From the NCBI GenBank assembly GCA_903813345.2, contig CAIIXF020000001.1, positions 31,660,556 to 31,724,555 on the forward strand: a stretch of DNA of 64,000 nt, in the 5' to 3' direction. The notes below the pieces were generated by a model that made no database searches, was not told where the DNA came from, and worked only from the letters and a program-made list of their open reading frames with translations. The DNA comes from Owenia fusiformis. Its lineage: Eukaryota; Annelida; Polychaeta; Sabellida; Oweniidae. This document shows positions 1-64,000 of this stretch, one piece after another. Numbering within the stretch: the stretch's first letter is position 1; every line of letters starts with the position of its first letter. Made by a program: the position numbers and the translations under genes.

Positions 1-1180
1 TGTTGGACTAATAGGCAGACTTACATAACGGGTATCATCCCGTGCAAATGTATGGGAAACTAGAAATATGTACCAATATGCACATGTAGCATGCAAAAAC
101 CTACCAAAAGAGCCAAACAGAAAGGTGGTATCCGAGTAAATCCCCTACAGGTTGGATTCAACAGATGGGCTAATATTGAGTATTTTTGTATAAATATTAT
201 TAGTGCCATCTTTCTGCAAGAAATGTCAACATCAACGATAACATCAGTTGTTAAACCGTACAAAAGATATAACACGTTTTCTGATTGGGAAAAGTTAAGG
301 GAATTGAGACATGATGTAAAATTCAGTAAAATTCAAGTAATAGTTGAAGAAAACATTTGGTCAACCACAAATATGCTGACAAAGTAGTACATATTGAAAT
401 ATTGAGTCTGGGAAAGGATGTTATGATTATATGCTACGAACTGATCCGTGGACCTTCGTACTTCGACCTTCCTAAGTTTTTTGAAGGAGAAATACGTCAA
501 TTGTCAAATTATGAAAATATATCCTTGTATCCTTGTTGCACTGTCACCCAGTGCACTAAATTGCAATTTTGACTCCAGGAGTTTTAGTCCTACTATGATA
601 TATTTGGAATTGCACCAATCATGTTGCACTTGTCTCTATGGAGGTATATTTGTATATCCTCCATGATTTATTAGGTTGAGATAGTTTGGGTATGGTTCTT
701 TGACATGTTTATCCAGCAAAGGATGGGTATCGATATGGCGAACTTTTTGAACACACGTTTCTCTTAAACCAGTCATCAAACAATTCTGGAAAGGATGTGT
801 CCGGATATATGCCCTTTCGGTCCCTCAGTCAAATGTATGTGAAATATGGTTTTTATAACTGTCCTAGTTATATTTGATAAGTATATTTACTTTTTCATGA
901 GTTTTGATGCATAATTAGCCCCCTGCTGAGAGTCAGAATAAGTAGCCTAACAAAACATTTTGAGCTTAATGAAAGATTATAGAATGATGAACAAATGGGG
1001 CAAATCTTGTGTAGAAATACTTACGATAAATGTGTCATTTCAAAGATTTTTCATTGAATTTGCTTCGATCGGAGCCGGCGATATGATTTTGGAAAGGTTT
1101 CTAAATGAAGAACGTGACGTCACTTCCGAATCATAGCATTCAAAATAAGTAGCGTTTAATTACTCCCACCATTCATAATA
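1..1180. other. Non-coding stretch, no gene recognised
   Basis: No exon with family similarity and matching splice sites could be found on either strand. The short open frames around 91-660 have no recognisable motif and no supporting splice context. I see no clear repeat structure. Confidence 0.5.
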
Positions 1181-1250
1181 ATACGGTGGTGTAGCGGTAG
1201 GATCCTCGCTGAGCACGCGGGAGGCCCGGGTTTGAATCCCGCATTCGCCT
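1181..1250 (+). tRNA. tRNA-Gly-like sequence (pseudogene or SINE head)
   Basis: The D-arm, anticodon stem (CTCGC/GCGGG), variable region and T-arm (GGGTTTGAATCCC) follow a tRNA-Gly-GCC gene position by position. The anticodon loop reads TGAGCAC, so the usual T33 is replaced by G and the GCC anticodon is lost. The 5' and 3' acceptor halves do not pair. It is therefore probably a tRNA pseudogene or the polymerase III head of a SINE, not a working tRNA. Confidence 0.5.
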
Positions 1251-2871
1251 TTTTATTTTTTTAACTAAATGATTGTTCTTTGATATTACGCAGAAAAAAC
1301 AATTTTTATTTACATAAACTTTATATTCGAGCTTGAAAATGTAAAAACAATATATGTCAACATATTGCGTTTTGGAGCGATGTGCAGGTTTAAGGATTAA
1401 TTTTTTTTTCAAATTTTTGAATTTCCCGCCAGTTTAATTTGAAGGGGGAAAAACAAGATGGCTGCCTTTTGATGTAAGAAATATCAGAAAAAAAGTTGCT
1501 TCACTTTTAGTTTTCACAATGAACACAGTTTTCCGGTTTAGGTTCTTTGAATGATTCTGACTCTTCATCACCAGGGTCATGTATAGGGATTATAAAATTG
1601 AAACCAAAATGTTGTGCTCAGCATGAATTTGACTGAAATATGTGTAACTTCACCAACACAATTGAAGTCTCAAAACTGGATGGTTAGTAAATTAAATTTG
1701 AGTGACTATAATCCCTTGATTACCAAGATAGACACCGATTCACTTATCCACAAATACCATTCACTGTCTATACAAAGAAAGTAAGCAATGTTTTGGAGGA
1801 TATGTTTCAAACGTTTTGTATAAATAATTCATTTATTATTTGCCATTGTTTTTTTCAATTCTGATAAAGTGATATGCACTGTCTTTGATGCCAATATTCT
1901 TCATCAATTGTGATAAAAATTGATATTTTAGTAATCTCAGAAGAAGGATAAGATATTGAAGTTTAATAATATGTGTGATTGAGTTGGTTTTTCAGACATT
2001 ACAATTTTCAATATTTTCTAAGTCGATACCCAGACTCATTCCCTGAATCATCCTTTTACACATTGTCAATTTAATGGTCATCTTCTGAATGGTAACAATA
2101 TAATTTGAAATAGATATATATCCTCTTCTCTATATTGTATTAGAAAACACATCGAACACTTCTTTTGTTCTTGGTATCAAATGTTCGGAATGAAATCCGA
2201 ACCTCATTGGAACAAAATGACATAAACACAGCGTGTTTATGTCTCTCAATATTGTAATTATACAAAGGAAAGTTTGGTTGATTTAAAAAAGTATCTTGTT
2301 AATGAAATTAAAGGTTTATCTTAGTTTTTATCTATATCGGGGGTTTTTGTTTAAATTTTTTGAATACTTTTTGTTAAATTAACCAAAATTTCCTTTGTAC
2401 AACTATAATATTGGGAAGTCTGAGAACATGTTGTATATGCTATTTTGTTCAAACAAGCTTCGGAAACATATTTTATTTCATTCTCAAGAAATGGTAAAAA
2501 GAACAAAAAACAATTGCACTAAAATTAAATTGTTGTCAATCAGTCAACATTACATAAAGGACCGTGTTTTTACAGAATGTTTTCAATAATTGGTTTGAGA
2601 GAAAAACATTGTTGAATTTAGTTCTCCATATCGATACCAATCCTTTCAATTTTCAGAAATTGTTTACTTTGAAAGAGAACATATGATGTAATGATGATCA
2701 TAAATGGTTTCAAAGTTTATTTCCTGTTTGTAATACGATATGACTACAATATACATTTATACAGACATGATCCTTGTAGCTGAAATGAGAAAGCAGGATG
2801 TTCTAACACATTTCGTGGGTCAATAGTAAAAGATTTATTTTTCAGATCAGAAAAAATACAATTCACTTATC
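1251..2871. other. Non-coding, AT-rich intergenic DNA
   Basis: No gene recognised. A piece around 1995-2060 resembles 30752-30812 (similar words ending in CTCATCCTTTT), so part of it belongs to a dispersed repeat family. Confidence 0.45.
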
Positions 2872-5430
2872 CACGGTGCCCATGTCAAGCTGCGCGCCTA
2901 CTTAGGCGCGCAGTTTGTTTCGATCACAAACTGCGTGCCTAAGAACATTGCATCATTTAAGTTGGAGTCTGTATTTTGAAACGTAATTTAAAGACATTTA
3001 TCCTGCATTGTTTTCTTGTTCAATGCGTTCATTCTGTGGCGAATATACGAATCTTGCAAATACTAGCAAAAACTATGTGCAAATGAATCTAAGTTTTAAA
3101 ACATAAGCATATTAATGGCATTTTCGTCACTGATTTAACGGGAATGTATATGATACGACGTCAGATACTGTACATCACGGCGTAACAGTGTAATTGTTCA
3201 TTTTACCGACAAAATGCAAAGATTTACGCGATAAATATGCGCAATGCTCCTCCAAGTAATTGCAAACGTTTTAATATTCGTGGAATCTTCTTAAAAACTT
3301 CAAGTTTTGTTCAGATTAATGTGCGCTTCAATACAATTCTGTATTCAAAAAGGTTGTGTCACGATATACAGAATTAGAATCACCAGAAAGTAGACATTTC
3401 AAACCCTACCCGTTTTCTTCTTTGTCGCGCTTTTCGGCCCTGCGCTCTCGTTGTTGCACCGTCTTTCTAGACTCTTTCACAATGCCCCTTGTCATATTCA
3501 ACTGATAAACACAGACGGGAAGATATTAAGGATTGTTAAATGCATTATTTGTAATTTATTTTAACTCGAATATTTAGTTTTATTTATTTAAAGCAATGAA
3601 TAATAAAGGAGAACATATAATACGCTAACGGCATAACGTCTTATTTTGTAAAGGCTTCACTTGGGGTTGCGGTGATAAAACGATGTCTATCTCAATATAT
3701 ACTGGTTCAAATTTAATGAAATTAATTGTATGTAGTAAGGGGTATATTTAAAAGAACATGCTGAAACATTGGAACGTTTTGAATGTTTATCCCTTAATTA
3801 GAAATATTTGAACTCAAAAAATGAAACGTAATTTTGTGAATTTTTCACATGGCTTCACTTCATATTTCTTTCAATTTATACTTCTTACAGACTGAATTTT
3901 AATCGAAATGATATAGTTTTTTGATAAAAATATAGAATATGATATGCCTTTCGGGAATCAAAAAAGAATATTTCACCTTTCAAGCGATTTAATGTTTGAT
4001 TGATCAAAATATATATCTTGTTGGTACGAAATTCTGCCTGTCGACACTTTTTTTGCATAAATATAAGCGTTAAGTTAGCATTGTTATATTATGACGTCAT
4101 CACACAGAATCTGTTTGTCTTTTCCAAAATGGTGAATTTAAATATTGTGAAAATTTGAGAAAGATCCGTTGGGAAATGAAAAAGTTATCTTCATTTTTCG
4201 TTAAAATTAAAATCACTTTTCTTCAAAATGTTACAGTCGACACCCGGTTTTAGCATAGAAAGTCGCATAGTACGGCTTGCGTGATTCTCATTTAAAAAGT
4301 CCCAAATCAGTTATTTGGAATTCCGATAGGCAAAATATTTCATGGACATACGTGTTCAACTGATGACGAAAAATTGTAGAAAATATGATTTTGCTGTCGA
4401 GATATTGCGGTTTTAAAAGTAAGTACGCATATAAAAATGCAGTAAAATGCCGCGATGTACAGTATCTGACGTCGTATCATATACGTAAATCGATCTAGCA
4501 CTTTAAACATAAATGACAAATACTTTAGTCTCGTTTTATATTTAATTCCTTACACATTTATCATTTATAATTCAAAATATTTCGAGATAAAACAGATAAT
4601 CAGGAGATTAAAAAGAAATGAATCACAAACTGCGCGCCTATTTTAGCCAGAAATTACAAACTGTGTGCATACACTATTAAAACTACATATTATCATTGGA
4701 ATTTCTACAGAGGCACGTGTAGGTGTTTTTCACGTAGCTTTGGAAATTTTACTTTATCGTCAGATTTTATGAGATTTTCATATTGAAAGTCAAAATGTAT
4801 AATAGAAGTGACAATTAAGTTGGGAACGAAAAAAACTTTTATTTTCAGATCACCATCTTGGTGGATGGACTCTCATAGTGTTTCAATTATAGGGTTCTAC
4901 TATTAGATACATATGTGCCTTGGTATGGCGCTTATGTTTTCTAATAATACAAAACAAGCTTGGATAGGCACGCAGTTTGGGAAATACATGTGAATATAGG
5001 CGCGCAGTTTGACAAGAAAAATGTTTAAATCACGTTTATGGCGTATTATCGTTTTGAACACAAACTTTGCTGATTTAATCAGATGGAGGGATCCTATATA
5101 TTCTAGCATACACAGACACAATGGCTGAATAAACGGCAAATTACGATAAAAAGACATAGATATAACTTTACACTGTAAATTTTGAACACAGAAGTTACTG
5201 AAGACCCTTATATTGAGATAACTAGGTTTACATCGGGAAAAACATTGAGTACTATGAGTAAATTAATTTCATCTTCACAGAATGGTACTATCTTTAGAAC
5301 GAGACTAACCTTGTATTTTTCGTATTTTGGCTCTTTTTGGGAGTCGTGTCACATTTTGAAATATGCACGCAGTTTGTCAGAGTTTCAAACCGCGTGCCTA
5401 GTAGGCACGCTGCTTGACATGGGCATCGTG
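2872..5430. mobile_element. Inverted-repeat DNA transposon, CAC termini, 5-bp TSD (element A)
   Basis: The left end starts CACGGTGCCCATGTCAAGC. The right end, reverse-complemented, starts CACGATGCCCATGTCAAGC. Both ends are flanked by TTATC (2867-2871 and 5431-5435), a 5-bp target-site duplication. GCGCGCAGTTTG-like words recur near the ends and inside (about 2903, 2927, 4625, 4970, 4998, 5366, 5385), as expected of subterminal transposase-binding sites. A second inverted pair inside (3145-3185 with 4445-4485, around ACGACGTCAGATACTGTACA) makes much of the 2.56 kb a fold-back. No transposase is visible, so the element is non-autonomous. Terminal CAC plus 5-bp TSD suggests the Transib/RAG-like superfamily; this is inferred from ends only. 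Confidence 0.8.
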
Positions 5431-5435
5431 TTATC

Positions 5436-6532
5436 TACGCCAAAGAAATACGATATACCATGCGTTTAAGCACGTTTAAATTGTTTTTAAGGATGTTATA
5501 TGTAATACGATTCCATCTTTTAAATAGTATACTTCAACTCTGTTAACAATATTTATCATGTGTATTTATTTCCGTTTCTGTGATAAAATGCATGAAGATT
5601 TTAAAGCAACAAGTTAAAACCGATGAGTATTTTGAGGAATTGGGTCTACATAAAATTGTATAAGAAATATTTAAAAGGTATGGTGCTACTATAGTACAGG
5701 TCCCGGTACAGGTAAATACAGTAAAGGCGTTTATAAAACTTGCCTCACCTGCTCACAATTAAAAAATGATTACCTCGTCGTATACGTTAAGCCACATTTT
5801 AAGCAAGTAAAGAACCATCACCTAAAGCAACATAATGTGAAAGCATCAACATAGCTGTAAGATAGGCGAGGGTGAGGCAAAAGCGAAATAAGCAATATCA
5901 TGATTTAAAACTATGAGAACTATATCATTACTCTTTTACGTGGACATTCACCAAACATTGTTCATTAAATCCTTATTCTTGACTCAATGCTCGTGTTTTC
6001 TACTTGGCAAAATCTTACCGATGGATCCGACGGGGTTTTCAGTGTGGTTACTGACCGAAACATAGGCTCATTCAGTAAAGGGATCCAACACCTTACAAAA
6101 CTTCTTAACGGAGAGGAATAAGGGAAAATGCTTGCCGGATTCCGAATCTGTATGTTTTTTAATGATTTTTCACCGTCTTAGAATTTCAATTTTTTCCCTT
6201 TGAAAAAATGAGATTTGCATTGTTTTCCAATTAGAAAAATGAGTAAACATGAATAGCTCGAAATCTAACGGTGAGATTTTGTTTTAAAAGCAATGCTTGG
6301 ACTCTTCATATTCACACAAAAAATTAATTAGTAAATGAGGTTTGATATTTGTGAGAATAAGTTGTACGAGGTGCAATGCTCTACAAACACCAGACTACAG
6401 GGTGGATAAGGATCAATGACACACATAAAAATTAATTTAAAAATATTTCATGATAATCATCTCAAACAAAAGCAGTTGGCGAAGGATACATTTCATTACA
6501 CTCAATAAATAGTTATCACTTTTGACTATATA
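5436..6532. other. Non-coding intergenic DNA
   Basis: No gene or bounded repeat recognised between the two elements. Confidence 0.4.
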
Positions 6533-6534
6533 TA

Positions 6535-7529
6535 CTGGGTGGTCCAACAAAAGTGAACCCCTGCAACTGGCCATATTTCCCTTATTACTTGCAGGAATTC
6601 TTTTTTATTTTCACATGTTGTAGAGGAAGGTCTAAAATTAATGTTGGTACCATACATTTTTCTTAGTCTTGAAATTTGCAGAAATTATAAGCCCTAACCA
6701 AACATTACTGAAAATGGACAAATTGTGATTTTCAATATCCGCGATTCTTCAACCCTTTAACACCTTTCCCCTGAGAATTTTTTAAGCTGCAGTCTTAAAG
6801 AACTTATATTTTCTGACCTTGCTCAATTTTAAATCCTGCACATTATGGCTTAAAACAAGCATTCTATATTTGTTAGTTGCAAAGTTATTGTGATCCAAAG
6901 AGATGTGCCAAGCTTCCACAGACGAAAACATTTTCCAGTGAAATCATGAACATACCCCTATATGATCTTGAAATGTCAATATCTTCATAAATCATGGACC
7001 AATTCTAATGATATATGGCTCAAAACATTGAATATTGAATTTTCTTTTGATTTTTTAAAGATATTTGATGAAGGGGTTATCAGATTCCTGGTCACAGGGG
7101 GCAACTTCCTTCCATAAGAGGCCCCCTCTAACTGTTGGTGAAGGTAACATACCCCTGAACTGTTGAACAGTTAAAAATGCTTCAAAATGATCAATGAAAG
7201 TGTTAAATGTGTTTTCTGCTTGAATGGTGTCCCCTTTGTCATATGGTAGGGTTTTAAACTTGTATCTCTAACTGAAAGCTGTTTAATCATCCAATGTGTT
7301 TCAACAATTTCCGTGAATCACATTTGTAAAATTTTGTACAATATCTAATTTCCAGGCATGTTTGTTAAACGCTTGTAATTTCTTCAAAATTTAAGACTGA
7401 GAATAAATTATGGAATCATCCAAAATTTTAGACCTTTCTCTACAACATGTGATAATATGAGCCAATTCATGCATGTATTAAGAAAAATGTAGCCTGTTGC
7501 AGGGGTTCACTTTTTTTTGGACCACCCTG
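6535..7529. mobile_element. Long palindromic Tc1/mariner-like non-autonomous element
   Basis: The ends are CTGGGTGGTCCAACAAAAG on the left and, reverse-complemented, CAGGGTGGTCCAAAAAAAAG on the right, each next to TA. Arms of nearly 200 bp pair imperfectly (6535-6720 with 7345-7529), including a shared stretch with CACATGTTGTAGAG. CAGGGTGG-type ends flanked by TA are typical of Tc1/mariner MITEs. No transposase is seen. Confidence 0.7.
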
Positions 7530-8074
7530 TACATATCTCATGGGAATGTATTTCCATCTACTCAAGATATTATATTTTAGCTTCGAAAATCACAATCGTT
7601 GGATAATACATTTGTCTCAGAATGATAGGCCACCCTGTAGCAATGTAGCTTTCACTTGAAGTGTACCCTTGAGAATAATGAACTTACTTTCAAATTGGTC
7701 TTGCTTTTGTGGTGTATGTGGCTTTTTAGCAAATCTGCCACGCTCATTTCTTTCCAGAACCATCATCTTGTTCAAATGTATCACTTTACGCGCATGTATA
7801 GACAGATGACATAGATATACATATAAATTATATATTGGGGAATATCCCTTTGGAAAAATGCAAATGCATGAACATATATTTTCATCTTATATATGACTTC
7901 AAGCTAATATATTATTTCATATTTATATTTTCATAGTTAGTTTAACATGAATAATAGATCCATGAGAACAATATTCTTTTTTTTAAATTGATGGGTTTAC
8001 TGTGAATTCAATAAATTACAATTTGCAAGGTGTAAGTATACTGTATGAGCTAGCTAGTGGCTTTGTAATTTATG
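7530..8074. other. Non-coding intergenic DNA
   Basis: No gene recognised; AT-rich with no bounded repeat apparent. Confidence 0.4.
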
Positions 8075-8077
8075 TTA

Positions 8078-8491
8078 GGCCAGGGTAATTAAATTAGTTG
8101 TTTCTCTTTCTTCTATTTTTCAAAATTGATACGGGAATGACGGTTTTTATATTACCTTTTTTGTCTATCTAAAATGCTGATGAGGGACGGGATGATTTTG
8201 TTCTTTAAAACAACTGTAAAAACAAATAACTAATTTTGAAGGAAATGAACTGAGTTTAAGTTGAATTTATATGTTGAATTTAGCCTACTTTACTGGTATA
8301 TTTGATCATATATCAGTACCACGATATTGTCAATTATCCTGATCAATAAAAAGTAAAAAAAAGTGTTTCACACGCCATGGATGCGCGCGAGGTACGGTGT
8401 TTTTTTCTCAGAAATGGCAGAAAAAAGGTGGAGGGGGATTGGGCCACACGCGGGCAACGAATGAGAAACAACTAATTTAATTACCCTAACC
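8078..8491. mobile_element. PIF/Harbinger-like MITE with TTA duplication
   Basis: Left end GGCCAGGGTAATTAAATTAG and right end (reverse complement) GGTTAGGGTAATTAAATTAG continue inverted through TTGTTTCTC. Each end is flanked by TTA (8075-8077 and 8492-8494). Three-bp TTA/TAA duplications with GG-starting termini are characteristic of PIF/Harbinger MITEs. The 414-bp body has no coding capacity. Confidence 0.78.
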
Positions 8492-8786
8492 TTAGTTCAT
8501 CCAGTAGTACGTTTTTACTGCAAAGTAGTGTTTTTATATGCAGCTTAATAGCATAAAATATGTTGAATGAAGCATATGGTGTGGATTAGTCGTGTGACAC
8601 ACAGACTGACCAATACATGAGGGTATTAGCTACTTTTCACATAAACCAAAGGAGGACAGTACTTTTATTTCAACTGGGAGCTTACCTCCACACGACTGAT
8701 CATGTGACCATGGTGGTGGTCCCCTTTAACACAGGTACCATTCAGACCCCATCCTACCACGAGACTGAACACGTTGTGTAGCCTCT

Positions 8787-9100
8787 CGGATCTATGGTTG
8801 GCTTACCCACCCAAAGTATGCACGCGTTGTTCATAATTAACGGCGCTAAAATAAACTCGACGGGCGTATAGATGTTTCTCAACACGTGTTAAATAATCTA
8901 TTGAACATTTTAACGCCGTTTGTTTACGCCTGTATTTGTTTTACAGTTAACGCGTATAGAATTCACTTCTTAAGGGGCGTAATTAACTCCTACACGGGCG
9001 TAAATTACGTCTGCACGGGCGTAATTAACGCCTACACACTCGTAAACAACGCGTGCTTACATATGGTAGGTTGGCAAACCATACGGATCAGTTATAAAAC
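8787..9100. mobile_element. Short inverted-repeat element with GGCGTAATTAACGCC-type internal repeats
   Basis: Sequences around 8787-8835 (GGATCTATGGTTGGCTTACC and onward through GCACGCGTTGTT) are repeated inverted around 9048-9100. Between them, words of the type GGGCGTAATTAACGCCTACAC recur several times in both orientations between about 8840 and 9045. Exact boundaries and duplication were not resolved. Confidence 0.5.
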
Positions 9101-9287
9101 CCGCGACGACCTATCTCCGGTATAGTGATATGGGCGTGTATACTATTTCAATTTTACGCGCAATCAATCAGTTTAGATCTGATAGATCATCACACGTGCA
9201 CGACTGCACGAGGTCTAGGCCTGCTAGCATAGACGTCATGCAATCAATAACCACACGCTCATGGACATGGACACATATACTGTAGTC

Positions 9288-9985
9288 ACGTTGTACAGTA
9301 ACAGAATCACAAAAATAAGGAAAAACTATGAATTTGACCTACATTTTGACCTAGACATTTTGCTGTCCAGATTTTGAAGCTAGTTGGCTTTTGAGGTCCC
9401 CTTCTTTAAAAGGCTATCATTATATTAAGCTGTACTGAGTCTATATCTCGTATATTACACTTCAAATAAATCTTTTTTCCATTGACTTAACATTGGACAC
9501 AAATTTAGCGATTTTTGAGCTTTCAAAACGCCATAACTTCCGAACCGGAAGTCGAATCGAAATTCGGTTTGCAGATTCAGATTCCTGGGAAATTCTACAC
9601 TTATTTCATAACTCACTTGTTGAATTTGAAGAACTTACTGTTCTGACCTACCTTTCGGACGCCATATCTCAAAATCGGTAAGAGTAATCAAAAAACAATT
9701 TGCCTTACGGAATTAGCGTTTTTTCCAAAGAACATGATGAAAAAATCGCTCAAAAATCGCTAAATTTGGTGTCCCATGTTATGTCAATGAGAAAAAATAT
9801 TTTTTTGAAGTGTAAAATACCAGATATAGACTGAGTACAGCCTAACATTCTGAAAGCCTATGAAAGAAGGGGACCTGAAGGCTATCTAGCTTTAAAATTT
9901 GGACACCAAAATGCCTATGTCAAAATCTAGGTCAAATTCATAGTTTTTCCTTATTTTTGCGATTCTGACATTACACTTTAATGAT
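9288..9985. repeat. Fold-back inverted repeat (about 0.7 kb)
   Basis: The arm at about 9300-9530 is repeated inverted at about 9740-9970, with shared words such as CAAAAATAAGGAAAAACTAT, a GGTCCCCTTCTTT-type block, and AAATTTAGCGATTTTTGAGC at the inner edge. The inner part (9490-9690) also has an inverted relative at 10050-10260, so this is a compound fold-back. No duplication could be assigned. Confidence 0.65.
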
Positions 9986-11133
9986 TTGCTTCGAAATTGT
10001 GTATACAGTTCACGAAGAGTGTGTTAATAGTTTTAGCCTTTTGCCGTCAGAAAGTATTTTGACCCACTTTTGAGATATGGTGTCCGAAAAGTAGGTCAAA
10101 ATGAGAGTTCTCCAAAATTAATGTTTGAGTTATGAATTAAGGGTAGAATTTTCTCAGGAATCTGAATCTTTAAACTAAATTTCAATCCAACTTCTGGTTA
10201 GATAGTTATAGCGGTTTGAAGTCTCGAAAAGTCGATATGATGATATCCCCATTTTAAGCCAATGGAGTCGAAGATAACATTCTTAAGAGTTGTCTAAATG
10301 TCTTTATTCTAGCTGACTCGGCTTATTCTGAATGACTCAGCTTACAAGTATTCTGGATGACTCAGCTTAAAAAAAGTCTTTAATTGAACTTGTTCAATTT
10401 ACATGTCTAGTTACATTTATCTTGTTATTTCCCGAAAAGTGAATATAGAACGGTTTGAACTAACGTTTATTTATGAAGGGTTAATTAATATGAATTATAA
10501 TAGCAATTTATTATTATCTGTTATAAATTTTTATAATACGCATGATTTTTCTGCAATAATAGTCGATAGTGGCGTACATTTTTTGATTTTACGAGATATT
10601 TTGCCATAACTTCGATAACACATTGTACAGGGTGTCAGATAAGTCCTGCCCCCAGCTAAAACCTTCATAGCTGGTACCTAGTGTGATATACCATTAAAAG
10701 ATCATCCACAAATTACATTAACGCACCTACTCTCAAGTATACCTATATTTTCATGATTGCCCTTCCCCGGCAGCTTTTATTGCGCCAAAATGAGATGGAT
10801 ATGACTTCAGCAGTACATCAAAAAGTTAACATTTTTCGCATCCCACAAAAAGGCTTCCCCGCTATCCCTGACGCTCTATCTTCAGTTAAAAATTCACTGC
10901 CAAATGCTGACGTCATCTGTGAGCGCCTTTAACTTTTCTGATGCCTGTTTCTGAAAATCCTGCCAAATCGCCAAAGTGCTGTTTCGGGGTCTATGGTTAC
11001 CTCAGTTGATACGATGTAGCAATTTGTGACATTGGTTGACAGGTAGCATATGCCAATCAACGTAACTTTGGACGATGATATATTACACTTGGTATCATAT
11101 ACAGTATCTTGGTTTTGGCTTTAGAAGGCGAAA
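9986..11133. other. Non-coding; inverted-repeat remnant, short TGACTCAGCTTA repeats and one transposon end
   Basis: 10050-10260 is an inverted, diverged relative of 9490-9690. Three GACTC(A/G)GCTTA words lie at about 10315-10370. A Tc1/mariner-style end (CAGGGTGTCAGATAAGTCC next to TA) lies at 10626, without a visible partner. A minus-strand AATAAA at 10776-10781 could be the poly(A) signal of the gene ending at 11134, but it lies in repeat-like sequence, so this is uncertain. Confidence 0.4.
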
Positions 11134-11318
11134 TTACTGAAATCGATTCAGCATCATAATTTTAATCAGAACAGAAAGTTTATTTTTGACGAGTTTATAA
11201 CACCTTGACTGCCAGTCCATCCTGACTGCATCTCCATAAAGCTCATCAAACTGCACTACACCTTTCATATCTGTGGTGCTGACAGTATGTTGGAATCTTG
11301 ATCGTCTGGAAATAGTAC
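11134..11318 (-). CDS. Exon 6: C-terminus and stop
   Basis: The acceptor is GTTCCAG; the exon completes a Gly codon and ends at TAA (11134-11136). It contains DWQSRCYKLVKN, like the late Cys-containing segment of ITIH chains, but lacks the DYxVP end. Confidence 0.85.
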
Positions 11319-14300
11319 CTGGAACAAAAATTGGATACATTTATAGTTAGATCTCCACATTTCTTCTTTCTTGTCATATTTCGAGGACTGTTGTCAGTAA
11401 ATTGGTCCAGGGATCAACGTTCTCTTTAATACAAGACCAAAACCCATCCATGCAACTGTATAATAATATACTACGATGTAAAAGTATCTATATAAGTACA
11501 TCAAAAAGAGTACACTGTACCTATTAATCCATGTCCAGTTCTGAGTTCATCATCTCTCAGATTGAAGCCAATATGTCTTTGGTACTTGATCACATCAATG
11601 TGCAATTTATTCCAAATATTCAATAGCAATCTATCAGGCTCCAGTTTAACGTGGACATAATTTGGCAAAGTTGTTTCAAAGTTATCTCCCCATTTTGAAC
11701 GCTCCAAAATGACACCTTTCACTTGTATATCATCATTTGTGACAACAATTTTGGTAGTTCGGACAAGTATTTCAATATTTTCGATGAGGTTAACTGTTTG
11801 AGTTCTTGATAAGTTCAGCAATGTAACTTTCACAACTATTCCTAAAAGAATATGACAATAAATATATTTAATCTTAGTAAATATAATAACTTGGCAAAAA
11901 GTAACAAATATCATCGACTCAAGCAATTTGGCGGACAACTGTATATGACAACCAATGTCAATCATTCCATTGCTTTTCAGTTTTCAGTTTTTGGCTGTAA
12001 AACCCTTATAATCAAAAATACGGTAAAATCGACCCTACAATTGTGGCAGCATTTAATTTGAAAACATAAATTCTGTACCCATCTAGGCATAAAATCCTTG
12101 GTATTCCTGGTATTCATTAATCGTTCATAATTATCACGGTCCACATCCCGCTCCGTATGATATGGTCCTTTCGTGTGCACAAGATCCGACCATACCGCCT
12201 CTATAGGGAGGAAATTCGGAGGTGGGTTTTATTATTAGAGTATTCTTTGAGTTTACATTTATACTGCGCGATTTAAATTGATAAATGTATGAATATTAAA
12301 TTGAAAAAAGTTGTCTAAGTATTTGAATGCTCAAAAACATTGGATTTATTTGTGGTGACGACATACATGCGGAGAGAGTGAGTTTCTGCTTCCTTATCGT
12401 CATTTACGTGTCAAATATACTACTTTGTGATATATTATGTAAATCAAATGAAGCCTTTGTATATATTGATCGATGAAATAACGCCAATTGAATGTTTCTT
12501 GGTATATACTGATTTTAAAATGGTCAAAAGCAAATTAGAAGAGGATCCGACTCTGCAGGTTAAATGTTTTGAATGGATCCGACCCACGCGCGTTTCTCTT
12601 ACGATCCTACCGTGTTTCATTTCCGACCCTACCGTGTTTTGAGCTCCATATTGTCGTGTTTAGAACCAATAAATACCATGAACATATTTTAAAGTTACCA
12701 TACTAAATCCATGGAAGTTAATATATCTATTACACTAGAGTCAGTGTATTAAAGCTCAATAGCTAATTATGGTTGTTTATCTTTTCTAGATGTCGTTAAA
12801 AGTGCCGATACAGAATGAAACGGACACTTATTTAGACGAAAATAAAAATGAACTACCATCGACATCCACACCCCAAAAGCCAACTTATTCTCATGAATTA
12901 TCCAGTCGTCCAAGCAGACCAGTTCATGTTGAAACGGATGGCATATACAAAAATAAATTATATGATACAATGATCGTATATGCATGCCAATTTGAATATA
13001 TTTTTTGTATACGTAAAACACGAATTGGTCGAATTTTTTCACACGAAAAGTTTTTTTCAGTTCATTATACATTTATTTCAAATTATATTGCAGTAAAAAA
13101 GTTACACAGGTCGCTGCCTAGCGCAATGTGCATTACAGGCTAGCGTTTTGGAATGAACATAAATCAAATTAATTGAGTGAGTTATACATAAAATTGTTCT
13201 AACTTAATGGTGAAAAGTATGTCAGAATAAAATGGGTAGGCCAAGCTAAGAATAAAATCAACGAGCCTTCCTTTTAATCGAGAATCCTGTTCAATTGAAA
13301 ATGAGTTTTTGAAAATTAAAAATTCAGTTTTATCTTGTTCAGTTAGATGGGTCTCAAGATTTTGCTGCTCAAGGGTTTCTTAAAGGTTTTTTCTTTGGGT
13401 TGAATGGCGCTTACATTGCATAATCGAGTGTTTAGGAGTTGTACTCTTACCACAGACAATTAGATAAGCTGTATTAGGGAAATCATGAGTAATCTTTTGT
13501 GATTCAAATTAGAGTCCGCATCTAATTCTAGTCTGTTCAAGGTAATTTCTTGCTTTCGAGAAAGATTAGAGTTTAGAAGTTGTATTGAAGTCATTAAACT
13601 TTCAAGATTTGTTTTTCATTTTACTTTTGAACAAAGAGATGGTGGGAATAGACTGGAGATAACCTATTCCATTCAGAGATCAATCTTAGCACTGGGGCAT
13701 TAATTAGTCGTGCAAAGAACACGAAAAGATGGAACTATTAACAGGACATGGTCGGAGTCCCAAAATTATCCTCACACGACTTGGTCGAATCCTAGCTGTG
13801 GTAGGGTCGGATCCTTCTATTCGAGTTTTAAACCACATTTTCATGTACTTTGTGATGTATTACGTCATGTTTGTTTATCAGTCGCACGCATTAATGCATG
13901 TACTTTATAAATTGCACGAAATTAGATATGTATACGGTAATATAAAAGAATTATTGCAATTGAAGTGTATTCTGTCGTGAAAAGTCTATGTTCGACCTAT
14001 TTTCACCTATGAAGCCTTGATATTTTTTTCTTGCTTTCTTCATGAATTCATAGGAAATTATGTTGCCTATAGTTAACCATTCACAAAATATCAAAATTCG
14101 CTCTGTTTCCTACTTTTTCCTGACATTTTGTCAATTTTGGCCTCTTTGTCTCACGAATGGATCGTATTCTAGCACACGAACGGACCATATCATACGGAGC
14201 GGGATGTGGACCGTGATTATACTTCATATTATTTTAAAGAAAACTTAAACTTCCAATAATATGGTCCGACCGTACAATATTGTCTGTATTTTAGAATGGA

Positions 14301-17300
14301 TTTAGGATGTAAATGCCATTCATCAGATCTTTTTTTATTAGAAATGAACCCTACCTCACAAATAGACCGATACATCATTTATGGGGGATTAAATTATAGT
14401 ACTCAATATTTCTTATACATATCATCATAAGAAATAAATATATTATCATTTCAAATTTCAATTTGGGTATTGTTTTTGCCCCCCCCCCCACTCCCATTTA
14501 CTTTGTTCGATGGGATGTTATACCTTACTTGTATGGTATTAAGATGCAGAAATGGATAATTTGTTTTGCAACACGTATATTTTGAAATCTATGTACCAGT
14601 TCTTATCATCTGGAATAAAATGTCAAAAGGATTCCGATGTCAATATGCAATCCTAAACGCCAAGAAATAAAAAGCCACAGACAGTTCCAACTCCAGACAT
14701 AATAGGTTAGAATGTCAAATTTTTAGCTCGTATTGTCACGCCAATTCCCCATGTAGAATGGAATATCATCTTACAAAATCATTTAGTACTACAATCGGAT
14801 ACAACTTGAAAACTACAACGTTAGCGAGTAGTATATCCCATTGAACAACAAGCTACCTGAAATGGTCATTATTAAACATTTATGGTTCTTATAGCACAAA
14901 TGTGAAACAAAATATCTCTGAAGCACCTGAATCATTAAAACGTTAAATTATTTTAAGAAATAAATGTTCAGCATTTCAATAAATTCATGACCCAACTAAG
15001 AATCAGCCAGAAATTAACATCACCAATATATATCAAAATGTGGCCGCACCTCATTGAAAAGATTTTTGCAATATTTATAAATCATTTTCATTTAGAGTTT
15101 ATGTAAAGAAAACCAATCTTCTGGTGTTTGGTGGACAGATGGACAGTTTATCTACATTCCAGAGAAATCCAATCGATAATTGGGATAATAATATGAGTCA
15201 GCTGATGCATAAGGGACAACTGGAAGTGTTAGGTAATTTCTGAGATGCCATGGCCTGAGAGAATGGAATTGATGACGTGATGAACACAACCAATTAGAGA
15301 ATCAATAATTCGGTATTACATATATTAACTAACTAACTGAATAACACTTATTCGAATTCACCCACTACACTTTCTACTATTAGACATTTGTGACGCACTT
15401 GGCAAAATTACCACCCATTTTTGTGTATATTTATTGCTTTTTATGTAAAGGATGTGCATTTCAGACTTTTACTCCATTCTTTTATGAATTGTTTGCTAGA
15501 AAAAGCCATTTTTGTACAATTTTATATTTTTCAATAGAGAATATATGATTCCACACAAATATTTTCAGAAAAATGATCGATTTGTGCCTCAACCAATTGT
15601 TCATCCATAGACTATAACTGAAAATTATTCACAAACTCTTAAAAAAGTTAGTTTCATTGTAATTCTAACATATTGTTTTGTGCATGCGTCAAACACTCTA
15701 GATACTATTAACAGATGCAAATTCTTAGTAGTCATTGATTCTTCAATTGAAGATGATCTTGGTTAGAGCGTCGATATTTAAGTTGATGCTAAAAGGGTTC
15801 TACTTGAACACAAATTGCGAAATGAGTGGGTCTAGATCTCTTTATGGGATTTTCAATTCTCTTATACTACAAAAAACTTAAGGTCACATTTACTTTAAGG
15901 CCATATGTTCACACTATCTAACAGAAGAGCAAATAATCATCATGTAATTTACCCAGCATACCCAAAATGTAATAGTCTACTCTTGCATCTGTGAAAATTT
16001 GTTTTGTTGTCTTGGATTTTGAAAAACTTTGATAACATCGTTTGTCACTATTGTGACCTTGTTCAATGACCTTGAACTAAAAAAACGTTCAGACCTAGGT
16101 AGGTCGTTTGTAATTAAGCTGACCTTTTAAATCTAAAAAATTAATCTAAAAACCAACTTTTTGACTCTTCAAAGGTCACTGAATGTCAACTAAAGGTCAA
16201 ATCTCAAATCTAAGGTCAGATTTAGCCGATTTATGATCACATTCTTTAGAAACTTGAAAGAAACATGATATTATGATATTCAAACGCTAGAAATCAATTG
16301 CAACAATATAATAATAATCATTGCTTTCAAATGTTAATAAATTCATTAAAATATATTTTAGGTTAACGTCATTGTTTACAGATATACAGTAACTAAACAA
16401 CATAATCAGGGGACAGAAACGCGTCCAGTATTTTCGTCCGGTACAACCGGAAATACTTGACGCAGACCTCCATTTTTGATCGAGAGAGAGGTAGGTGTAC
16501 TTTTAATTCTGTGATAGTTTTACAGTGTTTCATAATGCCTGGGTCACACTTGCTCCGATTCATCGGCCGGCGCCCGGCCAATTGAGTGTTTTGTTCAAAA
16601 TTGTATTCAGTTTGGAAAAAAATACTCAATCGCCCGGGCGCCGGCCGATGAATCGCTGCAAATGTGACCAAGGTATTACTTTACAACAGGCGTTTACAGT
16701 TTTACAGTGTTTCATTACTTAGCAGCAGGCTCATCAGATTCCCAGTATATTGAAGAACTGGATGGTGTATTTTTATTTCAGACACAAGAAAATGGCATAT
16801 ATTGTCTATTAAAGGGTAAATAAAAAGAAATATAACTCGATTGATTCGTGTATTTCGTAAAAAATCAAAATATTTCCGTGCTTAACCCCACATTACAGAA
16901 AAACTAGATCAAAAATGGAGGTCTGCGTCAAGAATTTCCGGTTGTACCGGACGAAAATACTGGACGCGTTTCTGTCCCCTGATAATGGTAACCCAAGATC
17001 TAGCAAATCTCTTGGGACATCTTTGCAAGTCATTAAAACACCAGCCTATCATTGGCAACCACTCGAGACAAAATGCTTTAAGTGTCATTTAACATTATAA
17101 AAATATAACAACAAAATCATTGGAAAAAATGACACAATAATTGGAAAATCACTATTTTAGAATTTCTATTACTGTGAGTATAAAATATGAACAATATCGT
17201 GTCAATAGTGTATTACATCATTCCTTTATGAATTGTTCGGATGGACCAAGATCTGTTTTCCACTGAAACTTTTGGGGTGGGATAATATTCGACTTAAAGG

Positions 17301-20300
17301 AAAAATTGATTTTCTTCATTATGTATATGTTATCACTACTATTTCATTCATAGTGTCAATTTCGGGTTCACATTTCTCTGAAATTATTGATTCTTCACTA
17401 TTTATTAAATTTTAAAATATATTCACACCTTTCTGATTTATGAGTTGATATATGGAACCACTGTGTCCAATAAGATCATAGCAAAAATATTCATTACTAT
17501 CCAATCCAAAGACCTGCTGCTGAATCTGAACTATACCATTATCTGAAATTATAGGAAAAGCTAGTGTATATATACAGTGTATGAATTATTACATATTGTT
17601 GCAAACAACTCAGATCGTATCAAGTCTGTGACCTTGACCCAGATATTCGGACCAACGAACAAATTATTCATGAATTTGAAATATGTCACAATATCACGCG
17701 GTCCTAACTTCGACCGTTTTTGACCTACCAGATGCTCGAAAATCAAGGATTGCGAGTCTCATACTGCACCGTTTTTCTTCAAACTTATACCATTAAAAGC
17801 AAAACAAAATTGCCTTTCTGTCGGTGTATTACTTTACTGTAAAGAGTCCCTCGTTCTAGCAGCGTTTTGGTCCCCAGCTGTTAGAAGGCCTTCTTACAGC
17901 TGGGGACCAAAATGCCGCTGGAAGTAGGGACTCTGTTTAAGAGAATAATGTACCAACAGAAAGGGATTTTTGTTATGCTTTGAATGGAACACGTTTGAAG
18001 GAAGACGGTGCAGTACGAGATTCGTAATCCTTGATTTTCAAACATCCGGTAGGTCAAAAATTCAAATTAATGGTCGAAGTTAGTACCGCGTGAATATATT
18101 TCAGTATAATATAGCCATAAATAAGGGATCTTCTAATTATTGATAATTTTTGTATGAGGCGACACTTTTGAATTTCTGAAATACAGATAAAATAAAATAT
18201 CTTCAGTTCGAGTATGATACATCCATACGTTAGCTTGAACTGAATATTGGAATCTGCTCTTGATGGAATACTTTTCATTTGAACTAGTGAGATAAAAATC
18301 ATACTTCAGAGAAATCTGAAAATCTATTTTTCTACCACCGTGCATGGCCTCTTTGGGCCAGCCCGAAAAACACAGGCAGCCATTTTTGATTGTACAACGC
18401 AGGAATCTGAAAATAGATACGATATTTGCAATCTACTTTAAAATTCCTCTCATTTGAATATGATAAAATCATACTTCAGAAAGATCTAAAAAGAATTTGC
18501 ACACTATCCCCTCCCCTCAGACACGGCTTTCGAAGGTCAGGCTGAAAAACACGGCACAATTGCAAATCATCAAGACCATAAAATATTTGTGATCTAATGC
18601 ATCGTACCATATTCTTGAAAAGATCTCTACATGATAGCGAATTCCCGCTTTCGGCAACCATTTTGAATTTTCTGAGGCACGAATTTGAGAAACAATACCA
18701 TGATTCAGAATCAGAAATATATTTATTTGGCATCTACTCTTATTTCCTTTTCATTTGAGTATAATTAATTTCAGAAAGATCTCAAAATTTCCCTAAACAT
18801 AGCCCCCTAAGGGTCATGCTGAAAGTCAGACAGACTGACGGAGAGACTAACAGACGAACAGACTGACAGACAGACTGGCAGAGGGCTTCACTATATCTCA
18901 TTCATTTGGATCATTTCATTTGGATATTGTACCAACCTATATATGTATGTACATATACTTGTAAAAAATCATTAAAACAATTACAATCCACCGAGTAGCA
19001 AATTCCACTATACAAAACGTATTTTATCAAATCACTAATCGCTATTTTGAATATTGTATAATAGTGTAACGACCCTGGGGCATGTCCGTCGGGGAGCTGT
19101 AGTGTACCTAGCCAGATACTAGACTCGAAATAGAGTGTGTTAAATTCAATGCCCCGTACGGGAATCGGACCAGGACTTTCCGCTCTCGAGTCAGACGCTC
19201 TTCCCCTGAGCCATATAGGTTAGCCACTACAGCTGAGGCTGTAGTAGCGAGTTGGTATCAAAGGTCATTACAATAAATATCACAAGGCAATGATTGTCTC
19301 CTTTTTGAAAATCTACACCCGTGACTTGATAGTACATGGTGAGCCAGTCATCCAGCATGGGACCAATGAAACTTATATAAATGTAGAATGAAAGAACATG
19401 GAACAAGGTTTAGTTGTGCCAAATATGATTTAGAATACATGCTGGATGACGGAATTATTAACATTTGTTTCGGTTACCCTTTTTGGCTCACCCTGTAAAT
19501 TTATTCTCAAACAGAGGTTCTATGAAGGCATTAATCAAACCCTACCCGATTATACTCCACAGAGTAGCAAATCCCACCGAACAAAACGTTTTGATAACTA
19601 TAGCGGCCTTCTTGACCAGAGTTCCTTTTCCCCTAGGTATCAGCATATAAAATTTGAACCAAATCCGTCAACTGGTATTTGAGTTATCAAAGATTATGTT
19701 TTTTTATGAAAAATGGTAGCCATTTTGAAATTCAGACATCTTGAACATCTCTTAGCAAAGCTCTTTTGTCCCTTGGCATACAAAATTTGAACCAAATCTG
19801 TCAACTAGTATTCGAATTATCAAAGATTACATTTTTTAAAATATGGTGGCCATTTTGAATTGAGCGACAATATCGAAAATTTCTTCTCAAGCACAGGTCC
19901 TACACCCATAACTTCGGCATGAGCCTATAAATTTTGAATCAAATCCGTCAACTTGTATTTGAGTTATGGCCCGGACGAACGAATGGACGGACAGATGGAC
20001 GAACGGTCAACTTCTTATATCTCCCTTGAACTGGGAAAATAAGACATTAGCCTTGAACTGAACCGGATAACAGGATTGAATTCAGTGGCGTTCTTGAATT
20101 TTCCTGTCTCCCTAGAGTCAATAAATAAAAGTTTAAAAAAAACCATCAACTAGTATTTCAGTTATTAGGATTACATTTTTTACGAAATATATATCTTGTA
20201 TTCAGCAGCCATATTGGTAATCCATTTTCGAGCAAATGTTTAGTACCAACCGATAAGGCACCAGTCTATAGATTGAAGATATTTAAGGACATAAAATTCC

Positions 20301-23300
20301 CGCCATTTTTAAGGCGGTGGCGGCGGCGACCATCTTGCACATTTTTTGTTGCGTAAAACTATTCACCAATATGCATCTTCCCACCAAATATGAAGAAAAT
20401 CTGTCCACTAGTGTTCGAGTTAGCTTCCGGATAGACGGACGGACGGACTTCGTTCGGTGGAACAGAGACATGTTTTATATGTCTCTAGTTGGAATAATAT
20501 AAAGCAATTCTATGATCCACTTTGTATTCTATCACAGTTAATCAGTTATTAAACAGTTTGCAGTTTAAGAATCTCGTTGACCTTCCTCTTCACTCATTTG
20601 ATGTCATCTATATATTCATTAAGTCGCTAAGTCACTTAAGTCACAGTGACACGGTCATTTGAACAACTCCAAACAAATTACACAATTATGGCTGTTACAA
20701 CATGAGATATTATCAAGGACTGCTAAGGTTAATTCCAACATCCTGCAATTCAACATGATTTTTATCTGCACGCAAAGAATATGTACTTTTCCGTATTGTG
20801 TGGTAAATGTAGCCTTGCCCAAGTCGGTCTCTTACTTATTTTGATCTCGAATAATTCAAGATCCGATAAGTAAAAAAAACACCGACTTGGACAAGGCTAG
20901 GTAAAATGTAACATAACATGATATGACATATCATTATCAACGTTACACAAATGAAGGTCATGCTGTTATTCAAAGGACAAGTTTCATTAGTAGATGAAAA
21001 TGTATACGTAAAGGATTTGTGTATTGAAATATATAGAGATCCTGTTCAGGCTCTTGTGAAGCTTTGATCAAAACATTTAGTTTCTTTTCTAAAATCAAGT
21101 TGTAAATTCAACTTGAAAAATGTCTCAAACAATTGCTCAATGTTTGGATGATTTAAAACTTTACATGGGGCCTTTAATATGTAATCTTTGAGCATGTTGC
21201 CTTGTGAGGTAATCTTAATATCTGTATTTTAAATAAAAATAAAAATAGGTGTGTTTACTAACTTCAATGACCTAATATAGATATAGCATAAGTTTATACT
21301 CACGGCAGAGATTGTTTATGCATTTGGAGTAATTGCCGAAACTGGAGCATGCTGCGTCATCCATACATTCTCCTGCAAGGTATCATTAATCATTAACAAT
21401 CTCGTAATTCCACGACTTTCATTATCTAAATTTGTATTAATGGATCACTTGAGTGCCACTATAGATGACAAACATCATAGGTGATACAAGTTTATTACAT
21501 CGTTGCTAGTGTAAAAATTGGGAATAATTTGTTTTATGTTTCAAATGCAATAATGTAAATTAACACTTGGGGTAAATAGTAATTTCTAAAGCGGATATTG
21601 TAATTATTTGGAACAAAACATTTCCAGAGTATCATACGCCTGAAGAAAGACGAGATTATTAAATTATTATCTATCAGAATGTTTTCTGAAAACAAAACAA
21701 GGCACGGGGTGAACAATGTCGTGCCTAAAACATAGCAGTGTGGGCTTGTTGACCCAGAAAGCAAGATGGCCACCGAGAAGTTAATCAGCTGTAGAACTTC
21801 TTACCATGTAACATGTGTAAAAATTTGAAGTGAATCCGGTAAGTGGTTTTCATGGAATCGCGATGGCAAGACTTATCTAATCAGATCTACGACGTCTTAC
21901 CATATAACATTGTGTTAAAATTTGAAGTAAATCCGTTAAGTGGTTCTCCTGGAATCACGATGTCAAGGTTTATCTAAAAACTTCCAAGATGGCCTACAGA
22001 ATCCAAGATGACCATCGAAAAGTTAATCAGCTCTAGAACTCTTACCATCACGCCTAACCATCGACAAGGTAAAGTGACAAAATATACCGTAGTACACTTT
22101 AGATGTACGATGTCACTATTTAACCGATTTGAAGCAAAGACAATAATGCAGGTGTAATGTAGGTTTTAAAAAATTAATCTTGGGAATACTTGAAAGATTT
22201 CATGTTTAATTTCGTGTGTATTCGTTTAGAAAGACATTTAACTTTCGAATAACGTTAAAAGATTTTCGAACAGTACTCGATTTTTTTCGTAGTCAATCTA
22301 CCCACGAAAATTGATCGGTTGGAAAATGTTGGGTTTTTCACATTTCCTTGGATCATTTTTTCCCCTGTTGCCTAAAAGTGTCGATTATTTTTATGAGAAT
22401 ATGTTTCTCTATAATACACAATTTAGGACGGGTGGAAATTAATAAATATTCAAGTATTTATTGTAATTTAAAAAAATCAGAAATGTGCGTTGTCAACTCG
22501 AATGTACGTTGTCCCTGTAATTGAATGTAATGATTTCATTTCAAAAGTCATTAAGGTTTTTATGAGTAACAAGTGATCTTTCACGAACATGCTCAAGTAT
22601 CCTTTTTGCTTTTTAAAAATAATCGACACTCTTATACGACAGGGGAGAAAATGATCAAAGGAAATGTGTAAATACACAACATTTTCAAACCGACCAATTA
22701 TGGGTAGATTGACTACGAAAAAAATCGAGCATTGTTCAAAAATCTTAATCTCGTGCAACAATGGTCTACATGACCTGTAATAAATAGGTATAAGGGACGT
22801 TATTATCACAATACTAATGACATTGCTCACTTTTTAAAGTTAGTTTCCATGCGTTATACAAAAAATAATCGAAATAAATTAATTTGGGATGGAGGGGGAT
22901 CGGATGGAGGGGGGGGGATCACGTATATATAAGACATGATAAGACGTGCTACTTGAATTTATTCGTATGACTCCAAATTTTCCCATTTTTCATTCTCCAG
23001 AGACATAATATCCAGTTTCTTACTGGGGTAATGAGTTTAGTTTTTTCAAATACACGAGTTCTTGTAAATTTGTTCCATCGTAAAGATATATAAATTCCCC
23101 CCCCCCCCTCCATCCGATCCCCCCTCCATCCCAAATTAATTTACTTCGATTATTTTTTGTATAACGCATGGAAGCTAACTTTAAAAAATGAGCAATGTCA
23201 TAAGTATTGTGATAATAACGTTCCTTATACCTATTTATTACAGGTCGTGTAGACCATTGTTGCCCGATTTATAGCAAAAACATTGACTTTTGCACGTTGG

Positions 23301-26300
23301 TGATGATGCGCCTTTTTTAATAGATCTCACATCTTAGAAGGGTATCAGTTCAAAAAAAAATACTAGATGACCTAACATATTTTGCCATGCACTGCGCCTA
23401 TTCATTTGGCAATTCAGTTGTAAAGAACGAATGGCTATAAGACACCCCTGGGGTCACTTAACATTTTTTGAAAAATGCAATGTCATCAACATCCTTGATA
23501 TGTAGAATCAAATTGTAGATAAATATGTATGTTTTAAAGAAATAACAATAAAAAGCATTCAAGATTACTGATATAAGTATATTTTGGTTGATTTGGGAGG
23601 TATGTATCACTTCCTGTGAAAATGTGAATTTTTTATCAGTCTCAGAAAATGTCTCCAGAATGTATAAACCCAACTTGGCAGATGTCCCATTGTTTGATAA
23701 TGTCACTCTATATACCCATGGGATTAATATTCTGTACACATAAATAGTCATATTTCAATAGTCATTGAGTAGGGATTAGTTATGTTTGCAATTGTGTTGA
23801 CCTACTTATTTTTAGAGAGAGGAAGGTCATGATAAACTCATGCTCTGTTCATATAACGCCTGGTTCTTACCTAGAAAGTTATATGTAGTCAGGGAATAGT
23901 GTACTTCTAAGGTACTTCTTGAGATATGTACAGGCGCTGTGCAAAAATGGAACTTTTCTGCAATTTTCAGCATGAAATAAAATGATGTCAGCCATTTTGA
24001 AAATCCTTAGAATGATTGTGACAGTTGTGTTTTATATATTTGAGTATATTTTCTTTATTCATATGATCTTTTCATGAACTTATATGTATGCTTACACTGG
24101 AGCATGACCTCTTGAGAAGCATATATCTTTACCATGGCTCTAAGCAACATAATAATATGCAATTCCTTTCAATACATTCATATGAGATGATTGCTGTACA
24201 ATCATTTTATCTTCATGTGACAGGCGTCATTTTTGTCAATGAATAATTTTTTATATTATCACAGTTCACTGGCTGATCATACCAATGTTCATATTTAGAA
24301 ATCCAGCTCAAATTTATTATGCAGAAGAAATACACCGTAAGTCACAATCAGTAAGCAGGAAATTAACATTTGCTAATAAAATGCCAAAAGCAAAGTGAAC
24401 TGTATGTGTGAACTGCAATCTCCCAGTACGGAGACAGAGGGTTACATCTAAATCATAGTGGACTCTCATGAGATCAAGCCAACCAATCTAAACGATATAC
24501 AGACGACTATCTTCAAGTAGAGGCGAAATATACCATCATTGTTAAAAAAGAAACATATTGCCTAATTTGTGTAAAAGCCCAGCAATCGGTTTGTGTTCTC
24601 TAAATCTCATTATACATGGGTGGAGTACAACCCAGATCCAGACGCATGTAATTATATTGATGCAATCACTGGATGGTGTTCTACATGCCAAGTTGGGAGT
24701 AGGGTTGTAGGCAAAAGGGGTATGAAAGCAAAAAGAAATGCACATAGTTTGACATTTTAAAATCAAAAGATATGTCTGACATTTTAAAATCAATTAAAGA
24801 TGATGATAGCTCATAGAATCTCTTATTATAATGAACAAACACATGAATGTGCTCATCAACAGTTATGTAAAGTCCCGAGTAACTTTTTAGAAATTGTTAT
24901 ATTTTATGTGTTTCCAAATGTTGCTCTTCGTGCTTCCTCACTGTGATGTGAAATAATATATTCAGTATTTTACTGCCACTTTAAAAAAAACTGTATATGA
25001 GCAATTGATCTCAAGGAAGCAGATCAATATATAATTGATTGATATGCATTTTTGAATTGTTAATTACTTCATGTGTTTTTTAATGTTGCCCCTTGTTCTT
25101 TCTCATTGTGATGTAAATTAAAAACCTCAATATTCTTTTTTGACATAGTTTTGCAAACTTGTTTGTAGACAAAATCCCAGATGCAAGTAGAAATAATCTT
25201 GATTTACGTCATTAAAAATTCAGTCAAACTGATGTCATATTTGGAATCTACATGTAAAATTACATTTAGAAATGTGGTTTTGAAAAGAGTTTATCAACTT
25301 TGAAAATTTAATTTTCTTTGAAAATGTGACTTCTAGGTCGGGGAGATTCCCCATAGACCCCATGTTGTAAAACCACAAAAAGTGAAATATCTTTTCTTGT
25401 GCTGGGTAGAAACTATTTTCTTTTACTGGACATACGATAAGGTTAGAGCATATAGTGCATTACTTCGGGGACAACCCTCGTATTTTAATTTGTAATAACT
25501 ATCAGATACATAAAGGTAATACATGAAAAGTGAACCACTAAAACTGATGCATATTCAAGTTTAGGGGAATTTTGTAATACCATGCCATGTTAATTCCCCC
25601 GAATCAGCCACCTGGTGGTGAAACTAGTAACTACCTACTCGCATCTGAGTAATTGATCTCAATGAAGTATAAAGATGATCACTATTCAATATTTTGTTTG
25701 CCTTTTTGACTTGTTATATTTTATATTTTTTCGAATGTTGCCCATTATGTTTTACCCTGCGTGTAGAGTCTAGTTAAACTACGAAGCTCTCTTTTAAGAA
25801 GTGAAGTCAAACGAATGCAAAGGGTAATTATGTTTTGTCACTATTATGTAAAATAATACCAAGAAGATCAATTAAAAAGTCTCAAATGACTGAAAATAAT
25901 GATTATTTTGATAATAAATAGAAACAGTGACAATAATGATGTGAAAAAAGTGATTTTCCTTGAAAAAGTCATTTTATATCCTGTACAATTTTTTCTGAAT
26001 ATCTTGGGGGCTTTCTCTTGAAAAAATAAATCTTCCAAATTTGTTGAGTTTTCTTGCAGAAATCGCCTGATCCCCCTCCATCATTTTTGTACGATCACAG
26101 GGCGTGACATAGTTCTCATAGTACACACAAAAAAATTCTGAAACAAAATTTTGAAATAAATTGTTTTTTTCTGGACCCTTATGACAATCCTTAAATCGGA
26201 CATTCACTTTCCCTGTAAAGCTCCCTTTCAGTTTCTGAATAGCTTCAACATTCCCATTAAACCTTTCCCAGACCTAAACTCGTATATTTTAAAATTGTCG

Positions 26301-28464
26301 TTTTTATACAGCGTCCGCAGCATTCATAAAACATGGTGTTCATGATACATTATCCATACAAATTATGTTTGCATCTTGGAAACCAGAGAGTTTCTGTGTG
26401 ATTTTATAAAAATTCGGAAATGTTTATCCCAAATGAGCTCCCTTCTAAATATTTGGTACGGAAAAGCTCAATAAACATAAAAAAAAATTTATCCTTCGCT
26501 GATACTATGATAGTTTGTGATGTGAGAGTCACTATCATCACTATTTTCACAACTTTATTGACACGAGGTGCCGACTTCACACATATGGATATATTCGAGC
26601 CAAAATGGCTTACATGTAGTTTCAGAAATATCCCTTTAAATTCAAAAATGACCGTTAAATCGGCACGATCGGTTTATTGATGCAGCACCCAAAATTTCGT
26701 CTGCTGCATATGGTTTGTAGGATGATTTTACAACATATGTCTTGTTTCCAGACCTTTGAATGAGTGCGAATTCAAAGTCTAAGAAACAAGCACCGAGTGG
26801 TAAATCATCCACAATTCATTCTAAGTCATGTGCTTTAATTCATTTCACATATTGCATAAGATTTTGTTCAGTATCACTTGAAAAAAATAATTTATTTACA
26901 AGGAAACTTTATTGCAAGTGCTATGAAGACTAAAATGGTCAAAACTAGGTCCGACTCTAATCATTTTACCTACATTAGCACATGCCTTGCTATTCCCTAT
27001 TAATACTATCGGTCATTACTTAAATGCCAAGTTGAAATTATGAGAGGATAATTAATTTCACTAAATCTAAAAATAACAGTTGTAATTTCAAGATCCACAT
27101 TTTTTGAAATACTGTGTTCTGACTGGCTGGAATTTGACATACTTTGCCTAGCCATGTGTGAATATAGTTTAAAAATGATACTCAAAGGGAGAACTTTTCA
27201 TGAGAAAATTAATACCTTTACATTCTGGTTGAGGTCCGACCCATGTACAGTCTTTTCCACAGATTTGTTTATCTTGCCCTATGAGTTCATAGAGGGGATC
27301 ACATCTGAACCTGACAACAGATCCAACCTCCAATGTACGATAAAAAGCAGATCCATATTCAATGCCAGTTGGTTGGGAGCATGTTGCAATCTGACGTGGT
27401 GGACATTTGCAGGAAATTATCCCAACGCCTAAAACACGTTAAAAAGTTATTGAGAAGCATTTTATGAAAATTGACAGGAAATCATGGAAACTCAGTGTAG
27501 CCAATTCCAACCTCGGGAACAAAACATGGTTTCCCCAAGCATTGAGGAAGAGGAGGGAAAGCCCCAGAGCTTTGGCGATGACTGACATAATACGTCTCTT
27601 GCGTACCACCTCGTTTGCACAAATTCTCACCAGTTAATTTTCGAACATAGCGCGTCGTCGTGATGTCTTAATCGATGTTAACATATTCCTAACATATTTA
27701 TTTATTTTGATGTGAAAAACCAAGCTATGATATTGGTTAATACGCCAGGAATCAACATAATATCATTCGAAGCGTTATTAGAAAATTATGAATCCGCCAT
27801 TTTTGTTTATCGATTTGGACCAATCAGAGGTGTATGTCATCTCAATACAGGTTTATATTATAAATATATATATCTTTGAACTCTGGAGTTAATCCCCATC
27901 TTCATTGAGGGTTACTTCCATTTATGATACTCAATGTTGCTATTTGTGATGCATTAACACATATTCTACTTGGAAATAATAAAGGAACACTTTGTATGAA
28001 TAGATAAGATAAGATAGTACTTTATTGTTCTTTATTGTATCTCTTTCTGGAGTATTGGTCATTTACAATAAAGAAACATGCATACATAGAATAAAGGTAT
28101 AATATATATGGTTGTTTACAATGAGGAAACATGGATACAAAGACACAAAGGGTATAGTAATATTTATGAGCAGTATATGAATGATCATCACTTTTGATTG
28201 GTTTTGCTTACCCATCATGCGTGGTAGGCCTATATAACCCAACCTGATATATGTCACCACTTTATGAAATGCACATATGTTCGTTGGAACAATCATATTA
28301 AACTATGTTATTGACAGAGATTTTTGTGCAATAAATTGTAATTTTATACCTATTAACAGATTAATATTTCAAAAATAGTATCTGACGACACACTAATAAT
28401 ATCTTCATCATTCTAAGGAATTGAAGAACTTACCTATTACATACCAGAAAATGATTGCTTTCAT
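11134..28464 (-). CDS. Secreted sushi + ITIH C-terminal-domain protein (complete, six exons)
   Basis: Six exons (28434-28464, 27216-27428, 21304-21372, 17429-17542, 11521-11841, 11134-11318) join by GT/AG introns, every one in phase 1, to give 310 aa. Residues 1-17 form a signal peptide (MKAIIFWYVIGVGIISC). Residues 19-80 are a sushi-like (CCP) module with C53, C67, W73 and C80. Residues 83-104 hold four cysteines spaced C-x5-C-x8-C-x4-C. From about 106 to the end the sequence follows the C-terminal domain of inter-alpha-trypsin inhibitor heavy chains: an FCYDL block, then an IGFNLRDDELRTGHGLIG block matching the family's LGFY...AHGLLGQF, then a late Cys in SRCYKL. VIT and VWA domains and the DPHF chondroitin-attachment motif are absent. 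The product is presumably extracellular; its partner is unknown. Exon structure is well supported; the exact function is not. Confidence 0.9.
11521..11841 (-). CDS. Exon 5: core of ITIH C-terminal domain
   Basis: A 321-bp phase 1-1 exon, acceptor TTCTTTTAG, donor ATAG/GTACAG. It encodes mostly beta-type sequence and ends in GFNLRDDELRTGHGLIG, the strongest match to the ITIH family. Confidence 0.9.
12135..14215. mobile_element. Inverted-repeat DNA transposon, CAC termini, 5-bp TSD (element B)
   Basis: Both ends begin CACGGTCCACATCCCGCTCC and continue through GTATGATATGGTCC as inverted copies. Both are flanked by ATTAT (12130-12134 and 14216-14220). The element sits in the last long introns of the sushi/ITIH gene. 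Words like GGATCCGAC and GACCCTACCGTG recur subterminally. The longest open frame (12790-13143) starts just after a splice-acceptor-like TTTTCTAG and does not resemble a transposase I know. Superfamily by ends: Transib/RAG-like (inference). Confidence 0.8.
14221..16401. other. Intronic DNA, no exon seen
   Basis: Lies in the 5.6-kb intron between exons 4 and 5. Holds a 10-bp poly-C run at about 14480; otherwise unremarkable AT-rich sequence. Confidence 0.45.
16407..16981. mobile_element. Inverted-repeat MITE carrying a second MITE
   Basis: The left arm (16407-16488) starts CAGGGGACAGAAACGCGTCC and is repeated inverted at 16908-16981 almost without change. Both ends are flanked by ATAAT (16402-16406 and 16982-16986). 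Another inverted-repeat element occupies 16533-16678. The CAGGGG terminus is hAT-like, but the matching flank is 5 bp, so the superfamily is open. Confidence 0.7.
16533..16678. mobile_element. Nested short palindromic MITE (GC-rich arms)
   Basis: Ends TAATGCCTGGGTCACA and, inverted, TAATACCTTGGTCACA, followed by a shared CGATTCATCGGCCGGCGCCC block. The arms are unusually GC-rich for this window. It lies inside 16407-16981. A GTTTTACAGTGTTTCAT sequence flanks it on both sides (about 16516 and 16698). Confidence 0.7.
17429..17542 (-). CDS. Exon 4: start of ITIH C-terminal domain
   Basis: Phase 1-1 exon, acceptor ATTTCAG, donor AAAG/GTGTGA. VQIQQQVFGLDSNEYFCYDL corresponds to the FIIQIP...LCFNID block of ITIH proteins. 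The DPHF site that begins this block in ITIH chains is missing. Confidence 0.85.
17695..18092. mobile_element. Palindromic MITE, CAC termini, 5-bp TSD (element C)
   Basis: Ends CACGCGGTCCTAACTTCGAC and CACGCGGTACTAACTTCGAC (inverted) are flanked by AATAT (17690-17694 and 18093-18097). Almost the whole 398 bp is one hairpin centred near 17893. Its inside (GAAAATCAAGGATT, CACCGTTTTTCTTCAAACTT and the TTTTGGTCCCCAGCTGT centre) matches the arms of the 4.1-kb element at 48587-52692, so it looks like a short derivative of that family. Confidence 0.85.
18150..18900. repeat. Dispersed repeat with GACAGACAGACTG simple tail
   Basis: Repeated words (ACTTCAGAAAGATCT, AAATCATACTTCAGA, CCATTTTTGATT/CCATTTTGAATTTTC) recur about every 150-250 bp and end in GACAGACTGAC-type simple sequence at 18826-18880. 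Related to the family at 19500-20470. Confidence 0.45.
19095..19245 (-). repeat. tRNA-like SINE-type sequence
   Basis: On the minus strand, GGCTCAGGGGAAGAGCGTC and then GGTCCGATTCC resemble polymerase III A and B boxes at tRNA spacing. The sequence is bracketed by inverted AGCTGTAGTG words (19097 and 19226). The acceptor stem is not convincing. Confidence 0.35.
19490..20480 (+). repeat. Tandemly repeated dispersed element, about 145-bp units
   Basis: Four or five diverged units contain AAATTTGAACCAAATCCGTC, AACTGGTATTTGAGTTATCA and ATGGTGGCCATTTTGAA, ending in GACGGACGGAC-type words. Relatives lie at 30840-31130 and, more diverged, at 21780-22040. Confidence 0.6.
20810..20899. mobile_element. 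90-bp palindromic MITE, copy 1
   Basis: TAGCCTTGCCCAAGTCGGT on the left is inverted as ACCGACTTGGACAAGGCTA on the right. Flanked by TGGTAAATG and GGTAAAATG, a near-exact 8-9-bp duplication. A second copy is at 51110-51206. Confidence 0.75.
21304..21372 (-). CDS. Exon 3: four-cysteine mini-module
   Basis: A 69-bp phase 1-1 exon encodes ECMDDAACSSFGNYSKCINN then LC. The acceptor is TTGCAG and the donor GTGAGT. It resembles an EB or short EGF-like module, but is too short to assign firmly. Confidence 0.85.
22045..23270. repeat. Compound fold-back repeat
   Basis: 22255-22405 pairs inverted with 22595-22740 (AAGATTTTCGAACAGT, AATCTACCCACGAAAATTGA). 22755-22930 pairs inverted with 23085-23265 (GCGTTATACAAAAAATAATC, GGGATGGAGGGGG). 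The beginning, TCACGCCTAACCATCGACAA, and the following 200 bp recur at 39960-40480. G- and C-runs of about 10 bp mark the inner tips of the second hairpin. Confidence 0.7.
23271..25139. other. Intronic DNA, no exon seen
   Basis: Part of the intron between exons 2 and 3 of the sushi/ITIH gene. No coding segment or bounded element recognised. Confidence 0.4.
25140..25660 (+). repeat. Dispersed repeat, copy shared with 45620-47120
   Basis: AGATGCAAGTAGAAATAATC, TTTTCTTTGAAAATGTGACT and AGCCACCTGGT...AACTACCTACT appear in the same order at 45620-47120, and partly at 54685-54790. This copy lacks the insertion seen at 45710-46549. Confidence 0.7.
25661..27215. other. Intronic DNA, no exon seen
   Basis: No splice-bounded coding segment with recognisable similarity; no bounded repeat. 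Confidence 0.4.
27216..27428 (-). CDS. Exon 2: sushi/CCP-like domain
   Basis: This is a symmetric phase 1-1 exon, the usual form for a sushi module. The acceptor is GTGTTTTAG and the donor is AAAG/GTATTA. It shows the pattern GSVVRFRCDPLYELIG, then Cys, CTWVGPQPEC. Two extra cysteines (C17 or C19, and C71) depart from the canonical four. Confidence 0.92.
28434..28464 (-). CDS. Exon 1: start codon and signal peptide
   Basis: ATG at 28464; ten codons (MKAIIFWYVI) then a split Gly codon. The donor is GTAAGT. The hydrophobic stretch continues into exon 2, completing the signal peptide. A TATA box lies about 195 bp upstream of the ATG, and no other start fits. Confidence 0.88.
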
Positions 28465-28658
28465 GAAAAATATAATCCCGGATGCTCTGATTTCTCTTCA
28501 AATGAGCAAATAACAAAACATTTAGCATTAACGCCTAGACAGACTTGGGATGTTCAATTAATTTTACATTGAGTTGAACTAAAAGCATTTTACAGTATGA
28601 ATTGATTATTTGCTTGCGAATGATTGTGTAGATATCAAATGTCACAGCTGTGGATGGT

Positions 28659-28666
28659 CTTTTATA
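28659..28666 (-). promoter_or_regulatory. TATA box of the sushi/ITIH gene
   Basis: Minus strand TATAAAAG in the context AAATATAAAAGACC, about 195 bp before the ATG at 28464. This would put the transcription start near 28630 and give a 5' UTR of about 165 nt. The hAT-like element starts 20 bp further upstream (28686), so the promoter is hemmed in by a transposon. Confidence 0.6.
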
Positions 28667-28685
28667 TTTACAGACTAGAAATCAG

Positions 28686-29745
28686 CAGACTTGCCAATCT
28701 AAAATAAAACGAAAATTTTTCGAGAGATTTAAAAAAATTGCGGTACTTTTACGGGAGTTTTTTTCAAAATTCGTTTGTTTTGCGGCAGTTTCTTGAAAAA
28801 AGCGGGAGTTTTTACGGGAGAATTTTGAAAAAAACTGGAGTTTTTGCGGTAAATTTTGAAAAAACGGGAGTTTTTACGGGAGATTTTGAAAAGACGGGAG
28901 TTTTTACGGGAGATTTTTAAAAAAATGTATTTTTCGCGGTAAACTTTATAAAAAGACTTTTTTTACGGAAAATTTCAGAAAAAACTGGAGTTTTTGCGGT
29001 AGGTTCTGAAAAAACGGGAGTTTTTACGGTAGGTTTTAAAAAAACGGGAGTTTTTGCGGTAGATTTCTGAAAAAACGGGAGTTTTTACGGTAGATATCTG
29101 AAAAACGGGAGTTTTTACAGTAGATTTTTGAAAACACGGGAGTTTTTACGGTAGATTTCTTAAAAAACGGGAGTTTTTACTTTAGATTTTGAAAAACGGG
29201 GGTTTTTAGGGTAGATTTTGAAAGAACGGGAGCTTTTACGGCAGATTTCGGAAAAAACGGGAGTTCTTGAGGTAGGTTTCTGAAAAAACGGGTGTTTTTA
29301 CGGTATATTTTGAAAAAACGTGAATTTTTGAGGTAGATTTCTGAAAAAACTGGAGTTTTTACGGTAAATTTTGAAAAAACTGGAGTTTTTACGGTATTAA
29401 ATCCACACTTATACCAAACTTATACCAAACTAATTGCAGAAAAGCAATTTGAATCATGGGAATGAAGTACTTTTAATTTATTTATGAAAATATCGATAGT
29501 GAACCATGGGAGCCAATCCTTCTTGGAGTTAAGCTATACCAGAATACGGGAGATTTTACGGGAGATTTCAGCAAAAATACGGGAGATTTTACGGCCATAT
29601 TTTTCAAAAAAATAACGGGAGATTTTAGTAGAAATACGGTACGGGAGTTTTTACGGGAGAAAACGGTACGGGAGTTGGTATTTTTACGGAAAAACAAAAA
29701 ATTTACGGGAGATTCCCGTAAAAAAACGGGAGGTTGGCAAATCTG
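28686..29745. mobile_element. hAT-like element filled with a 30-bp minisatellite
   Basis: Ends CAGACTTGCCAATCT and (inverted) CAGATTTGCCAACCTCCC are flanked by AATCAG (28680-28685 and 29746-29751). From about 28720 to 29395 it holds more than 20 diverged units of about 30 bp (AACGGGAGTTTTTACGGTAG). 29540-29735 carries further ACGGGAGATTTTACGGG-type units. The CAG...TTGCCAA ends are hAT-like; a hAT duplication would be 8 bp but only 6 match. Confidence 0.75.
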
Positions 29746-29819
29746 AATCAGTAACCTCACGGAGTAGCAAATCGCACGAACATATCGTTCATGATCCGTG
29801 TACAGTATATGTCACAATT

Positions 29820-30755
29820 GCTGAAATTACACCAGAAAAAACGCTAAAATCGCTTTAGTGGAAAGCGCTTACAAAATCGCCATCCTGATTACGCCAACAT
29901 TTCTAAAGCGCCTTAAAAAATATTATTTGGGAGTACCTGTCATTTCGCCTCTCCGGTTTTAACCCGGTTTGAAAAGAAGGTGTAATCACGATTGCGGATT
30001 TACAAACTAGAACCCTAGTCACAAGAAAACGCCTTAAATCGTTAGGCGCTTTTGGAGTGCGTGAAATACCGATCTGTTTTTGTAAAACGCCTAACCCGGG
30101 CTTTTACCATTTGGCCCTAAACGAAATAAGACGTATTTCGAATGCTACACATTTGGGCCACCGCAAAAATAAAGGAAATGATGGATGGGACCCAAAAATG
30201 CAATAGGTCATCAAATTTATTTCGCAAAAATTGAAAGTAAGTTCACATCACTGGCAAAAGTCTTGGTTACGTTTTCTCTTGCTAAAAGAATACATTTATT
30301 GTGGATGTACACATCTGCTGGATATTCTCCATATCTACATCGTTAAAAGTGCACGAAAGGCGTTTTAGAAATGACAGGTGTAATTTCAAAATAAAATTCC
30401 TAAGGCGCTTTAGAAATGTTGGTGTAATCAGGATGGCGCTTTCCAATGAAGCGCTTTTACAGGTGTAATTCCACCAAATGATGTATGCACGTAGATATGG
30501 AGAATATCCAGCAGATGTGTACAACTACAATAAATGTATTCTTTTAAAATCCAAGAGAAAACGTAGCCGAGACTTTTGCAAGTGATGTCAACTTACTTTC
30601 AATTTTTCAATTTGATGACCTACTGCATTTGGTCCAATCCATCATTTTCTGTATTTTTGAGGTGGTCCAAAAGCATTCGTAAGACGTCTTATTTCGTTTA
30701 AGGCAAATAGTAAAACCCGGGTAAGGCGTTTTACAAAAACGGATGGGTGTTACAA
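29820..30755. repeat. Compound fold-back repeat
   Basis: 30075-30340 pairs inverted with 30485-30750, including TACATTTATTGTGGATGTAC/GTACAACTACAATAAATGTA and GAATATCCAGCAGATGTG. The unit GCGCTTTAGAAATGTTGGTG near 30410 is inverted at about 29882-29918. A diverged relative lies at 39150-39300. Confidence 0.65.
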
Positions 30756-31620
30756 TTTTGAATATTTTCTAAGTCCTCCGGACCCATTCCCCGACTCATC
30801 CTTTTATTAACAAGGTGGGTTTTTGAAATTCAGCTCCAATCGTTTTGAAAATTCCTTCTTGAAAGCTCCTATGTGTACGAGACATCAGCATATAAAAATT
30901 TGAGCCAAATTCGTCAACTGGTATTTTATATATATAAGATTAAATTTTTGGTGACCTTTTTGTATGTGGTCAAATCCAAAATTCCTTCTCCAGCAGAGGT
31001 CCCATGCCCATAAGCGTATAAAATTTGAACAAAATCTGGTATTTGATTTATTGACCACACACAAACAAACGGATGGATTTTCTGTATCCGACCCTATTAT
31101 ACTTCGTTTGGTGGGATAATTATTCAAGACTCTGTAAAACATATATCGATTCTGTTTTCTTTGTAACCCCACTCAGTAAGGGAACAGAGTGATTTTTTAA
31201 GATTATTTTGACTGACTCCCTCCTTCCCCTTTTTTGCCCAGGTCCAGTTTGGTCCATTTTCTGAACTAGTAGGCCTATAACCGAGGTCAATCCCAGGAGC
31301 AAAATGATAATGAAACATCATCTTATTTGATAACTAACATCAATTGGACTCTTCCATTTTCCATTAGCCTTGTCATTAAGTTATTCTTATTTTTTCTTCA
31401 CAAAGTTATTTTTTGGGTTTCTTCGTAGTTAGTATACATGAACATTTCAGACTTTTGTCTTGATATTGTTCCTTGTAGATAGTAATAATTAAGGTTAATA
31501 ATACCCTCAGATAATATATCAATATGTACTTAATAAAGTGGTTGGTCTTCTTCAATCTCTATTCCAATAAATACATAACATGAACGTAATAATTGAAGTA
31601 TTATATTAACTGCATGGCCT

Positions 31621-31626
31621 TTTATT
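31621..31626 (-). terminator. RPS21 poly(A) signal
   Basis: AATAAA on the minus strand about 70 nt after the stop codon, in context AGTAATAAAAGGCC. Confidence 0.8.
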
Positions 31627-34600
31627 ACTGTCTATTATTTACATCAAATATCAAGACATCATATGGCTAGCTGTCAGGTGGTAATGCACTGTCATCAGTA
31701 GTTCCTGAAATCAAAAGTGTCAGTTTAGATTTGATTTGCAATTCAACATATTAATATTGAAAGGCATTTCTATAACAGATAATATTCTTTATCACCAGTA
31801 TATCCATTTGCTAAATTGATGATTAATCAAACAATCAATGCCACTAATGTCAAAATGGATGTTTATAGTAACGCTTGGTAAGTTAATAGTAACTAAATTG
31901 GCCGATTGATGGCTGTCTAGCAGATTAAGAACAGAAAATGAATATTTAGAGGCAGTCTACTGTATTACTAATAGAAAGAGGAAGGAAACACCTTGAATGA
32001 GGGAATCATAAGATTATATGACATTCCTGACATTGCTGTGACATTGAATCAACCAGAGCTGATGTCACTACAGCATATAAAACCTCATTCTCATAAAATA
32101 CATATACTGAACATCGATCAGCATGATTTATTCTATCTTTGACAAGATCACAACTTAAACATTAACATTCACAACTGAAATACTTACAGAAATAAAAGTT
32201 ATGATGTTATTTCATTAGGTGTAATATTTGTCATTAACTTATATTTACAAATATATAGTTAAATATGACATAAATGCTAATTCTAATAATTATTAGAAAA
32301 GATTACTTAAAAATATACTCAAGGGATTAGCATCCTCAATTTAGAACCAGGGTGTGAAATAAGCAAAGGACCATCCTGACCAGTTTCTTGTGGTCTTGAC
32401 CACCTTACTTTTATTGAGCTTTTATAGGAAGATTATACTGCAATTGGTCCATATAGCTCATCTTTGACCAGTATGTCTAAAATCCTTATCACCACACCCT
32501 GGTAACAACCAAATGTCTGCAACTGATTCATTACTTTGAAAAACATATGATAGGAAATATTGTCATGTTTCAACAAGATACTTCAGTAAATGATAAATAC
32601 TCAATTACAGATGATGTTTTTTAGCCTATATTTTTGCCTTTGACCCTTGTATGACTGTATTTATGAAACATTAAGAGACAGTTTTGAGGCTAAAACAATC
32701 ATCAAAAACATATTTGGATGGATGAGGAATGGCAGATCTCGTTATCAATAAATAAAATAACATTAAGGAACATGAAAAACAAAATTTTTTCTGGATGTCC
32801 AAATGGAAGGATGGAGGGCTTTACTTGATCCCAATCCATAGTAGTGCTGTACTTTATTAGAACTTACTTAGCTATAACGCCATCTTTTTTTGCAAGCCTG
32901 ACAATGCAGTCATCTGATTCGCCCATGCGCCTGATAGCTCCACAGATAGCATAGGTCTTGTATTGGCCAGTCATACGCCCAGTGGTGTCATCAACCTAAT
33001 AATAAAGGTGAAAGTAAATGTTACATATAGTGTCAAATATGACATCTTCTATTGGGACCTAGACCCCTTGTCACTAAAAAATAAAAATAAGCATTAGTGG
33101 TTATACTCAAGGGGCGAGGAGGAAAATTCTCAATAAATGGTGTATAGTTGGTTTGGCAGCATTTTCAGTTAGGGGAGAGTCTTGGATGAAACTTCCACCT
33201 AGGTGATAGCTTCACAGAGTGGTAGGAAGTTCTTTTTTTTGAGGAGTTAGCCCCCCACCCCCCAAAAACACCCCACCCGGGGAAAAAAATTGTTCACAGT
33301 AAATAACCTTAGATATTTTGATGTTTGTAAGTGACATACATAGATATTATATATATGAATTACTTGCAGTATAATTGATGCTGATTGCTCCTAAAGAAAT
33401 TGAATATTAGTACAAAGTGTGTACCCCAGGGGGCAAATTCGTGACTCATTTTCTTACTATTTTGATCCTAACTTTTCAATTAGACACTGTAAGAGGTTGA
33501 AAAAATTCATGGGAAGTGCCCAATAGCAGGGTTAGTAAAACTGAAAGATGCAAAGCCATTGAAAAGGTAGGAGCTGAGAAAAAAATTGTTGATTTTTCAA
33601 AAAATTTGACATTTTTGACAGCTGGATTTTGTGTATGACTATAGCTGACCCCTATAGTTTCTAGATCCATCCCTCTATAATGATATTTATGGTTTTATAG
33701 TATGGAACTAAGATGTAAAACATAATTTAGATGGGTTTTAAGGAAGTTAAAGGTTTTGAACAAGTCCAAAATTTGAAAAATTGTAAATATAAGGTTTCAA
33801 ATTTACATATTCCAGGTATAGCCATGGCTGACCCCTATAGTTTCTAGATCCATCCCTCTATGATGATATTTATGGTTTTGCCATGTATAACGAATATGTA
33901 AAACACAATTTAGATGGGTTTTAAGAAAGTTTAAGGTTTTAAACAAGTCCAAAATTTGAAAAATTGTGAATATAAGGTTTCAAATTTACGAATTTCAGAT
34001 ATAGCCACGGCTGACCCTTATGATTTTTACATCCATACCTCTATGATTAAATATACAGTTTTAGAGTGTGGGACTAAGATTTAACATATCCAAAATGAAT
34101 TTTAAGGAAGTTTAAGGTTTTAAACAAGTCTAAAATTTGAAGAATTGTAAATGTTAGGTTTCAAATTTATGAATTTCAAGTTTAGCCAAAGATGACCCTT
34201 ATGGTTTTTACATCTATACCTCAGGGATGAAATATATAGTTTTAAGAGTATTTAACTAAAATGTAAAAGATACCTAAGATGAGTTTGAAGAAAGTTCAAG
34301 GTTTTAAACAAGTGCAAAATTTGAAAAATTGATCTCAAAATTGGTCTCAAATTCACGTTATTCAGGTACAGCCTTGAATGAGCCCTGATAATTGAAGGTT
34401 ATGAGCATAATAGTATCAACTATGATATCATAGCTTAGGGACCAGGTGTAGAATATATACCTGTTGCAGCAGTTAGTCTGCTGCATATAGGTGGAGTGAA
34501 AAGTCGTAAACTACAGTAAAATCTCTCTAATCTGAATGCTACTGGTATTTGGACCAGCTAAAAGCATTCTAATTAGGAGTGTTTGAATTTTGAGGTTTTT

Positions 34601-37600
34601 ACATCTACAATACAAGTTCTGAATTTTGAAGAAATATGAATGCATTCTCAATGAAAAATATTAATAATATTTATACTGACCACATAAAAAGCTTAATTAC
34701 ATTCCAAAATCCAATTCAAAAGTTTTGATATCATAACAATTCAGTGTTAAACTGACAATATTTGAGCAATTTTGTAAGAAATATGTGATATTTGGTAAAA
34801 AGAGTTCAAGTTAGACAGGTTAATTTTTCAATTAGGTATGCTGATAACATTAGGTATTCACAATAGTCAGATGTTGGGATATACAGGTTTCACTGATGAT
34901 ATATCATTTATACAAGATGATGAACTAGAACTACTGTACTAGGTGCATTTGATAATTTTTACCACTATGTTAATACTATGTCAGGAAAAAAAAGCACCCA
35001 TGACACTTTGCTTGTACAACTTGAAAATCAACAACACTTTAAGATTTGATAAAGGTGTCTACCAAATGAGTAATCCACATAAATTCAAATACAAGCACTT
35101 GGCATGCTATTCCCTATGATGCTATTTATAGATTTTTAGTCAATGTTATTGATCAGCTTATTGGTTTCATTACTTTCTCTAGAATCTAAAATTGACCTTG
35201 GGTTTATGAGAGTAGTAAATTGGAATGCAGTTATATGAAGTATTGAATTGGCTGGAATTGGACACACGTTGCCTAGCTATGTGTGAGTAAACTATCATCT
35301 TATATGGATACAAACAGTTCGTTTGACAATGATCATCTATCTTATCTGTAAAATCAGAACTTAATAAGGGGTTTGAAATGGAGATCGATGAAACCATACC
35401 ACAAATTGATAAAACTTTCGTGATCGAAGCAGTGGCTATGACAAAAGGAAAATTAAGATTAACTTATATGTTGAAATTTGGAGAGTTTTGGAAAGCTATA
35501 TTTGACTACTCCATCAAATCTAGTAAAGGAGCCCAAAGCATAGATTTCATATTAGACTCCTAGTAGTCTCCATCAGTAAAGGATTCTGAAAGAATGCGAA
35601 GAATGGATGATTCCCTTACACAAATTTACTGGCTGTCTCCCCTACTGAACTTTATCCAAAGAAGAAATTACACCATTACCTAAAAATATGAATACCTTTT
35701 GGCCAAGTCATATAATACAAATTTTCAAAGATTACAAAGAAATTTAATAAAGCAGCATTCTAAAAGTGTGCCAAATGTCAAGATTGTCTGAAGTGGAACT
35801 ATTGGAGAGAACTTAAATATCTGTGAAAATGATAACTGAAATCCCCTGTTAAATTCCACTCTTGAAGAGGCTGATTTTAAACTTATTCACTCTGTTTTAC
35901 ATTCAGCAGGAGAACATGTGGGACTGCAGTAATTTGCATCAAATGACACTGATATTCTAATTTTATGACTATCATTTCAATTAATGTAAAAAATTCTTCA
36001 ACTGCTAGAAAATGTCATCTGCAAAGTCAGTATGTAAACATTTTCTACAATGTCTGTTTGTTTGAAACATATTGATCATATATATCACCATATATACTTT
36101 TTTGATCTACATGAAGATTTTAGTGGGACAAGACCCTTTTACCCTGGAGTTCCTAATCTCATTCCACTAACGGGAGTTTCTAGGCCCAGCGGGGTATGAT
36201 CCTTATAATCCTTATTTTCCCAAATAATTACTGTTGCCTGATGACAAGTTGTTTTATTGGGAGTGTAGTGATTATAATTTGATAATTTATAATAATATTT
36301 TGTATTAGGAGATGATCATTGCTTAATTACAGTATGGGCATAACAAAATATAGAGAAATCATGTTTCTTTTAATTAACCATGTCTTTATGTATTTTGACA
36401 ATGTAGAACATTACATCGAACATGTTGATGTGAAAAAGTAAAAATGCTATATCACATAATAAATATCATCAAATAATAATTAATTAGTTATAATCCATTT
36501 AATCAATCAATTACTACACTGTATACGATATCCCTGAGAGCAGTTACACTTTAGGGGGAGGGGGGATTTATTACCCTCTCACCCCCTTAGGAACTCTAGG
36601 GTAAGGTCCTCAACTCTAATGATTTTTCTGTTAACAATGCTTGTAACATGGATCAAACCTGACAACAATATTTCAAACATCTAATTTCTCGCAATACCTG
36701 AAATCGTAAAGGAGGACTGAAAGTATCGCAACAGATTAAGGACAGTCACATGTTGGATTTTTGCTATTTTCTGAGGATTTAAGGAGGTGCATATGTTAGG
36801 CCAATGCATTTCCTCAAGGAAAAGCACTCATAGAGATAATAAAATAATTTCTATTTGAGACAGGGTGCAAACAACTCACCCACATGCATCAATATGTTGT
36901 GTTTTGACACACAGTTAACCCCTTTAAAGAAATAATGCATTCCATCAGGGGTTTAAAAGATATCAAATAGGGGTGACCAAAATTAAGCTGAAAGTAATGG
37001 AGCACATGAGTTTTCCCTATGGGAAAATAACAAGAAAATATTGTTTTCTGCTTTATCTAAAAGAAATTTATTATTCCTTTTTATGGGTTAACTATGTCTC
37101 AAAACGCAACATATTGATGCAACAAAAATTGAAAAAGCAGGGGTGAAAGGGCTTGAAAATCAGGACAACATTTCCGAAAAAACATGTGGGTGGATTGTTT
37201 GCACATTCGCTGTCTCAAAGTCCAAACTATTTTATCATCTCTAAGAGTTCTTTTCCTGTAGGTAATGCAATAGCCTATCATATGCACCTGCTTAAATCCT
37301 CAGGAAACATACAAAATCTAACATATGACTGTCTGAAATATGTTGCGATACTTTCCATGCTCCTTTGAGACCTGATATTTCTCAATTTTTCAAACATTGC
37401 ACTTGTTAAAATTCTTAAACTTCCTTAAAATTCATCTTCGGTATGTTTTACTTCTTAGTTTCACACTCTAAAAATATATGTTTCATCATAGAGGTATGGA
37501 TGAAAAAAAGCCATAAGGGTCATCCATGGCTATACCTAACATTCGTAAATTTGAAACCTTATATTCACAATTTTTCAAATTTTGGACTTGTTTAAAATCT

Positions 37601-40600
37601 TTTACTTCCTTAAAAACCATCTAAATTATGTTCTACATCTTTAGTTCCATACTACAAAACCATAAATATCACCAAAGAGGGATGGATTTAGAAACTATAG
37701 GGGTCGGCCATGGCTATACCTGGAATTCGTAAATTTGAAACCTTATATTTACAATTTTTCAAATTTTGGACTTGTTTAAAACCTTTAACTTCCTTAAAAC
37801 CCATCTAAACTATGTTTTACATCTTAGTTCCACACTATAAAACCATAAATATCATCATAGAGGGATGGATCTAGAACCTATAGGGGTCGGCCATGGCTAT
37901 ACCTGGAATTCATAAATTTCAAACCTTATATTTACAATTTTTCAAATTTTGGACTTGTTTAAAACCTTTAACTTCCTTAAAACCCATCTAAATTATGTTT
38001 TACATCTTAGTTCCACACTATAAAACCATAAATATCATCATAGAGGGATGGATCTAGAAACTATAGGGGTCAGCCATGGCTATACCTGGAATTCATAAAT
38101 TTGAAACCTTATATTTACAATTTTTCAAATTTTGGACTTGTTTAAAACCTTTAACTTCCTTAAAACCCATCTAAATTATGTTTTACATCTTTGTTTCACA
38201 CAATAAAACCATAAATATCATCATAGAGGGATGGATCTAGAAATTATAAGGGTCAGCTATAGTCATACACAAAATCCAGCTGTCAAAAATGTCAAATTTT
38301 TCGAAAAATCAACAATTTTTTTCTCAGCTCCTACCTCTTCCATGGCTTTGCATCTTTTAGGGTTACTAACCCTGCTATTGGGCACTTCACATGAATTTTT
38401 CCAACCTCTTACAGTGTCTAATTGAAAAGTTAGAATCAAAATAGTAAGAAAATGAGTCACGAATTTGCCCCCTGGGGTACATACTTTGTACTAATTTTAA
38501 AATTCTTTAGGAGTTATCAGCATCAATTATACTGCAAGTGATTCATATATATAATATATATGTATGTCACTTACAAACATCAAAATATCTAAGGTTATTT
38601 AGTGTGAACAATTTTTTCCCCAGGGTGGGGTGTTTTTGGGGGGTGGGGGGCTAACTCCTCAAAAAAAAGAACTTCCTACCACTCTGTGAAGCTATCACCT
38701 AGGTGGAAGTTTCATCCAAGACTCTCCCCTAACTGAAAATGCTGCCAAACCAACTATACACCATTTATTGAGAATTTTCCTCCTCGCCCCTTGAGTATTA
38801 AATACTTTATGAGTCCAGTGTAATTCTGACAGGTTTGAATAAAGCGTCATACCCAGTTTTATACCCTTTGTCCTCAACGAAATTAAAATTCATTGTTGAG
38901 AAAATACAGGTACATGTACATCTGAATTGAAAATTTGGGTGATGTTTGATTGAAATTTATCTTTATTAGTGTCATCATCAGTTAACACGTACATGTTTGT
39001 TTTATGTGTTCATCATTTAGTAAAAATTGTCATGACATACATGTCTACAAATATTCTTGTCAATCCAGTTAGTGTTATGATGGTTGGACAGAGTTTGTCC
39101 AAGGTGCTCTAATATATACATGTACACTATGTTCCATGTTAATATTGTTAAGTGCATGAAAGCATTTTAGAAAAACAAGTGTAATTACAAAAGATCTTAA
39201 AATGCTTTAAGAAATGATAGAGTATGAGAATGCGCAATTTTGAAAAACGCTTTCCACAAAGACGCTTTAGAGTTATTTTTAGTGTAATTCCAGTAATTAT
39301 GTCTTCCAGGAAGCAATCAGTTCAAACACTAACATGTGTGGGATATCAATTTATTCATTAGTCATGCAATAGGAGGGAGACAAATACATTAGATAACCCA
39401 CCACAATTTTTAAACTATTATCTAACCAATATAGTATTACTTCATGTCTACATCTATTGATATATAGAGAGTTGCACCTACCTCAGCCAAGTTGAGCTGA
39501 ATTGAGGCATGATCTTTAGCTGTGATGATTCTGTTGCTTGCAGAGCTAAAATCATTATACAAAATATATAACAAATGTATATCATTCTAATATAGATTTA
39601 CATATCAATGTACAATAAAATCAAACACACCATAATGTGACAAAATATCACTATCTGTTTGCAATTGAAGAATTGAAATGACTTACAGTTAGACACCACA
39701 TATCAAAATAAACAAAATTTTACTTTTAGTAGGAATATTACACACACCAGTAATGAATATTTATGAGAACAATGTAATATTAGAAGATCACACTATTTCC
39801 TAACATGTTTGAAAGTGCACAATAATTTTTTTTCAGCCCAAAAAGCTGATATATTTTGGATTATTCTAACCTATGTAGTCTTGATTTGATTGACATGGGT
39901 GAATGGTCTACTCTGCATTTCAGGAGTGTAATGAAACTTTTAACATAGTTCTAGATTTTATCACGCCTAACCATCGACAAGGTACAGTGACAAAATATAC
40001 CGTAGTACACTTTACATGTGTAAAAAATAATCTGAGGAATACATTAGAATTTCATTTTTTATTTTTTTGTGTATTCGTTTAGGACATCCTCCTAAACAGG
40101 TGTTCAGAATCCGTACCTCCTTCTTCCCCCTGCTATAACCAATTTGGACGCGCCCGATTTAACTGAATCACATGATCTAATTATGCGCAATGACTTATAC
40201 ATGATTTCTATCGCAGTGTTGCGACAGCCAATCAGATTGCGAGTTCTTAATTGGGGAAATGGTAACTGCTTATCGCAGGGGGTAAAAAGAAGCCCTGTGA
40301 TCGGAGGATGGTTTAGGAAGACATTTAACTTTCTAATAACGTTAAAAGATTTTCGAACAGTGCTTGATTTTTTTCGAGGTTAATCTACCCACAAAAATTG
40401 ATCGATTGGAAAATGTTGAGTTTTTCACATTTCCTTTGATCATTTTTTCCCCTGTCGCCCAAGAGTGTCGATTATTATTACATTCGAGTTGACAACGTAC
40501 ACTTATGCTGAGGTTTCATTAACGGCGTCCTTCAATGGAGAGGACGTAAATCAAGATTGGGTGGACGTAAATTAAAAAAATAATTACGTTTTTGGGACGC

Positions 40601-43478
40601 AATTTGAATTTCGTAAATCAATTCGTGAATCCACTTACCTTCAGTCTCTTTATTTCGTCAGAATCCACTAAATAATTGAAGGAAATTCTATTTCTAAAAG
40701 AAATAAAATTTTCTTTCGAAGTTTCCTTCCCGGAAGTTTTTTTCTGATCGAAATAGTACGAGGCATGTGATAGGACAAATAGTTATCCAATACTCGATAT
40801 CCGAGCAGTAATAGTCTTACAATTGGCCGCTGGAGGACCCGATTCAAACCATTTTCTTTTGGTCAAGTGCGATCACAAGATCATTATTTAAGAATGCGCA
40901 AGCGCAAGAAACTGAACCAAAAAATTGAACCTCGCGCAGATTGCCCCTAAATGTGTGTTCTAACCTCTAGAGGGTAAGTAAGACTCTTAATCTTCAGGTA
41001 AATCAAGTTCTACCGACGAAGTTAGGCCATGAAATCTACTCTATATAGATTTGCAGAAGAACCAGAATTTCTAAGTTGAAATTGCTTGGACATTATACTT
41101 ATAGAACGAAGGATTTACGATATTAAGAACTCAAGAATTACAATTTCAACTTTATAAATGAGACAGGAAAGTAGGACTAGGGACATCTTGAGGTCCGAAC
41201 TCCTGTGCAGTGATATATCACTGCGGCGGGCAGGTATCTCACCGTAAGCTAACCAAACCTGTCTGGCCCAGTAATCTACTCCCGATTCTGAATTGTCGTA
41301 GTAAGCATGGTAACTTCGTAATAAACAACTGACGTGATTGGTTCTAGTCCCATGCTCAGGTCGCGTGATTGTAAAATTTAGACAATTTCATGGTCGAATT
41401 GAGCGTATTAGTCCATTTCACTGCTTCATTGCGTCAGTAGAATGGCAAAAATAAGAAATTGGGAGACCATTGTGCAATAATATATGGAAAAGTATATTCA
41501 TAATGTACATGAATGACATTTGTATATTTCAGATTTTTTAGTTTTTTGTGCAATAAGCCTGTGCAGTCTTGTAATTTGAAGAATTTCAGCCATGTTATCT
41601 TTTTGAAAATAACATGGCAGAGAAGCATCCAAATATAAGAGGCCAATCCAAGATATACAAATGTCATTCATGTACAATAGGAATATATTTTTCCATATAT
41701 TAGACCTATTGCTAGGGACTACAACAGATTTTTCAAATCAATTTAACCCTGACAAATTATATATGGTCGGAAAGCTTATTCAACAAGTAATTATATGAAA
41801 CAGACCCCAATTTGATACACTCACCCTATCTTAAGCTATGACATTTTAAAGATGGTACCCGTCATAAACTTTGTGCCACGTTTTTTGCTCTTTTTTATAA
41901 AAATATATAAATAATACATAAAAAAATTCAAATTTATTTGAACTTGACAAGTAATATATGCTTGCAAAGCTTATTCAATTTCCAATCTAATGAGATGGAC
42001 CCACCTTATTCTGACAAATATAACTGAAGATATGGCATTTTAAAGAAGGTATACCCCTACTTATTTTTAGGCGATTTTCAGCCATATTCCTTAAAATAGT
42101 AAAAACATTCCTTCAAGTACCTTAAAAGTCCAAGACTAGATTTACATAATGTAGGCAAATTGGGGGGGTAAGTGGTTACTATTAAAACATATACATGACG
42201 TTCTACATGGCTATACATGGTATATTACAAGAATAAACTTCCTGGTTGCAGTAAGTGGATACATGCAACATATTTACATGACAAGTCAATGTTACTTCCG
42301 GGTTTGCACTCCACTTCTGGTTTGGGAAGGGTCACAAAATTAGAATGTGCAACAGTGCGCACCAAGGGAATTATCTGAAGTTAATTTTTTTTGTAAAACA
42401 CATAAATCTTCAAATGTTGACACGGTTTCATGAAGTTCCTCCATCCAGAACACTTAGAATCATCCCGCTAAATATTGGGTATATTCTACATTACTTACCT
42501 CATAGTAAGACCTAAATAATTAGTGTTTACTAATTTTTTTTAAAATTTTGATTCTTTTTCGAAAAACGTGATGTGCAGTTCGTCATCAGTTTTTGTGTCT
42601 AACGAGTGTGAATTAATTTTCTTTCCAACATAGTGACCTACTTCCGGAAATTTTGAAAAACAACTTCCGCCATTTTTGTAAAGTTTTGGTTCTTATTAAC
42701 TACGTTTTAGCGACACATGTAGACTGTATCACTGCTTAACAAGGTAAATATGATAGAATAATATCCCTTTCTTATTATTAAGCACTAAAAAGTGGAATCA
42801 ATTGGTGACATTAGGAGTTTTCAACGAAATAAAAATGGTTATTTAACATAGGTTGGCATACGTATTTTCCCCGGGGGGAAAGTCACTGGAGTCCCTACTA
42901 TTGCAAAATGATATTTTGATTTCTTATTTTTTAGCTTTTACTGACGCAGTTAAACGGTGAAATGGATTCTAATAAACAACACGTGCGGTAAACTATTATC
43001 AACACAACTTTTAGTCAGAATTCCTTCCGCGGTGATTTCTTCTCATATTTCAATAATTTTGATATATATTTTGACAAAATAATGTTTGGGGAACATTCAT
43101 GAATACATATTTTATAAGTTGTGTGAAAATTCACCACATAATGAAAAGGGGAACTATTTTCCCCAAATTTTGAGGATTTTCTTCATCTGCCCGCCGCAGT
43201 ATCTATACCGAGACACTGCATTGGAGTTCGCTTGAGGTCTAGAAAAAAGCTCACCATTTTCTTGGGATGTACATATCCACATATTCACCAGCTTCGTTCT
43301 GCATGTTTGCTTCTTAGTTACCTACTAAAAGTAATAAAAAAACACAATGAAGTACTTATATTTAGAAATCACTTACATATATTATCTGATTTGGGGCATA
43401 AGTAAGAAAATAATGGAATCAAAGTGGGAAAGAGAACTCACACTTTTACGCAAAAATGGCTGACCGGAAAGAGAAAGC
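31621..43478 (-). CDS. RPS21: 40S ribosomal protein S21 (complete gene)
   Basis: Coding exons 43255-43304, 39482-39545, 32868-32995 and 31695-31704 join by consensus GT/AG introns (phases 2, 0, 2) to 83 aa, the exact length of vertebrate RPS21. Recognisable blocks are [37 protein letters not shown], and [22 protein letters not shown]21 is a component of the small ribosomal subunit acting in late 18S rRNA processing and translation. A pyrimidine-rich stretch (CTTTCTCTTTCC) near 43478 resembles the 5' TOP start of ribosomal protein genes, with a short noncoding exon ending at 43442 before a GTGAGT donor. Minus AATAAA at 31621-31626 lies about 70 nt after the stop. The gene is unusually long (12 kb) for a ribosomal protein because its introns hold transposons. 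Confidence 0.97.
31695..31704 (-). CDS. RPS21: RPS21 terminal coding exon (10 nt)
   Basis: Acceptor TTGATTTCAG then G AAC TAC TGA, giving KNY at the C-terminus (KNF in vertebrates). Followed by a short 3' UTR and AATAAA at 31621-31626. Confidence 0.93.
32868..32995 (-). CDS. RPS21: RPS21 coding exon 3
   Basis: Acceptor TATTAG. Encodes [20 protein letters not shown] and on to DGVIA. Read straight through, it meets TAA at once (AAG TAA), but a strong donor GTAAGT overlaps that point, and splicing to 31704 restores the family's Lys-Asn-aromatic end. Confidence 0.95.
33104..38797. mobile_element. 5.7-kb inverted-repeat element with 183-bp tandem arrays in both arms
   Basis: Outer ends TACTCAAGGGGCGAGGAGG are inverted copies, each flanked by TTA (33101-33103 and 38798-38800), suggesting a 3-bp duplication. 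The arms span roughly 33104-34370 and 37390-38797 and pair closely. Each arm contains tandem units of about 183 bp, marked by GATGGATCTAGAAACTATAG: four in the left arm (near 33661, 33845, 34028, 34211) and five in the right (37496, 37682, 37865, 38048, 38231). The unpaired centre shows no recognisable gene. It lies wholly inside the RPS21 intron between coding exons 2 and 3. PIF/Harbinger affinity is possible from the TTA flank only. Confidence 0.75.
39482..39545 (-). CDS. RPS21: RPS21 coding exon 2
   Basis: Acceptor ATTTTAG, donor GAG/GTAGGT. Completes the Cys codon and encodes [20 protein letters not shown] then E. Confidence 0.97.
39960..40510. repeat. Second copy of the 22-kb dispersed repeat
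   Basis: Matches 22045-22400 from TCACGCCTAACCATCGACAA to TAAAAGATTTTCGAACAGT and TTTTTTCCCCTGT, ending near GAGTTGACAACGTACA, which recurs inverted at about 22487. This copy is interrupted by the insertion at 40085-40310. Confidence 0.75.
40085..40310. mobile_element. 226-bp MITE with 8-bp duplication and visible empty site
   Basis: Ends CATCCTCC...ACAGG are inverted at the right as CCTGTGATCGGAGGATG. Flanked by exact 8-bp repeats GTTTAGGA (40077-40084, 40311-40318). The paralogous copy at 22224-22231 reads GTTTAGAA with no insertion. Eight-bp duplication suggests hAT, Merlin or another 8-bp superfamily; the ends do not decide. Confidence 0.8.
41190..43245. mobile_element. Probable inverted-repeat element in RPS21 intron 1
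   Basis: GAGGTCCGAACTCCTGTGCA...CTGCGGCGGGCAG at 41190-41235 is repeated inverted at about 43188-43241. Inside, 41460-41570 pairs inverted with 41650-41700, and 41745-41880 and 41935-42055 are two diverged tandem copies (GACAA...TATATG, AAAGCTTATTCAA). Termini were not defined exactly. Confidence 0.5.
43255..43304 (-). CDS. RPS21: RPS21 coding exon 1
   Basis: ATG at 43304, [16 protein letters not shown], ends in TG before donor GTGAGC. A TTTTAG acceptor at about 43327 lies just upstream of the ATG, so a noncoding exon precedes it, as in vertebrate RPS21. Confidence 0.97.
43442..43478 (-). other. RPS21: Probable noncoding first exon of RPS21
   Basis: Minus strand starts with CTTTCTCTTTCCGG, a TOP-like pyrimidine run, and ends at a consensus donor GTGAGT. 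The start position is inferred. Confidence 0.6.
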
Positions 43479-43613
43479 ACATGCGATAAATTAGCCAATC
43501 ACATCATGTCTTGGTGCGCAATTGGCAACCGGAAGTAAAAAAATTTTGAAAATATTTCTTCACGGTGTTTTATCTTTATCTTGTTAATTGGTCACTCTTA
43601 AGGGTTGGCATAA
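43479..43613. promoter_or_regulatory. Bidirectional promoter of RPS21 and NME6
   Basis: Only about 135 bp separate the inferred RPS21 start from the NME6 ATG. It contains ATTGG (43521-43525; CCAAT on the minus strand) and an ETS/GABP-type CCGGAAGT (43529-43536); another CCGGAA lies in the RPS21 leader at 43464. No TATA box is seen, as is usual for such housekeeping pairs. Confidence 0.7.
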
Positions 43614-43682
43614 ATGAAGAATCTCGAGGTGACACTAGCCATTCTAAAACCAGATGTTCTATCTCATCCTATCATAGCACAG
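43614..43682 (+). CDS. NME6: NME6 exon 1
   Basis: ATG at 43614; MKNLEVTLAILKPDVLSHPI then IAQ; donor CAG/GTAATT, phase 0. The start is the only ATG in frame before the conserved KPD motif. Confidence 0.95.
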
Positions 43683-46600
43683 GTAATTATCTATGCACCA
43701 CATTAGATCTAAAAAGAAATGGGAAAAGAAATAGCAAATCACAAATGTTTATGAAAGCTAAGATCTAGACACAGTCCTAATCACTTTGTCTGTGCTATCA
43801 AAATTGGAAGTTCATGATGATGAAACATAAGCACAATATTCAAGAGGAAATAAATTGAATGTCAAAACTTCATTTTTTCCTGGAAAGTTTTTGAAATCTC
43901 ATGCTAGACTACAAAAGTTACCACACATAGTCAATCCATCTCAGCAGTAGTGCGTGTACCTCTTGCGCAATAGCTCCCGGATTTGACCCCTGTTTCAGGC
44001 AATACTAATGAGGGATGTTGCGATAGGAAAGCACAATCAAGACACCTTGGACTTTTTTGCATGTTGAGCTGTACCACATATTCACCTACAAATTCACCAA
44101 CGAAGAAACCCCCAAACCACTGCTCTATGTGCTAGTTATGGGATTGTGCTGACCAGTTGAAATATTTTCGTTGAGATTAATTATCTGAAACTTGAGTAAA
44201 CTGGAGAAATTCATATGTAATCTGATTGGATGTTAAATTGTTTATCAGTATTGGTTACGTGACCAAAGGAACTCCATATATGGCAGTTCTGGAAATTTTA
44301 AAAGGAATTGACAAAGAGCTTTAAATTTGATTTGCTGCCTGGCTCAAGGCGCATGCCAAATTTCCTGACGCTCGTGTGCTCCTGTCATTTGAAAGGGTTT
44401 TCCCTCCATTGCCGCTATTGAACTCAATTGTGTTCAGTTCTGACAATTTATTGTTCTATTGATTCTCTCAATATATCGGCAATACTTTACCCATAAGTTG
44501 GTCTCAAGATTAGCAATTATAATGGTACATCACTGGTTGTCCAGGGGAGAAACCCATGGCGTAATCTACCTTTAATTAAGTATAAAGTACTTCAGCATGT
44601 TTGACTGCCACAACTTGTAAAAAAGGTTGGGATGTGCACTGGTGGATCCAGAAGCTAACAAGGGGGACCCACATTTAAAGTAAGGATAGAAATTCCTTGC
44701 TAGCGCAGAAATTTTTTTGGCCCAAATTTTGAAAATTAAGGCCCATTTTTGATAATTTGGTCTTAAAAAGGCCCAAAAAGGCTAACTAATGCCCCAAAAG
44801 GCCCATTTTTGAGGCCCTACAATTGGGGCCTTCAAATATTTTTCTGGGCCCACTCAAGGGGGGCTGGGCCCCATGGGCTCCCAAATCTGCCAGTGGTCGT
44901 ACTGTACTTGTAATGTATGACAATGTATGAGATGAGTGCACTTAAAAGAACAAAAGGCTCTTCCAAGGAGGGGTTCCTGGATCTGCCTTCCTTGATTACA
45001 TGCGTTAAAGGAATTCTAGTCGATAAAAATAACAAAATATTGCTTCTGGGACAAGATCAAACTACTTTTGCATATTCTTTACCTTACCTATTTTGTATTT
45101 TAACAATCAACACAAGTATACATACCATACTTCAGCAGATATCGGATAAATTCAGAAAAATATTTTCGTCCGCCTGTGAATATTTCAATTATTCAGATTT
45201 TGCCGTGGATTCGATTTTAAATGCTTCTAAATGATCTTCTAATGCTTACTATGATTTCTATTAGTAATGTTTTGACTTCCCTCTTCATAAAAAGAACATT
45301 ATCACCATTTACTCGACTGGAAAATTCACTTCCGGTCTGTCGTAATAAAGATGAGCTGAAAGTTGTCGTGAATACATTTCAATCCTCAGTCTAAATATCG
45401 CTTTTCAAGGTTCAATAGGTGACTTTGAATGGACTTTCATGCATAGTTTGAAAATAGAATCACCAGAGAAGGTTTTAAACCATAAAATTGACTCTAAACA
45501 CTGAGAAAATGTTTTTTTTAACCATTTTGTCGGCTGTATGTTACAGTATGCCTTTAATTACGTCCCTGTACGGGATATACCCAAGAGGTTCGTCACCTTC
45601 ACAAACAATAGAGTACATGTAGATGCAAGTAGAAATAATCCTGATTTAGGTTATAAAAGATTCAAATTTTAGTAAAAGTGAACTCATATTTGAGATTTAC
45701 ATAATCTAACAGAGGCGTAGCTAGCCCATTTTGCGAGTGTACGCCCGTATGATTTCCCGGTTTTTATCAAAATTAACAAAACGATGGTTCTATAAAATAG
45801 GAAGATCCCGGGTGTCCAGAAGATAGGGGACACACTAAACACTCTTAATTCAATGAAGGAAATATGTATTGTTTGATCATTTTGACATAGCTTTTTAAAG
45901 GGACTGAATTAACTGTATTAACAGATAATATTCGGGAAACAAAATAGACAGATTCTATATAATCATGCCATCGGTGATCGAAGCCGTCTATCAAGGCGAT
46001 TTTATTTTTTAGGCTACCTAAAACTGTATGAATGAGGCTCATTGTTTTAAGCTTTTGTGGTCATTCTCCATGAAATATTATTATTTTTTCTGTGTTTGTT
46101 TTTATCTAGCTCACAAGATGATTAACAATAAAAGAACAGTTACACGACCGTCTCAACTCCATTTCGGATCTTAACAATCTGTACGTGATTCTATAGAATA
46201 AATTCTATCTTTCTGTTTTTTGCATTTGCGAACATGTCAATAACAATATCAATGTTTATATCCTGTTCCCTATGGATATGTATCATGGCCAAGGAAGAAA
46301 GTCTTTCCTCGTTCATTGTGGAACGCAAGTATCTCTAATTATCAGTAGCTAACTGATTCAAAACAAAGAAAATGAAATAATCGAGAACTTTTTTATTTAT
46401 TAACACGAGTCTTCATAGATCTCCTATCGATTTCTATCTCTTGGGTAAAATATTTATTTTTCATCACAATTAATCAGGTAAATTTTATTTTTCCTTAAAA
46501 TTTGAGAGTACGCCTGGGCGTACTTGGCGTACACGTAGCTACGCCACTGCTAAAATAACCAAGAAATGTGGCTTGAAAAATCGTTTATCGTCTTTGTAAT

Positions 46601-49600
46601 TTTAATTTTCTTTGAAAATGTGACTTTTAGTGGACATACAGTGTATTCTTAATCACATGTATATAATTATCAAGTTGAAAAAGGTTATATGAAAATTGCT
46701 GGAGCAACTCCCTTCCCCTCTGGCCAAAAATCATGTAGTTTTTCACCATTCTGAGTGCTTTTCAAGTGACTTTTGCCATTTTGGGGACATAGTTCATTGT
46801 CAAAAGTGAACCCCTTCCACTGTTAATCTTTGGCAGGTGCTGGCTTGGGGCCTGCAGGTCTAGGATCATAGCCATCTGTTTGTTATGGCAAAATAGACAT
46901 AATTACCAATGGAACGTTTTCATGTTAATGAACTGAACTTGGAGAGATAAGGTAGAGTTCATGATTTGGTCTTGCATACTGAATGTGCTTAATCTATTGA
47001 AAGTACAAGTTTAGGGGGCCTTTTTCTTTATCTGCCATTGCCTGCCATGTTATCTGACCCGAATTAGCCACCTGGTTGGAGGTGAAATCGATAACTACCT
47101 ACTGGCACCTTGGTAATTGAGTCACAGTATTGTTATGTCACCAATACAAGTGGCCAGTGGATGGTGTCTGTAACAAATGGCAGGTGGTGACATTTTGTAT
47201 CTTAATGCCTTGTCGAAGTTTACCAAAGTCAGTTGTGGTTTGAGGTTTTGTACATGTATACTCTGCCAGAAAGTATGAAACATATATAGTCATTTTAAAA
47301 ACCTTTGAATTGGTTCTAAATAATGACTTTAGGGCTTACAGTAATATGTCATTGTATTGTATCAAAATAAAGAGGATGTATTTCTTAGCTTTATATGCAT
47401 GTTTTCTTTCTTTCCATAACTGCCATGAGTTCTTTCACTTTCATGGTCACTCTAAAGTATAAAGTTATCAGGATACATTTTAATTTTAGTGTATAAAGAA
47501 TACCATACTGCGGAACAACTTCTTCATCGTTAGATCACAGACTGTTATACTAACCAAGCAGAAGGTTGAGGAGTTCTACAGGGATCACAAAGGTAACCCA
47601 CTACACTGGGGATCTGGGGGGGGGGGCTTGGGGGGCCGGGCCCTTGGGTGGGCCCAGAAAAAAAATTGGGGCCAAAAAAGCCTTAAGGCCCCAAAAAGTG
47701 GGCCTTTTTTGGTCATTACTGGGCCTTGTAAGGCCTAATTTTAATTTTAGGCCAAATTTTGAAGAAAATGGGCCTCAAAATTTCAACATTTTTTCTGGTC
47801 TGAAAATTTGGGCCCCCCCTTGATGATTCCCAGATCCGCCCCTGCACTCCCTGCACTACATGTGCATATATTGACAATAGGTTTTAGCTTATTATTTTGT
47901 ACATTATAGAAATAATTTGAGTGGCACACCCTCTCAAGATCCCCTCAATATTTCAATTGTGGCAGCCACCATTGCCTCAATTCAATTTCACTTCCTTAAT
48001 AAACAGCTAACTTACACAACTGGTCTATTACAATGTTACAAGCATTCTTTTCTGAAAATAAAGCCTAAAAAATTCAATGCTTCACATTTTGGTATTTTTT
48101 CTCCACCTGTCTTTCTGTCTGTCTGTCCATTTGTCAACAATTTTTTGACAAATGAGAACTCTATTTTCTGAACTAATGTATACAGGTCAGGCTGTCCTAC
48201 TGTCCCGCAATTTGCGTATTTGTCAAGCATTTGCTTCAAGAAATTGAAGTCACGCCCATTTTTTGTGTGACAGAATATGTCACTCAAATATACATTTTTC
48301 TGATTATGGTCAAGCAAAGATATTTCAAGAGAACATCAAAAAAGTAAGAGTATATTTTAGCCTAAATCCCACAATGATTTCATAATTAACTATGAGCCTA
48401 TTGATCATATTCATTGTATTATGTGGGTGATACTTATTTATGATATTCATATATTTGACCTACTTTTGCATTCTTTGTGATGACCTAATTTAATGAATCG
48501 TATACATTTATGGAGCAATTATGTTGTTACTATTATATGAGTTCTACTTGATACATGATTTTTGAATTTGACCTACATGATGTACACACGCGGTAGTATC
48601 TCTTCGGGACGTATCGAAACCACTCCGTCCCGAAAAACCGTTAATTTGAATTTAAAACCTACCCCAGTGTTTGAAAATCAAGGATTGTGAGTCTCACACT
48701 TCACCGTTTTTCTTCAAACTTGTTCCGTACAAAGCTTCACAGAAATACCTTTCAGTCGATACATTGTTTTCGTGTACAAAGTACCTCGTTTTAGCGGCGT
48801 TTTGGTCCCCAGCTGTGAGATAAAGCAAATTTTCATAACTTTCAACTGTAAGTCAAGTTATCTCGCCAGTCTTTTACCCATTCTCGCCCATAATTTCAGA
48901 ATGGACTCCCATTACAAGCTTCCATCGCTACGTCTTGATTTTTGGGCATCAAACGCAGCAGTTTCTAAATCATCCACACATCTCTTCAAATTTGACCAAT
49001 ACGCCCCGTCATCTTCCACTACGCCCCGCCGAGTCTATCACTATACACGTAGAGTTGCATTCTAAAACAATTTGTCCATCGATGTGTCCGTTTGTAGGTT
49101 GCCATTGTCGATTCTAAATACCAATCGGATTGTGTTTTAAGATTTACCCATTCTTGTCCATTTTCAATATACCTATAATCGGGTGGTCCAAAATCTCCCT
49201 AAAATTTAGATTTCCCGATATTGCAATATAAAGATTTTAATTACTGAACAATTGAAAATATTTTTAAGAAACGTTTAAAGTGCCCTATCCTTGAAAAAAT
49301 GTTAAAATGCGAAAGGATGAGTGATGTCAATTATATTATTTTCAGCATAACGTTAGAAACATGTATCATTTTATATGGTACACGTTTCATAATGTAATCC
49401 AATGGAATCATACAGAAGAAAGGTTGACACACAACAGTTTCCCGATGGATTAAGCTAAAAAAGTGGTGCCTGTAGGGTTATTGAAAATCATACATGATGA
49501 AGAAAAAATACATATTCCTGAAATACAACAGTTTAATTTTGAGTTATAAACCATTTATGAAAACGGCATATTTGTCAAAATTACCAAAACTTCAAGTGAG

Positions 49601-52600
49601 ACGCGTGGCAAAATTTCCCAGGGGTCTAGAGTGGAAATATTTGTACCAAGAGTCAATTTGTAACTAGAATCTATCAGATGACAGATTTTTGGAAAATTTT
49701 GCAGATTTGGACAACCCTAACCTATAACTTTGTTGAACCTGAAGAAACGTATCAACTTTTTGTTAAATAAACACACACCCACCGGTGTAAAAGCGTAGGT
49801 GGTCCTATCAAATTATGGTCCTAGTCTCTATTGATTTATATAATGGTGACCTGATTACAATTATTTTCCTTATTATTTATACACAATCAGGGCCAGAAAG
49901 GGCCGTTAGGAAAGGGGACCATAATCCCCAGGGGACCATAATTTCTTTCACACCCGGCTTTGTTAGTACTTTGCCTTGGATGTCATACAGTACATTTACA
50001 CTGTGGCATGATGATGAACTTAGAAAATATGTATAGTCATGACAAAATGTTCTTTGTGATATAATATTGTATAGTATCATTCTGATACGTATTACATGTT
50101 TATGTTTAGTGCATAAAATTCATAGCCAGATCAATAATTCGGAGAGAATACGCTGGACGATAGAATATTAAAAACTATAAAAACATTCTTCATAGAATTA
50201 AGCAAATAGTGTTATTATAATTTAAGTAGTAACTGCATATGTTTAAAACCACTCTGTTTAAATACAGGTAAATAAATAAATATGATGCAATAAAAATTGA
50301 AGCTTTCTGTCGAGAGCAATAGTCATCAAAATAGAAAAAACGGAGCGAAAATATTGAAAGATGACCGAGACAATTGAAAAAAAGGACAAAGTACTGGATT
50401 TGACCTAGTTCTTGACCTTTGGCCTAGATAAAAATTTGACACCATTTCTTACCAACTAGATACTGTACCTTAATTGACCATATAATTGTCTTGAATAGAT
50501 ACTTTGTAGTTGTTGAGAAAACGTGACCAGTAAAAGAACAAGAATAAGAATAAACAAAAGAGGCAAAAACAAAGATGTTCCCCTTCACCAATGCAATGCA
50601 ATCATTTTTCACAATGTTTAATGCATTACTTAAGGAATGACCAAACTTGCTGTTATTTTCGCCATTCCCAGGTGTGATGTCACACAATACATGCATATAG
50701 ATTCCTTGAAGCAGATTCAATACAGCACGGTCTTGCCTACAGTATATGGAGAAATAATGAACGTTCATTATTGGATATGCTGCATTCTGATTGGTTTAGA
50801 AATTCAAATAGAGCACGGTCATGTTTGAATATTCTTTATTTTGATATCAATGAGTTATTGAAATGAAAACTGAACTCTCTTAAGATGAGTGTTGACAATG
50901 TTATTTCCCCGTTTAGAAAAACAATTGGTTTCAACTCATTTTGGTCATCCAAATTCAGTATCTTTTAAGTCACTATATCCACTATATTCAACTTCTAAAA
51001 TAATCAACGGAACCATTCGGAATACTTTTATCTTAGAAAGTTAATAAACATAGTTTGGCCAAATGCATAGGTGGGGGACAAAGTGAGTTTTAAAGTATTC
51101 ACCTCCACATAGCCTTGCCCAAGTCGGTCTCTTTTACTTATTTTGATTTCTATTATTAATAATTCAAGATCAGATAAGTAAAAAGATATCGACTTAGGCA
51201 AGGCTAACCTCCACAGGGTAATGAGAGTCTCTTGATGTGGAGTTGTAGTGTGGTGGTCTCATTAATGGAGACCTTGGCCCCTTCCCTCTGGAGGTCCTTT
51301 ATTTTCTGTACCGTTATCCCAAAATGGTGGGACCTATACTTAAATCCCCCGACTTCCTCCCTGAGATATCGTTTATGCACTTTAAGGTCCTGTGTGAGGT
51401 ACCGTCTCATTTCATGTTCTATATAACACGTTCGATTTGATTATCCCCGGTGTTGCAGTAGTAGCACTTAAACATATGTATCATAAGATGCCGTTCAAAA
51501 AAAGAAATAACACATATACATTTCTTTGATTGATTATCAATAGCTAAACATAACCGTTTCGGTTACAAGTGTATTCAAATGCGTGACCGTTGTCGTATTA
51601 TCATCAATTCGTATATGTAACCAAAGCGAGGGATTAAATGGGCGTTCCTGTCATCCTACAAACTATTTCGATTAAAATCACTTGGTTGTCCAGAAAGATA
51701 TTTTGCTTATCCATATTTCGGCCGAAAAGATCTGGATGATTCGTGCTGTATCTCGAGATATCAAGGAAAACGAAAATTCTTACCGATTTCTTCAGCCGGA
51801 ACAGCAGCCATCTTGTTACCAAAACGATTCGTTTTGGTAACCAGCGTAATCGAGCGGATCACCAGTGAGTATAGCGTTTTTTCTTTTACATGTTACTTTT
51901 TGTACATCATTGATTGATCCGCTCTAATCTGCCCTCGGCCGATAATTTATAAATTATTTATGTTGAACATTAGCAAAACAGGATTCCAGATTATATTGTG
52001 TTTCAAACCAGACACTTGGTTTCCTCACAAAATCAAATACAGGATAATAACATATAATTAAAGTTAAAAAGCAACATCTTCACAAACATTTAAATTATCA
52101 ATTTCATGCAATCAGTTATAGTTATACTCCGTATGTATGCTAAACTTAAGACTGGTGTTAAGAATCGACCAAGGCAAACCTATGTAAAATTACACATCGA
52201 TGAACAAAATGTTTTAGAATACAACTCCACGTTTGTAGTCATAGACTCGGCGGGGCGTAGTGGAAGGTGACGGGACGTATTAGTCAAATTTTAAGAGATG
52301 TGTGGATGATTTAGAAACTGCTGCGTTTGATGCCCAAAAATCAAAACGTAGCGATGGAAGGTTGTAATGGGAGTCCATTCTGAAATTATGAGCGAGAATG
52401 GGTAAAAGACTGGCGAGATAACTTGACTTACAGTTGAAAGTTATGAAAATTTGCTTTATCTCGCAGCTGGGGACCAAAACGCCGCTAAAACGAGGTACTT
52501 TGTACACAAAAACAATGTATCGACTGAAAGGTATTTCTGTGAAGCTTTGTACGGAACAAGTTTGAAGAAAAATGGTGAAGTGTGAGACTCACAATCCTTG

Positions 52601-55600
52601 ATTTTCAAACACTGGGTTAGGTTTTAAATTCAAATTAACGGTTTTTCGGGACGGAGTGGTTTCGATACGTCCCGAAGAGATCCTACCGCGTGGTACACAT
52701 ACCTTTTGAAACATGACCTAAATTTAAAGATGACTATGAGCTATCACCATGGGAATCCACCCAATGGTGCCATTTTTTAATAATCGTGATACATTATCAT
52801 CACCTTATAATGGAATCATTTCTTCAAGATAAATGCCCTAGTTTTCAAAGGTAACTGAACAGAGATTAATTCAAGAAAAATATCCTTTTTTTCAAATGTA
52901 AATGTTTGATGTGCATTCGGATGCCATTAATTTACTTTATTTAATCAATATTGATACATTTATGATAAGAATTAATCACTTATTGCATTTTAAAACTTTG
53001 GAATCCACTATACAATAACAAGGGTGATAAAGATTAATGAAGAAACATAAGCATTAAGCCCACTTCAGACCTAGAGCAATGTCTCTTAAATAATATTTAA
53101 ATTGCTCTGAATGATAGAAATGACAAAACATTGTGGTTTCATTAGCCTATGGGATGAATCTGCAAAACCTAAATGATAGAAATAACAAAACATTGTGGTT
53201 TCATCAGCCTATGAAACAAATCTGCAAAACCTTGACATACTTTTATTATGACAGTATGAACCCAACGTTTCTTTGGTTCTACAATCAAAATAAATATCTA
53301 GTATACATGCAGGCCCGTAGCCAGGGGGGGTTCGGGGGGTTCGGACGAACCCCCCCTGGCCAAAATTTCTTTCAAAATCATGGAGTTTTTCACCATTCTG
53401 ACTAATTTTTGAGTGATTTTTGGCCATATTTGCCAAAGTGAACCCCCCCTAGAATTTTTTAGAAAAACGAACCCCCCCTTGGAAAATTCTGGCTACGGGC
53501 CTGACATGTACATATATATGACAAATATATGACAAATTGATAGTTATTAATTCCATGTTAATTTCTCAATAGTGAACCATAATGTATTTTTGATCTAATT
53601 TGATGATAAAATCAATTATCTTATGGTTAAAGTTAATAGATTTCTAACACAAAGGCTGGTATCAAAAAATTTGTCCGCTGTGAAGGAGCATGTTATTTTT
53701 CATAAAAAGACTAAGAAAACCACAAAATTTATTTTTAACTCATGCTTTTCATTATACCAAAGAAAATTACTTACTCCATGCAATTCTTTTGAAAAGCATT
53801 CCTTGTTCATAGATTTTCCCTACAGAGGGGTATTCCATCGGACAGGTTTTACTGTATATCAATTCATTACGTAGGTGATCGTTCAGTCACCCACCTATCA
53901 CATTGAAGTGACAAATGCGGGATATATGATATGCTGTAGTTACAAGCTCTTAGACTTTTACCTGCGTGCATGTCATTAATAGGATACACATACACATTAC
54001 TTTAATTGAAATATATATAGAAAAACTATCTAATTCCCATTGCAATTTGAGATTGGCTTTTTCTCAAATGTACTTCCTGTGTCATTCTCATGTTTACCAT
54101 TTATTTTAAAAAATACTTTGGTCAAGGAAGTGGCTTTACAATTGAGCAATCTGTCTGCATGGAGTGTTTAAGGACTACACAGAATGATGCCATTTTCTTG
54201 TTTTTCTATTCTAATGAAAACATATATCATCTTTGATTTTCAATAACTTCCATTTGATCAGATCAGATATATTAATTCCTTTATTAAAATATAGAATGAG
54301 GATTGTAAAATTGAAACATTTGCATTCTTTTTGAATATTGTGTCCAACATTTTACAGTCTCTTTTCTTTACTGCCACTTTAACTTCATTGGATGACAAAA
54401 TCATTTATTCAATGTGGTTAGACTACGAGTGTTACAGCTGTGAAAGAAGGAGGAGGGGTGAGAACTCATCAACTTTGAGGCAAACTGCTTTACTTAAAGT
54501 TTCATATTGCCCTGCTCAGTTGAAATAGACCTTATCTGAATCTAAATTAATGATGAATTAATTTTTCCAATTAATTTTTCCAGGAAAATTCTTCCACAAC
54601 AGACTTGTAACATTCATGCAAAGGTAAGATCAATAGATCATTCCCCACTCTATACTCTACATGTGTGCTTCACAGAATAAGTGCGTGTAGAAATAATTTG
54701 AATCTCCATGGCAACTCTTCATATACAAAATTAAAATGTACATGAACATGCAAAGGTGTGATATTAAAAATATTTATCAACTTTGAAATGTTGATATAAA
54801 TTTGATATCCCATGGGCTACATATTCTCTGTGCATTATTGTTTCATTCTTTGCATCATTGTTATGCCACAAAAATAGCAAGTCAATATTATGATTTTTGT
54901 TCCAGTGGTCCTGTGAGTGCACATGTACTGGCCAGGCAGGATGCTATCAGTCATTGGAGGAAGATAATGGGACCAACTAAAGTATTCAGGTACATACTAG
55001 GGATTTTAAGATTAGCATAAATAGCCAATCTACGCATACCTACATGTATACTAGTTTGTTATTGCACTAAGCGGTATTTTACCTAAGTTACAATGTTTGC
55101 AATCCATAATTACATGTATTTTTATGAATCAATTTTTGTAAATCCTGCTTGTACTCAGTTGATTATGTTTATTGTACACTTTTATATTTGTAAAGATTAT
55201 TATTAATTCACAAAATATGTATTTTTTCAGAACAATATTCAAAGAACCGAATTCTATCCGAGGACAGTATGGTTTGACAGACACTAGGAACTGTGCACAT
55301 GGCTCTGGTGAGAGGCCTCCTCAGGGCAAGGGTCAACATAAAATGTGTTGTTTTATAAAAGTAGTTTCATTAGGCATATTATGGGTATATATTGAACATG
55401 TTATGGCTTACTTGTTGTTTCAAAGGACCAGGTGTTGTATGACTTGTATGGGAAGTGATTTTAGACGGTCATATCTTTCCCCATGAGTACTTTCTGGCCA
55501 TAAATACAGTTGTTTGTATTAAAACAATATGTTTTCTTTCAAGTGAAGTCCCCATAATGATAAAAATATCAATCAAACAATTTGAAAAATTATGAATAGG

Positions 55601-57160
55601 GACCCCATGTCAACAATTTATTCGAAATGTTGAAACTATTTACTTAAAATATGATCTTCTTTTTCTGATTTTTATTGCATGAAAAGATTATTCTACAAGA
55701 GGTCTAAAACTTCTTCAAAAGTAGAATAGTATTAAAAGTCTAGTTTTGAATATATCAATTTTCGATGACCAAAGTTATGCTGGAAACAATGGATGTAATG
55801 GCATGAATTTTCATATGGGAAAATAACATGGGATGTGTGGTTTTTAAGTGCATTTCAATACCCATCCCCTTTCCAGAAATTATGAAATATAGTGCAGTGC
55901 AGAAGAAACGTTTCATATGTTTAAATTGAGAAAAACAAGATCCTCATTTTTTTAGAAAATAAGCCTAACAATTTTTTAAAGAACGACAAGTTGGGGTCCT
56001 AATCCATGATTCTTCAGAGTTGGATTGATATTTTATTATTATTTGATATTTTATTATTTATTATCATGGGGACTTCACTTGAAAGAAAACATAATTTTTT
56101 GAAAGATGTGACTGTCCACGATCACTTGCCATACTACACCTGGCCCTTTCAAATAAGAGAGGGGAGTCCAGAGATTACTTTTGTAAAACAAGATATTTTG
56201 ACAGGCCCATGAATTTAATATAAGATTTTACAATACACATTGAAACATTTTTCCACCTGATTAAGAGGTTTGACTTAAAATGGAATATACTTGAATTAAC
56301 AGCAATTAATGAACACAAACAATGATGATCATTCAGAGAACGATAATTATAAATAATTTAACAATCACTAAGCACTTAGTAGCATAAAATGATTTCACAT
56401 CAATTTTGTTTAACAACTCTTTGGTAATACTGTAACTCTTGTAAAATATTCACCAATTGTTTCATTAATTGTATCATTGTGCGCTAACAAGGAGTAAACA
56501 TAGACTTCTTGAATTAAAATGAAAAAAACATATACTTACCAAGACATGCGAATCTGTTACCATACACTGTCGAGTAGGTGGGTGTGGTGTGACATCTTTT
56601 AGACATATTTGTGTGTTATCCTACAAGTGATGTCTGGGACTATGTCTACTTCGCTATATTGTATAGGAAACACCTCCTGAAGTGAATGCTTAAAAATGTC
56701 ACTGTGAGATGAAACACATTCTAAAACATACAATTTCTTTTTCCAGATTCTCCAATATCAGCTGCCAAAGAAATTCAAATATTCTTTCCAGACTTTTCCA
56801 TAGATGAATGGTACAGGAGCAAAGGACATCTATTCACAAGAGACAATGTTGTATTTGATGAACAGTCTCAGGCACATGTCTTGCTAAAAGACATCAACTC
56901 TTCAAGAGTGCAATATATAACAAATCCTATAACAAACATTGGCAACGTCAAAGGATTCAGTTTCAATAAAGAGGACAGTTGATGATGAAAATCAAATGTT
57001 GAAAATGCTACTACTTGAATTTTCCATGATCTAATGTGACAGAAATTGCCTTCTATTCTTCCAAAGAAGACAATTCTACTTTACTTTACTTTAAGTACTT
57101 ATGATGATGCTATCTGAAATGTCAATTTCATGATGAAAAACTATCTAGTGAACAATAAAG
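43614..57160 (+). CDS. NME6: Nucleoside diphosphate kinase 6 (complete gene)
   Basis: Six coding exons (43614-43682, 47490-47592, 54584-54623, 54906-54989, 55231-55307, 56747-56982) join with matching phases to 202 aa, aligning along its length with vertebrate NME6. NDP kinases move the gamma phosphate between nucleoside triphosphates and diphosphates through a phospho-histidine; NME6 is the divergent group II, mitochondria-associated member. Visible are LAILKPD (K12), FYRDHKGKFFHNRLVTFM, the SGP...MGPT block, IRG (R109) and the active site NCAHGSD with N119 and H122, so the catalytic core looks intact. The C-terminal tail is about 20 residues longer than human and less similar. AATAAA at 57154-57159 lies 172 nt after the stop. 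Confidence 0.96.
44637..44895. mobile_element. Short inverted-repeat MITE (CACTGGTGGATCC family), copy 1
   Basis: Left CACTGGTGGATCCAG, right (inverted) CACTGGCAGATTTGG. The body is rich in GGCCCA/TGGGCC and AAAAGGCCC words. Same family as 47604-47844. Confidence 0.6.
45620..47120 (+). repeat. Dispersed repeat, interrupted copy
   Basis: Colinear with 25140-25660 but split by the 840-bp element at 45710-46549. Confidence 0.7.
45710..46549. mobile_element. Chapaev-like MITE with 4-bp duplication
   Basis: Ends CAGAGGCGTAGCTAG and (inverted) CAGTGGCGTAGCTACG, flanked by CTAA on both sides (45706-45709, 46550-46553). CAGTGGCG termini with 4-bp duplications fit Chapaev/CMC-type elements. It splits a dispersed repeat whose uninterrupted relative is at about 25250-25280. 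Confidence 0.75.
47490..47592 (+). CDS. NME6: NME6 exon 2
   Basis: Acceptor AATTTTAG; CIKNTILRNNFFIVRSQTVI and on to EEFYRDHK; donor AAAG/GTAACC, phase 1. An inverted-repeat element begins about 11 bp into the following intron. Confidence 0.95.
47604..47844. mobile_element. Short inverted-repeat MITE (CACTGGTGGATCC family), copy 2
   Basis: Left CACTGGGGATCTGGGG; right CCCAGATCCGCCCCTG. The body is full of GGCCCAAAA-type words in both orientations like 44637-44895. Begins about 11 bp after the NME6 exon 2 donor. Confidence 0.6.
49100..51100. other. Interior of element D, no gene recognised
   Basis: A stretch at about 49945-50000 (minus) could encode VNVLYDIQGKVLTKPGVKEI after a CCACAG acceptor, but there is no other support. 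Confidence 0.3.
51110..51206. mobile_element. 97-bp palindromic MITE, copy 2
   Basis: Same ends (TAGCCTTGCCCAAGTCGGT) as 20810-20899. Flanked by exact 9-bp repeats ACCTCCACA (51101-51109 and 51207-51215). Confidence 0.8.
51209..51811 (-). pseudogene. Exon-like two-part coding fragment inside element D
   Basis: 51784-51811 reads as a first exon: AAG-ATG, MAAVPAEEI, a split codon and a GTAAGA donor. 51209-51418 follows a TATATAG acceptor in matching phase and encodes about 69 residues, EHEMRRYLTQDLKVHKRYLR and onward through GITVQKIKDLQREG to LPCG, with unbiased composition and no stop. I do not recognise the family; it looks helical and charged. A nested MITE (51110-51206) with its duplication touches the 3' edge of the second segment, breaking whatever followed. 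It is probably a host gene fragment carried by the transposon, but a small real gene cannot be excluded. Confidence 0.3.
53310..53503. mobile_element. 194-bp MITE with CAGGCCCGTAGCCAG termini
   Basis: Perfect terminal inverted repeats CAGGCCCGTAGCCAG, flanked by ACATG on both sides (53305-53309 and 53504-53508). GGGGGGTTCG and CGAACCCCCC words recur inside. Confidence 0.75.
54584..54623 (+). CDS. NME6: NME6 exon 3 (40 nt)
   Basis: Acceptor TTTTTCCAG, donor CAAAG/GTAAGA. Encodes GKFFHNRLVTFMQ and the first part of a Ser codon. Preceded by a 7-kb intron. Confidence 0.94.
54906..54989 (+). CDS. NME6: NME6 exon 4
   Basis: Acceptor GTTCCAG, donor CAG/GTACAT. Encodes SGPVSAHVLARQDAISHWRK and IMGPTKVF, the nucleotide-binding segment with the conserved Thr. 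Confidence 0.96.
55231..55307 (+). CDS. NME6: NME6 exon 5 (active site)
   Basis: Acceptor TTTTTTCAG, donor CTG/GTGAGA. Encodes NSIRGQYGLTDTRNCAHGS, containing the phospho-accepting His. Confidence 0.97.
56747..56982 (+). CDS. NME6: NME6 exon 6 and stop
   Basis: Acceptor TTTTTCCAG. Completes Asp of HGSD, then SPISAAKEIQIFFPDFSIDE W and a divergent tail; TGA at 56980-56982. Confidence 0.95.
57154..57159 (+). terminator. NME6 poly(A) signal
   Basis: AATAAA in context GAACAATAAAGAATATTGC, 172 nt after the NME6 stop codon, followed by T/G-rich sequence. Confidence 0.75.
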
Positions 57161-57282
57161 AATATTGCTCTGTTTGACTTCTCAGATATGATACATTTTT
57201 CATCTTTTACCATTTACAAAATTATATCTGACGCTATACTATTGATATACATATAAACAAACACTTGTCTTATGTTTTGTAT

Positions 57283-60200
57283 TTTATTGGGTTTTCACAT
57301 AGCTACATACAATTTTATTCCACTATGCTCCCACTCATGTGATATTCCACAGGTAAAACAACAAGGTTTACACATGAATATTAAGATCTGAAATGCTACA
57401 ACAGTGCATATTTCTGGTTATACATGTGTTTAAGCATTGCTATATACTAGGTTAGAAATACTCATATTCCCATTGGGTCTTTATAGGCTATGTTATATTT
57501 AAGGCAACATTCATAACAGTCTGGTACCCAGCCCCAAGAAAACTTGACCAATTAGGCTACCTGCCTGAATTGAGAATCATTTCAATTTGAGGCATTTCTT
57601 TGCTCTGTGTGCTAGACTGTTGAAATGTTCTTTTGATGAACATATAAGTTTTATAAGGATAGTAGACAATAGTAAACAGTATTATGTTAACAATCACATG
57701 AAACGATGGGTCACAGTATGTTTTGATATACCTTTCAACAGCAGATTACTTCATTATATTCAAAACATGTAAAGTGTCACACTGTCTACTCTAAACCCAT
57801 AAAATAATCCAACATTGAAGAGACACATTTCAACACTTAATTTTTCATGATTAAAAAACATTTAAAAGTTTCAAAACAGTTACATCTAAAATATATGTTC
57901 TTCAATAATTTAATATTTTTTATCTAAAATATTTAAAAAACCATTAAATGTAACGTTTTTAAAAAGTATATTATGTACCGAAAATCTTTGTCAAAGTTAA
58001 AATGGTTTTCATGAATTGAAGCCTCACATGGGGAGCGTTGTCAAATATACACATTCAACATAAATGTATCTATATTATTTGCACACTTCAAATTATGAGA
58101 CAATATTTTGGCAAATACATTGTTCTTCTTACCTCAGTTATAATGGGATAGACAAACTATTTCCCTTGGTTTTAATGTGATAACTATAGTTATCAACAAA
58201 AGCAGCAGCCAGGGTGACTAATAGCATGCATGGATTACTAGTATTGTAAAATGTGCATTTATTGTACAATGCAATATTATAAGTTAGGTTTACACATTAT
58301 AATTTAGAAATAATGATATACATTACAAGCTATATTATTAATTGAAATTATTAACTAAATATGATTTTCTGAACTGAAAAATGATATAACTGCAAACAAA
58401 TGTCAATGACAAAAGTGTTTCCCTGCATGCGATTGGTCACCTTGGTCTGCTGCTCCTAAGTTACATATATATTAATCATGGTTAAAATGATGCCACCATT
58501 CATAATATATCCACTGTGACTTACATCAAGTATAACATGCAAAATATTCTATTCCAATATGGTATTATATTACACTATACACACATTATATGTAAAAAAT
58601 TCATTATTACATACATTATATACAGATATTCAACACGAGTATAGCACCAACTATTATTTACATATTATACACACTGTCTGAAATGACTGAAAATGACATA
58701 AAAAATGAATGTATGATTTTTAATCTGTTGATATTTAATGAATATATACAAAATGATTAAATGCAGTTTTAATGAATGAGTGTAAATTCAAAATTTCTAA
58801 TGATAATGAAAAATATTGATCATAATTGTAATTGTGATATTATGCTTGTTGCATCAATGAAAATACAATTTTATGTACAACATTTACAACTAATTATTAA
58901 GCTATTGTTAACCTGGGGCCAGTTTCTCAATGGAATTATGATGTCTTTAAAGATGTTGCCATGGCACCCATCAAACATCTAATACCACAGCAAATCTTGT
59001 GCCAACTGAACTAATGTACACACGAGGGATTACACAATGTTACCATTGCCATGTCTTGTGCGAATTGCATTTAATTATGGTGCCAAATACCATGGCAACA
59101 TTCTGAGCCAATAATGAATTTGATGATATTACCATGGCAACATCCTGCTAGACAAATGATTTCCACAAATTGTAAATGATTAACAGGCCCCTAAAAGATG
59201 AGTATTGTGCTACTGGGTTGCGGCATGCACCTTGTCATATACTACAAAAGTTAGCAGTGAATTCTGCAGGTTCCTAAAGTACACCAACCATCAAGAAGGT
59301 CCCATAATGGTGATTGATTATATATAGCTAGGCAACCATTAGAGCAACTATTTCAAGAAAATTCTTCAAAGATGCTTTAACGAATGGGCCATGCCATAGT
59401 TTATATGGTTACACTAGTCAAGCATCTTGCTTCTTGTACCACATCTCTACATAAGGTACAATACAAGGCATTGAACCAAACTAGCTCATCTGCTGTTACA
59501 TATAGGAACCTACAGGTGGGTTATAAGCAGGAGTGTGTCAACATGACCACAGAAAAGCTAAATGAGCCAGTCCAGCACACAGCCCCAAGAAAATGTGACC
59601 ATCTCAGCAAATGACACTGAAGCCTGCCTTATTTAAGCCATTCTCTGAGGTTGTGCATCAGACTGCTGATTCAGAAAACTACTATAAGTACTTACAAAAT
59701 GTCTACTGTACATAACAACATTTAAAAAATAATATTTTAGAGGCCATGCTCTAAGCACAAATTTTAACATTAATTTTACAATTTGCCAAATTGTGACTGT
59801 ATATGTTAGCTGACATTAATCCTATGAACAATAATTCAACACCTGATTGTTTTTTCAATAAGGACAAATGTCAGACAAAATATGGTAGTTTGAAAAAGTT
59901 TGTATCCTACATAAAAGTTTGTCCTAGAATTCAACATGTGGTATAAAATATTTTGTACATAAAGCACTGTACATGGTACAATAACACTGATCAAAAACAT
60001 TATGTCCACATCACTTTATACATTCCCTGTCTTATTTCTATGGTCCAAATTGCATGAAAATCATCCTAAAACTGCTGTGCACATTTATAAGTATATGGTT
60101 TGTTAAAATGGTAAATATCTATTAAAACTGTTATTAAAACACTTCCTAGCAGCTAGTCATGCAGGCATGCAAGCTGGCGTTTATTCTAAGGCATCTACAG

Positions 60201-61349
60201 AGTGAGCCCAGTGTAACACTTTATCTTGGTTTGGTTAACTGTCTGTATCTACCAGGTGGTATTTCCTTTTATTTGTGTATCAATTAATACTCATAATGGG
60301 TTTCATTTCATTAGTGATTATGAGGGAACCAAAATATAATGTTTCACTTTTAGGATCACCCTGTAATGCCTGTATGTACTATTCAACTCTGGCCAGTGAT
60401 ACATTAAATATCCTGTTCATTATGCAAAAATAGCAGTATAATATAAGTTTGTATATCAGTATACATATAATAAACATATTCATGTATATCACAATTGAGG
60501 CAACAAAACATATGCACAACACATTAAGAGAGCCCTCCTTTAGTTATCTAGCACCAGGCTAGCAAATGCATGGTTCTATCATGGGACTTCTAGAGCTCTA
60601 GAGAGTACTAAAAAGGACATATTTCTCAAAAGTGGACTTCCAATTAGAAAGTATACGATCCACATTAATAGAGTAAATGAAATATGGAACTACAGTATAT
60701 TCTTTGCAAAAGCACAAATGTACACAAGAAAAAATCTAGCTTGGAGTTGTATGCCTCAATAAGTTTTTTACCTTTTAGGTAATATTCACAGTTATGCACA
60801 TTTTGATCACTTTCAGTGCATAAAGTACATTATGTCCTTAATGTTGTCCTATACAGTTCTTCAGTATGGAGAGCTGGGTCCACTATTTGCTCACAGTAAT
60901 AAAGTATTTCACCTACCAGCAGTTTAATTATCACATGTTTTTACAATACATTTAACAGTTTATGTTACATATCAGTATGTAACCCACTTTACAATGTACA
61001 TCTCACATCACATCCACACAACATTCAATATTGAACACATTTTGAATATCTTCACTGCTTAATCATCTTGATTTTCCATTTATTGCATAGATTTGCTGCC
61101 TAGCAATATGGAATGTTTGTTTACACTCACTAGGCAACAGTTGCTAGGATCACCCATGTGATGACACCTATGATTGATTGGAAGAAGCTTTAATACTGTT
61201 CATAATTTGTTCTGATGAATTGCTCCTTGAGTCGTTTTACATGCTCATTTTGAATAAGTCCCTGTTGAGACGACTTTTCCTTATTGGCACCTTGGGTCAG
61301 CTGATTGGTCAATTAAATGATGATGTCATAAACCATCGATGGATGGATA
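57283..61349 (-). other. Possible long 3' UTR of the semaphorin-5-like gene
   Basis: Minus AATAAA at 57283-57288, followed by GT-rich sequence, is a plausible poly(A) signal. Between it and the semaphorin stop codon there is no coding exon and, unlike the rest of the window, I see no inverted-repeat elements. The NME6 poly(A) signal lies just beyond, at 57154, so the two genes would converge tail to tail. This is inference. Confidence 0.4.
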
Positions 61350-61765
61350 CTATAGGTCATTAATTGACAAATTAGTTCTCATTAAAGAGTTCCTTTTTAT
61401 GGTTGCCTCCTTCACTGTCATTTGACTCATCTTATCACCCTTTGTGAGTGTCCCATTCATATTTATGCTATTCATGTTCATCTGATTCAGATTAGTATAT
61501 ATGTTCATATTACTGCTATTATTTAAATTGACGCCACTATCTGAGGGCATCATATACAAATGTGATTTATTTTTCTCAAGGTGTTTTAATGAGTCTTGTT
61601 GAATGTTGTACTTCTGTTGCCTTCTTCTCTGGCAGAAGAGGAATATTCCTATCGCTATGACGGCCCCAAGGATGAAGGCTATCACACCAACTATAATGAC
61701 GTGCAACAGCTCAAATCCTGTCTTCTCGCCCTTGCTCCCTGAAGACACGGATGCCACATTCACAT
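61350..61765 (-). CDS. Semaphorin-5-like last exon: transmembrane and cytoplasmic tail
   Basis: Acceptor GTTTTTCAG. Juxtamembrane linker, helix (LLHVIIVGVIAFILGAVIAI and on), CQRRRQQ stop-transfer, then about 90 residues rich in Asn and Met, ending TNLSINDL before TAG at 61350-61352. Confidence 0.92.
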
Positions 61766-63538
61766 CTGAAAAACACAATTTCAAACATTTTCAAGCCATT
61801 GTTTTTCATGTGAAATTCATCAACAAATTCATTCACATATACTCGTATATATGTAACAAGGAAGGAAACCCAAGATGTTTATGAATGACTGATGTGTTGA
61901 GCAAGTAAGCTCTATTCTAAAGCAACATGTGCATATAGAAGGCACACAAGCCCAGCTACAGTTTAGAAGCAGTTATTTACTTTACAATAAGAAAGATGAC
62001 TTGAGTGTGTTATGTAGTGACTCCCCTAATGCAAGAGAGCTTTAAATGTTAGTTGAAAATCAATGCTGAATGAATGATAGATTTTGCCTTATTCATTTAT
62101 GAAATATGATTCATTCAACATTGGTTTTTATTAGCGATTTCCAGCAATAAGACCATCCAGCTATAACACCACAAGAGCATCTTCTTAACAAAGGACTTTT
62201 CAATTTGCTGGAAATTCCCAGTATGTGTACTACTACCCCCTACCTATGACATTATATTCACACGGCCTGATCTCCTCATCTTCTCCCTTGCACTGTGTAC
62301 GAGTGGGGAATGGTGGAAGACACTTCCTAACTCGCTTTTGTAGGTTCTTAGGTGAGCAGACAGACCAAAGGGTCCATTTACCCCAACCATCATTCACTGT
62401 CAAGTTTAAAATAATATTAGATTTAGACATTTGAAGAAAGCAAGCATGTAAGAAAAGGATAAAGATATCATTGATGATGCATATATCAATTTACATTATG
62501 TTCGTTACTAAAGTGTATTCATGTCATATACCTCAAATGTATATTTTATAAATTGAAGATTTTAATTGACATTAAGTAGATGTTATTAAAATCCACATGG
62601 TGAAATGGGAAAATTATTAACAATGTCCTCAATGCATAGACAATATTAAACACATACCCCCACCCTGATTATGCACAACCCTACATACCCCCCCCCACCC
62701 TTCCCATTCTGATGATGCACAACCCTACTTACACCCCACCCTTCCCATTATGATGATGCACAACCCTACTTACACCCCACTCTTCCCATTCTGATGATGC
62801 ACAACCCTACTTACCATCACATGCTGCCATTTCACACTCAAGTTCCTGCTCAGAATCACCATCACATCCCCTAGTGTACACTCTGCCATCTTTTATCTTG
62901 TCACAGACACGTGTACGTTTCTTGGTGCCTATGCCACAACTGACAGAGCATGCACTGTAGTCAGACCAGCAGGACCATTCAGCTGCACATGAAAGCAAGC
63001 ATGCAGTTATTAATAGACTGATCACCTATTATTCCATAAGGTGAATGGTGGCTAAGAATTTGTTTATTTAGTACTACAATATAAAGTTTGTCTTATCTTG
63101 TTATCAAGTCATGTTTTTCAAGATGCAGCTTGCATACAAACTAATGAAAACTAATGTAGAACATCTGAAATATAGAAACTTATCTCGATAGATCTTATGC
63201 ATTTGTTCTAATAAGAAATAAAGAAAAGAAATTTCATGTACTGGTCATGAACTTCAACAATTCCCCAAGATGCTACTGTATTGCTCCTCTACTCATTGGA
63301 ACACATATATTTCAAAAATGCAAAGCTGAGCTGATGGCCAACTACTTACCATTACAGCTATGTGTGTTACATTCACGTTTCTCCATGCTGTGTCCATCAC
63401 AATCCTTGCCACTACCACTGGGCTCTGGGTCTGTACACTCCCTGCTGCGCCACTGGACTCCTCCATTACATGGTGCAGAGCATTGGTTCCATGACGTCCA
63501 CTTGGTCCAGCCACCATCAGTATCCAGTCTGCTAGCAC
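61350..63538 (-). CDS. Semaphorin-5-like, 3' part (partial)
   Basis: Four phase-1 exons (63350-63538, 62815-62982, 62244-62396, 61350-61765) encode three thrombospondin type-1 repeats, a transmembrane helix and a cytoplasmic tail. The first two repeats are DGGWTKWTSWNQCSAPCNGG and EWSCWSDYSACSVSCGIG. The last, divergent repeat, GWGKWTLWSVCS...RVRKC...FP...QC...RPCE, and the following CQRRRQQ after the helix match the end of vertebrate SEMA5A/B closely. Semaphorin 5 proteins are cell-surface axon-guidance ligands signalling through plexins, with the TSP repeats binding glycosaminoglycans. The Sema domain and other repeats lie to the right of the window. The tail is Asn/Met-rich and differs from vertebrates. 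Confidence 0.92.
62244..62396 (-). CDS. Semaphorin-5-like exon: last, divergent TSP1 repeat
   Basis: Acceptor CTTGACAG, donor ATAG/GTAGGG. NDGWGKWTLWSVCSPKNLQK then RVRKCLPPFP and RPCEYNVI, with the CSxTCG motif lost as in vertebrate SEMA5. Confidence 0.93.
62655..62814. repeat. 41-bp intronic minisatellite abutting a splice donor
   Basis: GATGATGCACAACCCTACTT recurs at 62711, 62752 and 62793 (period 41 bp), with a fourth, diverged copy at about 62664. Each copy contains, on the minus strand, GTAAGTAGGG (GTATGTAGGG in the diverged copy), the same sequence as the real donor at 62814. Confidence 0.85.
62815..62982 (-). CDS. Semaphorin-5-like exon: TSP1 repeat
   Basis: Acceptor ATGTGCAG, donor GATG/GTAAGT. 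WSCWSDYSACSVSCGIGTKK with RTRVC and later cysteines. The donor sequence is copied in the 41-bp tandem repeats just downstream. Confidence 0.93.
63350..63538 (-). CDS. Semaphorin-5-like exon: TSP1 repeat
   Basis: Acceptor CTCCTGCAG, donor AATG/GTAAGT. WTKWTSWNQCSAPCNGGVQW, then REC, KDCDG, CNTHSC: six cysteines and the WxxWxxW signature. Confidence 0.93.
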
Positions 63539-64000
63539 CTGCAGGAGGAATTATATTTACATTAACTCAATTTCGAATTTTAACTGGATTTGCATAGCAT
63601 AAGCAACTGTGTATTTCTCAAATGTGAATATCTCCACAGTTTTATCAAATCTACGTGTTTTATTGCATCCAAGAGTTTGAATCTGTAATCATATTGCACT
63701 TTTTGACTTCATGCATTGAAAATCTTGTTATTAAAAACCAATGGGTTGCATCAGGCAAGATGGCCATTAGGTTCATATCTTAGTTGTAACAAATACTGCA
63801 TATGCATATAACATTCAGATAACAAGTATAGTACACAATTGTTGTCAAGATCATTGATGTGGAAATAAACAAAACAAATACAGAAACTTTTTTCCAATAT
63901 ACTGTTCAAAGTTCAAAACATGAAGTTAATTTTGACTCCCAACATGGAAATATAATTCTTGTTATATTAAATTATCTCTGCAGTATTCTTATGTTTAACC

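Follow-up and report, generated by a model that had tools for sequence, protein, structure and literature searches.

Which enzyme moved the four inverted-repeat elements found in a 64,000-nucleotide stretch of Owenia fusiformis DNA (the window), and does it belong to the Transib/RAG-like superfamily? The initial annotation had placed these elements by their CACG starts, CGTG ends and exact 5-bp target duplications. Reading the window sequence shows a perfect 5-bp flanking repeat and both ends in 4/4 elements, so that their placement was correct to the base; the overall end given there, 52697, counts in the last duplication (Table 1). The window was then scanned for CACG..CGTG pairs separated by 100-12000 bp and matching at 12 or more of the 15 terminal bases, and a 5-bp duplication was found at these four elements alone. 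A 2-bp duplication was seen in two pairs, and lengths of 3, 4, 6, 7 and 8 bp in zero. No 5-bp case arose in 30 simulated windows (first-order Markov), which rules out a chance origin for this pattern of ends and duplications.

All four elements are therefore real, but they were described as distinct, and on this point the description has to be amended. Elements 3 and 4 are identical at 77-81% over pieces of about 120-180 bp, and this relationship leaves three families, not four. The TIRs of element 4 are about 540 bp long and 94% identical to each other, and the element includes about 1.5 kb that is absent from L004 and L005. Element 1 has unlike ends (CACGGTG and CACGATG) and is a 1.23-kb family-1 copy enlarged by an unrelated nested element of 1329 bp, whose uninterrupted site is matched at the loci L009 and L011, with no match in L012. 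The window also holds animal-type exons (Sushi and thrombospondin type 1), along with a sub-threshold match to a semaphorin-4F tail.

Table 1. Elements and target duplications in the window (positions within the window), and further CAC-ended elements nested at other loci (positions within each locus).
Feature	Position	Basis
Family 1 element, CACGGTG..CATCGTG, with nested insertion inside	2872-5430	Ends, TTATC duplication
Target duplication TTATC, 5 bp	left 2867-2871, right 5431-5435	Sequence read
TIR element, 1329 bp, unrelated, nested in family 1; TATA duplication	3151-4479	Empty site in L009, L011
Family 2 element, 44-bp TIRs, CACGGTC..GACCGTG	12135-14215	Ends, 50 termini genome-wide
Target duplication ATTAT, 5 bp	left 12130-12134, right 14216-14220	Sequence read
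Element 3, 398-bp foldback, family 4 relative, CACGCGG..	17695-18092	77-81% identical pieces, 172-nt arms
Target duplication AATAT, 5 bp	left 17690-17694, right 18093-18097	Sequence read
Family 4 element (element 4), long TIRs, CACGCGG..CCGCGTG	48587-52692	Ends, 259 termini genome-wide
Target duplication GTACA, 5 bp	left 48582-48586, right 52693-52697	Sequence read
CAC-ended element CACGGTGTATAACCCA	L007:597-1874	Nested in family 2/4 copy
CAC-ended element CACGGGGTACCATCGA	L004:287-1857	Nested in family 2/4 copy
CAC-ended element CACGGGATACTAGAGT/CACGGGTAACTAGAGT	L005:1088-2567	Nested in family 2/4 copy

Across the genome (498 Mb in 525 contigs, searched by pattern), the TIRs of families 1, 2 and 4 matched 536, 50 and 259 termini, respectively, and the reversed control patterns gave 0 matches. 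The places listed were the first 100 for family 1 and for family 4 and all 50 for family 2, and end pairs were formed by hand from these. Among these listed matches, 21/22 family-1 pairs carry an exact 5-bp duplication and the other carries none, the usual size being 1.22-1.27 kb. One family-1 copy (L009) owes its length of 6.7 kb to an internal retrotransposon, whose domains include an integrase zinc-binding domain and a SCAN-like gag domain. For families 3/4 the 5-bp duplication is present in 6/6 copies, four of them fetched and two from the window. Family 2 is mixed: of its 18 pairs, window copy included, 8 have 5 bp, 4 have 6 bp and 6 have none, so that 6 bp accounts for 4/12 of the pairs with a duplication; one further family-2 element, L019, has the 5-bp duplication AATTA. 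Over these listed and fetched copies, the tabulation that had been proposed at the outset upholds the 5-bp length for families 1 and 3/4, and in part for family 2. The duplications contain 14-17% G+C versus 34% in the window, and family 1 prefers the symmetric target ATWAT. Aligned pieces from separate copies mostly show 90-99% identity, which suggests that the copies are rather recent.

Other CAC-ended elements yield similar lengths. At the paralogous empty sites of the nested elements in L007, L004 and L005 there is a single AGTCT, TGTAA and ATGTAA, respectively, and these single target copies indicate staggers of 5, 5 and 6 bp; the sites belong to three sister elements, not to the four window copies. 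A wider tally took the outermost CAC-ended TIR pairs in 349,419 bases fetched around transposons. Among 70 such pairs the duplication is 5 bp in 14, 6 bp in 3, 4 bp in 1, 3 bp in 1 and 2 bp in 8, with none in 43 and 7 bp or more in 0. The 14 pairs with 5 bp are not independent, because they include several copies of the same families (the groups behind them are family 2, families 3/4, L007, L004, L041, L042 and the C8 locus), and family 1 was left out of the tally because its ends differ at base 5. Family 1 and L041 have a strong subterminal hairpin, family 4 has a moderate one and L007 a one-sided one, whereas none was noticed in family 2, element 3, L004, L042, C8 or L005. Being present in some families only, the hairpin fails as a common unifying feature.

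The view that the families are non-autonomous holds well, given the numbers of termini, the empty reversed controls and scans in which no copy showed recognisable coding content. Pfam was run in six frames on L006 (family 2), on the family-1 and family-4 elements of the window and on the greater part of a 10-kb copy of family 4, and nothing exceeded the curated cut-off. The sub-threshold matches in the scanned copies were to DUF1265 (0.88), PT (0.33), DUF6970 (0.15), HARP (0.075) and DUF7912 (0.051), and scanning one frame of the window family-2 copy and one frame of L006 gave no match. No recognisable transposase was encountered when 8 of the 14 unpaired family-2 ends were read for about 6 kb inward, nor at one atypical family-1 end. 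The long family-4 copies (10.2 kb and 6.9 kb) were considered as autonomous candidates and rejected on the same ground. The longer same-end elements with a Transib or RAG1-like transposase that the initial annotation proposed to look for were thus sought, and the copies read hold no recognisable transposase; nor was an autonomous relative with these ends and another type of transposase found among the loci read.

The elements probably make up three families of cut-and-paste DNA transposons that are non-autonomous and depend on a DDE transposase supplied in trans from another locus. Such an enzyme would recognise the CAC ends, excise the element and join it to A+T-rich target DNA, where strand cuts would be staggered by 5 bp, sometimes by 6 bp, and gap repair would then generate the target duplications. 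The CAC ends suggest that the enzyme may belong to the CACTA-Mirage-Chapaev-Transib (CMCT) group, which is described as having CA..TG termini and duplications of 2-5 bp (PMC12730594); this placement is drawn from the terminal CAC and the duplication length, and no transposase linking the families was found among the loci read.

It is doubtful, though deserving of serious weight, that these are genuine Transib or RAGL elements whose gene was lost, is absent from the assembly or was overlooked by the searches. The V(D)J heptamer is CACAGTG, and the family-1 ends lie one or two bases away from it; families 2-4 match it at CAC alone. Transib and RAG-like transposons, ProtoRAG included, combine CAC ends with 5-bp duplications (PMC7204232, PMC4411706), and the initial attribution to this superfamily was a reasonable one, partly supported by the CAC ends and the mostly 5-bp duplications seen here. 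However, Chapaev is likewise characterised by CAC..GTG ends (PMC4079192), and CA..TG is common to the CMCT group, which leaves the duplication length as the one feature that favours Transib. The targets here are A+T-rich, as against CCAGG in one TransibSU example (PMC4411706); family 2 is partly at 6 bp; and searches of limited sensitivity detected no canonical gene of the Transib type. As for RAGL, CACGGTGCCCATG, CACGGTCCACATC and CACGCGGTAGTAT do not fit the protostome TIR consensus CACTWMCAAACKTYKBB given in PMC7204232, and with the RAG1 model no RAG1L gene was detected between the TIRs (0 at E<=0.001).

The searches themselves differ in what they can reveal. The RAG1 Pfam model gave 0 matches in the genome at E<=0.001, but it sees even HzTransib weakly (E 5e-5, 22 bits, under its cut-off), so this is no strong test. 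The HzTransib sequence used as a genome query gave 0 candidates, and a Transib-like query gave 1 candidate and 0 matches at E<=10. A degenerate catalytic-helix pattern did no better than its reversed control (33 matches versus 27); 9/33 matches were read, and no Transib-like frame was seen around them. None of these genome searches had a Transib positive control, so that their negatives do not prove absence. Relaxing the threshold of the RAG1 model to E<=10 picked out three loci (E 1.12, 1.24 and 1.24) with open frames of 729, 359 and 726 residues, which are about 99% identical over their shared parts. With hmmscan, RAG1 is the sole family matched by this transposase (E 0.0013, 17.4 bits, cut-off 25), and of the 17 PDB sequences hit with E<=10, 15 represent RAG1 or fusions of it; the best full-sequence E is 4.5e-4, and that match consists of two colinear segments, neither of them significant by itself. 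BLASTP against HzTransib gave nothing significant (best E 0.62). The element carrying this weakly RAG1-related transposase is 5.34 kb long, with 24-bp TIRs starting CATATCGAGATTTT, and no target duplication is visible in its two delimited copies. It was a strong candidate for the partner of the window families, and is ruled out by its CATATCGAGATTTT ends. In the genome search its transposase scored just E of about 1, so that ordinary thresholds can overlook such genes here, which counts in favour of the Transib/RAGL explanation.

Other superfamilies have a smaller share of the probability. An origin from Chapaev or from EnSpm-type (CACTA) transposons, with duplications of a length unusual for them, would account for the CAC..GTG ends, which are the same as those of Chapaev (PMC4079192), and Transposase_21 genes are present in multiple copies (15 matches at E<=0.1). 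This origin is nonetheless unlikely: Chapaev duplications are of 3-4 bp in that source, against 5-6 bp in these families. Five of the 15 Transposase_21 loci were read; the two with defined homology ends, L045 and L046, have the end CCCCGGCG, and the other three, whose ends are undelimited, show no end like those of families 1, 2 and 4. A CACGGTCTCCATG stretch beside a Transposase_21 gene (L048:2203) was discarded, having no partner end within the 14.5 kb read. Elements of the hAT5/hAT6 kind would explain the mixture of 5 and 6 bp in family 2, since these are the duplication lengths reported for hAT5 and hAT6 (PMC12730594). The genome has 138 matches to hAT transposase, and one hAT locus, L038, has a 6-bp duplication. 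Yet L038 carries CAGTG ends, and L032 and L034 have TAG ends with 8-bp duplications; none of these three loci, the ones with clear ends among eight read, has CACG ends, and none of the 138 hAT places falls inside the elements formed by TIR pairs among the matches listed. A hAT origin is thus quite improbable. P-like transposases (13 genome matches) gave no lead either: at the 6/13 loci read, whose ends are undelimited, the TIRs of families 1, 2 and 4 were not seen. Convergence on CACG and 5 bp by families that come from different superfamilies is about as improbable as a hAT origin. Their TIRs are unlike past CACG, family 4 has long foldback TIRs versus the short TIRs of families 1 and 2, and the subterminal hairpins are confined to some families; against this, the duplication lengths cluster at 5 and then 6 bp across groups with different TIRs.

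The preferred explanation remains a DDE transposase that is encoded outside the elements and acts in trans. We tentatively raise the possibility that this enzyme represents a CMCT lineage distinct from both Transib and RAGL, which would make 5- and 6-bp duplications at ATWAT-like targets and drive up to nine CAC-ended non-autonomous groups (three recognised from copies across the genome, three from empty sites and three from single copies with TIRs and a duplication). No published family matching these elements was noticed in the literature searches made, and absence from print is not claimed.

The elements are ordinary in kind. In their ends and their 5-letter target copies they are similar to the transposons from which antibody-gene shuffling arose. 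If the mover is a Transib or RAGL enzyme, relatives of the RAG ancestor would have expanded in this genome as non-autonomous elements, on a large scale and rather recently, and such an expansion would help to work out how ends are recognised. Should the mover be a different CMCT enzyme, CAC ends with 5-bp duplications would be unspecific as a sign of Transib or RAG relatives. In the case of a separate CMCT lineage, the combination of CAC ends and a RAG-like 5-bp stagger would not be unique to the Transib/RAG branch.

Beyond the four CAC-ended TIR elements of the window, six more are found at loci read elsewhere in the same genome (L-numbers in the table), with a duplication of 5 bp in five of them and of 6 bp in the one nested in L005, a copy of family 4. 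Palindromes lie subterminally, near the CAC end, in the non-autonomous families 1 and 4 and in the elements of L041 and L007, where the folding z-scores are -4.8/-3.5, -2.2/-1.7, -4.0/-2.8 and -2.2/-0.1, respectively, while several other elements score around 0 or positive.

Coordinates of the features identified in the window and at other loci
Feature	Position	Details
CAC-ended TIR element	L007:597-1874	5-bp duplication; paralogous empty site
CAC-ended TIR element	L004:287-1857	5-bp duplication; paralogous empty site
CAC-ended TIR element	L005:1088-2567	6-bp duplication; paralogous empty site
CAC-ended TIR element	L041:1241-1792	5-bp duplication
CAC-ended TIR element	L042:166-751	5-bp duplication
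CAC-ended TIR element	L051+L054 joined 6850-7698	5-bp duplication
RAG1-related element, multi-copy	L051+L054 (C8), L055+L053 (C1), L052 (C4)	5.34 kb
Subterminal palindrome, family 1	window 2872-2931	example CTGCGCGCCTACTTAGGCGCGCAG
Subterminal palindrome, family 4	window 48587-48646	
Fifth TIR element of window	16407-16981	5-bp duplication ATAAT; ends CAGGGGACAG
hAT-related element	L038:1074-5013	6-bp duplication CGGATG; ends CAGTGATGTTGATA
Large inverted repeat	window 33103-38798	arms 987 nt, 93% complementary
Host exons	window 61353-62490 and 27172-27438	minus strand

The RAG1-related element is bounded by 24-bp TIRs starting CATATCGAGATTTT, and its open frame of 726-729 residues has RAG1 as its sole match (Pfam E 0.0013; best PDB match, E 4.5e-4). 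No target duplication is visible at the two copies inspected for one, and the element possibly represents a RAG1-related lineage without duplications.

The fifth TIR element of the window has strong subterminal hairpins and is possibly hAT5-like, and the L038 element is hAT6-like. Both arms of the large inverted repeat contain 183-bp tandem repeats. The host exons encode a thrombospondin type 1 domain and a Sushi repeat, as well as a transmembrane stretch with a sub-threshold match to the semaphorin-4F tail. Finally, the Transposase_21 element of L045 and L046, whose right end is CCCCGGCGAAATG, carries a 608-residue frame in at least nine copies among the matches listed. Judged by its sequence, this element is very recent, since two copies share 99.99% identity across 8 kb.
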